64,000 bases of DNA, from NCBI RefSeq assembly GCF_037975245.1, contig NC_092568.1, positions 39,820,631 through 39,884,630 on the forward strand. Reading direction: 5' to 3'. The DNA comes from Apostichopus japonicus. Taxonomy: Eukaryota > Echinodermata > Holothuroidea > Aspidochirotida > Stichopodidae. The position numbers and the translations under genes are program-made. This document shows, piece after piece, positions 1 through 64,000 of this stretch (position 1 is the stretch's first letter; the number at the start of each line of letters is the position of its first letter). The notes under the pieces are model-generated. The model was given only the letters and a program-made list of their open reading frames with translations. It searched no databases and was not told the origin of the DNA.

Positions 1-87
1 ACATTCACTGTGGTTGTGTTCCACAGTGACTCTTGTTCCTATTTTATGATGATTTGTTCTTTTCTTTATCTATTCGTTTCTTTGCAG

Positions 88-2940
88 GGGGTAAGTATTC
101 TCTTGATTACAATTTGTAGATATATGTCATTATCTACTCCACTGTCAACGAAACCATTACTTCCTGTTAATTCTTTATAATTTACACAGCATTGAGTACG
201 TACAATAAAATCATTAACATGTTTATCAATTATATGACTGACAATGTCTTAATGAAGATAGAACGATTCTTCTCAAATGAAATTTTAACTACAACGTTAA
301 ACCATCTGTGGTATAATCTAGTGAAGTGATGATTGAAAACGGAATAGCTAAGGAAAGTTTGTTGGATCAGCTGTAATAAACTCACATTCACTGTGCTTTT
401 TTTTCCCCTTTTTTTTTAACTGTTATGTGACGATTTGTTCTTTCTTCTTCTTCTATATATTCGTTTCTTTGCAGAACGTAAGTCGTTTTCTTGATTAACA
501 TTTGTAGATACGTTTTATTATCAATTCCCCTTTCAATAAACCCACCTCTTTCTGTTAATTCTTTATAAGTTACAAATTTTGAATGAAATATTGTAATTTT
601 TACAACATTGATTATGCACAATCTAAGACAATAACATGTTTAATGTTTCCATGGATCGCAATATATATCAATGAAGATAGATCAATTGTTTTTAAATAAA
701 TCTGTAATTCTACCATTAGTTATTGCAAATATCAGCTAATGAGGTTGAAGGCCGAAAACAGCGGAAAAGCTAAGGAAAGCTATTTGTTTCAATTGTAATA
801 AAGTAACATTTTAAAGTCACCGTGTTTGTGTTATGACTAATTTTCTCTATTAAATATTGATTCGTTCTTTCCTTCTTTCTATCTGTTCGTTTCTTTGCAG
901 GCGGTTAGTAGTTATCATGATTAACGTTTGTAGAACAGTGTGATTATCCATTAACATGATATAAAATATTCCTGTTAATTCTTTATTTGCATACACAATT
1001 TGAATAAAATTTGATAATTGCACAACATTGGTTATGCAAAGTTAAATGCAAGTTAAATAACATGTTAATGGATTATATGAATAGCAATATCAATGAAGAT
1101 ATATCGTTTGTTCTGATATAAACGTGTAATTTTAACTTTAAACCACTCATGATATGAGCTAATGAGATGATGAGCCAAATCAGTGGAAAAGCTTAACATC
1201 CCTGTGTGATTTAATTATTTAAAGAAAATTCGTAATTTGATGTCACTTTGGTTACGTTTTTACTAACTCTTGTCTATTATGTGATGATGTGTTACTTTCT
1301 CTTTCTATCTATTTGTGTGTTATGTTGCAGGTGGTAAGTTTTTGTTTTTGTGATAAACATTTGTAGATTCGTTTCAGTTTCTATTCCCCTTTCAAAGAAA
1401 CTACCAGGAAAATTAGTTCCTTTCAATACTTTACATCCTTATATATTTTGAGTGAAATATTACACTTTGCACAACGTTGATGACGCACAATTAATCAATA
1501 ACATGTTTATCGATAATGTGACTGGTAATGTCAATGAAGATGAAATGATTCTTCTGAAATAACTTAAACTACAACATTTTACCATTAATTGTATGATATA
1601 GTGAGGTGAAGAGTGAAAAGCTAAGTAAAGCTAGTTGGTTCAGTTATAATAAACTCACATCCGTTGTGTTTATGTTTCCAGTCTTATCCCTAATATATGA
1701 TGAATTTCTCTTTAATTTTATCTCTTCGTTTCTTTGCAGGCGGTAAGTCGTTTTCTTAATAAACGTTTGTAGATACGTGTCAATGTATTCTCCGATTTCA
1801 AAAATAACAAGCCAATTCCTGTTAATTCTTAATAATTTACACAGCATTGATGACGTACAATTAAATCATTAACATGTTTATCGATTATATGGCTGGCAAT
1901 GTCAATGTTGATTGAACGATTCTTCGAAATGAACTTGTTACTTCACCGTTTAACCATTAATGGTATGATCTAGTGAGGTAATGGACAAGAAAACGGAATA
2001 ACTGAGGAAAGTTAGTTGGATCAGAACTCACATTCACTGTGTTTGTGTTTCCAGTCTTTTTACTGTTATATGATGATTGTTCTTTCTTCTTTCTATCGAT
2101 TCTTTTCTATGCAGACCGTAAGTATTTTTCTTTCAAACATTTGTAGATACGTATCATTATCTATTCCCCTTTCAAATTAAACACTTCTTCCTGTTAATTC
2201 TTATAATTTACACTATTTGAAAAACATATTGTAACTTTCACTGCTTATAACGCTAATCTAAGACAACATGTTTATTGTTTGCATGGATAACCATGTCGAG
2301 AAAGATAGATCAATTGTTTTTATATAAATCTGTTACTCTAACATTTACCATTGAAGTTATCAGCTGGTGAGGTTAAGAGCCAAAAGCAGCAAAAAAGCTA
2401 AGGAAAACTGGTTGTTTCAAATATAATAAACTGACATTTTAAAGTCACCGTGTTTGTGTTTTTACTGTTTTTCTCTATTATATAATAATTCGTTCTTTTA
2501 TTCTTTTTATCCGATCCTTCCTTTGCAGGTGGTAAGTACTCATCATAAATAACGCTTGTAGAACAGTGTTTTCATCCTTTTTACATGACGGAAATTATAT
2601 TCCTGTTAATTCTTTAGTATCATACGCAATTTGAATGAAATTTTATGTTTTGCAAAATTTAATACAAGTTTAAAAACATGGGTATCGATTATATGAACTG
2701 TAGTTTCAATAAAGAGAGAGCGACTGTTGTAAAATGAATTTATCACTATAATATTTAACCATTGAATTATATGAGCTAGTGAGGTGATTAGCTAAAAACA
2801 TGAAATAGGTTAATGAAAACTAGTGGTTTCAATTATAATAGCTTTCGTTTTATAGTCACAATTTAATATTTTTAAATTGTTATCTATTATATTACGATTT
2901 CTTCTCTTCTTCTTTCTATAAATTCGTTTCGTTGCAGATC
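88..2940 (+). CDS. Single-codon microexons, block A (slots 4-11; 8 exons)
   Basis: Eight cassettes each have AG, exactly three bases, then GT. First base and codon: 88 GGG, 475 AAC, 901 GCG, 1331 GTG, 1740 GCG, 2115 ACC, 2529 GTG, 2938 ATC. Read in phase 0 they give Gly-Asn-Ala-Val-Ala-Thr-Val-Ile, which lines up with slots 4-11 of the later 11-codon blocks. Donors are GTAAGT except at 901 (GTTAGT). Slots 1-3 of this block and the 5' end of the gene are upstream of the window. No upstream coding exon is seen, so phase 0 is inferred from the helix-like pattern and conservative changes between blocks. One other frame also lacks stops; the third reads a stop across GTG-ATC. Confidence 0.6.
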
Positions 2941-3188
2941 GTAAGTCTTTTTCATGATTAACGTTTGTAGATATTTATAATGATCTATTCCACTTTCAAA
3001 GAAGGCACCAGGGGGGTCAAATCCGTTTTATTCTTTATTCTTGAAAAGAAATGTGACAAATTTTACAACATTTGGAATGCACACTTAAATACAATCACAT
3101 GTTTATGGATAACTTTAATTGGAATGTCAATGAAGAAAACCGATTGTTTGGAATTGAATTTGTAACTCTAATATTTACACATGAATGG

Positions 3189-3441
3189 TGTTGTGTCGGT
3201 CCCGGGACAACCTAACAAACGTATAGGAAAACTTCATTGACAAACACTATAACGCAATAGGTCCGTCTAAACGGTTAACGTAATGTATTGTGATTTATTA
3301 ACAAGAAAGTGTTCTTCAAGAAACCTTGGTAGATGTTACATAACACATACCATACCATTCAAATTAAGGTATGCATAAATTAACATATATCAAACAATAT
3401 CGTAAACAGATTATTTGGTGGCGCTAAGTATCTATTCAACA
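3189..3441 (-). repeat. Left LTR (3' LTR of the minus-strand element)
   Basis: It starts TGTTGTGTCGGTCCCGGGAC and ends with CA at 3441, and matches 7719-7971 along its full length. Confidence 0.95.
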
Positions 3442-3646
3442 TTCCTCCCCTTCTTCTCATAAGAATATATATCAATATTCGCAATACTTGTTATACGAAA
3501 TTATTAATTATATGGCACTCGGCAACTTTTCAAAAAAATACGTTTCCTATAAACTTTCTTATTCTAGACTTCTAAAATTACTCACGATGAAATATTAAAT
3601 AGAACAAATTGTTTACGAGTACGTGACGATCGTCTCAAATTAGGTG

Positions 3647-4841
3647 TTACTGAATTTTAAGCTTTTGCCACGTCTGGGACCGAAACAACAACGATTTCAA
3701 ATTCTGTTCCTGCGATTCTACTTCAGAAACGGGAGAACTATTTCTCTTTAAACCATGAGTGACGTCATCAACACCAGTTGATTTCGGTTTATTGATCTCG
3801 TCAGAGTCAACAGTAATATCTAAATCCACAATACTTGGCAAGGGATTTAAACCGTTAGATGTGTGCATTTTACTACTATAAGGCTTACATGATCTTGATC
3901 TGATTTGATTAATATGTCTTTTCCATATATGATCATCAACTTTAACCAAATATTTTACAGGACCCAATACTTTAAAAATGGTGCCTTCAACCTATTTATC
4001 AGACGATGATCTAAAATTCGAAACCATGACCTTTTCTCCTACGGAAACAGATCTAATAGCCTTTTCAGTATTTGAATTCTGTTTCTGTGACAGTGAAAAA
4101 TTCAAATTTGGTTAAAAGAATTTAATTAAAGAATAATTTGGCAGGCGTTTCTTTGGTTAAAGATGATCTATATGACAACAGAAATCGATCGATTTTAATT
4201 TGAACGTTGCCACTTTCGAATTTCCATTTTTTCATTGCCTGTTTCAACGTACGAACAAAGCGCTCTGCTTCGCCATTAGATGCTGGGTGTTTGACAGCAC
4301 TTCTAATATGGCGAATGCCATTTTGCTTGCAAAAGACGTTAAACTCTTCAGCAATAAATTGGGGGCCATTATCTGATACTAGCTCTTTTGGCAAGCCGTA
4401 GCGTGCAAATATGGTCCTCAATTCATTGATAGTTTTATTAGCAGTTGTGGATTTCATTAGGATGACCTCTGGCCACTTTGAATGAGCGTCAACAACTATC
4501 AAATACATATGACCGAGGAATGGACCCGCAAAGTCAACGTGAATACGTTGCCATGGTGCGGTGGGCCATTTCCAAGGATTTACATCAACCTTTGGGAGAA
4601 CAGATTGAACTGATTGACACGCATTACACGATTCAACAAGCTGCTCAATCTGCAAATCTAGACCTGGCCAATACACATGCATCCTAGCAAGTGACTTCAT
4701 CCTTACCATACCAGGATGACTGGCGTGCAATTCGCTTAGAATGCGATCTCGGTAACTCGAATGAATGATCACACGAATTCCCCATAAAAGACAATTGCCT
4801 TCGACGGAGAGTTCATTTCTTTTGCTAAAATATGGCGTCAT
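3647..4841 (-). pseudogene. Integrase region of the Gypsy element
   Basis: The 4841-4122 frame holds an HHCC zinc-binding N-terminus (HASHPGMVRMKS ... VESCNACQ) and the DDE core: first Asp in HVDFAGPF, second in VSDNGPQF, Glu in NGEAERFVRT. The C-terminal part continues in another frame at 3967-3647 (MGPVKYLVKVDDHIWKRHINQIR), resembling the C-terminal DNA-binding segment. A frame change or stop lies between about 4120 and 3970. Catalytic residues look intact but the gene does not read through. Confidence 0.87.
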
Positions 4842-4849
4842 TTCTTTGT

Positions 4850-6296
4850 TTAAGTTTTCTTCCGGCCAACCATACAGAACAAAATGTCTAACTCTTGATA
4901 AAATAGGATCACTACTCGTAGCTGTTGCAATTCTTCTGCGCTGACAGGTAAAGATTGAATTTGCGCCTGATTCAAATCATTAGCTTCATTCGTCCACAAT
5001 ACAGCAAACTGATCAACTGTTTTAAGTTTATTACTAGTATGCGCGCTCGAAGTTGGCAATCTAGAAGAGAAATCTACATTTGCATTTTGTTTGGATGTAC
5101 GGTACTGAATATCATATTCATAACCACTCAGAAGGATAGCCCAACGTTGCAATCTAGATGCGGCTAACACAGGGATGCCTTTGTTAGGACCAAACAGAAA
5201 CTTCAATGGCATATGATCGGTGAACAAAGTGAACCGCTTCCCACAAAAGATATTGGTGGAAAATGCGCACTCCATAAACAATTGCTAGGGTCTCTCTTTC
5301 GATTTGAGAATAATTTTGCTCAGTTTTCGTTAGTTTCCTGGAAGCATATGCAATTGGTTTCTCTCCTTCCGGAGTTGAATGTGAGATAACTGCACCAATA
5401 CCATACGGTGATGCATCAACTGAAAGCGTAATCTCCTTAGAGGGGTCAAAGTACACGAGCCCTTTTGAGGAGGTGAGAATTTCTTTAATATCCTCAAATG
5501 CTTGTTGACAATCGCTAGACCATATAAATGTTTTGTCACATCGCAAAGCTGAAGTCATTGGGGCCATAACAGATGATAAATTTGCATGAAATTTACGATA
5601 ATAATTTATAAGCCCTATGAGTGGTTGCAGTTCCTGCTTATTTTGTGGAGCAGGGGCGTTAACAACAGCCTCAACTTTTGCAGGAGATGGGAGAATGCCC
5701 TTAGCATCTACAATAAAACCAAGATACTCGATCGAGTCCCGAAAATATGAACACTTTGATTCCTTAAGTCTCAAACCAACCTCGTCGAGTTTCTTGACTA
5801 CCTGATCCAAGTTCCTTAAATGTTCTTCGTCAGTTTTACCAGTGACGATAATATCGTCAAGATAGCAACCCACCCCATTCAATCCACCCAAAATTTGGTC
5901 CATGCATTGTTGAAAAATTGCAGGGGCGGAGCTTTACTCCAAACGGTAGTCTTGTATACTGAAAAAGACCTAAATGGGTGTTGATCGTAACATATTTTCT
6001 GGAATCGGGATCTAAAATATTTGCAAGTATGCATTTGACAAGTCTAGTTTTGAGAACTTTTGACCACCCTGCAGCTGTGCAAATAACTCGTCGGGACCTG
6101 GCAAAGGATATTCTTGTTGGTGCATTACTGTGTTAATTGTGACCTTGTAGTCCCCGCAAACCCGGATATTACCGTCCCCTTTTCTCACTGGGACAATTGG
6201 GGCGGCCCAATCAGAAAAATCTACTTTTTCTAGCACACCCTCCTTCACTAGTCTATTTAGCTCTTCTGATACCTTAACCTTGATAGCTAGAGGCAT
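4850..6296 (-). pseudogene. pol: Reverse transcriptase and RNase H region of the Gypsy element (broken frames)
   Basis: Three overlapping or adjoining frames carry the domain in order. 6296-6012 has the fingers/palm motifs WAAPIVPVRKGDGNIR, VCGDY and FSKLDLSNAYLQI. 5903-5184 has the catalytic YLDD box (GCYLDDIIVTGK), the palm/thumb region and the RNase H start (LSVDASPYGIGAVI). 5281-4850 carries the rest of RNase H and its linker (FTDHMPLKFLF, RLQRWAILLSGYEYDI). The breaks near 6000-5905 and 5280-5185 show that the copy cannot make a complete Pol, although the catalytic aspartates are present. Confidence 0.88.
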
Positions 6297-6314
6297 GGGC
6301 CTTGGTTTGTAAAA

Positions 6315-6902
6315 TTAGGGCGTTGCATCAGGTTTTATCCTAAGTTTCGCTTGGATGCCTTTGACTGTACCCAATTTCTTATTAAGTACGTTACTACCAG
6401 ACAATATCTCATTGACTTTGTCTTTTGGTGACAAATACACACGATTGATTTTTTGCCAATTTAAATGCAAGTGTTCCAACCAATTTCGACCCAAAAGGGC
6501 GGGACCATTCCCTTCAATGACAAACAAAGGCAATGCTTTTTCGATTCCATTATCCTTAACTTTAACGCTACATTTTCCTTTTACAGGTATCTTCTCTCCT
6601 GTAAATGTTTTCAAAACTGCTTTTGTGGGTTTAATGTCAACCTTAGTCGACAGTGCCTTAACAAATAGATCGTTTGGAATTAGGGAAACACCAGCCCCCG
6701 TATCAAATTCCATAGTTATCTTTTGGTTTTCAATTTCAACTTGAACTTCAATTGGTTTGCTTGACGCAAGTAACTTTACATAGTAAACTGTGACGTATTC
6801 GTCACCACTCTCTTCACCACTAGTACTAGAATCATATTCAGTGGTTTGATTTACTTCCCCAATTCTCGAACTATGTTTACTCTTTTTACTTGTCCTATGC
6901 AA
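6315..6902 (-). CDS. Retroviral-type aspartic protease region of the Gypsy element
   Basis: The 195-residue open frame has a Ser/Lys/Glu-rich start, then the protease core with catalytic motif FDTGAGVSLIP at about residues 65-75 and the late hydrophobic motif ALLGRNWLEHL at about 136-146. This is the usual order for retropepsins that mature Gag-Pol polyproteins by self-assembly into dimers. It lies between the gag remnant and the reverse transcriptase, as in other Gypsy elements, and ends at 6315 just before the reverse transcriptase frame. In the intact ancestor it would have been part of a polyprotein. Confidence 0.85.
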   Translation of the reverse strand: MHRTSKKSKHSSRIGEVNQTTEYDSSTSGEESGDEYVTVYYVKLLASSKPIEVQVEIENQKITMEFDTGAGVSLIPNDLFVKALSTKVDIKPTKAVLKTFTGEKIPVKGKCSVKVKDNGIEKALPLFVIEGNGPALLGRNWLEHLHLNWQKINRVYLSPKDKVNEILSGSNVLNKKLGTVKGIQAKLRIKPDATP

Positions 6903-6961
6903 AGAATTACGTTCCTTATCACTTGGTTTACTTACATCTGGATTTCGCCTGCAAACAACCT

Positions 6962-7647
6962 TTAAATGTCCAACACAATCACAAATATGACACTTATAGT
7001 CCTTATAATAACAGTCCTTTTTAAAATGTCCTGGTTTACCGCGGCACGAACAGAACAGAACACTCGATGACTCGTTGGCTTAGATGTCACGTGATGAACG
7101 CTGGCCCTGGCAGACCCTTCCTTGATAATTGCTGCGTTTTTGGCGGCGGACTCCATACTCATGGAAATTTTCACGGCATTATCCAGCGTTAATGAATCGT
7201 CTTCCGACAAGAGCCTTTTCTGGATATTATTGTCGTAAATCCCGCAAACGAAGCGGTCACGCAGTTTATCCTTCAGGAAACTTCCGAAATTACACGTGCT
7301 AGTCATTCTCTTAGTTCGGCTAAAAACTCTGCAATTGTAGTTGACGAGCTCTGGTTGTAGTTGTAAAATCGGAATCTCTCCAGTAAAACTGGGGGATTGG
7401 GATTGTAGTATTCTCTCAAAGTCCCACAAATTTCGTGAAACTTCTTCGATGATGGCTTGTCCGGCGATACAAGATTTTTCAAAAGTCCATAGCCTTTTGC
7501 TCCCATTGAAGACAAAAGTATCGCCACTTTTTTTTTATTATCCTCTACCTCATATGCTTGGAAAAACAGATTCAAACGTTCCTCGTATGATTCCCAAATT
7601 TCCACAACAGGATCATAAATCTCCACTTTTAACATGTTGGAAGCCAT
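6962..7647 (-). pseudogene. gag: gag region of the Gypsy element (frameshifted)
   Basis: The frame starts with ATG at 7647, just inside the 5' LTR, reading MASNMLKVEIYDPVVE. The first ~115 codons resemble the capsid-like part of retrotransposon Gag (ESYEERLNLFFQAY, then AILLSSMGAKGYGLLKNL). It continues in another frame from about 7300 (KLRDRFVCGIYDNNIQKRLL) to a nucleocapsid-like end near 7050-6930. There a perfect CX2CX4HX4C zinc knuckle (CHICDCVGHLKVVC) follows a less regular one. At least two frame changes separate these pieces, so a full-length Gag is not encoded. Confidence 0.85.
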
Positions 7648-7718
7648 AGTTTCTCCTTCTCCCGGTAAGAATTCCTTTTGGAACTTACGTTTTATTTCCG
7701 ACTATCCTCCTCGCTAGT

Positions 7719-7971
7719 TGTTGTGTCGGTCCCGGGACAACCTAACAAACTTATAGGAAAACTTCATTGACAAACACTATAACGTAATAGGTCCGTCTAA
7801 ACGGTTAACGTAATGTATTGTGATTTATTAACAAGAAAGTGTTCTACAAGAAACCTTGGTGGATGTTACATAACACATACCATACCATTCAAATTAAGGT
7901 ATGCATAAATTAACATATATCAAACAATATCGTAAACAGATTATTTGGTGTCGCTATGTAACTATCAAACA
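7719..7971 (-). repeat. Right LTR (5' LTR of the minus-strand element)
   Basis: It matches the left LTR with scattered substitutions, most in the last 25 bases, and ends in CAAACA before the target duplication AATGG. Confidence 0.95.
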
Positions 7972-8135
7972 AATGGCATGAGTAAACCAGGTTTTGCGCA
8001 AAAAAAGGACAGCTTATGAAAAGTAGTTGTTTAACCTATCATAAATTTACATTATAAAGTCACTGTATTTTTTTTCTGTTTTTCTCTACTAAATCATAAT
8101 TCGTTCTTTTCTTTCATCTATTCGTTTCTCTGCAG

Positions 8136-11100
8136 ACCGTAAGTCTTTATCATGATCGGCATTTGTAGATACGCGTTATTATCTATTCCCTTTTCAAAGA
8201 AACCACCAGGGATATCAATTCCTGTTAATTCCTAAGTTTCATTCACAATTTGAGTGAAATAGAATCTTTTCAACATTGACAACGCACAATCTAAGACAAT
8301 AACATGTTGATTTTTAACATGGATCGCCATGTCAATGAAGATAGATCAATTGTTTTTAAATTATTTTGTTACTCTAACATTAACCATCGATATTATCAGC
8401 TAGTGAGGTTAAGAGCCAAAAGCATCAAGCTAAGGAAACTAGTTGTTTCAATTTAAATAAACTGACATTTTTACTGTTTTTCTCTATTACATATTGATTC
8501 GTTCTTTTCTTCTTTCTATCTGTTCGTTTCTTTGCAGGCGGTAAGTTGTTATCGTGATTAACGTTTGAAGAACATTGTAATTATCTATTAACATGAGGGG
8601 AAAATATTTTATGTTAATTCTTTAATTTTATACACAATTTGAATAAAATTTGATAATTTGCACAACACAGGTAACGCACGATTTAATACAAGTTTAATAA
8701 CATGATTGTTGATTATATGATTGGCAATATCAATGAAGAAAGATCGTTTGTTCTGAAATAAATGTGTAACTTTAACTTCAAAACATTAATGATATGAACT
8801 AATGAGGTGATGAGCTACAACAATGGAAAAGCTTAACAAAACTCTTTGATCTAATCATAAAAAACAATCGCAATTCAAAGTCACTTTGTTTACGATTTTA
8901 CTAACTCTTGTCTATTATGTGATGATGTGTTACTTTCTTTTTCTATTTATTTGTGTGTTTTGTTGCAGTCGGTAAGTTTTTTTACGTGATTATATTTGTA
9001 GATTCGTGTCAGTTTCTATTCCCCTTTCAAAGAAACCACCATGCACATCAGTGAATATTTTGAATGAAATTGAAACTACAGCATTGAAACATTAATGGTA
9101 TGATCTACCGAGGAGATGAGCGAAAAACAGAAAAAAAAAGCTAAGGAAAGCTAGTTGGATCAGTTTTAATAAACTCACATTCACTGTGTTTGTGTTTCCA
9201 GTCTTTTTCCTATGATATGATGATTTTTTCTTTTCTTTATCTATTCGTCTTTTGCAGGGAGTAAGTATTAGTCTTGATTAACGTTTGTAGATACGTGTCA
9301 TTATCTACTCCAATTTCTAAGAAACCATCACTTCATGTTAATTCTTCATAATTTACACAGCATTGATGAAGTACAATTAAATCATTAACATGTTTTTCGA
9401 TTATGTGACTGACAATGTCTTAATGAAGTTTGAACGATTCTTCTAAAATAAACTTGTAACTACAACGGTAAACCGATAATGGTATAATCTAGTAAAGCGA
9501 TGAGCGAAAAGCGAAATAGCTAAGGAAAGTTAGTTGGACCAGCCTTAATAAACTCACATTCCCTGTGTTTGTGTTTCCAGTCTCTTCACTGTTAAATGAT
9601 GATTTGTTCTTTCTTCCCTCTATATTTTGTTTCTTTGCAGGACGTAAGTCTTTATCATGACTAACCTTTGTAGATAAGTTTTATCATTAATTCCCCTATC
9701 AAAGAAATACACCTATTCCTGTTAATGCTTTATAATTTACAAACATTTGAATGAAATATTGTAATTTTCACAACACTGATAATGCAAAATCTTAGACAAT
9801 AACACGTTGATTTTTTCCATGGATCGCAATATAAGTCACTGAAGATAGATCAATTGTTTTTAAATAAATCTGTAACTCTACCATTAGCCATTGAAGTTAT
9901 AAGGGAAGCTGGTCACTTCGCCCAACAACCATTTCGCCCAACTGCCATTTCGCCCAACCTTACCATTTCGCCCAACCAGCCTGTTCATTTCGCCCAACCA
10001 GCCTGGTCATTTCGCCCAACCAGCCTGGTCATTTCGCCCAACCTTGATTAAATATTATACTTCAATAAGGAAACGTTCGGGAATTGTTAACGTTACAGGA
10101 TACGTGTTTTAGGGGTTAGGTTTGATAGGAAACGTTCGGGAATTGTTAACGTTACGGGATACGAACCGAATATTACGGAAAGTTGAAGTCGTGGTTAAAT
10201 TGATAAAGTGGTAACATTGATTAAATATACTACTTCAATATTACGGACGGGTTTTATATTTTTTTGGTAAGGAAACTCGGGAATTGTTAGTCGGTAGGAT
10301 GGATCAGTGTTTTAGGGGTTAGGTTTGATAGGTTTTTATGGGGACTGATTCCCCTTTGTTTGTACAATAAAATAACTTCCATTGTATGCGTAACCGCCTA
10401 AAGTAGTGTAATCCTGCCATTATACCCGAAATAACTGCTTAGATTCCGATCGATATCGAACGGACATCACTTTATTTACCTATCACGAAGTAATATAACC
10501 CAAAATAAATCAAATTGAACTAGTGAAATAGAAAAGTCATGTTATTATTCTGACTGAATATGAGTAAAAAATGGTTGGGCGAAATGACCAACAAGGTTGG
10601 GCGAAATGACCAACAAGGTTGGGCGAAATTACCATGCTGGTTGGGCGAAATTACCATGTTGGTTGGGCGAAATGGTTGTAGGGTGAAGTGACCAGAAAGC
10701 GTTATAAGCTAGTGAGGTGAAAGGCCGAAAGCAGCAGAAAAGCTAAGGAAAACTATTTGATTCAGTTGTGTTTTGACTTTTTTTCTGTATTAAGTTTTGA
10801 TTCGTTCTTTCTTTCTTTCTATCTATCTGTTCGTTTCTTTTCAGGCGGTTAGTAGTTATCATGATTGACGTTTGTAGAACAGTGTTATTATCTATTAACA
10901 TGATGGAAAATATTCCCGTTAATTCTTTATTTGCATAAACAATTTGAATGAAATTTGATAATTTGCACAACATTGGTACGCAAAGTTCAATACAAGTTTA
11001 ATAACATGTTTATAGATAATATGAATAGCAATATCAATGAAGATAGATCGTTTGTTCTGAAATAAATTTGTAAGTTTTTATGTTAAACTATTAATGATAT

Positions 11101-12884
11101 TAGCTCGTAAAAAATGATTAGCCACAACAGTGGAAAAGCTTAACAACACTGATTGATTCAATTATTTAAAGTAAACTCGTAATTTGAAGTCACTGTGGTT
11201 ACGTTATACTGATTCTTGTCTATTTTATGTGATGATTTGTTACTTTCTTTTTCTATCCATTTTTTTGCAGCTGGTAAGTTAATTTTGTGATTACATTTGT
11301 AGAATCGTGTCAGCTTCTAATCCCCTTTTAAAGAAACCACCAGGCAAATTAGTTCCTTCAAATTATTTACATCCTTATACAATTTGAGTGAAATATAACA
11401 TTTGCACAACGTTGATGAAGCACAATTAATCCAGAACATGTTTATCGACCATGTGACTGGTAATGTCAATGAAGATGAAATGATTCTTCTGAAATGAACT
11501 TGGAACTACAACATTTTACCATTAATGGTATGATATAGTAAAGCAATGAGTTAAAAGCTAAGTAAAGCAAGTTTGTTCAGTTGTAATAAACTCACATTTG
11601 TTGTGTTTATGTTCCCAGTCTAATCACTATTATAAGATGATTTTCTCTTTACTTTTATCTATTCGTTTCTTTGCAGGCGGTAATTCGTGTTCTTGATTAA
11701 CGTTTGCAGATACGTGTCATTGTCTACTCCGATTTCAAAGAAACCACCAATTCATGTTAATTTTTTATAATTTACACAGCATTGATGACGAACAATTAAA
11801 TCATTAAGATGTTTATCGACTATATGGCTGGCAATGTCAATTAAATTGTAACGATTTTATGAAGTGAACTACACCGTTTAACCATTATTGGTATGATCTA
11901 GTGAGGTAATGAACAAACAATGGAATAGCTAAGGAAAGTTATTTGGATCACCTGTATTAATCTCACATTCACTGTGTTTGTGTTTCCAGTCTTTTCACTG
12001 TTATATCATGATTTGTTCTTTCTTCTTTCTATTGATTCTTTCTATGCAGAAGGTAAGTCTTTTCTTTATAAACATTTGAAGATACTTGTCATTATCTACT
12101 GCTTTTCATATAAACAACTTATTACTGTTAACTCTTATAATTTATACTATTTGAATGGAATATTGTAACTTTTACTACTTATAACGCATAATCTAAGACA
12201 TTAACATGTTTATTGTTTACATGGATTCCCATGTCAAGGGAGATAGATCAATTGTTTTAAAATAAATTCGTTACTCTAACATTAACCATTGAAGTTATCA
12301 GCTAGTGAGGTTAAGAGCCAAACACAGCAAAAAAGGCTAAGGAAAACTAGTTGTTTCAAATATAATAAACTGACATTTAAAATTCACCGTGTTTGTATTT
12401 TAACTGGTTTTCTCTTTGATATAATAATTTGTTCTTTTCTTCTTTTTATCCGATGCTTTCTTCGCAGGTGGTAAGTACTCATCATAATTAACGTTTGTAG
12501 AACAATGTTTTATCTTTTCACATGAGGGAAATTATATTCCGGTTAATTTATACAAAGTTTGAATACTATTTTATAATTTGCGCAGCAAAAGTAACGCAAA
12601 ACTTAATACAAGTTTAAAAACATGTGTATCGATTATATGAATGGTAGTTTCAATAAAGAGAGAGCGACTGTTGTGAAACGAATTATCACTATCATATTTA
12701 ACCATTGAAGATATGAGCTAGTGAGGTGATTAGCTACAAACATGCAAAAAGGTTACAAAAAACTAGTTGTTTCAATTATAATAGCTTTCGTTTTAGAGTC
12801 ACTATTTATATATTTTTACAATTTTATCTATTATATTACTATTTGTTCTCTTATTCTTTCTATCTATTCGTTTCGATGCAGATC
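8136..12884 (+). CDS. Single-codon microexons, block B (11 exons, TASGDALAKVI)
   Basis: Eleven cassettes: 8136 ACC, 8538 GCG, 8969 TCG, 9258 GGA, 9641 GAC, 10845 GCG, 11271 CTG, 11677 GCG, 12050 AAG, 12468 GTG, 12882 ATC. In phase 0 they read Thr-Ala-Ser-Gly-Asp-Ala-Leu-Ala-Lys-Val-Ile. Asp at slot 5 and Lys at slot 9 are four residues apart, a helix-stabilising i/i+4 pair. Donors depart from GTAAGT at slot 6 (GTTAGT) and slot 8 (GTAATT). The intron before this block holds the Gypsy element; without it that intron is about 407 nt, the array norm. The intron from 9644 to 10844 holds a MITE; without it about 396 nt. The intron before 9258 is short (286 nt) through a deletion in the unit body. 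Confidence 0.65.
9904..10701. mobile_element. Non-autonomous DNA element (MITE) with CATTTCGCCCAACC repeats in its inverted ends
   Basis: The element interrupts one array unit. Target duplication TTATAAG flanks it (9897-9903 and 10702-10708). Its ends are inverted copies with core CTGGTCACTTC, and each carries tandem ~22-bp repeats containing ATTTCGCCCAAC (left) or GTTGGGCGAAAT (right). The centre has short direct repeats such as GGAAACGTTCGGGAATTG twice (from about 10070 and 10119) and no coding frame. It lies between microexons 9641 and 10845 and does not touch either cassette. The superfamily is not assigned. Confidence 0.85.
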
Positions 12885-13296
12885 GTAAGTCTTTTTCATG
12901 ATTAACGTTTGTAGATATATATAATTGTCTATTTCACTTTCAAAGATGGCACCAGGGAAGTCAAATCTTTGTTCTTCTTTATTTTAAAAAGAAATGTGAC
13001 AATTTTCATAACATTAGGAATGCACAATTGAATACAATAACATGTTTATGGATGACTTTAATTGGAATGTCAATGAAGATATACCGATAATTTGGAATTG
13101 AATTTGTAACTCTAATATTAACACATGAATGGTATGAGTGAACCAGGTTTTGGGCAAGAAAAGGACAGCTAATGAAAACTGGTTGTTTAACTAATCATAG
13201 ACTAACATTTTAAAGTTACTGTGTTTTTATTTTTATCTGTTTTTCTCTATTATATAATAGTTCGTTCTTTTCTTTTATCTCTTCGTTTCTTTTCAG

Positions 13297-16200
13297 ACCG
13301 TAAGTCTTTATCATGTTTAACATTCGTAGATACGTGTTATTATCTATTCTCTTGTCAAAGAAACCACCAGGGATATCAATAATTCCTAAGTTTCATTAAC
13401 AATTTGAATGAAATATATTGATTGCAACATTGGTTACGCACAATCTATGACAATAACATGTTGATTGTTTACATGGATCGACATGTCAATGAAGATAAAT
13501 CAAGTGTTTTGAGATAAATTTGTAACTCTAACATTAACCATCGATGTTATCGGCTACTGAAGTTAAGAGCCAAAAGCAGCAGAAAAGCTAAGGAAACTAG
13601 TTGTTTCAATTATAATAAACTGACATTTTAACGTCACCGTGTTAGGGTTTTTACTGCTTTACTGTTTTTTCTCTATTAAATGATGATTCGTTCTTTTCTT
13701 CTTTCTATCTGTTCGTTTATTTGCAGGCGGTAAGTTGTTATTATGATTAACGTTTGAAGAACAGTGTTATTATCTATATATTAACATTAGGGAAAATATT
13801 TCCTGTTAATTCTTTAGTTTTATGCACAATTTGAATAAAAATTTGATAATTTGCACAACATTGGTAACGCACGATTTAATACAAGTTTAATAACATGATT
13901 GTTGATTATATGATTGACAATATCAATAAAGATAGATCGTTTGTTCTTACATAAATTTTTACCTTTAACTTTAAAACATTAATGATATGAGCTAGTGAGG
14001 TGATAAGCCAAAACAGTGGAAAAGCTTAACAAAAACTGATTGATCTTATCATAAAAAACTCACAAGTCACTGTGTCTACGTTTTTACTAACTATTGTCTA
14101 TTATGTGATGATTTGTAACTTTTTTTCTATCTATTTGGGATTTTTGCAGGTGGTAAGTTGTTTTCCTTCTGATTAACATTAAAAGATACTTGTCAGTTTC
14201 TATTCCCCTTTCAAAGAAACCACCATGCAAATCAGTTCCTTTAAACTCTTCATTTCCTCACACAATTTGAGTGAAATATTACAAGTTGCACAACACTGAT
14301 GACGTACAATTAAATCAATGACATGTTTATCCTTTATATAACTGGTTATGTCAATGGAGATCAAATAAATCTTCTGAAATGAAATTGAAACTACAGCATT
14401 GAAACATTGATGGTGCGATATAGTGAGGTGATGAGCGAAAAACAGGGAAATGCTAAGGAAAGCTATAGTTGGATTAGTTGTAATAAACTCACATTCACTG
14501 TGCTTCCAGTCTTTTCCCCATTATATGATAATTTGTTCTTTTCGTTTATCTATTCGTTTCTTTGTAGGGGGTAAGTCTTCTACTTGATTAACATTTGTAG
14601 CTGCGTGTCATTATCTACTCCACTTTCAGAGAAACCATCGCTTCGTGTTACTTCTTTATAATTTACACAGCATTGAGTACGTACAATTAAATCATTAACA
14701 TGTGTATCGATTATATGACTGACAATTTCTTAATGAAAATAAAACGATTCTTTAATATGAACTTGTAACTACAACGTTAAACCATGATTGGTATAATCTA
14801 GTGAAGTGATGAGCGAAAAACGTAATAGCTAAGGAAAGTTAGTTGGATCAGCTGTCTTCAACTCACATTCACTGTGTTTGTGTTTCCTGTCTCTTCACTG
14901 TTATATGGTTGTTCTTTCTTCTTTCTATATATTCGTTTCTTTGCAGGACGTAAGTCTTTATCTTGATTAACATTTGTAGCAAAGAAACCCACATTGTCCT
15001 GTTAATTCTTTATAATTTACAAAAATTCGAATGAAACATTGTAATTTTCACAACACTGATAATGCACAATCTAAGACAATAACATGTTTATTGTTTCCAT
15101 GGATCGTAATATATATCAATGCAGATAGATCAATTGTTTTTAGATAAATATGTAACTCTACCATGAACCATTGAAGTTATCAGCTAGTGAGGTTAAAGGC
15201 CGAAAGCAGCGGAAAAGCTAAGGAAAACTATTTATTTAAATTTTAATAAAATGACATTTTAATGTCACCGTGTTTGTGTTTTGACTATTTTTCTCTATTA
15301 AATAATGATTCGTTCTTTCCTTCTTTCTATCTGTTTGTTTCTTTTCAGGCGGTTAGTAGTTATCATGATTAACGTTTGTAGAAAAGTGTTGTTATTTATT
15401 ACGGGATGGAAAATATTCCTGTTAATTCTTTATTTGCATACACAATTTGAATCAAATTTGGTAGTTTGCACAACATTGGTAACGCAAAGTTCAATACAAG
15501 TTTAATAACATGTTTATGGATGATATGAATAGCAATATCAATGAAGATAGATCGTTTGTTCTGAAATAAATTTGTAATTTTACGTTAAATCATTAATGAT
15601 ATTATCTCATGAAATGATGAGCCATAGTAGTGGAAAAGCTTAACAACACTGTTTGACTTATGTATTTAAACAAAAACTTGTAATTTGAAGTCACTGTGGT
15701 ACGTTAAACTGATTCTTGTCTATGTTATGTGATGATTTGTTACTTTCTTTTGCTATCCATTTTGTTTTGATTATTTTGCAGCTGGTAAGTTTTTTTTTTG
15801 TTATTACATTTGTAGATTCGTGTCAGTTTCTATTCCCCTTTCAATGAAACCAACATGCAAATTAGTTCCTTCCATTTCTTTACATCCTTATACAATTTGA
15901 GTGAAATATTACAATTTGCACAACGTTGATGACGCACAATTAATCCATAACATGTTTATCGTTTATTTACTGGTGATTTAAATGAAGATGAAATGATTCT
16001 TCTCAAATGCAATTGTAACTACAGCATTTTACCATTAATGGTATGATATAGTGAAGCAATGAGTGAAAAGCTAAGAAAAGCTAGTTGGTTCAGTTGTTAT
16101 AAACTCACATTTGTTGCATTTATGTTTCCTGTCTTATACCTATTATATGATGATTTTCTCTTTACTTTTATCTATTCGTTTCTTTGCAGGCGGTACTTCG

Positions 16201-17405
16201 TTTTCTTGATTAACGTTTGCAGATACGTGTCATTGTCTACTCCGATTTCAAAGAAACCACCAATTCATGTTAATTTTTTATAATTTACACAGCATTGATG
16301 ACGAACAATTAAATCATTAAGATGTTTATCGACTATATGGCTGGCAATGTCAATTAAATTGTAACGATTTTATGAAGTGAACTACACCGTTTAACCATTA
16401 ATGGTATGATCTAGTGAGGTAATGAACAAACAATGGAATAGCTAAGGAAAGTTAGTTGGATCACCTGTATTAATCTCACATTCACTGTGTTTGTGTTTCC
16501 AGTCTTTTCACTGTTATATCATGATTTGTTCTTTCTTCTTTCTATCGATTCTTTCTATGCAGAAGGTAAGTCTTTTCTTTATAAACATTTGAAGATACTT
16601 GTCATTATCTACTGCTTTTCATATAAACAACTTATTACTGTTAACTCTTATAATTTATACTATTTGAATGAAATATTGTAACTTTTACTACTTATAACGC
16701 ATAATCTAAGACATTAAAATGTTTATTGTTTACATGGATTCCCATGTCAAGGGAGATGGATCAATTGTTTTAAAATAAATTCGTTACTCTAACATTAACC
16801 ATTGAAGTTATCAGCTAGTGAGGTTTAGAGCCAAAAGCAGCAAATTAGCTAAGGAAAACTAGTTGTTTCAATAACAATAAACTAACATTTTAAAGTCACC
16901 GTGTTTGTGTTTTTACTGTTTTTCTCTATTATATAATAATTCGTTCTTTTATTCTTTTCATCCGATTCTTTCTTTGCAGGTGGTAAGTACTCATCATAAT
17001 TAACGTTTGTAGAACAGTTTTTTATCTTTTCACATGAGGGAAATTATATTCTTGTTAATTTATTAGTTTCATACACAATTTGAATGAAATGTTATAATTT
17101 GCGCAGCAAAGGTAACCCACAATTTAATAAAAGTTTAAAAACATGTGTATCGATTATATGAATGGTAGTTTCAATAAAGAGAGAGCGACTTTTGTGAAAT
17201 GAATTATCACTATTATATTTAACCATTGAAGATATGAGCTAGTGAGGTGATTAGCTACAAACATGAAAAAGAGTTAAGGAGAACTAGTTGTTTCAATTAT
17301 AATAGCTTTCGTTTTAGAGTCAATATTTTGATATTTTTACAATTTCATCTATTATATTACGATTTGTTCTCTTATTCTTTCTATATATTCGTTTCGATGC
17401 AGATC
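13297..17405 (+). CDS. Single-codon microexons, block C (11 exons, TAVGDALAKVI)
   Basis: Eleven cassettes with no inserted element: 13297 ACC, 13727 GCG, 14150 GTG, 14568 GGG (acceptor TAG), 14947 GAC, 15349 GCG, 15782 CTG, 16190 GCG, 16563 AAG, 16980 GTG, 17403 ATC. In phase 0 they read Thr-Ala-Val-Gly-Asp-Ala-Leu-Ala-Lys-Val-Ile, differing from block B only at slot 3 (Val for Ser). Slot 6 again has GTTAGT and slot 8 has GTACTT. Part of the block is nearly identical in DNA to block B (about 11700-12300 against 16210-16820), so the copies are recent or homogenised. This is the cleanest stretch for testing the model: 11 introns of 370-430 nt. Confidence 0.66.
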
Positions 17406-17823
17406 GTAAGTCTTTTTCATGATTAACGTTTGTAGATATATATAACAATCTATTCCATTTCAAAGAAGGCACCAGGGATTTGGAAGTCAGATCCTTTTTA
17501 TTCTTTATTTTTAAATAGAAATATGATAATTTTTACAACATTAGGAATGCACAATTGAATATAATAACATGTTTATGGATTACTATAATTGGAATGTCAT
17601 TGAAGATAAAGCGATTGTTTTCTATTGAATTTGTAACTCTAATATTTACACATGAATGGTATAAGTGAACCAGGTTTTGTTCCAAAAAAGGACAACTTAT
17701 GAAAACTAGTTGTTTAAGTTATTATAGAGTTACATTTTGAAGTCACTGTGTTTTTATATTTATATGTTTTTCTCTTTTATATAATAATTCGTTCTTTTCT
17801 TTCATCTATTCGTTTCTCTGCAG

Positions 17824-20800
17824 AAGGTAAGTCTTTCTCATGATCAAAATTTGTAGATACGAGTTATTATCTATTTCCTTTTCAAAGAAACCACCAGGGA
17901 TATTAATACCTGTTAATTCCTAAGTTTCATTCACAATTTGAATGAAATATAATGTTTTCAATATTGGTAACGCACAATGTATGAAAATAACATGTTGATT
18001 GGTCACATGGATCGCCATGTCAATAGAGATAGATCAATTGTTTTTAAATATATGTGTATCTCTAACATTACCCATCGATGTTATCAGCTATTGAGGTTAA
18101 GAGCCAAAAGCGGCAGAACAGCTAATGAATTTAGTTGTTTCAATTATAACAAACTGACATTTTCATGTCATCGTGTTAGTATGTTTACAGTTTAACTGTT
18201 TTTTCTCTATTAAATGATGATTCGTTCTTTAATTCTATCTATCTGTTCGTTTATTTGCAGGCGGTAAGTTGTTATTATGATTAACGTTTGGAGAACAGTG
18301 TTATTATCTATTAACATGACGGAAATATTTCCTGTTAATTCTTTATTTTGATACACAATTTGAATAAAATTGTATAATTTGCATAAGATTGGTAACGTAC
18401 GATTTAATACAAGTTTAATAACGTGATTGTAGATTATATGATTGGCAATTTCAATGAAGATAGATCGTTTGTTCTGATATAAATTTGTAACTTTAACTTT
18501 AAAACATTAATGATATCAGCTAATGAAGTGCCACAACAGTGGCATAGCTTAAAAAACTGATTGATTCAATCATGAAAAAAACTCGCAATATGATGTCACA
18601 CTTTTTACATTTTACTTAATCTTGTCTATTTTGTGATGATACGTTACTTTCTTTTTCTATCTATATGTGATTCTTGCAGTTGGTAAGTTTTTTTTCCGAT
18701 TAACATTTGTAGATACTTGTCAGTTTCTATTCCCTTTCAAAGAGATCACCATGCAAACCAGTTCCTTTAACTTCTTCATTTCCTTACACAATTTGAGTGA
18801 AACATTCCAATTTTCACAACACTGATGACACACAATTATATCAATAAAATGTTTATCCATTATGTGACTGGTAATGTCAATGCAGATAAAAATGAATCTT
18901 CTGAAAAGAGATTGAAACTACAGCATTGAAACATTAATGGTATGATCTAGTGAGGTTATGAGCGAAAAACAGGGAAAGCTTAAAAAAGCTAGTTGGATCA
19001 GTTGTGATAAACTCACATTCACTATGTTTGTGTTTCCATTCTTTCTCTATGATATGATGATTTGTTCTATTCTTTTAAATATTCGTTTCTTTGCAGGGGG
19101 TAAGACTTCTTCTTGATTGACGTTTGTAGATACGTGTCATTATCTACCCCCCCCCCCCCCCTCGCAAATAAACCAGTAATTCTTGTTAATTCTTCACAAT
19201 TTACACAACATTGATGACGTACAATTGAATCATTAACATGTTTATCGATAGATGAGTGGCAACGTCGATGAAGATCAAAAGGATTCTTCTGAAATGAACT
19301 TATAACTACAACATTTTAACCATGTGTGGTATAATCTAGTTAAGTGATGAGCGAAAAACGTAATAGCTAAGGAAAGTTAGTTGGATCAGCTGTTTTAAAC
19401 TAATATTCGCTGTGTTTGTGTTTCTAGTCTTTTCACTATTATATGATGATTTGCTCTTTCTTCCTTCTATATATTTGTTTCTTTGCAGGAAGTAAGTCTT
19501 TTTCTTGACATTTGCAGATAAGTGTTAATATCTATTTCTCGTTCAAAGAAACCCAGTTATTCCTGTTAATTCTTCAAAATTTACAGAATTTGAATGAAGT
19601 CATTGTAATTTTCACAACATTGATAATGCACAATCTATGACAATAACATGTTGATTGTTAACATGGATCACAATGTCAATAAAGATAGATCAATTGTTTT
19701 TAGATAAATTTGTAACTCTAACATTAACCATGGCAGTTATCAGCTAGTGAGATTAAGAGCCGAAAGCAGAGAAAAGCTAAGGAAACTATTTGTTTAAATT
19801 ATAATAAACTGACATTTTAAAGTCACCATGTTTGTGGTTTTACTGTTTAACTCTTTTTTTTATTTTAAATATGGATTTGTTCTTTTTTTTATCTGTTCTT
19901 TTCTTTGCAGGCGGTAAGAAGTTGTCTTGATCAACGTTTGAAGAACAGTGTTGTTATCTATTAACATGAGGGAAAATATTCCTGTTAATTCTTTATTTAC
20001 ATACACAATTTGAATAACATTTAATAATTTGCACAACATTGGTAACGCAAAGTTCAATATAAGTTTAATAACATGTTTATGTATAATATGAAAAGCAACA
20101 TCAATGATGATAGATCGTTTGTTCTGAAATAAATTTGTAATTTTAACGTTAAACCATTAATGTTATTAGCTTATTATTGATGAGCCACAACAGTGGAAAA
20201 CTTAACAACACTGTTTGATTCAATTATTTAAAGTAAACTCGTAATTTGAAGTCACTGTGGTTACGTTATACTGATTCTTGTCTATTTTATGTGATGATTT
20301 GTTACTTTCTTTTCTATCCATATTTTTGTGCAGCTGGTAAGTTTTTTGTGAACTTACATTTGTAGATTCGTGTCAGTTTCTATTCCCCTTTCAAAGAAAC
20401 CAACAAGCCAATTAGTTCCTTCCAATTCTTTACATCCTTATACAATATGAGTGAAATATTACAATTTGCACAATGTTGATGACGCACAATTACTCAATAG
20501 CATGTTTATCGATTATGTGACTGGTAATGTCGATGTTATTCTTCTCAAATGAACTTGTAACTCAACAGTTTACAATTGATGATATGATAAAGTGACGTGA
20601 TGAGTGAAAACTTTAGTAAGGCTAGTTGGTTCAGTTGTAATAAACTCACATTCGTTGCATTTATGTTTCCAGTCTTATCCCTATTATATGATGATTTGTT
20701 CTTTACTTTTATCTATTCGTTTCTTTGCAGGGGGTAAGTCGTTTTCTTGATTAACGTGTGTAGATAGGTGTCATTGTCTACTCCGATTTCAAAGAAACCA

Positions 20801-21924
20801 CCGATTCCTGTTAATTCATTATAATTTACACAGCATTGATGACGTACAATTAAAGTATTAACATGTTTATCGACTATATGGCTGGCAATGTCAATTGAAT
20901 TTGAACCATTCTATGAAATGAACTTGTAACTACACCGTTTAGCCATAAATGGTATGATCTAGTGAGGTAATGAACAAAAAACTGAATAGCTAAAGGAAGT
21001 TGGTTGGATCAGCTGTTTTAAACTTACATTCACTGTGTTTGTGTTTCCATTCTTTTCTTGTTATATCATGATTTGTTCTTTCTTCTTTCTATCGACTCTT
21101 TTCTATGCAGACCGTAAGTCTTTTTCGTAATAAACATTTGAAGATATAAATCCTTATCTACTCCCCTTTCAAATAAACCACTGATACCTGTTAATTCTTA
21201 TAATTTACACTATTTAAATGAAATATTGTAACTTTCACAACATTGATAATGGACAATCTATGACAATAACATATAAATTGTTAACGTGGATCGCCATGTC
21301 AATGAAGATAGATCAATTGATTTTAAATAAATTTGTTACTCTAACATTAACCATTGCAGTTTTCAGCTAGTGAGGTTAAGAGCCAAAAGCAGCCAAAAAG
21401 CTAAGGAAAACTAGTTTTTGTTTTTGTGTTTTTATTGGTTTTCTCTTTTATATCATAATTCGTTCTTTTCTTCTTTTCATCCAATCCTTTCTTTGCAGGT
21501 GGTAAGTACTCATCATAATTAACGTTTTAGATCAGTGTTATTATCTTTTAGTATGAGGGAAATTATATTCCTGTTAATTCTTTAGTTTCATACACAATTT
21601 GAATGAAATTTAATAATATTCATAGCATTGGTAACGCACAATTTAATACAAGTTTAAAAACATGTGTATCGATTATATGAATGGTAGTTTCAATAAAGAG
21701 AGAGCGACTGTTGTGAACTGAATTATCACTTTTATATTTAACCATTAAAGATATGAGCTAGTGAGGTGATTAGCTACAAACATGAAAAAGGGTTAAGGAA
21801 AACTAGTGGTTTCAATTATATTAGCTTTCCTTTCAAAGTCACTATTTTGATATTTTCACATTTTCATCTATTATGTTACGATTTGTTCTCTTATTTTTTC
21901 TATCTATTCGTTTGGATGCAGATG
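17824..21924 (+). CDS. Single-codon microexons, block D (11 exons, KALGEALGTVM)
   Basis: Eleven cassettes: 17824 AAG, 18261 GCG, 18680 TTG, 19097 GGG, 19489 GAA, 19911 GCG, 20334 CTG, 20731 GGG, 21111 ACC, 21499 GTG, 21922 ATG. In phase 0 they read Lys-Ala-Leu-Gly-Glu-Ala-Leu-Gly-Thr-Val-Met. Compared with blocks B and C the changes keep residue character: Asp to Glu at slot 5, Ile to Met at slot 11, Ser/Val to Leu at slot 3, Ala to Gly at slot 8. The Thr and Lys of slots 1 and 9 are swapped. Donors at 19097 and 19911 are GTAAGA. A run of about 15 C lies in the intron after 19097. The pattern looks like selection on a peptide more than free drift, though the splice consensus itself favours GNG codons. 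Confidence 0.65.
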
Positions 21925-22336
21925 GTAAGTCTTTTTCATGTTCAACGTTTGTAGATATATATAACGATCTATTCCACTTTCAAAGAAGGCACCAGGGAGT
22001 CAAATCCTTTTTATGCTTTATTCCTAAAAAAGAAATGTGACAATTTTCACAACATTAGGAATGCACAATTGAATACAATAACATGTTTATGGATTACTTT
22101 AATTGGAATGTCAATGAAGATAAACCGATTGTTTGGAATTTAATTTGTAACTCTAATATTAGCACATGAATGGTATAAGTGAACCAGGTTTTGTTCCTAA
22201 AAAGGACAGCTTATGAAAACTAGTTGTTTACTTATCATAGACTTACGTTTGGAAGTCACTGTATATTTATTTTTATCTGTTTTTCTCAATAATATAATAA
22301 TTCGTTCTTTTCTTTTATCAATTCGTTTCTCTGCAG

Positions 22337-25300
22337 AAGGTAAGTCTTTATCAGGATAAACATTTGTAGATACGTGGTATTATCTATTCCCCTTTTAAAG
22401 AAACCACCAGGGATATCAATAATTCCTAAGTTTCATTAACAATTTGAATGAAATATAAAGGTTTCAACACTTGTAACGCACAATCTATGACAATAACATG
22501 TTGATTGTTTACATGGATCGACATATCAATAGAGATTGTTTTTAAATAAATGGGTAACTCTAACATTACCCATCTATGTTATCAGCTAGTGAGATTAAGA
22601 GCCAAAATCAGCAGAACAGCTAAGGAAACTAGTTGTTTCAATTATAATAAACTGACATTTTAATGTCACCGTGTTAGTGTTTTACTGTTTAACTGTTTTT
22701 TCTCTATTAAATGATGATTCGCTCTTTTCTTCTTTCTATCTGTTCGATTCTTGGCAGGCGGTAAGTTGTTATCATGATTAACGTTTGCATATCAGTATTA
22801 TTATATATTAACATAAGGGGTAATATTTCCTGTTAATTCTTTATTTTGATACACAATTTGAATAAAGTTTAAAATTTGCCCAACATTGGTAACGCACGAT
22901 TTAAGTTTAATAACTTGATTATTGATGATATGAATGGCAATATCGAAAAGATAGATCGATTGTTCTGAAATAAATTTATCACTTTAACGTTGAGACATAA
23001 TTATATGAGCTAATTAGGTGATAAGCCACAACAGTAGAAGAGCTTAACAAAACTGTTTGATTCAAGTATAAAAAATATTCGCAATTTGAAGTCACTGTGT
23101 TTAAGTTTTTACTGACTCTTGTCTATAACGAAATTATTTGTTACTGTTTTTCCTATCTACTTGGGATTTTTGCAGCTGGTAAGTTTTCTTAAATTTAAAT
23201 TTGTAGATACATGTCAGTTTCTATTCAAATTTCAAAGAGAACAATAGGCAAATCAGTTCGTTTATATTCTTCATTGCCTTACACAATTTCAGTGAAATAT
23301 TACAATTTTCACAACATTAATGACGCACAATTTAATCAAGAACGTGTTTATCGATTATATGATTGGTAATGTCAATGGAGATAAAATGCTTCTTCTGAAA
23401 TGAAGTTGTATGTACAACATTTTACCATTGATAGTATGATCTAGTGAGGTGTTGAAAGCTTGAAAAGCTTAAGAAAGCTAGTTAGATCAGTTGTAAGAAA
23501 CTAACATTCACTGTGTTTATGTTTCCGTTCTTTTCCCTATTATATGATGATTTGTTCTTTTCTTTTATGTATTCGTTTGTTTGCAGGCGGTAAGTCCTCT
23601 TCTTGATTAACGTTTTTGTAGATACATGTCATTATATACTCCACTTTCAAAGACACCACCAATTTCTGTTAATTCTTTATAATTTACACAACATTGATGA
23701 CGTACAATTTAGTCATGTTATAACATGATGTCATAACAATAACATGTTATAATACGACTGGCAATGTCAATGAAGATAGAACGATTCTTCCGAAATGAAC
23801 TTGTAACTACAACATTTAACCATTAGTGGTATGATCTAGTGAAGTGATGAGCGATAAACGTAATAGCTAAGGAAAGTTAGTTGTTTTGGCTGTTATAAAC
23901 TCACCTTCGCTGTGTTGTGTTTCCAGTCTTTTCACTGTTATATGATGATTTGTTCTTTCTTCTTTCTATCGATTCCTTTTTCTTTGCAGCCCGTAAGTCT
24001 TTATCATTATTAATATTGCAGATACGTGTTATATATTAATTCTCCTTTCAAAGAAACCATCAGACATATCATTTCCTGTTAATTTTTAAGTTTCATTTAC
24101 AATTTGAGTGAAATATAATTTTCACAACATTGGTAACGCACAATCTATGACAATAACATGTTGATTGTTTACATGGATAACCATGTCAATGAAGATAGAT
24201 TATTTTTTTTAAATTGAATTTTTAACTCTTACACATTCATCATCGATGTTATTAGCTAGTGAGGTTGAGAGCCAAAAGCAGATTTTCGTTTGTAGAACAG
24301 TGTTGCTACCTATTAACATGAGGGAAAATATTTTCTGTTAATTCTTTATTTTGATACACAATTTGAATAAAGTTTATAATTTGGACAACATTGGTAACGC
24401 ACGATTTAATACAAGTTTAATAAAATGAATATTGATGATATGAATGGCAATATCAATGAAGGTAGATCGATTGTTCTGGAATAAATTTGTAACTTCAACG
24501 TTAAGACATGATAATATGAGCTAATTAGGTGATAAGCCACAACAGTAGAAGGGCCTAACAAAACTGTTTGATTCAAGTATCAAAAAAACTCGCAATTTGA
24601 AGTCACTGTGTTTAAGTTTTTACTGACTCTTGTCTATAACGAAATGATTTGTTACTGCTTTTCCTATCCATTTGGGATCTTTGCAGCTGGTAAGTTTGTT
24701 TTTAATTAAAATTTGTAGATACATGTCAGTTTCTATTCAATTTTCAAAGAAAACAATAGGCAAATCAGTTCGTTTAAGCAGTGTTATTATCTATTCACTT
24801 CTAGGAAAATATTTCCTATTAAGTCTTTATTTACAAACACATTTGGAATAAAATTTTGTAATTTGCACAACATAGGTAACGCACGATTTAATACAAATTT
24901 GTTCACATGTTTATTGAATATATGAATAGAAATATCGATGAAAATATATCGAATGTCATGAAATACATTTGTAACTTTTAAGTTAAACCATTAATTTTGA
25001 AGTCACTGTGTTTGTGTTTTTATTGTTTTTCGCTCTTAAATATTGATTCGTTCTTTCCTTCTTTCTATCTGTTTGTTTCTTTGCAGGCGGTAAGTAGTTA
25101 GCATGATTATCGTTTGAAGATCAGTGTTATTATCTATTATGATACAAAATTTGAATAAACTTATATAATTTGCACAACATTGGTAACGCACGAATTATAC
25201 AAGTTTAATAACATGATTGTTGATTAAATGATTGGCAACATTAATGAAGGTAGATTGATTGTTCTGAAATATATTTGTAACTGTAACATTAGGAAATAAA

Positions 25301-27124
25301 TAATATGAGCAAATTAGGGTATGAGCCACAACAGTGGAAAAACTTAACAAAACTGATTGATTAAAGTATAAAAAATACTCGCAATTTGATGTCACTGTAT
25401 TTAAGGTTTTTACTGATTCTTGTCTATTATTAAATGATTTGTTACTTTTTTTCCTACCCATTTGGGATTAATGCAGATGGTAAGTTTTTTTTAATTAAAA
25501 TTTGTAGAAACATGTCAGTTTCTATTCAACTTTTAAAAAACCATCATGCAAATCAGCTCCTTTAAATTCTTTATTTCCTTACACAATTTGAGTGAATTAT
25601 GACACTTTTCACAACATTGATGACGCACAATTTAATCAATAACGTGCTTATCGATTGTATGACTGGTAATGCACAACTTGGTAACGCACGAATTATACAA
25701 GTTTAATAACATGATTGTTGATTAAATGATTGGCAACATTAATGAAGGTAGATTGATTGTTCTGAAATATATTTGTAGCTGTAACATTAGGAAATTAATA
25801 ATATGAGCAAATTAGGGTATGAGCCACAACAGTGAAAAAACTTAACAAAACTGATTGATTAAAGTATAAAAAATACTCGCAATTTGATGTCACTGTATTT
25901 AAGGTTTTTACTGATTCTTGTCTATTATTAAATGATTTGTTACTTTTTTTCCTACCCATTTGGGATTAATGCAGGTGGTAAGTTTTTTTTAATTAAAATT
26001 TGTAGAAACATGTCAGTTTCTATTCAACTTTTAAAAACCATCATGCAAATCAGCTCCTTTAAATTATTTATTTCCTTACACAATTTGAGTGAATTATGAC
26101 ACTTTTCACAACATTGATGACGCACAATTTGTAACTTTAACGTTAAGACATAATAATATGAGCTAATTAGGTGATAAGACACAACAGTAGAAGGGCCTAA
26201 CAAAACTGTTTGATTCAAGTATAAAAAGACTCGCAATTTGAAGTCACTGTGTTTAAGTTTTTACTGACTCTTGTCTATAACGAAATGATTTGTTACTGTT
26301 TTTCCTATCCATTAGGGATCTTTGCAGGTGGTAAGTTTTTTTTTTTTTAATTTAAATTTGTAGATACATGTCAGTTTCTATTCAATTTTCAAAGAAAACA
26401 ATAGGCAAATCAGTTCGTTTAAACAGTGTTATTATCTATTCACTTCTAGGAAAATATTTCCTATTAAGTCTTTATTTACAAACACATTTGGAATAAAATT
26501 TTGTAATTTGCACAACATAGGTAACGCACGATTTAATACAAATTTGTTCACATGTTTATCGAATATATGAATAGCAATATCGATGAAAATATATCGAATG
26601 TCATGAAATACATTTGTAACTTTTAAGTTAAACCATTAATTTTGAAGTCACTGTGTTTGTGTTTTTATTGTTTTTCGCTCTTAAATATTGATTCGTTCTT
26701 TCCTTCTTTCTATCTGTTTGTTTCTTTGCAGGCGGTAAGTAGTTAGCATGATTATCGTTTGAAGATCAGTGTTATTATTTATTATGATACACAATTTGAA
26801 TAAACTTATATAATTTGCACAACATTGGTAACGCACGAATTTATACAAGTTTAATAACATGATTGTTGATTAAATGATTGGCAACATTAATGAAGGTAGA
26901 TTGATTGTTCTGAAATATATTTGTAACTGTAACATTAGGAAATTAATAATATGAGCAAATTAGGGTATGAGCCACAACAGTGGAAAAACTTAACAAAACT
27001 GATTGATTAAAGTATAAAAAATACTCGCAATTTGATGTCACTGTATTTAAGGTTTTTACTGATTCTTGTCTATTATTAAATGATTTGTTACTTTTTTCCT
27101 ACCCATTTGGGATTAATGCAGGTC
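22337..27124 (+). CDS. Single-codon microexons, block E and rearranged copies (12 exons)
   Basis: Cassettes: 22337 AAG, 22758 GCG, 23176 CTG, 23587 GCG, 23990 CCC, 24687 CTG, 25087 GCG, 25477 ATG, 25975 GTG, 26328 GTG, 26732 GCG, 27122 GTC. All keep AG and GTAAGT. In phase 0 they read Lys-Ala-Leu-Ala-Pro, then Leu-Ala-Met-Val-Val-Ala-Val. The 11-slot order holds to 23990 and then breaks. The slot-6 cassette was deleted at about 24283, where one unit body joins directly to GTTTGTAGAACAG of another. A ~1.16-kb segment (24492-25650) is repeated at 26134-27295, with a third partial copy between. Proline at slot 5 would end a helix, so this part may be a different domain or decaying sequence. Confidence 0.5.
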
Positions 27125-27578
27125 GTAAGTTTTTTTTTAATTAAAATTGTAGAAACATGTCAGTTTCTATTCAACTTTTAAAAAACCATCATGCAAATCA
27201 GCTCCTTTAAATTCTTTATTTCCTTACACAATTTGAGTGAAATATGACACTTTTCACAACATTGATGACGCACAATTTAATCAATAACGTGCTTATCGAT
27301 TGTATGACTGGTAATGTCAATGGAGATAAAATGCTTCTTCTGAAATGAAGTTGTATGTACAACATTTTACCATTGATGGTATGATCTAGTGAGGTGTTGA
27401 GCGAAAAACAAGGAAAAGCTTAAAAAAAGCTAGTTGTATCAGTTAAACCATTAATGATATGGGCCAATGAAGTGATGAGATTTGAAATCACTGTGTTTAC
27501 ATTTTTACTGACTCTTGTCTATTGTGTGATGATTTTTTAAATTCTTCTTTCTATCTATTTGGTGTTGTTTTTTGGCAC

Positions 27579-29930
27579 CTGGTAATTTTTTTTGTGATTA
27601 TATTTGTAGATACGCGTCAGTTTCTATTCCCCTTTCAAAAACACTATCAGGCAAATCAATTCCTTCAAATTCTGTATTTCAATGAGTTAGTTAGTTGGTT
27701 CAGCTGTAATAAACTCACATTAATTGTGTTTTTGTTTCCAGACTTTCACTGCGATATGATGATTTGTTCTTTCTTTTTTCTATCTATGCCTTCTTTACAG
27801 AAGGGAAGTCTTTATCATGATTAACATTTGTAGATATAGATAATGATCCATTCCACTTTCAAAAAAGGCACCAGCGAAGTCAATTTCTTTTTATTCTTTA
27901 TATTTAAATGAAATGTGACAATTTTCACAACATTAGAAATTCAAAATTGACTAAATAACATGTTTATGGATAACTTTAATTGAAATTTCAATGAAGATGA
28001 ACCGATTGTTTGGAAATAAGATTGTAACTTTAATATTTAAATATGAATGTTATGAGTGAACCAGGGTTTGGGGGGAAAAAGAAACTAAAGGAAAAAACTA
28101 GTTGTTTAACTTTTTAGAAACTTAAATTTTAGAGTCACCGTGTTTGTGTTTTGACTAATTTTCTCTATTAAATATTGATTCGTTCTTTCCTTCTTTCTAT
28201 CTGTTTGTTTCTTTGCAGGCGGTAAGTAGTTATCATGATTATCGTTTGAAGAACAGTGTTATTAACCATTATGAAGGATAATATTTCCTGTTAATTCTTT
28301 ACTTTCATACACAATTTGAATAAAATTTTATAATTTGCCCAACATTGGTAACGCACAATTTTATACAAGTTTAATAACATGATTGTTGTTTAAATGATTG
28401 GCAACATCATTGAAGATAGATCGATTGTTCTGAAATATATTTATAACTGTAACATTAAGACATTAATAATATGAGCAAATTAGGGGATGAGCCACAACAG
28501 TGGAAAAGCTTAACAAAACTGATTGATTAAAATATAAACAACACTCGCAATTTGAAGTCGCTGTCTTTAAGTTTTTACTGATTTTTGTCTATTATTAAAT
28601 GATTTGTTACTTTTTTTCATACCTATTTGGGATTATTGCAGTTGTTAAGTTTTGTTTTAATTAAAATTTGTAGAAACATGTCAGTTTATATTCAACTCTT
28701 AAAAAACCATCATGCAAATCAGCTCCTTTAAATTCTTTATTTCCTTACACAATTTGAGTGAAATATTACAATTTTCACAACATTGATGACGCACAATTTA
28801 ATCAATAACATATTATCGTTTACATGGATCGCCATGATTGACGTTAGAAGATCAGTGTTATTATTTATTAACATGAATTAAATTAGTTCCTGTTAATTCT
28901 TCATTTTCATACACAATTTGATATGAAATTCTAAAATAATTTGCACAGCAATGGTAACCCACAATTTAATGCAAGTTTAAAAACATGTTTATCGATTAAA
29001 TAAATGGCAATGTCAATAAAGAGAAGAGCGACTGTTGCGAAATAAATTTATCAGTATAATATTCAACTATTGAAAGAATATGAGCTAGTGAAGTTACGAA
29101 CAGAAAACATGAAAAACATTCAGGAAAACTAGTTGTTTCAATTATAATATCTTACATTTTGTAGTCACTATGTTGTTGTTTTTACTGTTTTGTATATTAC
29201 ATGAAAATAGAACAATTGTTTTGAAATGATTTTTTTACTTTTACATTTAACCATTGATGATATGAGCTAGTGAGGTGATGAGACGAAAACTGTGGAAAAG
29301 TTCAGGAAATTAGTCTTTTGTCCTATAATAAATTGAAATTTAAAGTCACTGTATTTGTGTTTTTCCTTTTTCTTATCTATGATACGATGATTTGATCTTT
29401 CCTTTTTTATTTAATAGGGTCTTTAGAGCTGGTAAGCTTTCTTTCTTTTTTCATGATATACGTTGGTAGATACCTGTGATTATCTTTTCACCTTTAAAAA
29501 ATCTACCAGGGATGTCAATTTATGGTAATTCCTTTATTTTAATTTTGAATTAAATATTTTAATTTTTACAACATTGGTCACGCTAAAGTGATAACAAATG
29601 TCTATAAAGCTAGAACGATTGTTTTGAAATGACTTAGTTTTTCACAACATTGGCAATGCTCAATTTGAATACAATAACATTTCAATAGAATATATGAATG
29701 GCAAAGTCATTGAAGATAGAACGATTTTTTTAAATGAATTTGTTACTTTAACTTTTCAATGTTGATGATATGAGCCACAGAGATGATCATTCAAAAACAG
29801 GTTTTAGAAGACTGGTTTTGTCACTTAAAATGAACTTACATTTTAAATGTATTTGGGTTCTCTTTTGTTCTTCTCTATGATATAATGATTTAATTTTTCT
29901 TCTTTTTATCTAATCGTTTCTTTGCAGCTG
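27579..29930 (+). pseudogene. Degenerating microexon cassettes at the right end of the array
   Basis: Six cassettes: 27579 CTG (acceptor changed to AC, donor GTAATT), 27801 AAG (donor changed to GG), 28219 GCG (intact), 28642 TTG (donor changed to TT), 29429 CTG (unusual acceptor TTTAGAG, donor GTAAGC), 29928 CTG (intact). Unit bodies with no cassette occur at about 29190 and 30410. Damage concentrates here, with irregular spacing (219-784 nt), which contrasts with the uniform units to the left. Either this edge no longer contributes to the transcript and has drifted, or only the intact cassettes (28219, 29429, 29928) are used. The contrast itself argues that splice signals in the rest of the array are under constraint or frequent homogenisation. 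Confidence 0.6.
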
Positions 29931-30690
29931 GTAAGTTTCCTTCATGATAAACGCTTGCAGATACGTGTTATTATCTATTCCCCTTTTAAAGAATCCATCA
30001 GAGAAAGCAATTCATGTTATTGTTTTGATTTTCATATAAATTGTGAATGAAATATTTTAAGTTTTACAACCATGATAGCTATATTAATACGTTTATTGAT
30101 TATATTAATGGTAATGTCAATGAAGATAATATTAGTATGTAATCGCTCTTAAAAGAAACTACAAGGGAAATAAATTCCCTATAATCCTTTATTTTCATAG
30201 ACAATTTGAAGGAAATGTTAAATGTTCACAACTTTAGAAATAGATAATATACAAGTTTTATTGATTTTTTTATGATATGAGCTAGTGAGCGCTAACAGGG
30301 AAAAAGCTTAAGAAACCTTGTTGTTTTTGTTAAAAATAAACCTCCTTTTTAAATTTACTGTGTTTGTGATTGTTTATGCTTTTTATCTATTGTACGATTT
30401 GTTCTTTACGTTTGTAGTTACACGTCATTATCTATTCCACCTTCAAAGACATCACCAGGGAAATCAATTCCTGTTAATCCTTTATTTTCATACATAGTTT
30501 AAATGTAATATTATATATTTCACAAAATTGGAAACTCAAAATTTAATTCAATAACATGTTTATCGCTTATATGAATGGCAGTGTCAAAGAAGAACTGTAA
30601 TGTTTATCTATTGATGATAATTATGAGTTAGTGAGGTGATGTGCCAAAACCAGCGTAAAAAATACGGAAAACTAGTTGTTTCAGTTTTAT

Positions 30691-31689
30691 TTAAAGAGAA
30701 ATAAACCCTGGGGTTTTGGAGTGACCTCATAGAAGAGACTAACATTCTTCCCCCAGCCCACCCCTGTGGAATAACTAGTCAAAACTACCTTGCCCTGAAT
30801 TTCCAGGAATTTTCTAATTATGGTTTCCACACTTACTGTGTTGGCGGCTTTTATGTTAATTTCAATAACGATAACGCTTCAAAACTTAAGTAAGAGAGCC
30901 ACATCGTAAGTTAAACAATTCCCTTCTCTGCATATGAATTGTACACAATTGTACCATCGGAGATTGTTGGGAAGTTGATGTAAAATACCGGAGTGCAAAC
31001 ATTTGGTTGTGTAAACATGAGAGAGAAGGAAGGAGCAGGGAAGGGAAACTATATTAAGTTATTTCTGACAGGAAAAGTTATCCAGAGAAACTAGAACGTA
31101 CTAAAGCAGCACGTAGCAGAACTGTTACTTGTGTTGGCAGTACTAGCACCAGAGTAACTGTCACGGCCACAGATGCGGTCTGTTTAGCAAGCCTTAGTTC
31201 TCGTTGTATCAGTTCCTCCACTGTGTATTCATGCTCGAATTTAGCAGTCAAGTCTAAATGCATCAATGTTCTCTTTAACAAAAAGTGCTGAGTCCGGAAA
31301 GTGTTTCAGAGGAAAAGTTTGACTGCATATTGCCTTAGTTATCGGCGCGTAGGATATGTTAGATAGGTTTCAATGTCGTGTAATTACAGCCGTCGTAAAA
31401 CCCAATATATTTTTTTAAAAAAACGTTCACACTCAAAAACTATTTTCTACTGTAAAACATTTTAGAATGTATTATATTAGAGAAACAGACTATATATCTA
31501 ACACAATATATTTCTTTCTTTTTTCTTGTGCAATTTTAATTATTGTTGTAATTGGTAACACTTTTTCTGTTGAAATGCGATATGTTGCTCGCTTACGTCG
31601 TGAAAAGTCGGAATTCAAACAAATATGACGAATGCCATGGGTGACAATTAAATCGACTCTTAAGATGAAAGAAATATTTCCAAGCATTC
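30691..31689. other. Non-repetitive stretch right of the array
   Basis: No gene is supported. A 67-codon minus frame (31281-31078) and a 65-codon minus frame (31687-31490) have no recognisable features. The array similarity stops near 30690 after TCAGTTTTATTTAAAGAG. Confidence 0.5.
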
Positions 31690-31739
31690 TTGTTGCTTCT
31701 GTTGAAAAGAGCCTACTACAAAACGGTGTTCTCTAAGCA

Positions 31740-31870
31740 GAATAAGGCTAGGGTTAAAAATTCCTTTAAGCTAACATTTGAAAGTCACTGCGTTTGTGCT
31801 TGTTTTTTTTTTTTATATCTGTTTTTTAATGGTTTGTGCTTTTATTCTTTCTATCTATATACCCGATCCC
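31740..31870 (+). repeat. Isolated remnant of a microexon-array unit
   Basis: GAAAGTCACTGCGTTTGTG, then a T-rich tract and TTATTCTTTCTATCTAT, matches the pre-acceptor half of the array unit. The CAG-NNN-GTAAGT cassette is missing. It shows the array once extended to within ~150 bp of the candidate terminal exon at 31972. Confidence 0.6.
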
Positions 31871-31971
31871 CAAAAAGGGGAAATATGTGTGTGTTTCTAA
31901 TAGGAGACTGAACTGCCTTATTTGGATTTTAATCTGCTTATTTTATCTCAGTGTTTTCTTCGCATTTACAG

Positions 31972-31986
31972 GGCCGCAAAATTTGA
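31972..31986 (+). CDS. Candidate terminal coding exon of the microexon gene (GRKI-stop)
   Basis: A pyrimidine-rich tract ending CGCATTTACAG precedes GGC CGC AAA ATT TGA. In the phase proposed for the microexons this reads Gly-Arg-Lys-Ile-stop. An AATAAA motif at 32169 could serve for polyadenylation. A decayed array-like stretch (about 31760-31860) lies just upstream, so the array once reached here. The Gly-Arg-Lys ending resembles a peptide-amidation signal, but the extra Ile and the absence of any signal-peptide evidence make that speculative. Another 3' exon, or one outside the window, is possible. Confidence 0.25.
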   Translation, partial: GRKI

Positions 31987-32501
31987 GAGAGAGACTTGCA
32001 GGTATTGAAATGTTTGCCTACTGGTATCGATGAGGTGATATCCTTTAGCTACATATAATTATATGCTTTTGAATGAATCTTGAATGAAATTCAATTATGT
32101 TGGTTTGCTTGAAGATGTAAAGGCTTTTGAAAGAAACGCGAATAATGGGAATTAAAATGACACACACAAATAAAATACATCGAAGCATCATACTTCATAG
32201 TGACACAGAATTGAGTATGATCACCATGGCCTTTACAATATAGCAGAGTAACAAACCTATAGAGTGAAAAACCGTGTAGCGATACAAACTTCAAAATATA
32301 GCACTAACTGAATGTATTTGTCATGTGCATTTGATTTCGTATGAAAATAAGCAAAACAATTAACTGTATAAATCTTCACTTCTAAAGAAAAGGAAAAAAC
32401 AAAGCAAGCATTGTTAAAGTAGAAAATGAAAGGAATATCAAAAAGATTGATATGAATGATGAATTGAGGAGCCAAAAGATCAAAAAAAAAAATAATTAAA
32501 A

Positions 32502-32503
<2 letters not shown>

Positions 32504-32554
<51 letters not shown>

Positions 32555-32590
32555 TATATACATATATATATACATATATATATATATATA
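32504..32590. repeat. (AT)n microsatellite
   Basis: Nearly pure TA dinucleotides with three ACATATAT interruptions. Open frames across it (IYIYIY) are not genes. Confidence 0.95.
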
Positions 32591-32736
32591 ACTCTGTTGT
32601 CTGAAGATCGCTATAACGCGTGAAACTCCGAGTTACAACTATTAGTGTTCCACTAGTCTCATCTAGTATCAACATATATTCCGCTCTGTCCAATGGACAT
32701 AGAGCACTCTGCGCCAAGATAGACGCCAACCTACTC

Positions 32737-32911
<175 letters not shown>

Positions 32912-33329
32912 ACGAAAATCCACGTTTACTTCAAAAGAAAATATTATGAGAGAAAACCAGAGAAATAAGATATGACTCATAATTGACAAATAAGGAGTAA
33001 GTTTTAGAAAATATATTGGAATTTTCGCTCCCCCTGGGACCTTCGTCAGCAATACTTGGCAGTCGAATGAAAAGTACAAAGTGTAACACAATGAAAGTAT
33101 GACGCTAGATAAGTGTAAGTTGCATTGATGGAATTAAAACCAAATAAACCATGATTATACAGGAAGCGGATTAAGGAGCAAAGAACGGATTACATATGCT
33201 TGTAAAACTGATAGTTGTTAAGGGGTCCCAAGTCTTTGTTGAGGCCGGTGATGTGAGACTTAATACGAAAGATCCAATCGATTTATTTACGTTTACGTAC
33301 ATTAGCTGATTTGAAGTTCGAGGCAATTA

Positions 33330-33484
33330 AAATACATTTTATGTTTTGAGAGAATGACTATGAAGGTTGAAATGTTCGGAAACTGGGAATCCTGCAAAGT
33401 TATCACGAGTAGATTTTTTCGTGATTATTAAAACGTAAGCGGAACCGGGAACCTGTTTCAACTACATAATTGCCCTCTTTGCAA
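33330..33484 (-). pseudogene. GIY-YIG endonuclease fragment of a Penelope-like element
   Basis: Minus-strand frame KEGNYVVETGSRFRLRFNNH matches the start of a Penelope GIY-YIG domain (usual form YVGETG ... R..NH). After a one-base shift near 33420 it continues STRDNFAGFPVSEHFNLHSH, the family's C-terminal helix region. The family nicks target DNA for retrotransposition. A Val replaces the usual Gly in YVGETG and the frame is broken, so it is inactive. No reverse transcriptase lies beside it. Confidence 0.7.
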
Positions 33485-33583
33485 AGTACAAAGAGGGCAA
33501 TTATGTAGGTGAAACAACTATCAGTTCTACAAGCATATGTAACCCGTTGTTTGCTCCTTAATCCGCTTCCTGTATAGTCATGG

Positions 33584-33589
<6 letters not shown>

Positions 33590-33642
<53 letters not shown>

Positions 33643-33661
33643 ATATATATATATATATATA
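33590..33661. repeat. (TA)n microsatellite
   Basis: About 70 bp of TA dinucleotides with one TTTATAAT interruption. Confidence 0.95.
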
Positions 33662-35529
33662 TGGTTTACATTTAGGTCATGTGACAATTCATACCTCTAA
33701 GGGCCTTCATGCGGCCATTTTTGGTTAACCTATACCCAAAGGTCATGAAATATCCCTTTAATGTGGTATATGTCAACACAGGCACACTAAAGTATATTAT
33801 TACGTATGGGAGATATAGGTAGTATGCCAGTTTGCATATACACATATATGGAATAGCAAAATCACTAAGTCACACTTATAGGTGGCTGTTATGAAATTCT
33901 ACCAGTGGTGTCCTGTAAATGGTGTAGGTTGATTTGATGATCGGGGGGGGGGGGAGGGTGTTGAGGAGGGCATGGATGGGAGGTATTGGCGTAGTGTTAA
34001 TCATGCAGGCACGTAGCCAGAAGTTTGACAAGAACATGGAGCAGGGGGTGGAGGGATAGTGAATCATGGTTTCTGGACACCGAAACTAAATGCGCAAGTC
34101 ACAATACCTGGGAGAGGTTGGAAAGGGGTGTATACCCCCATACTTATTTAATCTTGGAGTTTCAAATATATTAACATTGACAGTGATATTTCAGCTCAGT
34201 TTGTAACTTAAAAATTAGCTCGAGGCGAGTCCTTATTATAAATGCACGAAGCGATAGAGGGGAAGGAGTTTTTTAATGACGCAATATATAACCGAATACT
34301 GTGCTCGAAGGTATTGCTTTTTCTCAATTTGCAATGATTTTAATGAGGAAACTTTCTCATATCTGGCATGTAAGCTTGAAAGCATTGTATGGATATTGTC
34401 TATAAAAATTTCTCAAATTGGGCATGTAAACTCGAAAACGTGTTTCATCTGATTCCTGAAAGTAGAAACGAATTTGGAACAATATTATTGAAATCAATAG
34501 TGGTGCTTCTCAGATGTGAATATTGAATAAGCACTTGTATACGTGACGGTGACGTTGTTTGATAGGATAAACGTAGGCGAAGTACTTCAAAATGGGAGGC
34601 AATTTCTTAATTCAATTCAATTCAAACTTTCTCAAGTTTTGCAAGTTAGTTAAAATATGTGTTTTATTAAATTCCTGAAAGTACAAAGGAGTTTTGGAAT
34701 ATTTTTGGGGAAATATATATATTGGTGTTTCACAGATTTAAATTACGATACATGACTTTCTTCGATATAGCTGTGCTATAGCATGTAGCAGGCGTGGGCT
34801 CGATTCGTCCAGAAGTTCGTTAATGTTTACTAACATTGTGAATTTGGTCAAGGAGCCAGAATTAGGTACATAGAAATAGTTTTAACATACAATTAAAGTT
34901 TTGAAAAGCAATCTCTGAACTAAGAACGCAAGGACGAAACTAGATTTGACTCCGGGTTATCTGACTTACATGGTCGTCCTCAGTACCACAATGTGACTCT
35001 CGTGGTTTCTGACTTCCATTGTCTTCCACACTACTACAGTGTGACTATGGATATCTGACTAACATTGTCTTCCTCACTACCACAATGTGACTCTGGTGGT
35101 ATATCTGACCTCCAGCGTCTTCCTCGATACTGCAATGAGACTCTGGAGTATATGACTTTAATTATCTCCTCCATTGCCTTCCACAATACCGCATTGTGAC
35201 TCTTTGGTTATCTGAGGTCCATTGTCTTCTTCACTATTGCAATGTGTCTCTGGGGGTATCTGTAAAATAGCCAAATACATGAGACAAGTACTCAAAACAA
35301 ATTTGGTCACACGTGCACTCACTCGAAGAATTCAATGAGGTAGATAAACATACACACATGTCTAATTAGTAAACTTCTACATGTGACAGATACACTAGCA
35401 AAACATGTTGGCTTTTATGTTTTGAGAGAGCAAAGATATTTTATGACCCAGTGAATTAAAGACTGCAAATTCTTTGATAAGCTACCAACTGAGATGTCCA
35501 GGTCCAAGTTTTAGTTTTCTCATTTCATG
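33662..35529. other. No gene recognised
   Basis: AT-rich sequence with a short G run at 33943-33953. Between about 34960 and 35260 a ~50-60-bp degenerate motif (CTGACTTACATTGTCTTCCTCACTACCACAATGTGACTCT-like) recurs five or six times as a small minisatellite. No coding frame is supported. Confidence 0.5.
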
Positions 35530-35531
35530 TA

Positions 35532-36837
35532 CCCAGCAAAAAATGTACCCTAATTTTACCGCGGTAAACTATGGTAAATGTGTGGTAAATAGGGTAAATG
35601 TGTGGTAAAATTGTGGTAAAATCAACCGCGGTACATTTACCGCATTTTTACCATGTTATTACCGCGGTAAAAGTAGGGTAAAAGTGCGGTACATTTACCG
35701 CGGTAAATTAAAAACGTAATTTGGGATGAGACAGCAATTAATTTTTTTTTCATTATTAGGGACAACCTAAAAGCCTTTAAAATGAAAAAAGAACTATATA
35801 AACTAGCACACATGAGGCATCTATAGCTTCTGTGCCTCAACACTCTGGCACACAAAAATTGACCAATCAGTGTCCTCAGATTTGGGTATTCTCTGTCAGG
35901 TCCATTAAATGACTTGACAAGTCTATGTATCTATATCTTTTCATTTAAAACAAGTCTTTGAGGACAATAAGAGATCAAAAGTCCAATCTGGACTACCAAT
36001 TAAGTCAAAAGAAGAGAGTCAGGAATCACACCAGCTAGGGTAATTGAAATACAACAAAGCTTTCTCATGTGTGAAACCTCCATGGATTTGATGATTTAAA
36101 AACTGTTGCATGCTACAACTGTGGACTTACATGTCAGGCATATACAACCATTACAATAAGGGTAAAGGCATATAGTCAAACTATGATACAGTACACTGAT
36201 GGGTGAAATTCAAAGAAATATATGGTGTACATGCTGATTGAAATTAGGACAAAATCATGCTCAATCTGAGGTAAAACTGTCCTACAATTAGTGTAAAATC
36301 ATGGTAAACTGAATTAAAACTAAGGTAAAAGCGTGGTAAATCTACGGTAAAATTGGGGTAAAAGCGTGGTAAATTGAGGTAAAACCAAGGAAAAAGTGTG
36401 GTTATAATATACGGTAAAATTTAGGTAAAAAAACGGTAAAACTGTGGTAGATTTAGGGTAAAAGTGTAGTAAATGCGTGGTCAATCTAGGGTAAAATTGG
36501 GGTAAAAGAACGGTAAAGCGTGGTAAAATACGGTAAACTGAGGTAAAACTAAGGAAAAAGCGTGGTAAATATACGGTAAAATTGGGGTAAAGAACGGTTA
36601 AACTGTGGTAAATTTGGGGTAAAAGCGTAGTTAAAGTGTAGTAAAAGCGCGGTAAAAGTATGGTAACACCGTGGTAAATTTGTGGTAATTTACTGCGGTA
36701 AACCGCGGTTTACCGCGTCCATAGGACCAAAACACCGCGGTAATGTACAACAAATTTACCGCGTTTTTACCCCGGTTTTACCGTGGTAAAAGTGTGGTAT
36801 GTTACCGCGGTAAATTTGTGGTAAATTTTTTCCTGGG
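35532..36837. mobile_element. TIR element built of GGTAAA / TTTACC repeats
   Basis: Ends are inverted: CCCAGCAAAAAATGTACC at the left and the complement of GGTAAATTTTTTCCTGGG at the right. TA dinucleotides flank it (35530-35531 and 36838-36839), as expected for a mariner-like non-autonomous element. Both ends hold dense degenerate repeats of GGTAAA with variable 4-6-base spacers (GTGT, GCGT, TTGGG), plus ACCGCGGTAAA palindromes. The right array (about 36262-36830) is longer than the left (about 35545-35710). The middle is unique and has no coding frame. Confidence 0.7.
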
Positions 36838-36839
36838 TA

Positions 36840-39219
36840 ATATCAAGTCAGCTGTAGTGATAACCCACGTGCATGTGTATGATTCATGCTGGCAATTATC
36901 TCCATTTGTTCTCTCCAGGCAGAATTTACACAATGCCTCCCATTATCTGATGGGCCAGAGTCAAAAGTGGTCAACCTAAGCTCCATGTTATGAAGCCTTT
37001 CGAATTGGTGAACTGATTATGTGATACTATAGAGTAATAACTGAAGTTAATGTAATAAAAAAATTTCTACCAAAGCATGAGAAATGTGCTACTTAAGGGG
37101 TGATTCTAACGAGAAATTAGAGAGTGCGAATTTGACGGAATTATTGAACCCTTTATCACTAATTAATAAGGAGATGGATCCCGACTTTTCTATTGATTGC
37201 TAAGTTACTTATCCTGAAGTAATGATATGAGAACCAAATAATTAAAACAGCCATTTAACACATGCAAAAATGCAAATTAGGTCAATTAAATCCCCTTCCT
37301 GTCGGATATTTTTATTAATTAATTAATATTTGAGTAACTTAATTTATTTTATTTAAATTATGAAGAAACTGTCAAGTAATAATGACTACAACAAAAATGA
37401 TGATGAATGACTTCATAACATGGACTAGCTTAATAAAGCCACAAAACTCACTGCTGTCATTTGTTTTTCTTCCCTCCTGCAAATTTCATTCGGAAATGTT
37501 TGCGAACATTTTCTGCACTCTGTGCAGAATTGGAACGTTTATGCGCAATCAATTTAATGGAAGCGTTCAAGCCGAACATAGAATATGCTCTTCTTGCGCG
37601 CAAGACGAACGGTTGAAAACTAGCAAAATATGTGCATATTGTACGTTATAGTAGGGCATGGAAATACGCACTTGGGAAATACAAGCTTTTCGCACACAAT
37701 AGACACTAGAGTGTCAATATTTTGACGTATGTCGTATATAATTACATGTCATATTCAAAATCACTTTAATTGCTCGTATTATTTTAGTGCTCCACTCAGA
37801 TAGCGTCATAATTGTCCCTAGGAAATGCATTGAAATCCCCCCCCCCTCCCCCCTTTCCCACACACACCTACTTTTGTGTAATCTGTTCATACAAATCTCA
37901 ATTATGTATAAATTTTGCAAAGTGGGTTGTAGTTTATGCAGAAAAACATATCTCCACTTTATGAAGTGAGAGTTCACAAAGTTTGATGGATTTCTATATT
38001 CAGTCACAATCATCAAAGGAAGAAATGTTAGCAGGATTAGTGGCTTTAGTGTGTCGTTTTGCCTACAAAGCATTGTCCGAACATGGTTAGTGAATTGGGC
38101 CTGGCTAGGTTGATTAGGCTTTGCCTACCTCAAAACTCAGATTACTGGCTAGGCCTGTACTGCTTAGGCCCTTTTTCAACATTTACAGTGTTGGGAATAT
38201 TTTTCAAAAGGAGGTTGAGTTTGAATATTATTATATTAATTCTACATATGTTAATAGACTGAAATATTCTAGACTTAAGTTATGACCTAGAATAGCCTAA
38301 GTTAGACCAAGAGCAAGGCTAAGACCATAGCCATAATTTAGACTAAGCCTATTTGTGTAGTTTTTAATTGTTAGTGATATAAGCCCAAGACATCATAACC
38401 GTCATCCAATGTTATTCTGTCAAGTTCATTTACCGTTAGGGATACAGTTTCAAGTATAAAATGAGGAAGTGATCATTGTTGTCATTAGGCTTTAGTCATA
38501 TCGCATCCGAAAGGACGCCGTAACCGGTATATGGGCCTAGGCTAACTACATCCAGGGTGCACATATATCCAGAAGGCCTAGATGGGCAATGGACTGTGGG
38601 GCACCTAATGCATGTATCGGAGATCCATCAGGACAATAAATGATGTAGAAGATAATTAAATGATAGGATTTCATACTTAATATCCTTTAAAAAATGTGAT
38701 AAACAAGTTTTTTACAAGAGTTAATAGTCGTAATAAAAATAACATTACATTAATAAATAAAGGTGATTGCAGACATTTGCTCCATAATATTGGAAGCTTT
38801 TAACTTGTTACTTTACAGGGTGGCATCATCGTGTCCGAGGGAAAATTGAAGGCACTGGAGGGTCAAGGATATCAGAACATACAAATAGAATGCAGCGGGC
38901 ATGTGCTAGGATACTGGGCAATTTGTATCAAGAACACCAATAGAGCTTCAGGTAGCAGGAACTAACTCCTCGCCTGTCCCTACGGGGAGAAAAGAGGGCA
39001 TGGGCAGGGCCTTGGGGGTAGTTCCCAAGTGCGCTCAACCATGGTTAACTATTTCCCCACTCATTTGGTGTGTGGGCAGTTTCGTGAAGTACCCACCAAG
39101 TATGTTATTGATCAATCATTCCATTGTTCAGTTATTATGCATACAAACTAAAGTGTCACACACAGATATGCCGACCTGACTTCATAGGGTTTTATTGCTT
39201 TCAACGAGGAAACAAAAAC
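36840..39219. other. No gene recognised
   Basis: The only frame worth naming is 37382-37651 (listed separately). C-rich (37838-37852) and TAGGCCTA-rich (38520-38600) simple sequence is present. Confidence 0.5.
37382..37651 (+). CDS. Small cysteine-pair ORF, unknown
   Basis: The 89-codon frame is not recognised. Its C-terminal half has three CX2C pairs (CTLC, CSSC, CAYC), spaced like a small zinc-binding module, with a basic/polar stretch between. No splice or promoter evidence was found, and a chance frame is quite possible. Confidence 0.15.
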   Translation: MTTTKMMMNDFITWTSLIKPQNSLLSFVFLPSCKFHSEMFANIFCTLCRIGTFMRNQFNGSVQAEHRICSSCAQDERLKTSKICAYCTL

Positions 39220-39689
39220 CAGGGGCGGATCCAGGATTTTGAGAAAGGGGGGGCCGACATCCCGATGGTAGCACTTTAGTGATCTGCGTCCTGGGGGAGG
39301 GGTCTAGGGGGAGGGGTTGTCCCCCTCCCCCTTGGAAATTTTTGGTTAATTGTGAGTGCTTAGATGCAAAATGGTGAAACATTTCGCCAAAAACTAGAAA
39401 AACCAGAAACGTTGCAGACACGCTTTTTTTGTGCACATATTTTTTCTCGATAGACACATATTTAACAACGCTCAACAGTGCATGTACAATGGATACACTA
39501 TTATTGCGTCGATTCGTTTTTTCTTTTGCGCGAAAATTATGACACCAGATTCACCCCAAGAAAAAACATAAAACAAGATATATTCAATGAGATAATTATG
39601 ATATACTTATTAATGAAAGGGGGGTGTAGGCGGTTTTACACTATCTAACGCAACGTAGTCGCCAAGAACCTGAAGTATTTTTAAGGGAG

Positions 39690-40468
39690 GGCCCGATAAT
39701 AAGCGGAAACGGATCACCGACCGAAAAAATATCGGAATTTGTGGACTATTTCTTGCTTCCTATTGTATTAAAACAAAGCACCTATGTGAAAGACACAAAT
39801 CACATTCTGAAAATTGTGGAAGCCACCCCGTTACCAAAAGCAGTAGTACTTGCTACACTCGATGTCGTCGCCATGTATACCAATACTCCCCAAGAGGAGG
39901 CATTAGATATATGTCAAGAAGTCTATGAAAAGGCGGAAAAAAACGAATATGGAATAAATAAAATATCTTCCATATCCATGCGCAAACTAATTGAACTTAT
40001 TTTTAACAAGAAACTGTTTCGAGTTCAATAACCAATTCTATCTACAAAAGATCGGTTGCGCCATGGGTAGCCAAGACTCTCCGGAAATCTGTGATATCGT
40101 CATGCATAGACTGGAAAACCAGATTTTACCGACAGATAATAAAATCTTAAAATGGCTCCGCTATAGAGATGAAATTCTATTGCTTTACGACGGTTCACCT
40201 CAGGAACTTGAACAACTAGTAAACAGGTTGAATGAAATTCACCGCTTCTTAAAGTTTACGGTAGAAATATTACACACCGAGGTAACATACCTAGATTTGA
40301 AAATCTTCAAAGGTCCAAGGTTTGAAACCAATGGGTTATTAGACACCAAAGTCTACACCAAACCCACGGAAACCTTCCAATACCTCGACAGAAACTCTGC
40401 ACACCCACTTGCCACTTTTAAAGGCTTCATTAAAGGGGAAGTCTTACGATTGGCACTTAATCTCGCAA
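39690..40468 (+). pseudogene. Penelope-like reverse transcriptase, 5' part (frameshifted, interrupted)
   Basis: The frame begins PIISGNGSPTEKISEF, then VDYFLLPIVLKQSTYVKDT and the first catalytic region LATLDVVAMYTNTPQEEAL, which are Penelope-like hallmarks. A one-base shift near 40028 separates it from YLQKIGCAMGSQDSP, catalytic-box WLRYRDEILLLYDGS, FLKFTVEI, TYLDLKIFKG and KVYTKPTETFQYLDRNS. The catalytic box has Asp-Glu where Asp-Asp is expected, which should disable polymerisation. At 40468 an inserted hAT-type element cuts the frame. The remainder resumes at 42177. Confidence 0.8.
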
Positions 40469-40476
40469 CACGCGGA

Positions 40477-42176
40477 CAGGGGCGTAGCGAAGTTTTTTTT
40501 GTTGGGGGGGGGGGGTGTGGAGGATTTGATTTGCCGACGGATCTGGAAGTGGTGACTGAAATGGGGGAGGGGTCTAAGGGGAGGGGGTGTCCCCCTCCCC
40601 TTTGGAAAATTTTTAGTTTTGAAACGTCCTTAGATGCAATCTGGTGCATATTTTAAGTCAAATTTGGCACCGTAGAATTTCCATTTCGATATTATTTTTA
40701 TGGCAGTCGGCAGAAGAAGAATTAATTGGGACCAATTATCGAACTGTGTTTCCTCTTTCACCGATCGTTGAAATAGTGAAACTTCGTGATGAAAATGTTC
40801 AGAAAACTTTCCGGTAATGAGAAATAACAACATTCATTGATATACAAGCGAGAAACGTTAAAAATTGTGTACAATTCCAGGGGCGGATGCAGGATTTGTG
40901 ACAGGGGGGGGGGTCCGACTGGTCCAGCCGCACCTGAACGTAAGACTATCTAAGCGGAGCGCCACCATCGGTTGGCGCGGAGCGTACCAGAAAATTTTTG
41001 GCTTTACAAACCCTCCAGATGGCCGGAAACGGCACTTCCCGAGTATTCTAAGCTGCATGTACCTAGCCTGAAAATATGGATCTCATGTCTGCAATTTCTC
41101 AATTGATGAGAAAAAACAATCTATGAAATATGGTAATACATATCAGATGAGTTGAGATGATACAAAAATCATAATGCCTTTAGCCCCCAATTCCCCTCCC
41201 CTTCCGTCACCACTGTTTGATGCAGGGCCGGATCCAGGATTCTGGAAGGGTGAGGGGTTTGGCCTCCAGTGATCCTAGGGTCTAAGGGGAGTGGGTTTCC
41301 CTCTATCCATTGTGAAATTCTTGGATATTTAAGTACAACAGGGAACCCCCTTCAATTAAGCCATGCAAAGCACCTACAAAAACTCACTCGAAATGTATCT
41401 GCATCAGTACGAGTTCCTATGCAGCCTACCGCTCTGCCACCTCACCGCCCAAATTTGAGATTTTTAGGCATTTTTGGCACGTGTAGCACGCGTGCACACT
41501 ATAGTTCATTTGACGGAAAAGACACACCTGGCTGACTTGTAAGGATAACCGCCCTTCTGACGTCCTACATGTTTAAAATTGGCGTTTAATTTAATTATTT
41601 TTTTCTCTCTTTTTTTTTTTTTTTGGCCAAGAGCAGGGGGGTCCGGACCCCCTGGACCCCCCCTCTGGATCCGCGCCTGAATTCGTGAGCCATGTCCTTA
41701 AGTTTTCCACGGAGAACGAATGACATCTGCGATGACGTCATTCTGAACAGAGGATAATAACAACACGTTGTCACACGATAGCACGACTCATGGGCTGCGG
41801 CCTATACGGAAGCCTTTAATTCCATTTCTTTCACTGAGTTGCCGGCGATTCTGGCACTCGTCTAGCTGAGCCTGGCTACAGTAGCTATACTGACGGCCGT
41901 GACATTATCAGTATTTGCCGAGAGGTTTTTAACTTGCAGGCGTCGGGTGATTTGAATTTGGTGAATGAGTTTATCAGATGAAGAACTGGAAAATCGAAAT
42001 AACCGATAAAGAAGCTCCCGTTCTCCTTTTCTCTATTCAGCTTTCCTTCTTTCTTCCCCTTCCGCTCTCTTCATCTTTCTCCTTTTGCCGACAGACCCAA
42101 AATTTGCCGACAGCGACCAAATTATTGGGGGTGTGACCCCCCCCCCCCACACCACCCCCCGCTCGCTACGCCCCTG
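40477..42176. mobile_element. hAT element inserted in the Penelope-like reverse transcriptase
   Basis: Inverted ends CAGGGGCGTAGCGA and TCGCTACGCCCCTG are flanked by an exact 8-bp duplication CACGCGGA (40469-40476 and 42177-42184), the hAT hallmark. The ~1.7-kb body has G/C runs next to each end and no transposase. It carries a further nested element at 40878-41679. Confidence 0.88.
40878..41679. mobile_element. Nested hAT-like MITE
   Basis: The left end CAGGGGCGGATGCAGGATT and inverted right end CTGGATCCGCGCCTG are flanked by a 5-bp duplication AATTC (40873-40877 and 41680-41684). A further start-like copy (CAGGGCCGGATCCAGGATT) lies at 41223. A ~110-bp internal stretch (about 40950-41060) is similar to 42570-42680 in the neighbouring element. 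No coding frame. Confidence 0.75.
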
Positions 42177-42345
42177 CACGCGGAATTATCCAAACTGTTT
42201 CCAAAAGAACCGATTCTAGCCTACAAGAGGGCCCAAAATCTCAAAGATTTACTTGTTAACTCAAGGTTTCATACTAACGAAGAATCAGCTGACTCTCAAG
42301 GTTCACACGAAGCTCTTTTAGATGCTCTTATAGCTGCACTATGAG
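42177..42345 (+). pseudogene. Penelope-like reverse transcriptase, 3' part after the insertion
   Basis: It reads RELSKLFPKEPILAYKRAQN and then LKDLLVNSRFHTNEES, matching the region after the reverse transcriptase thumb (the K-R-x-x-N-L-x-D-x-L-V motif of Penelope-like elements). It ends at a stop near 42344. No GIY-YIG domain follows in frame. It is continuous with 40468 once the 1.7-kb insertion is ignored. Confidence 0.75.
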
Positions 42346-42537
42346 TCCATAAAAACTCGTGCACAGAAAATAGATGCATTTTGAGAACGAGACGCCCAGG
42401 CCGAATATAAAATATTCAAAGGCTACTACTGATGAAGCTCCTCCTATAAAGTTTGAGAGCAGAAACCGGTCTAGTTGGTCATAAGAACCTACACTAGTCT
42501 CTCCTACTATTAACAGTACACTCAATTCACCTAATAG

Positions 42538-43295
42538 CATGGGCGGCGATCCGTACTTCCGAGTTCTAAGCGTAGCGCCACCATGAGTTGGCGCGAAGCG
42601 TACAAGAAAATTTTGGGATTTACAAACCCTCTAGATGGCCGGAAACGGCACTTCCCAAGGTTTCCAAGTGGCATATACCCAACTTTAAAATAGGGATATC
42701 ATGTCCGAAATATCTCATAATCAGGATCCAAAATCCTTTTTTTTTAATTTCGGGTGTTATTTTGGGAAAATTGCCCCTGTCAATCTTGTTTCAGGCGCTA
42801 CGTTAGAATGTTCGAGAGCTCTTTTATATTATTCGATGAAGAAAATGGCCTCATGCAGGCTATAATAGGCCTATACACATGCAATACACAATAACACATA
42901 GTTACATTCCTAGGTACCGATTGCTAGGGCATCCAGGTGAAACGTGTATTAAGCATTACCCTGGTAACATGAGATTCTCAGCTGTTCGAGGGAACATGTA
43001 CTTGTGTAGGCCTACTATAGGGCCTATATGAATACTATGAGGGTGCATATATGTACTATATCAATATCGTGATAAAGATAAAGACTTTTTATTTGAAAAG
43101 ATCGCACTGCGTTTATGGTAGGCGAGAAATGAAGCTAAAAAACAGCCGTACATTCACGATGATGCATAAATGTAGGCATATAAATATACTTATCCCTGGC
43201 ATTTGGTGGGGGGGGGGATATGGTGTATTACATCCCCTCCACCCATTTTCATGGGGGGATATATCCCCCCTTCCCCCCCAGGATCGCCGCCCATG
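42538..43295. mobile_element. hAT-like MITE with perfect 15-bp ends
   Basis: CATGGGCGGCGATCC is present at the left and exactly inverted at the right. The flanks are CCTAATAG (42530-42537) and CTTAATAG (43296-43303), an 8-bp duplication with one mismatch. Internal sequence near 42570-42680 is shared with the 40878-41679 element (GGTTGGCGCG-AAGCGTAC and AGATGGCCGGAAACGGCAC). No coding frame. Confidence 0.8.
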
Positions 43296-43722
43296 CTTAA
43301 TAGGTGCAATTATGTTTCACCACGAGGAGCATGCTATAAGTTCATGTTCCTCGGGCCCTCCCTTAAAAATACTTCAGGTTCTTGGCGACTACGTTGCGTT
43401 AGATAGTGTAAAACCGCCTACACCCCCTTTCATTCAGATAATTATGATATACTTGCTAACTGTGCATTGATTTTCCCTGACAGTAAGCCGTACCTAATTA
43501 ATACGTGATGTCGCATAGGCCTGATAATTGCCTTAGTTTCAAATTTGGAATAAAAACGATCGCGTTTCAGGGAAGAGCAGCTGGATATATATTAGGCTTT
43601 TCTTTCACCAAGTTATGCCTATTAGGAATTTGAAGTACTCCCACATAAAAAAACGCAACTGATTTCCAAAAAGGGGGGGCCGGGGCCGGGTCGGCCCCCC
43701 CCCTGGATCCGCCCCTGAAAAC

Positions 43723-44819
43723 TATTTCCAATAATTGATATCATCGCTGTTCAGCTATACAGCATGTCCTTCATAGTGTGCACACCAAGGTTGTAACTGA
43801 TTTCTTCATAAGGGACCACTTCACAGACAAAGGGGAGGAATGGCGAGTCTGGGGGCTATGATACTGTTATGACAATCTAGGGGTAGCTATTTAAGTTTTG
43901 TTGTTCCATTTGAATGTTATTAGGGAACAGGTTCTTTTGATTTTAAATAGAAATACACAAGGACAAAGAAGTGTCTTTTATTTCAGCTACCAGTTATTTA
44001 GTTAGGTGTATTATACTTCTTTTATTGGTGAATATACTTTTAGACTGCTAAAAGACTTCTCTCCCCCTTATTTTGGTGATATATACAATTGTGCGGATGA
44101 AATTCACCTGAAAGCCATTTTAACCTATTAATTACAGTACCCAAGGATAAGAACCCTAACTATAGTACCCCCGCCCCAATACAATGCACCTGCCTAACAA
44201 CAAATACAATTTCACTCTATCCAAGCCCAATGTAATGATGTGGTGACCAAAATAAAGTGTGTTTCAGGAGCATTTGTGTCCAATCTGTTTGTTAATTTGA
44301 AACCTAGAGTTTCAGGTGCACTTTACTGCGGAATGTACCAATTGTTTTCGAAAACTGCCCACCCTCCCACTTTTCGCTTCACACTTCGCGGGTTTACGTC
44401 AATTGTTACTAACGTTGAAGATACAGTTCACAAACATATACTGAATGATGATATGAATTTTATGATTATAACACCATACACGATACCCACCAACGTATAG
44501 GCCGTAGGCGCCGACATTATCTATATATGTATAATATTTGATTCCAGTTAAGACTTAGGGATAATTACTATATACACATAGGCATATATATATTCCAGCA
44601 CTGGACATGATTTTATCAAATGAATACAACATGTTAATGAGAATACAGTACATCACTTGGTAAAACCATCTGGGTCTTTCCAAAAGAGATTCTCCATAAG
44701 GTATGAAACTTAGCAAGACCAAATCATTTCATACGGCAGCTCGATTTTACCTCTTTCACGAAGATTGATAACAACAACCAAATAAGATAGCGATGGTTAA
44801 CTAAATTAAGAAGATATCA
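43723..44819. other. No gene recognised
   Basis: AT-rich sequence. An 86-codon plus frame at 44240-44500 has no recognisable motif. Confidence 0.45.
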
Positions 44820-45810
44820 ACAATGATGGCTCAACAGAGAATTATCAAGAAGAGTGGTTTGATTGTCTCCATGAAGAGCTAGATCCTGTAGACGTTAGTG
44901 AGTTTTTGGAAGAAATTGACAGTGATGCTTCTGGTTGCAGTAATGGAGAGAATGGATCGAAGATGCAAGGTAGCGAAGATGAAACAATTTACAAAGGAGC
45001 CAGAACTACTGTGGCTGAAAGCATGTTGCTGATGATGGTGTTTATCACCCCCCCCCCCATAGCATCACTGGTGCGGCTCTTGCAGATTTACTAGTCTTGG
45101 TTTCAATACACTGTCCCACTCCAATCTTAAACAAAACAAGTTTTCACTTCTTTCAAAAGTTTTTCAGCAACATTAGGACCCCTGTCAAGTTTCAAACATT
45201 TTTATCAAGCATTGTATGAATCTTATTGCTGAGAAAATAACCTCAGGTAGTAAATACAAGATATGCCTAAACCACTTGCATGCAAGGAAATGTGTCCTAT
45301 TTCATTAAAATACCTATTTTTCAGCAGTTGACAAACTTCAAGAAAATGGATGGCCTTTACGAAAATATTCTTCAGCGATTCCATTGGAAAAGAAACATGC
45401 AAATCATATTGAAGAAATATACGATGGAGATTAAATACAACACTGTCAACCAGGGAAGTTATTATATGAAAGAAATAGCATATCTTTTATGTGGTATGCT
45501 GATGGGGTGCCACTTTGAAATCTTTAAAGTTAAGTTTATGGCCCATTTACTTTGTTGTGAACAAACTTCCATACAGCTGAGGTTCAAGAAAGACGATTTC
45601 ATTTATGTAGGTTAATGGCATCATTCATTGCAGCAGCTGACAGAAGGTGTAATTATTAATGTTCACGGTCACCATTCACCAATTAAAGTTAGGGCAAAGA
45701 TATTATGTGGTACATGTTATCTGCCAGCAAGATGTATGATGCTTAGCATGGTACAGTTTAAAAGGGCATTTGGTTATTGCCACTGTACCCAGAAATGAAA
45801 ATCTTTAAAA
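44820..45810 (+). pseudogene. N-terminal fragment of a transposase-domain gene (CMC/EnSpm-like)
   Basis: The plus frame from about 44822 reads EEWFDCLHEELDPVDVSEFL, an acidic N-terminus, then DETIYKGARTTVAES and MLLMMVFI, the start of the conserved region. After frame changes it continues with VSYFIKIPIFQQLTNF (about 45290), FKVKFMAHLLCCEQ and RFKKDDFIYVG (to 45615), then VRAKILCGTCYLPARC and MVQFKRAFGYCHC (about 45685-45785). I know this order from large transposase-domain proteins of fish and invertebrates. At least three frame breaks are present and the catalytic C-terminal part is missing, so it is a dead 5' fragment. Family placement is from memory and moderately sure. Confidence 0.6.
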
Positions 45811-46272
45811 ACTGCAAGATGCCACACATGATTTTATCAATTTTAAATTCAATATCATAAGGGGCCAAAAAGTTGCATGAAGACATGTTGAAGGATGCAA
45901 AACATGCATATATTCAAAATAAGAAAGTCAATGGTAACAAAGGACAAATTATTTGTCACATACTGGTTGTGACCTGGTACACGGGACTACAATAGACTAC
46001 GCGTATTCTGTACTTCTAGGTTCCGTTAGAAGTTGCAAAATCTTATATTATAGAGAAGATTTTCTTTGCATTAGATGTTACACACTGTAGATATACGTTT
46101 GCTTTTTATGAAACCACCACGATTCATTTCAAGAGTACCCCGCAGCATTGATGAACATGTTAAATACTGTAAAGACAGAATGCACACTGTTAAAAAAAAT
46201 TCTGTTAAAAAACAGAATTTCTCTGGCAGCAGAGTTTCCAGGAAATGTCTGTTATTTCCAACTGCAGATAAT

Positions 46273-46925
46273 CTATGTAAAATAAACAGTCTAAAACTGT
46301 TATTAATACAGTTTATTTCTTTCATCATAACAGTTTTTGTCCGTAAACTTACTGTACGACGACCGTTATTTTACACCATATTCTATGTAAAATAAACAGT
46401 CTGAAACTGTTATTTATACAGTTTTTTCCCCCAATTATAACAGTTTCTGTCCGTAAAATTACTGTACGTCAACCGTTATTTTACACCATATTCTATGTAA
46501 AATAAACAGTCTGAAACTGTTATTTACACAGTTTTCCCCCAATTATAACAGTTTCTGTCCGTAAAATCACTGTACGTCAACCGTTATTTTACACCATATT
46601 CTATGTAAAATAAACAGTCTAAAACTGTTATTATACAGTTTTTATTTTGCATTATAAAAGTCTTTGTCTGTAAAATTACTGTACGACGACCGTAATTTTA
46701 CACTGAATTCTATGTTAAATACACAGTATGAGAGCGTAATTCATACAGTTTTTCTTTGCATTATAAAAGTTTTCATCCGTAAATTACTATATGATAGCCG
46801 TTATTTTACACTACATTCTATGTAAAATAAACAGTCTGAAATGGTTATTTACACAGTTTTTCTTGAAATACAGTATGTCTTTTTCTCTGTAAAATAACTG
46901 TATTGTGACTTTTAATTTACTGTAT
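46273..46925. repeat. Tandem ~109-bp repeat, six copies
   Basis: CTATGTAAAATAAACAGTCT recurs at 46273, 46383, 46493, 46601, 46710 and 46818 (spacing 110, 110, 108, 109, 108). Each unit also has ACTGTTATTTATACAGTTTT, GTCCGTAAAATTACTGTACG and CCGTTATTTTACACC. Short words (TGTAAAAT, ACAGT, AACTGT) occur in both orientations, so single strands could fold. Divergence grows to the right. Confidence 0.9.
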
Positions 46926-48405
46926 CTTTTAGGTAAAGTCTAGTCTTTAATGTTATCTATAGTCTTTTTCCTTGCAATAAATAGGTCTTTGTCTGTAAAA
47001 TTGGCTGTCAGATGGAATTACTATTATCAGTGAGATTGTAAAATAAAAAACAACTTATTGTTCTCTGAAACTTTTATTTACAACTTTAAAACTTGTTGAA
47101 ACATATTTTTGAACGTCAAAACCTTTAAAGTAATATATAAGACTGAACATCATAAGGCAATCTCTTATTGATGGCTGGGTATTTGCTGGGTGCCCCAGCC
47201 TTTCTTTTGGAGAAGGTTTTGTTATACAGACGATACTTTCATTGTTTGGAAATATACTGATAAGTCTGTATGTGGCCATATTTGTCTCTTCGGCCACTTC
47301 AGGAAATCCTGGATCAGCCACTGAAAGTTTTCACAATTGACTGATCATAAAACACTAAGCTTTGACACCTGCTAGTTCCTGGCCCTTTCATTGCTCTACA
47401 ACAAAGTTCCTTTCCCTCTTATTTACAGATGCACTTGAAGTATGCAAAGTTCACTCAAGGTCACTGTATTATGTGACCACAGAAACTTAGGTGTCTTCAC
47501 TATTCTTCACTTAACTTTATTACAACTATGTTCATTTCATGTATTTTTAAATGTTCTAGCAGTATTAAATATATCGCTCATATACCATATTCACTTTAAT
47601 GGGCATATCAATGTTCACAGAAAATTAATACCTGTAACTGTGGTAACTCCTCTATTGCTGATAAGGATTGTATACTTTTTCTAATTTTCGTGACCTTCTT
47701 TAGCCCTTAAAGTTCAAAGTGGAAGTTAAAGACAAGGATATGTTACAATAGGTAAGAATAAAGATTAACTAATCTGTTAACCAAAGATATTGTAAATCAT
47801 CTGATCAAAAGATATATAAACAATGATTTGACCTTTGTACCCGTAAATGATTAAAAAAGTTGTCCTTATATTCCTGTGCTTCTGCTTGAGTGGAAGGAGC
47901 AGTTTTATGAAAAGATTTCATGTTAAAATTTAGCATAGAGATTTTATATTTTGACAACAAAATATAATTTAGATATCAAGCTTATAGCATTAACAAAATG
48001 AACAGAATGACTTGACATCTGAAATATTATGGATTCAAAACTTTTCTAACATTTGTGAACCTGCTTGGAAGAGTTTCAGAGTTTATGGAGTTATTGGAAA
48101 GGTGTCATAATAGCACCAAATAATAGTCTTTAACAAGTTTGTCAACAAGTAAAACCTTGTAAATATCCACCAACAAAGTTAAACACAATAGTTTGAACTC
48201 TGTATAAATGTTTAACTGTTCATTTGTAAATGAGACTTCTCTGTAGCTGGAGAGTCTATGGTTCCAGTTAAGGAGGCTCAAGAGGCTCGCTAACATTTTC
48301 TCAACTAGGAACACCTTAAATCAACTAAGTGACCTAGATTTATAATTCAACGTTACCAAATTGTCAGACTAATGTGACGAATCATGGGAAGTGCCTGAAA
48401 AGCAT
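46926..48405. other. No gene recognised
   Basis: AT-rich. Small frames at 47055-47321 (minus) and 47442-47684 (plus) have no support. Confidence 0.45.
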
Positions 48406-48535
48406 TTAGACTGTCCAATCTGACTCAAATTCTTTCAGGTTTCCAACCAAAGCCAAAATTTTTGGGTTGACAGGATAGCTCTTCTTGGATTTGGGGGTCT
48501 TTCTTCCCTTTTCTGGATTCAATCCAACAAAGCAG
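48406..48535 (-). CDS. Last exon of the SAMD3-like C-terminal region
   Basis: The acceptor TTTGCAG lies immediately 5' of this exon on the minus strand. It reads CFVGLNPEKGRKTPKSKKSY, then PVNPKILALVGNLKEFESDW-TV and a stop at 48406. Joining to the previous exon splits a codon (CG|C, Arg), giving IQR-CF. Proteins of the SAMD3-like family in fish and invertebrates end this way, with an FxxGI/LNP motif, a basic linker and a short helix. The exon itself is intact. Confidence 0.65.
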
Positions 48536-49303
48536 CTGCAAAGAGGAGCAAAAATTAGAACTGTGAAATCATAAAGTTCAAATAAGTTAGCAATTATTAA
48601 ACCATTTAACAATTAATTTCCTTTGGTCTCAAATTTACACTACAGTATGACATACATGATAGTAAGATATGGTCAAAATATGTGATGTGACACAACTCAG
48701 TTTCCAATTGTATGTGTGCTCACTGGTGTTGATAGAAGCAATTGAGATGGATACCTGTCTTAATTTACAAGCCTTTGGAATTCAACAGTTTTCTAGGAAA
48801 TCATGATCTGAAAAGAAGAGCTAATTTGTGAATCCTCTTTTAATTTCAATTTTGTTCAGTTTAAGCTGATACCCTATAGTTGTAACAAATTGTGAAGGTG
48901 TTCTCAGTAATTAACCAAACTCATACATTCCCACCCTTCTCCAAAATAATAAAACATGCCATTCAACTATTTACACTAACTTTCCATTGGTGAAAATTAT
49001 GTTAAGGTCATCAATGTTTACAAAAGGTTACCAAAGCTGCTGTTATTCTTGGACCACAACAAACAGTACAAAATAAGTAAATCAGCTGTAACTGAGAACA
49101 GAGTATGATTTATTTCAATGATCTGCCCAGGAGTTGAGTTAACTGCAATTTGTTGATTTTTTTTCTATATTGGTACCTTTATGATCGGCTGATCTTTTGA
49201 AGGTGGCTAATAATATGCATACACTCTTACATTCCATGTCAAGGGAATGTCCACACAAAATAACAATGGTTAACTATTACTAGGGTACTTTCAGCCTACT
49301 CAC

Positions 49304-49472
49304 CGCTGGATAAACTCCATTAAAGTTGCACCTTCAGATGGATACTCAATGTTTAAGATGAAAAACATTGCAAACAGCATGATCATTGCACTTTCAAAAG
49401 TTTGAATGTGGTCATTAACAATAACCATATCTACTGCCAACATAAACTTTCTTCCAGTGTACATGTTTGGAC
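49304..49472 (-). CDS. Internal exon of the SAMD3-like C-terminal region
   Basis: The 169-nt exon lies between acceptor TTTTTTGCAG and donor GTGAGT. It reads PNMYTGRKFMLAVDMVIV-like sequence followed by HIQTFESAMIMLFAMFFILN, then IEYPSEGATLMEFIQR, a hydrophobic helix plus the conserved YP ... FIQR block. The phase fits the exons on both sides: G|GT on entry and CG|C on exit. The reading frame is open. Confidence 0.65.
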
Positions 49473-50417
49473 CTGCAAAAAATAAATATCAATTAGAACT
49501 ATTAAGAGAATGTTCATTTAAAGTTAATGCCACTGCTATGACTACCACTACTTAACAGTTGCAGCGTGAATATACTCCAACTCGCGTGTACTAATGGGTC
49601 ATTATTTTTTATTCAATATTATTTTTACCGGTATTCAAGGTTTGCTTCGGATGTATTTCGATATATTCGTTGATGGCAGATTTCATTTTTGTCGGTGTGG
49701 ATATGAAAGAAAAAACGGTTTATCTGATATATCGATTTACTGAGGCACCCTAGATCAGCAACACAAAAATGACATTGAAAATGTTGCAATGGTCAACCAA
49801 AATGTTTTTACCACATATGAAGTCAAAAATGGGCTATAGTTCTTGAGTTTCATGTTACATGCTGAGCATCAAATGCACACATACATGCTGAATTGATGCT
49901 GTAACAGAGTTTTCCCAGTTAAATCTCAGATTGACCCATGACTTTGTCTTCCACAGGTGATAGTGCACTATGAGGTGTCATTGACACACTTGCCAATATA
50001 TAACTTCCTAGGTTTCTTTAATCAAAGATTCTCAAATTTTGACCACTGTTGATTCAAGTGACCACACCTACATACCACATGAGATCTGTCCAAGATTCCC
50101 TTCTTGAGATATCATGTTTACAAAGTATTCACAGTTTCACCTCTGTTGACCCCAAATGATCTTTGCCAAAAACAGTAGGCTTCTTGTACTCTATCGGGTA
50201 CACCCACATGCCAACTATGAAATCTATCTAAGCTTCCTTTCATGAGAAATTGTGTTTACAAGGTAGGCATCAGTAAAATACATGCACACGCACAAATACT
50301 CACCATCACAAATTTCAAAGGTTACAACTATCATCCAAACCAAAAAGGGGAAAAAGAGCAGTGTATATGTACTGGAGGAAATGCATATTAGAGCAAAATC
50401 CTCCAAATGCTTCTCAC

Positions 50418-50484
50418 CTTGAATAATGATGCATGGGAATGCTGACTTCAGATCCTTAGTAATATTCTGCACAGTACTGGTTTC
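50418..50484 (-). CDS. Short internal exon of the SAMD3-like C-terminal region
   Basis: The 67-nt exon between GTTCAG and GTGAGA reads ETSTVQNITKDLKSAFPCII-IQ. The PCII element is conserved in the family. It enters in phase 0 after the AAG|GTAAGA donor at 50934 and leaves one base for the Gly codon completed by the next exon. Confidence 0.6.
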
Positions 50485-50933
50485 CTGAACATAATGTAAA
50501 TGTAGGAACATTAAAATTGTTTGGAATACTTATCTTATTATGTGGGACAAAACATTCAAGATGCCATCTGGGAAAACAGTAGTATCTTCCAAAGCATAAC
50601 ATAAAATAAATGAAACTGAGGGACAATATGCATCCCTGAAATCAAAATGATGACAATGGGGAAGATCTTAATCAACTGATGGCATATGATGTACTGAACT
50701 TTGGACTTCAGAGTCCCAATACACAACAATTACAGCTGACCTACAAAGAGTGAACATCGCAGAGGAAAATCGTTATAAAGTCAATCAACTTGACCAATAC
50801 ATCTACAAAACTGTAAGTGTAAGAACGACAAACCAGAGAAAAACACAGACAAATAGTGCTATTCTGATAGTGCTAGTTCACAAATAGTGCTAGTTCACAA
50901 GCTTAATGATTTATAAAGGTAGCTTCTTCTTAC

Positions 50934-51900
50934 CTTTGCAAGGTAGAAAAGATCATCCCATTTATCTCCAAGGTGATTGCAGAGGAGGAGAATAAGTCCT
51001 GGAACATCAGGGGAATGATCACCACTTTCCTTCTTAGCACTCTCCACATCAGCTATTATATTTTGCACCTCCTTCTTCTTCTTTGCTGACACTTGCAGAA
51101 ACTTCTGAATTCAACTGATTTCAGTTTGATGCCCACTAAATCTTCAAAATGTCCCATCATCCCAACCTCCTCAAACAAGAAAGGATATTCATCAAGGAGA
51201 GCACATACAGGAACTTGCTGACTGTTTATCTTGGCACGGATGGTTGGAAATACATTTTTCATGAGGAAAACAAACTCATTGTCATCCCATATGTTAAGTT
51301 CATGCATCACCTTTAAGTCATCTGTCTTTTTTCTCTGCGTGTCTCAATCCTCCCCTTCAGGTAGGTCCTCTGGTTGCCAGTTTTTGCAGCCATATGAGGT
51401 GCTGAGTTTACGCTTCTTTGTTAGTGCTTCATTCTGTTCACCCTCTACAAACAGGGGGTAACCAACATTTAGGTGAAATTTGCCTCTATTGAGATTGCTC
51501 ATACGGTTTTCCAACTGTGTAAGAAGGGATGCATATCCACTACCAACAACAAGTCCTTCAATGTCATCTTTAAAGGGTTCTGGAAACTCACGAACCATCT
51601 TCTGTGCAATAATAGAAAGGTGCTTTCGTCCTGGACTTGACTCAACTTTCATTATATATGTCATTGCATAATATTCTGATCATTTCACGCCGATCTTTGG
51701 GAGTGGGTCTCTGTTTCTTCTGGAGTGATTTTGTGAGGCTTTTAGGCATTTTATCCCAATCAATTTTAAATGACTCTGCCCAATCTGCAATTACCACTGG
51801 TGGACTTGATCCTGCTGAACTGGGCACCTAGCTGCATCCTGGTGAACTGGCCACAGAGTCGGGTTCAGATGATTGTGAAGATGCTGATCCAAGCAACTTT
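50934..51900 (-). pseudogene. Central exon of the SAMD3-like region with two stops and two frame breaks
   Basis: In order it reads WAESFKIDWDKMPKSLTKSL, RPTPKDRREMIRIL, SPGRKHLSIIAQKMVREFPE, GLVVGSGYASLLTQLENRMS and NLNRGKFHLNVG. After these come ELNIWDDNEFVFLMKNVFP, ALLDEYPFLFEE and DVPGLILLLCNHLGDKW, ending at a good donor (AAG|GTAAGA, 50934). This is the block that follows the SAM domain in SAMD3-like proteins; its function is unknown. Breaks are a TAG at 51828-51830 (possibly an exon boundary instead), a frame shift near 51650, a TGA at 51344-51346 and a frame shift near 51085. It is a pseudogene unless the assembly has errors. Confidence 0.65.
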
Positions 51901-54550
51901 TCTTTAAGAATGAAAATATGTCACATCAATGAAAGTAGATGATATGAAATGAATAAACAACCTTGATAAATTATTTCCTGATAACAGACATATATTGCAT
52001 TAAGGTACTATTTTTTTGGACACTCACAGAACACAATAAACACAATAAAATAACATAATATACACAATAAACAGGGGCAGCACTCAAGCTCTCAATCTAT
52101 CGAATCAAGCATATCTTCAATTGGCAACAGGGGCATTCTCTGACAGGTCTGTTTCGGTTAAGTCGCTGCTTGTTTGTTGACGTAGGCAATGGCTTTGTAC
52201 ACATGTACACACCGTACCGTATGCCATATGGACCTTGTGCATAAGCATCGGACAAGGCGTGCTTCATAGTTTGTTAAGTTGTTGAGGTGTATTCTTATAC
52301 TGTATGGAAAGCAAGCCATTGCCACAGTTCCCTGCATCTTTCAATCAGTATAGCCAAAGTGTGAAATTATTGGGGCAATTTTTGTTGATTATTGGTATAC
52401 AAGTGTTTTTGGGGCAAAGTAACACTCCTACATATCAAATTGTTGAGTCCATGGCGATATTTGGTCACTGCAGACGTTTGCGTAGTGCCCGCTTATTTGG
52501 ACCCCAAACTGGGGGCCAAGTATGATCTCAGAGTAGAGGTACTGTACCCCATACTAACCCATAGTGGTTGTTTTTCAAGGTGACCTTTAGCCTTGTCATA
52601 CTCTCATATGAACTTCAACATACTCTACAAACAACATAGAACGTACGTTCTATGTTTAATTTGAATTGAAAAGAAGGGTTTCCTCTTTTCTTGTTGATAA
52701 ATATTTTAGTTTGGGTATGTGGTGTATCATTTCATTAGTTTGACCTGGTGTTTTCTATTTGCTCACTACTTGAAAAAAATCTAATGTATAATACTAATAA
52801 TTAACCCAGAAAATTTTCTTTAGAGAATTACAAAAATGCTAATGATGTACTATGAGACCAGTTTCCTTATTCAATTTGTGGTACCAGCAACTGTCTTAGA
52901 CAATAAGAGAAACTTCTGTGTATCACATGTACATGGGTGTTTATTTTAATATGGGTGCCAACTTGTGACATAGGCTTCAAATTTTCAAATATGTGATATC
53001 ACAATGATAATGGCATGCATGTGTACTACAACAAATGCAAAGCCAACTAAAAAAAACATTTTGCTTATAGCTAGCTTGCAATGCAAATAGTATAGGTAAA
53101 GTCATAAGACAATATCCAAAATATCACGTGTAACAGGGACACCAAACATTATACATTCATCTAGGTCATTCACAGTAAAATCAGCATACACTGTTATATT
53201 ATTTATTTTAACTTAGGTATTAAACATGGTCATAATCCAAGACATCAGTTACTGTCATGCACAACTATAATATTTTAGTAATTCTTGATTTATTTTTCAC
53301 ACGTTACAAATTTTGGATATTTGGCAACTGTGAAAGTGATTTTTTTTTTCTGTGATGTTGTCAATCCTTCATACTCACTTAAAATGTGTTTCCATATTAT
53401 AAAATAATGATCTAATTCCCTCTGATATTGACATACAGCTAATTCAGAATACATCACCAAATATACCAGTGGCCAAATGAACAATGCCGAACGTGTAACG
53501 GGACACCAATATTTTGGTGTCCCTGTTACATCGACATAGGCTTACAGGTATCTCAGTTATATATGTAGTTTGTTGATTTTTTATATTGATAATGATGCTG
53601 CATATTATATTATCTTTCCTTTACTTCTAAAGGTACTGTATTGTCTGTGCATTTTCTGCAAGAAAGCAATGCTATCAAGCTGATTTACAATTAATTCTAC
53701 TGTAATCCCATAATTTATGTTTCACAAAATGAATGATAAAAGAGAAGGACAAGGAATGAAACAAAGAGGCTGATCAGAGAACTGTGCTGTCATGTTAAAC
53801 TTTATATATAGTACAGATTAACACAACAAAATAACAATGTATGTTCAACTCCAATCATATGTACAAACAAATGTGAATCGCTAATATTCAACCGCATAAA
53901 TGGATGGTAAACAAAATTAGTGTACAATAAATGCGGTATAAAAAACTCCATATAATAATTTCCTCAATTGTTCCCATTCAATACCAGTACTGGATAGAGT
54001 CATTTAAATTTTCAAGATCCAAATTGAGTCATTTCATTACATTTAATGTCATTCATGTTCATCTGTTTCATTTAATAACATATATGAATTTTGCAAATAA
54101 TTATTCACTAATCACTTTATTAATTAATTTCTTGTTGTTTTTTTCATTTGCATTGTTCAGCCAATTTCAAATTTGTTTGCATGCAATTGAGACAACAATG
54201 CTATGGTTAGCCTAGCTGATGAATGTAAATAATACATTTCTGCTTGGCATCATCAAGCAGGAGATCCTAAATTATAGCTGTCTCCATAACATACTAACCT
54301 TTATGGATCGAAACAGTTATGGCATCGTTAAGGTTGTTAGATCATTATAAACCACAAATAAACCAGTAACAAAATGTTCATAATGCATGAAGAAAAGCAT
54401 TCAAATTGTAACATGGACATAAGGAAGGAAGGAACAATGTGTTAATAGATCCTAGAATGGTGAAACATGAAGAAAAGTATTAATAATGTTGATCACGATG
54501 CTATAGCTGTCCTAGGCATTGGATAAAATCCTGCAAGAAACTGCATAAAC
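51901..54550. other. No gene recognised
   Basis: AT-rich sequence. A hairpin lies at 53495-53529 (listed). Small frames at 52304-52525 and 53931-54215 have no support. Confidence 0.45.
53495..53529. repeat. Hairpin of the GTAACGGGACACCAA motif
   Basis: GTAACGGGACACCAA and its complement TTGGTGTCCCTGTTAC flank a 4-base centre, with one bulged base. A single copy of the motif (GTAACAGGGACACC) occurs at about 53131. Confidence 0.7.
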
Positions 54551-54858
54551 TTATTGTGTTAGAACCATTCTCATTTTGTTAGTGACATCCTTTGCTTGTA
54601 TTGAGTTTAAAGCAAAGTGACGGCGACTTATCGGTACAGGAGGATCATCAAGACCTGTTAATATTGAATCTGAAGACACAAGGTCTGTTTCCTCCTTCTC
54701 CGGCCAAATAAATTTATTGTAGGAGCCAGTGGGTTTCATGAAAGTGATAGAACAGGATCCGTTATCAACATCCGTGATAATACCTGGCCACCACTCTTCA
54801 TCATATATTACAGCCACCCACTGCCCACGAGTCCACGTATTTTCCAGAGGAACAGCTG
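54551..54858 (-). CDS. Tudor-like exon of a transposase-related gene
   Basis: After acceptor AACATTCAG the frame reads VPLENTWTRGQWVAVIYDEE, WWPGIITDVDNGSCSITFMK, PTGSYNKFIWPEKEETDLV, then DDPPVPISRRHFALNSIQAK and a stop near 54551. The G-x-W-V-A-V-x-Y-D-x-x-W-W-P-G-x-I-x pattern and following strands resemble a small Tudor/PWWP-like beta-barrel found near the C-terminus of some transposon-derived proteins. It may be the last exon of the minus-strand gene at 57.9-60.9 kb, or an unrelated fragment. The frame is intact. Confidence 0.45.
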
Positions 54859-54859
54859 A

Positions 54860-57800
54860 ATGTTATGTCAAGGATATTTAAGATATGGTAATATGGTTTA
54901 AAAAAAATGTGTAGTGAATGCAGTCATCTGGGGTGGATGTAGTTAATTCACTGGGATTGTGGGAAGGAAAACTGCAACTTCACTGCACTACTGTAGTACG
55001 TATTACTTACTGATAGGTCTGAAACTGAAATGAATACTTTAACAATAAAATATATTAAGGATACACTGCGGATGGCGTGGTTCGGCAGCTTCGGGCAATG
55101 GAGACATGTTTCCCTCAGGATGTGCCGTTGAAGTATCATCATCTACTGTAGTTATTAATTAAAGATTATGGATTGTTCGTGAACTTTAATACTTAATATA
55201 AAATCAAAATACAATTTAATGATCAAGTTATATGAACATCGGCATGAACCCTGGCCGTCTCCATGGACTCTAAATATTGTACACACTAATTTTTTGGAAT
55301 GGTGGGCTATCTTCCCCCCCCCCCCCCCACACACACACACACTTCAAATCGGATATGATGCCAAGAATGAAAACAAATGTATAAAGGATACACTCCGGAT
55401 GGCATGGTTGAGCAACATTAGGCAAGTTTCCCTCTGGACTGGTGGATGAAGTAGCTGGAATACCATGCCCACTGCTGACAATTCCAAATCATGTACTGTA
55501 TGCTGGAAGTAAACAGCAAAGGGAATTAGAACAGATAGGCACACTATCCAACATTTTCTAGGGTGGGGGGTGGGAAACAGTTAGCCCCCCCTATGACTAC
55601 TGCCCGGCCTGGTGCACTAAACACAATTCCTTGAGCAAATCAAGCACAATCAAAATTCCTTTCTTACTTCTAAACTTTATTTTTAAAACACTAAAATATA
55701 ATATAATGGAAATAATCTTTTATACAGGTAGTAGCCTGCTGTAATTTTTTGTATAATCTGTCCAAATAAATTTTTGAGTTGATTACTTATCGAACATGGA
55801 GCGAATAAAACATTGAAATCAACTTCTTTTTGTTTGGTAATTTTTGTAGTCAACCTTTTACCACACCAACCCCGAGGCGATAGGCGCCATACTGAATATG
55901 GAAAAAGAACCCAACGATAATGCGACAATGTAGTGTCGGACTAGGATAACATGTATACGATCGATGCAACAAAAATTTGGACAGAGCCTTCGGCCACAAT
56001 GTACCATTTTTTTTATAACCGGGCACATTTTGTGGAAATGAAGGCCCAGGCCCCAGGGTCAGACTAAGAGTAATATATATAAGAACAGGCTGGTAACCTA
56101 TAAGCCTAGCCTACTGTGATAGTTGATAGTGTTGATGCAAAACAAAATTGGACAATATATAGGCCTAGCCTATGGCAACTATTTTAAATATCTTATCTAA
56201 CTTATCTAACATACATGTAGCTAGGGCTAGGCTGGTTTGTTTATACTGCACAGCAGCGGGACTGACTAATTCCCCCCCCCCAAAAAAAAAAAAAAATTAA
56301 AGAATCTTAGTCTAACTAGCCTAGGCTATACCTACAACGTTGTGGGCATAGGCTAGGCTAGGCTAGGATCAAGTATGAATTCAGAGGATATCTCTTTTTT
56401 TATCGCATGTAATGGGGGACAATTCCCCCTCCAATAAAAGTTAGCATCAACCCTACATACCGTACAATGTGATAAAATGGTATGGCCATAGGCCTACGCT
56501 AATAATAATTAACGTGAAGCTAACGTAACTAACGCGGGCCTAACTAATGTAAATGCATGCCGAGACACCACATACTTTTGGGTCTCATGGTTACGTATTG
56601 AATGAAATTTTAATAAATCCATTTAGATTACTCGCAAATAAGTATCAAGTGCAACGTATTACAAAATAAACAAATAAATACGGTATAATAACGATATATC
56701 AAGCACTAAAGTACTCACGTAGGTAAAATATTTGTCTGTAAATGTAATTCAAGCCAACGTAATTCTGGACACAACATTGCGTGGTTTCCAAATCAGATCT
56801 TGCCAACTTGTGATTCGTTTTGCCAGGTGTATTACGATGCGAACGACGTACTTTTATCCGATGTATGATAATATAGACAACAATTAATTGTTCGCTCTAA
56901 CAATCATAAAATATATATATTATTCATATATATTATGTTATTGTTTCATGTCTAGAAACGTAACATTTATAAAAGCGTAACGAGATGGACACAAATCACA
57001 ATATAGATTACCTTTCTTAAGTTTCCTAAACAGAGGCTCAATTTGTTTTCGCCACGTTCCCGCCTTGTATGGCCTTACTGTCGTATGTTTTTTCAATACT
57101 CTAATATGTTCATAGCGACTACCGTGTGAGTCTTACTAGTGAAAACGTAACTATCTGACTGGACACAACATGTTTCTTACAAAAATTAATCTGGCCATAA
57201 ATTATGAACTGAACACTGCATGATATTGATCGTTATTCTGAATTAGTTTTGTGTACCTGCAAATATATGTAGGGCATAGTAAGTTGATCAACCATATTTA
57301 ATATTTGGATTATTATAACACAAAATCGCGTCTGCATACGTAACTTCGTTGGACACTAAATGTTACGTTTTCAGTTTAAAGTGGCAGTGTGCCAAAAATA
57401 AAGAGAACAAATCACACACCTGGAAGTTTAGTGTAGTATGGTTTATATGAGTTTTATTTATCATTTGAATAAAAATAATGGTTAATATGATGTTAAAGAA
57501 TAGGTGCTACAAGCTTTATAATTTTTGTAGAATATTTGTCACACTTATTTGCTATAAATTGTGGAGACACCACAACATGTTTGTGGCTACCAGCCCGTCT
57601 AAAACATGTGAACTATTAATAATGTTAATATTTATGTTCACTTGAACCATATGAATAACTTATCATGGATCAACTTATCTGGATTAGTACTAGCAGCTAA
57701 TTAATTAGGGAAATGTTAGGTAATCTCCAGATATTAGTACTGGCCCCTATAAAAAAAGAAACACCCACTTACTATTTAGAAATTTTTCCATCTCCTCTTG

Positions 57801-57860
57801 TAACTTACTTCTTAACCTCCCCTTTCACCTCTCCATTCCTCAAAAAAAGGAGGATAATCA
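54860..57860. other. No gene recognised; low-complexity segments
   Basis: Contains a C run followed by CA repeats (55315-55341), a C/A run (56272-56296) and TAGGCTAGGC-like strings (56100-56360). A related motif (GTAACNNNNNNGGACAC) recurs near 57145-57175 and 57340-57370. No coding frame is supported. Confidence 0.45.
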
Positions 57861-57892
57861 TATTTAGAAAGTGCAATTATATTTCTGCTTAC

Positions 57893-58127
57893 CTGCCTTG
57901 TTTGCCCATGCTATTAACAGCTTTCTCCTCTGTATTGGCTTCAGTACACTGGAAAGGTCCTCATCAGTGATCAGCTTGAGATCGCACACACTTTCCACAC
58001 CAGCAGCCAGGAGCTGTTCAACTACTTTGTCCACCATTTCAAGTGGCAGTGAAGGAAGATGCTGCATTATGGATAAAGCAAAATCTTCAAGACAAATTGT
58101 ATCATCTGATTGTTCTGACACGCTCAT
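57893..58127 (-). CDS. SAM-like domain exon
   Basis: The frame from ATG at 58127 reads MSVSEQSDDTICLEDFALSI, then LPLEMVDKVVEQLLAAGVES, VCDLKLITDEDLSSVLKPIQ and RRKLLIAWANKAG, ending at donor AG|GTAAGC (57891). The helical pattern with a LxxLxxLTDEDLxxVLkpIqRRKLL core is that of a sterile alpha motif, a protein-protein or RNA-binding module. In SAMD3-like proteins such a domain precedes the block found at 50934-51900, so these exons may belong to one gene running right to left. The Met start is unproven. Confidence 0.6.
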
Positions 58128-58170
58128 TTTAACAAGAGAACCTCAGACCTGAGTAATGGAAGTGAAGGTT

Positions 58171-59908
58171 TTAGTTCCTTCTCAATTCAGAATAATTCAT
58201 ATGCCACATTTGCTTACTATAAGTTTCTTTGTAAGGCCCATTATATACTCCTAGTTGTTCCATAATTGAGCTTGCACTCAAACATAGTTCTTTTTGGCTT
58301 TCAACAACTACAAACAAAATGCAACCCAATTTAAGACTTGAAAAGCATGTATTAGAACACTGACATATTACAAAGAAACCCTTCTGGTAAGAAGTGCCAA
58401 ACATCTTAACTCTGTCACTGATAACAGAATCATCAAACTTTGCATTTGCTGCCTGCAAAGCATGCTTTATTTCAGGCATGAAGCATTCTATATTGAGGGA
58501 AGTGGCATTTTCAATAACCAATCTATCAGGATATATTTTCCCTGAGCTGTTATAAGCTTGAAAGTACTGGTGTTGATTTGCTAAAGACTGTAACATTGAT
58601 GAAATTTTGTGCAGATCTGGCACAACGTTTGAAATAGGAGTGCTTACTTTCGAAGCATAGAGTCCACACTCTCATTAATGGTCCAAACTTAATAATTAAA
58701 TCTGGATAGTGGCTCAGGAAATGATGTTTTGGTCTGAAGGGAGTATCAGCAAAGAGTTGTTTTCTCTCAGTCAAGTATTCCTCCATTATCACCCTTAAAT
58801 ATGCAAGTTGCTCATGTGAAATCTTTGGAGAACACACATACTCAACAACTTCTCGTAAAAGAAGAAAGAGTCTCCATACAAGGTCATTATGATCTTTAAC
58901 ATATGCACTCAAAATAATTGGAAGAAGTCTCAAAAGGTTCCAGTTTTCAACGGCTTGACCACCTAAGCGGTTACCTGATAAATTTACAAATGCAGGTTTA
59001 CTGTTTGCATCGCGTCCTTGAAATTTAAACTGTACCATCGCGTCCTTGAAATTTAAACTGTACCAACATTATATTCAAATCTGCATATGTGAACCAATGT
59101 TTTTGTTTAATCCAGTATTGAATAAACATGGCTACATTGTAATCAACAACTCCTTCAAACAAGTCGTGCCCCAGGCATGGTGGCAAACCAGGTGCACACA
59201 CATGAAAATACCTCAAAGAATTAAAACATGAATTAAATTTAATTCCTTGATGATGATTTTCTTCATGATCTTCAAGGTGTGCAATGCAAGAATCATACTC
59301 CTCCTTGGTTCTAGGCTTCCCAACAGCATATGGTGCGTTACATTTAAAGTCATGTGAAGTTATTAAACAGTAGCGGCACATGTTAGTTCCTGAAAAACTC
59401 TCAATGAAACCCCAATACAATGGGAACCTAAATTATCCCCTAATATACAAGACAGCGCACCTTTCCAGACCACCCCGTCACTTGTTTCTATTCCAACTTC
59501 CTCTAATGTTTTCAAATCATTTATCACTCTCTCAAAAACCTTCTGCTGCCCAAAGACCTTAAAATCAACTTCTTTACAAAAAAACACAAGCTGCATTGCA
59601 TCAACAACAGATCTGTGCTCAGGTTGGGTGTTTCCAAGTGTAAAGTACATTGCTAGTATTTTGTGTTTTATTCTTGCCGACCCAAGTGGGTTTACAATTT
59701 CAAATGAGTTTTCATAGAGAATGATGGACAAAGATCTTTCACAACTTTGAAACAAACTATTTTTTTTAAAAACTGTATCATCCACTATGTCAGTTAGAAC
59801 AGATGAGTCTTCACTGTGATGCCTACTTTGACATTGTCCCAACACAAAATCATCCGAAAGGAGCAATTGAATGCTCTCCTTGATTGGAATGTAATGATAG
59901 TATTGCAT
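58171..59908 (-). pseudogene. Transposase-like region (CMC/EnSpm-type), multiply frameshifted
   Basis: Consecutive minus frames carry MQYYHYIPIKESIQLLLSDD, TNMCRYCLITSHDFKCN (zinc-binding CX2C), PPCLGHDLFEGVVDYNVA, FRPKHHFLSHYPDLIIKFGP, LMRVWTLCFESKHSYFK and SLANQHQYFQAY. The G-H-D-L-x-E-G and F-E-S-K-H blocks are characteristic of a transposase-like family. Breaks are seen near 59405 (GGGG run), near 59037 (28-bp tandem duplication), near 58640 and near 58150. The number of breaks suggests a dead or misassembled copy. Confidence 0.6.
59008..59063. repeat. 28-bp tandem duplication inside the transposase-like region
   Basis: The segment starting CATCGCGTCCTTG occurs twice, at 59008 and 59036. 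The 28-bp length shifts the reading frame by one base. Confidence 0.9.
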
Positions 59909-59969
59909 TTTTTGTGCTGAATCTCTCCCTAGTGATATTGCAATTGGAGCAACAAACTTGAATGCTGAT

Positions 59970-60857
59970 TTATAGTAAATTACTCTTTTCTACAGTGCTG
60001 CGTTCTGAGTTTTCCTTTACAACTATAGCAATCCATGCATCTATCTCATTCATATAATCTGCTACACATTTGATACGTTCTTCTGCTAAACCCTCATCTC
60101 TCAATTTTTGAGTAATTTTCAAAACCTGATCTTGTTGACATAAACTGTGAATAGTTTGAAGCTCCTCAACAATCATTTGAATTGTTTGTGATGGAACAAG
60201 TTGTTTTGCCTGAAGTTTCAGAAGAAACAAGGCAAAATTTTGTTGAAATTGAAGCCTAGACTGACCTGTTTCTTGCACCCTACCTTGGCAATTGTTACTG
60301 TTTTCGAAATCACAGCTTATGTCATTTTCAATGACAAATCTATCAGTCTCTGTAGACACATCAAAGCAGTTAGTGTCTAGAGGTATATCTTGATCCAAAG
60401 AGCAATGATCACGAGTAGAAAGTTTGTATTTATCCAAAATGTTTACAGCTCCCCAGTTTCTGTGACGTGACAAATGTGCTGTAAATGAACTGGTTTTTGA
60501 AAAATCTCTTTTGCACTTCTTATATGGACAAGATACAACTTGTCCTTTTCTAATATGTGCTTTTAAGTGTGCCAAATATGAGGACAGATCTGTGAGTTCT
60601 TTTTGACAGATTTCATACATACAAATCAATGACAGGTTAACTGACTGAAGTTTTGCTGCAACTGCTGTTTGCTTTTGAATATGGCGGTGATACCTAGTCA
60701 CATGAATCTTCATTGCAGCAAAAGTTGATAGGGTATAGCCACAATTAACAAAACAACATGGAAATCTCACTCGAGGTATATTCCTATGGGAACTCACATG
60801 ATCAACATAGCCACGGATAGTAGCTGTTAGTGTATTGCATATTTTACAGGTGTACAT
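59970..60857 (-). CDS. C2H2 zinc-finger N-terminal part of the transposase-like gene
   Basis: The 295-codon frame begins MYTCKICNTLTATIRGYVDH, with about four C2H2-type fingers in the first 130 residues. These include a finger with CKIC ... H ... H, one with FPCCFVNCG ... HVTRYH, and VSCPYKKCKRDFSKTSSFTA followed by HLSRH. An acidic/polar linker and a helical segment (LFLLKLQAKQLVPSQTIQMI) follow. It stops at 59970, and the transposase-like frame continues after a one-base shift near 59968, so the two were one protein. Such fusions are typical of transposon-derived genes. Confidence 0.6.
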   Translation of the reverse strand: MYTCKICNTLTATIRGYVDHVSSHRNIPRVRFPCCFVNCGYTLSTFAAMKIHVTRYHRHIQKQTAVAAKLQSVNLSLICMYEICQKELTDLSSYLAHLKAHIRKGQVVSCPYKKCKRDFSKTSSFTAHLSRHRNWGAVNILDKYKLSTRDHCSLDQDIPLDTNCFDVSTETDRFVIENDISCDFENSNNCQGRVQETGQSRLQFQQNFALFLLKLQAKQLVPSQTIQMIVEELQTIHSLCQQDQVLKITQKLRDEGLAEERIKCVADYMNEIDAWIAIVVKENSERSTVEKSNLL

Positions 60858-60859
60858 TT

Positions 60860-62550
60860 CTGCCCTGCTTCACTATTGATAATTTGAAAGAGACATGAAT
60901 TATGCCTTTTCAAATTCAGCCATGTTCTAAAAGTCTAATTAACCTTGGCTAATCTAAAGACTGCATATTACATGCCAGATGAGAGCCAATATCATCCATG
61001 TATGTAGGCTACCAGCACCAATTAACTTACAAGTTACAATGTACCCACCCTTAAATCATATTAACCTAAACAACATGAAGCAAGGCTAAGCTTCACACGC
61101 ACATATCAAAATGCACGGTAGGGTGACGATAGGTAGTCTAATACAACGCCAGTGTTACTATAGTGATAGTCTAACTCTTAATTATCGTTCATCTGGTCTA
61201 CGTTATATAGGCAAACTAACGGTAGTACTAGGCTAGGCCCTACGGTAAGAACTAAAATATAAACTAACTTTTTGTTATGACAGGCTTTCAAAGTTGTTTT
61301 GTTGATTATGATAATGCAAATGTGGCATATGGTTAAAATAAATTTACCACTCACGTCTGACGAAGTACTCAATGAAGTCCTGTTCTGGTGTGGAAATGTG
61401 CGTAGCCTACTGGACAGCAACGGCAGTTGTTTCCCTCTCGTGTCGACGTACTTTGAAGCGCTGTAGTATTGTATTGTACAATCTATACACTTCATACGTA
61501 CGTTAATGCGAGATGCGATCAATCATAATGTACAGAACAGCGCAGCATGTACTGGACGTTCTGACATCGCGCGCCAACTTGGGTCATGTGACTGCATGCT
61601 GGACTGTAGCCAAGTTTTCCGGGAAAGCCAACGGCAGCCGCCCAGAATGTATCAAAAGAATTCCCGCCTGTGCGCGAGACGTCATAGCTGTTACAGACAC
61701 GTTGACGCCAATCATCGAGCTAGACCGGCTGGGTCGAATGGGAGGAGGGGTTGAAGGGGGGGGGGCGGTTCAGATGAATGAAATGACATTTACTGTACTA
61801 GACATATTTAACAACATTTTGATACGTTCGGTGACCCATTTAGCTATAAATAGCTGCATGTGTGTGACCCAGTGATCGTACATTGAGCACACGGAATTGT
61901 CATCGGTTCATGTTTTACTGACAATACAAGTTAACATAAAACAACAATAAATTAGACTACATCTTGAAGGCTGGGCATTGTATTCTTGGCAGCTCACAGC
62001 AGTTATTGTTTTGATAGGATTTCGGAAGTTGTATACTCCTTAAACAAACGGTAAACCAATTGGAACAGTACCATCTATTGTAAAATTATGTTTTCATTAG
62101 TTAACACGTTAGGCATTTACAAATAATTCGTTTCTAAAACTCTAAATGGTTAGATTTCACATATTTGACCTACAGACCCTTCAAAGTTACCTTTCACATT
62201 GGTTTCGTTCGCTGGATAATTAAGGGTCACTGATGAGCCTCACGGGGTTTGGGGTTGTTGCTCAAATGTAACACTAAGGCAGAAAACGACTGTAGGGACA
62301 AAGTTAACTGGTAATTGTGGGTTGGATCATGGAGCTATCGGTAATAGCTTCATGGTTGGATTTCATTCTTTTCTTTGCCAAACGGTAATGTTACTGCACA
62401 ATGGATTTTGTTGTATACCATTGTATATTGGTAACGTGTTCCACCTTCAAGTATATTTTCGTATAACACTCTTCAAATTCCAATTTACATGCATTAGATT
62501 GCAAAAAAAAAAAAAAAAAAAAAAACTTATTCTGTAAAGTACATGACACA
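60860..62550. other. No gene recognised; CpG-richer stretch
   Basis: About 61370-61760 has more CpG than its surroundings and lies 5' of the minus-strand zinc-finger frame, so it could hold a promoter or first exon. No coding frame is supported. A run of about 21 A lies at 62504-62524. Confidence 0.4.
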
Positions 62551-62552
62551 TA

Positions 62553-62935
62553 TAACGTCTGTAAAAATCACATAAGTTTACATGTAACTGACATATTCTG
62601 GAAAATTTTACAGAATTATCCTGTAAATTTTCATTGGAGGGAAAAATACTACAATTTTTTGTAAACCACTTGCTGTAACATAAAACGTCTGTAAAAATCA
62701 CAGAATTTTACATGTAAATATTAAAAACTGACATATTCTGGAAAATTTTACAGGATTTTCCTGTAAATTTTCTTTGGAGGGAAAAATACTACAATTTTGT
62801 GTAAACCACTTGCTGTACAGAAAACGTCTGTTAAAATAACAGACGTTTACATGTAAATATAGAAAACCGGCTTTTTCTGTAAAAATCGACAGGAATTAAC
62901 TGTAAATTTACAGAAATTTTTAACAGTGCAGATCT
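62553..62935. repeat. Tandem ~131-139-bp repeat, nearly three copies
   Basis: AACGTCTGTAAAAATCACA recurs at about 62553, 62684 and 62823. Units share ACATATTCTGGAAAATTTTA, GGAGGGAAAAATACTACAAT and GTAAACCACTTGCTGTA. TGTAAA and TTTACA words face each other inside each unit, so each could fold into short hairpins. Confidence 0.85.
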
Positions 62936-64000
62936 TGATTTTTTTTTTATGATTCTATTACAGTATTATATAATATAATGGACAACATAGTGTTTTTTAC
63001 CATAATGCTGTATTGGTAGAGGTAATTTTATGGTAATAGTAACTCTATTTCTGAGGAAATGATAGTTCATTCAAAGAAATTGCTAAATCACATTTGTTGT
63101 CTGTTTGGAACAATTCATAGCGAAAACACCATTAGACTGCTGCTATTCATTAACTCCTCCATCTAACACTTTTGTGTAAACAACCTTATGCCTATTTTTT
63201 CCTCATGTTTTGCATTTAAAAGCACTAATGGAACTCAATTGAAGATGGTTCATGGTTCTAGAACCATAACTTCAAATTAAAAAGGCCAGAGCTAGTAAAG
63301 AAAGTTTTGAAGTAAAACGTTATTACACAAAGCTTGATATCAAATGATGAATATAGTGCAAGTTACACTCATACTTTTTGCAAAGTCACTGTGCCAGATT
63401 GGGACATCAAACAGTTATGTTCCGACCAGGGAAGACATAAAATATGTAGTTGATTGCATAGGATATATACCAAACCTTTGTTTTAAGTTTCTTCTTCTAA
63501 ACGTGAACAATTCGCTGTATTATTCAAAGGAGTATTTGTATGTAACTAAACGCAACTCCTTCACTATGTGCTATATGCAAAATGGACACTCCTTTTTTCA
63601 CAGATTAAATATTTTTTGAGGTGTGAACCTAATTGCAAATTTCAGACAACACAATGCTCATGTAGTCCAGTATACCGAAATGCAGAGAACAATTTCAAAG
63701 TGTTGGGCTTGTCATTTGTAAAAGATGCACATTTAGCTAACATTAACTGTTTATATTCACCTTTAAGGAAAAGGCAGAGCAAACGAAGCAAGCATTGTAG
63801 AAAAGAAGAAAACGAAGGGAATACCAACAAGAATGACAAAAATAATCAATTGAGGAGCAAAAGATAACAAATTAAAGTATACCCCACAGCTTATATTGAC
63901 AACGTGACTAGTAATGTTTTGATAGTTTTAGCCGGCAAAAGTGAGGCAGTACATATTCCATTATGTTGCAACCCTACAAGTTTACCGGTACGTAATTGTC
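62936..64000. other. No gene recognised; one dispersed repeat
   Basis: The segment at about 63765-63866 (GAAGCAAGCATTGTAGAAAA, then TCAATTGAGGAGCAAAAGAT) resembles 32385-32480, marking a dispersed repeat. Frames at 63344-63619 and 63568-63867 are unsupported. Confidence 0.4.

Follow-up and report, generated by a model that had tools for sequence, protein, structure and literature searches.

The micro-exon genes (MEGs) of schistosomes and tapeworms are described as carrying series of very short exons, with lengths that are multiples of three, set among long introns, and those of schistosomes as having 10-20 short exons per gene, of 3 or 6 to 81 bp and mostly 15 bp, together with an N-terminal signal peptide (PMC10526429). 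An operational definition recognizes such genes by micro-exons of less than 70 nt whose length is a multiple of three, with lengths taken from annotated gene models (PMC7653826). For aphids, one megacycle gene is reported with 118 exons, ~100 kb and 2092 residues, apparently grown by internal tandem duplication, and the internal exons of bicycle genes are given as almost all phase 2, with CYC motifs in the proteins (PMC9168663). Isolated microexons are reported for RPS24, with three consecutive ones of 3, 18 and 22 bp (PMC12686416), and for plant APC11 and VPS55, with microexons of 1 nt (PMC8831610).

Here, we analysed a stretch of 64,000 nt from Apostichopus japonicus (the window), which harbors an array of splice cassettes with three bases between acceptor and donor. 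We consider it likely, at a probability of roughly 0.8, that this window covers the greater part of one gene in a set of three protein-coding paralogues (G1, G2 for the window's gene, and G3), in which nearly every internal exon would be one phase-0 codon; transcription, splicing of all or most cassettes and translation are what we infer for it. Measured against the definition in PMC7653826, the predicted gene models, with 140, 77 and 45 AG/GT cassettes in order, show 3-nt exons throughout, plus three exons of 6 nt and three of 36 nt in G1, all sequence-predicted, under 70 nt and a multiple of three in length. As in MEGs, short exons divisible by three lie between long introns and single-residue variation by skipping would be possible; unlike in MEGs, nearly all internal exons would be one codon long, 45-140 of them in a row and alike by tandem duplication, and these are echinoderm genes with no obvious signal peptide by inspection. 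With bicycle and megacycle genes they share many very short exons mostly in a single phase, but the exons there are far longer, whereas here they are of 3 nt and phase 0, and their codons include neither cysteine nor tyrosine. Isolated 3-nt and 1-nt microexons show that exons of this size are spliceable, though with one or few per gene as against dozens in tandem here, and the open-access literature searched yielded no description of a gene with dozens of one-codon exons in tandem.

Organization of the cassette array

All 59 cassettes of the window lie on the + strand and consist of a pyrimidine tract ending in AG, three bases and a GTAAGT-like donor; both AG and GT are kept in 56 of them. A sequence-only reading had listed 59 such cassettes in order, 56 with both signals, and our recount gave the same figures. 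Spacings of 289-437 bp were found for 50 of the 58 intervals (median of those 50, 414), and searching with a unit profile by nhmmer gave 71 matches in the window, some units being divided into two matches. When the 59 units are aligned with gaps allowed, the trinucleotide begins in the same column, itself free of gaps, in every unit, with a mean gap fraction of 0.405 outside the trinucleotide columns. Constancy reaches 98-100% in the AG and GT columns, compared with a mean of 79.7% over 235 well-filled intron columns, 13 of which also reach 98%. The first exon base is G in 32 and the last in 45 of the 59 cassettes, a lean toward the splice consensus. Exact matches to TTTCTTTGCAGNNNGTAAGT number at least 74 in the 671.6-Mb genome (repeat counts are lower bounds), 74 of 74 on the + strand; those listed all fall inside C8:39,582,701-40,697,876, and the reverse and the control each gave 0 in this exact-match search. 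The cassette array is not a product of chance. The features are collected in Table 1. A unit near 24282, within the stretch 22337..27124, is without its cassette part.

Table 1. Features of the array and its surroundings, in window positions
Feature	Position	Strand	Codons or details
Array of ~62 units, ~370-440 bp each, some partial; 59 with three-base cassette	7..30676	+	nhmmer unit profile
Cassettes 88, 475, 901, 1331, 1740, 2115, 2529, 2938	88..2940	+	GGG AAC GCG GTG GCG ACC GTG ATC = G N A V A T V I
LTR retroelement, gypsy-like as judged by eye on its ORFs	3189..7971	-	intronic, between cassettes 2938 and 8136
11-codon block 1	8136..12884	+	ACC GCG TCG GGA GAC GCG CTG GCG AAG GTG ATC = T A S G D A L A K V I
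11-codon block 2	13297..17405	+	T A V G D A L A K V I
11-codon block 3	17824..21924	+	K A L G E A L G T V M
Twelve cassettes 22337-27122	22337..27124	+	K A L A P L A M V V A V
Partly decayed tail, six cassettes	27579..29930	+	
Tail cassette	27579	+	CTG, damaged: AC instead of AG
Tail cassette	27801	+	AAG, damaged: GG instead of GT
Tail cassette	28219	+	GCG, intact
Tail cassette	28642	+	TTG, damaged: TT instead of GT
Tail cassette	29429	+	CTG, AG/GT present; acceptor poor by eye
Tail cassette	29928	+	CTG, intact
ATG-containing exon-like segment, dispersed repeat	30820..30896	+	
Downstream exon, 30 nt	31972..32001	+	acceptor tttacag, donor gtattg; phase 0 = GRKI then TGA stop

The gene to which the window's cassettes belong extends from ~11.5 kb left of the window to window base 32001. 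Its array begins at C8:39,811,131, 9.5 kb left of the window, with a first cassette that is itself broken, and comprises 84 cassettes, 77 of them intact and 7 failing AG/GT. An estimate of under 60 codons from ~30 kb, made from the window's cassettes, was too low, as ~91 codons would come from ~43.5 kb if all 77 intact cassettes were used. The LTR element, whose LTRs are 96.4% identical, does not belong to the gene. The segment at 30820..30896, considered as a signal-peptide exon or the start of a secreted-protein gene, was rejected and not assigned to the gene because it is a dispersed repeat (26 genome-wide matches including itself, across many contigs) and is missing from the aligned G3 copy. 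An ORF near window position 38820 was likewise set aside; it lies inside a segmental duplication conserved as DNA, and no coding signal was established for it. No Rfam families or tRNA genes were found within the window.

The paralogues are located on the same chromosome, G1 with 140 intact cassettes and G3 with 45 of 45 intact, together with a few further cassettes in a possible fourth gene. These two additional arrays of the same anatomy lend support to the initial idea of a gene region made of tandem one-codon exons. The accompanying claim that the three-base length never varies held for the 59 window cassettes but not for G1, which has three 6-nt exons, one of them with a broken donor; as first listed, 4 of 144 G1 cassettes failed AG/GT, three of those four being the 6-nt exons.

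The counts of 140, 77 and 45 (262 kept) were reached after seven rows had been dropped beforehand and seven added. Dropped were 39710208, with neither AG nor GT; 39763240 and 39764377, intact-looking CTG cassettes 59-65 nt past a kept one; 40688598 (TAA) and 40705451 (TAC), taken as register slips, each lying 4 nt to the right of a cassette that was kept; and 39769166 and 39770809 (AG, TAG, GT), in truncated 137-nt G1 units. The two TAG cassettes were thus removed ahead of the stop count and, if spliced in, would cut G1 short. The additions were two poor-site cassettes and five of 17 candidates, picked by eye for unit likeness; among the 12 candidates not taken up is one that reads TAA, 39773004, which lies 4 nt to the right of a cassette that was kept.

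Reading frame and flanking exons

Exon 2 contributes 14 coding nt in each of the three genes, and exon 4, with 16, 22 and 28 nt, is open and ends in phase 0 throughout, the lengths differing by multiples of three. The N-termini predicted from these exons, MSGNSNEFFTLN, MAGNDLKTVH and MPGHDFNHGRNQRN, look polar on inspection. Exon 1 was not found, and a candidate "exon 3" was dropped, being open after exon 2 in the window's gene, containing a stop in G3 and lying in the wrong phase in G1 (by eye), and implying an intron of ~44 nt. To the right of the arrays, the downstream exon is conserved in the three paralogues; among its seven copies, four have the in-phase TGA and the other three are open 36-nt exons in G1. 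The four TGA codons are probably one inherited stop and, therefore, not four independent facts.

Among the 262 kept cassettes, frame 0 has no stops and is the sole frame free of them in all three genes (stops in G1/G2/G3: frame 1, 2/6/1; frame 2, 10/0/0). Stops expected from column composition are 6.8 for G1, 0.3 for G2 and 0.4 for G3, and by this measure the stop-free count says much for G1 only. The duplicated units are also not independent. The phase-0 handover by the upstream exons of all three genes, the TGA in four of the seven downstream copies, the stop-free frame and the helix order described below all agree with tandem one-codon exons.

Predicted peptide

For 35 of the 38 units examined, the closest intron relative is a multiple of 11 units away. 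An 11-residue period is also a mark of amphipathic repeat proteins such as synuclein, perilipin, LEA and apolipoproteins; here, the 33 regular residues of the window's gene in frame 0, joined in a manner that presumes the inferred splicing, give a helical moment peaking at 98 degrees. Different from those proteins, no Pfam family was found above its cut-offs, the nearest for the window's gene being Senescence, weak at an E of 0.013. When the 11 positions were reordered, 64 of 20,000 orders equaled the real one at 100 degrees. In absolute terms, frame 1 has a helical moment of 0.58, above the 0.45 of frame 0, to which frame 2 is similar, and it is by the reordering test only that the helix evidence favors frame 0. 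Within the regular stretch of the window's gene, the codons follow one another in an order that suits an 11-residue amphipathic helix, and as a guess at function, such helices could lie on lipid surfaces. In G3, frame 0 would form a hydrophobic run, with a best 19-residue window of 2.32 versus 1.61 in frame 1 and 0.31 in frame 2. Searches with the joined peptide gave a best E of 0.48 in the PDB and no protein at E 10 or better. The joined codons found no retrocopy match and the peptide no match in the genome, both searches being run without a positive control.

Proposed architecture and alternatives

A gene of this kind might be assembled as follows. A leader exon would give the start codon (ATG plus 11 nt), an exon of 16-28 nt would set the frame to phase 0, and 45-140 one-codon exons would follow, most of them preceded by a long pyrimidine tract and followed by a donor close to the GTAAGT consensus, before a short last exon with the stop. 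On the established view, exons of 3 nt are too short for exon definition; each ~400-nt intron may instead be recognized by the spliceosome through intron definition, with strong flanking sites offsetting the absent exon. Tandem duplication of "half intron - codon - half intron" would add one residue and leave the frame undisturbed, and in the window's gene later duplication of 11-unit blocks would have added 11 residues, or three helical turns, at a time. Its product would have ~91 residues, with a polar N-terminus and 11-mer amphipathic helices. We find it quite probable that this is a family in which nearly the whole protein middle is encoded one amino acid per exon, 45-140 in a row, which grew by duplication of codon plus half-introns, in the window's gene of an 11-codon block, and in which each residue is independently skippable.

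How freely the cassettes are skipped bears on a variant of this explanation, in which real 3-nt exons would yield many versions differing by single residues. Every kept cassette is a symmetric phase-0 codon, so that any skip preserves the frame, and flatworm MEG proteins are described as varying by one amino acid via skipping (PMC7653826). Between 11-unit repeats, the trinucleotides changed at 16 of 81 sites versus 945 of 8509 in the introns (p 0.02), with 9 of 11 changed codons nonsynonymous. Set against this, the splice sites of the window are strong and alike, suggesting constitutive use, and we regard free skipping as possible but tentative.

Formerly coding arrays, with the window's copy now losing cassettes, appear unlikely. 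Such decay would be consistent with the seven broken cassettes of the window's gene, of which four fall within the first quarter and three within the final 6%, and with the insertion of an LTR element and a dispersed repeat; without constraint, however, ~40% of the cassettes would be expected intact (0.797^4), versus the 56 of 59 seen, and G3 has lost none. Noncoding arrays, serving as splicing-factor platforms or decoys with the three bases as a spacer, would explain why the splice signals are the most conserved parts and why the exon end bases lean to the consensus. We hold this to be improbable in view of the matching phase of the exons on either side of the array in three genes, the stop-free frame 0, the helix order test and the G3 hydrophobic run; moreover, a spacer could be of any length, yet the G1 exceptions are of 6 nt.

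Acceptors and donors were also modeled separately, both models being trained on cassettes already known as 3-nt exons. The donor lies exactly 3 nt away in 208 of 245 acceptor calls, a total that includes the training cassettes; 35 calls have no donor call, 34 of these with GT at +3, and two pair at 62 and 68 nt. At recursive-splicing ratchet points, acceptor and donor are juxtaposed around a 0-nt exon, AG being directly followed by GT with nothing left in the mRNA, and although the cassettes resemble them in this juxtaposition, the three bases in between and the lack of a single pair at 0 make it very improbable that these sites merely aid stepwise removal of a giant intron.

Significance

Tandem one-codon genes are likely to be missed by standard gene finders and RNA aligners. 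If transcripts confirm the predicted exons, this would be an extreme split-gene architecture, with dozens of 3-nt exons and tens of kilobases of precursor for ~90 codons. If true, the family would be a naturally occurring system in which to test intron definition and the handling of successive microexons by the spliceosome, and it would suggest a route by which proteins may grow one residue at a time without frameshift.

The cassette array and its exon length

Every complete repeat unit in the window carries a pyrimidine tract running up to AG, three bases and a GTAAGT-like donor. Rechecking bore out the sequence-only reading, which had counted 59 such cassettes with both AG and GT kept in 56. 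Its claim of a constant three-nucleotide length across the window also held, since, when the 59 units are aligned, these bases begin at one column in 59/59 and contain no gap, against a mean gap fraction of 0.405 in the remaining columns. AG and GT columns are 98-100% constant in this alignment; the 235 well-filled intron columns average 79.7%, and 13 of them also attain 98%. The G+C content of the three bases is 70% versus 29% in the flanks, in part because the outer two of them tend to match the splice consensus.

The array belongs to G2, one of three paralogous predicted genes (G1-G3) on contig C8 (NC_092568.1), and starts left of the window, which spans C8:39,820,631-39,884,630. In the same assembly, COX1 on the 16,099-bp mitochondrial contig is free of internal stops and shows the residues expected of COX1 under table 9, used by mitochondria of echinoderms and flatworms; the fit is poorer under tables 1, 2, 4 and 5. 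The exact 20-base cassette pattern gave 74 matches in the 671.6-Mb genome (35 contigs), all on the + strand and between C8:39,582,701 and 40,697,876; its reverse orientation and the control gave none in the same genome. Delimiting arrays within C8:39,710,001-39,940,000 and 40,650,001-40,730,000 revealed two more besides that of G2, and at least a few additional cassettes were seen in the part examined of 39.58-39.60 Mb.

Acceptor-side and donor-side profiles, made and run separately, yielded 245 and 236 calls, respectively. The donor lies exactly 3 nt past the acceptor in 208 of the 245, at 62 nt in one and at 68 nt in another, and no donor was called within 150 nt in 35. GT is nevertheless present at +3 in 34 of those 35; among them, two cassettes read TAG and one reads TAA, a register slip. 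Both TAG cassettes sit in truncated 137-nt units of G1 and count against this gene being fully functional. Acceptor calls were lacking for 26 donors: AG stands at the right place in 23 of them and six bases upstream in the remaining three. The latter all belong to G1, which thus contains three exons of 6 nt; the donor of one is broken.

Features of the three loci and of the window (plain positions are window coordinates)
Feature	Position	Strand	Remarks
Repeat units of ~370-440 bp	7 to about 30676	+	each complete unit with a cassette
G1 array	C8:39,717,899-39,789,665		AG and GT in 140/144 listed cassettes
G1 (locus L010) 36-nt exons	C8:39,782,225, 39,785,316, 39,787,585		flanks conserved, exon sequences quite different
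G2 array	from C8:39,811,131		AG and GT in 77/84 cassettes
G2 downstream exon	31972-32001	+	phase 0, GRKI-stop
G3 array	C8:40,674,171-40,705,447		AG and GT in 45/45 cassettes
LTR retroelement	3189-7971		within an intron of the G2 array; ORF pieces on - strand, gag/pol-like by eye; LTRs 96.4% identical
Right of array	31926-64000		parts are a segmental duplication shared with G1 and G3, conserved as DNA, interrupted by insertions
Tandem arrays	35530-36830, 46268-46861		GGTAAA-rich arrays and 108-bp tandem repeat
ORF fragment	39991-40656		resembles reverse transcriptase by eye
ORFs	58171-60869	-	one with zinc-finger-like Cys/His pattern; probably transposon (by eye)

Gene models and predicted product

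Upstream of the arrays, comparison of the three loci uncovered a short ATG exon (exon 2) with 14 coding nucleotides and phase 2 in each gene. They also share an exon 4, which is 22 nt long in G1, 16 in G2 and 28 in G3, always leaving a remainder of 1 on division by 3; it is open in all three and delivers the frame at phase 0. Translated by eye, the predicted N-termini are MSGNSNEFFTLN (G1), MAGNDLKTVH (G2) and MPGHDFNHGRNQRN (G3). No exon 1 was found left of the arrays in this comparison, and exon 4 may be followed by additional exons before the cassettes start.

Right of the arrays, the three genes have in common a downstream exon with conserved flanks, which at phase 0 reads YQK-stop in G1 and EHRN-stop and ERGN-stop in the two copies of G3. 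Together with that of G2, the four TGAs occupy matching places and may represent one inherited stop. G1 has three further copies, each open and 36 nt long, around which the introns are more conserved than the exons themselves. A signal-peptide-like ATG exon at 30820-30896 proved to be a dispersed repeat, with 26 matches including itself on many contigs, and was rejected as part of the gene.

Cassette anatomy and constancy, paralogy and phase are observed directly; we infer that the predicted genes are transcribed, spliced and translated. Most likely, each intron would be removed by intron definition, from a near-perfect donor to a strong acceptor, and the ribosome would then read the joined one-codon exons. 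If all 77 AG/GT cassettes are used, G2 would encode about 91 residues out of 43,517 bp.

Possible meaning of the reading frame

Read as one codon each (frame 0), the 262 cassettes kept in the three genes contain no stop, a count that leaves out the two TAG cassettes of G1. The shifted readings contain 2, 6 and 1 stops (frame 1) and 10, 0 and 0 (frame 2) in G1, G2 and G3, respectively. For frame 0, column composition alone predicts 6.8, 0.3 and 0.4 stops in these genes. Given the low expectation for G2 and G3 and the non-independence of duplicated units, the absence of stops in frame 0 is, by itself, evidence of moderate strength.

In frame 0, the regular part of G2 spells TASGDALAKVI TAVGDALAKVI KALGEALGTVM. 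This is a repeat of 11 residues, and its helical hydrophobic moment is greatest at 98 degrees, the angle of a helix with 11 residues in three turns. Out of 20,000 shuffled orders of the 11 positions, 64 reach its moment at 100 degrees. At 98.2 degrees, reorderings were as good in 24/5000 cases for frame 0, 279/5000 for frame 1 and 428/5000 for frame 2. Only this order test singles out frame 0, since its maximum absolute moment (0.446) is not the highest (0.584 in frame 1, 0.454 in frame 2). The G3 cassettes read VVFVGGSALAAIGVTGVVGVVAMFGFALVATTIL in frame 0; the highest hydropathy over 19 residues is 2.32 there, compared with 1.61 for frame 1 and 0.31 for frame 2. G1 displays a stretch rich in Ser, Arg and Glu, a run of Gly, a stretch of Ala, Gly and Leu, and DDDDD. 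As a guess, the 11-mer helices of G2 might bind membranes or lipid surfaces; no homologue of the joined-codon products was found in Pfam, PDB, a protein search or a genome peptide search.

Evolution and relation to known micro-exon genes

Comparing 38 of the 84 G2 units, those of the regular part, by their introns only, the nearest relative within this set was a multiple of 11 units away in 35, which argues that single units were duplicated first and blocks of 11 later. In 27 pairs of homologous cassettes, 16/81 trinucleotide sites differ, compared with 945/8509 intron sites (Fisher p 0.02), and 9 of 11 changed codons are nonsynonymous. This faster change in exons than in introns, with the splice sites kept, hints at diversifying selection, although the numbers behind it are small.

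In structure, the predicted genes fit the micro-exon gene as operationally defined in PMC7653826. Schistosome micro-exon genes, as described in PMC10526429, have mostly 15-bp exons, 10-20 per gene, whereas nearly all cassettes of G1-G3 have 3 nt, with 45-140 intact per gene. Further reports describe an aphid megacycle gene, a single gene with 118 exons encoding 2092 residues (PMC9168663), and three microexons in succession in RPS24, one of them of 3 bp (PMC12686416). Since the structure fits that definition and the open-access literature searched yielded no description of one-codon exons following one another by the dozen, we call G1-G3, by their predicted structure, an extreme of the micro-exon gene.
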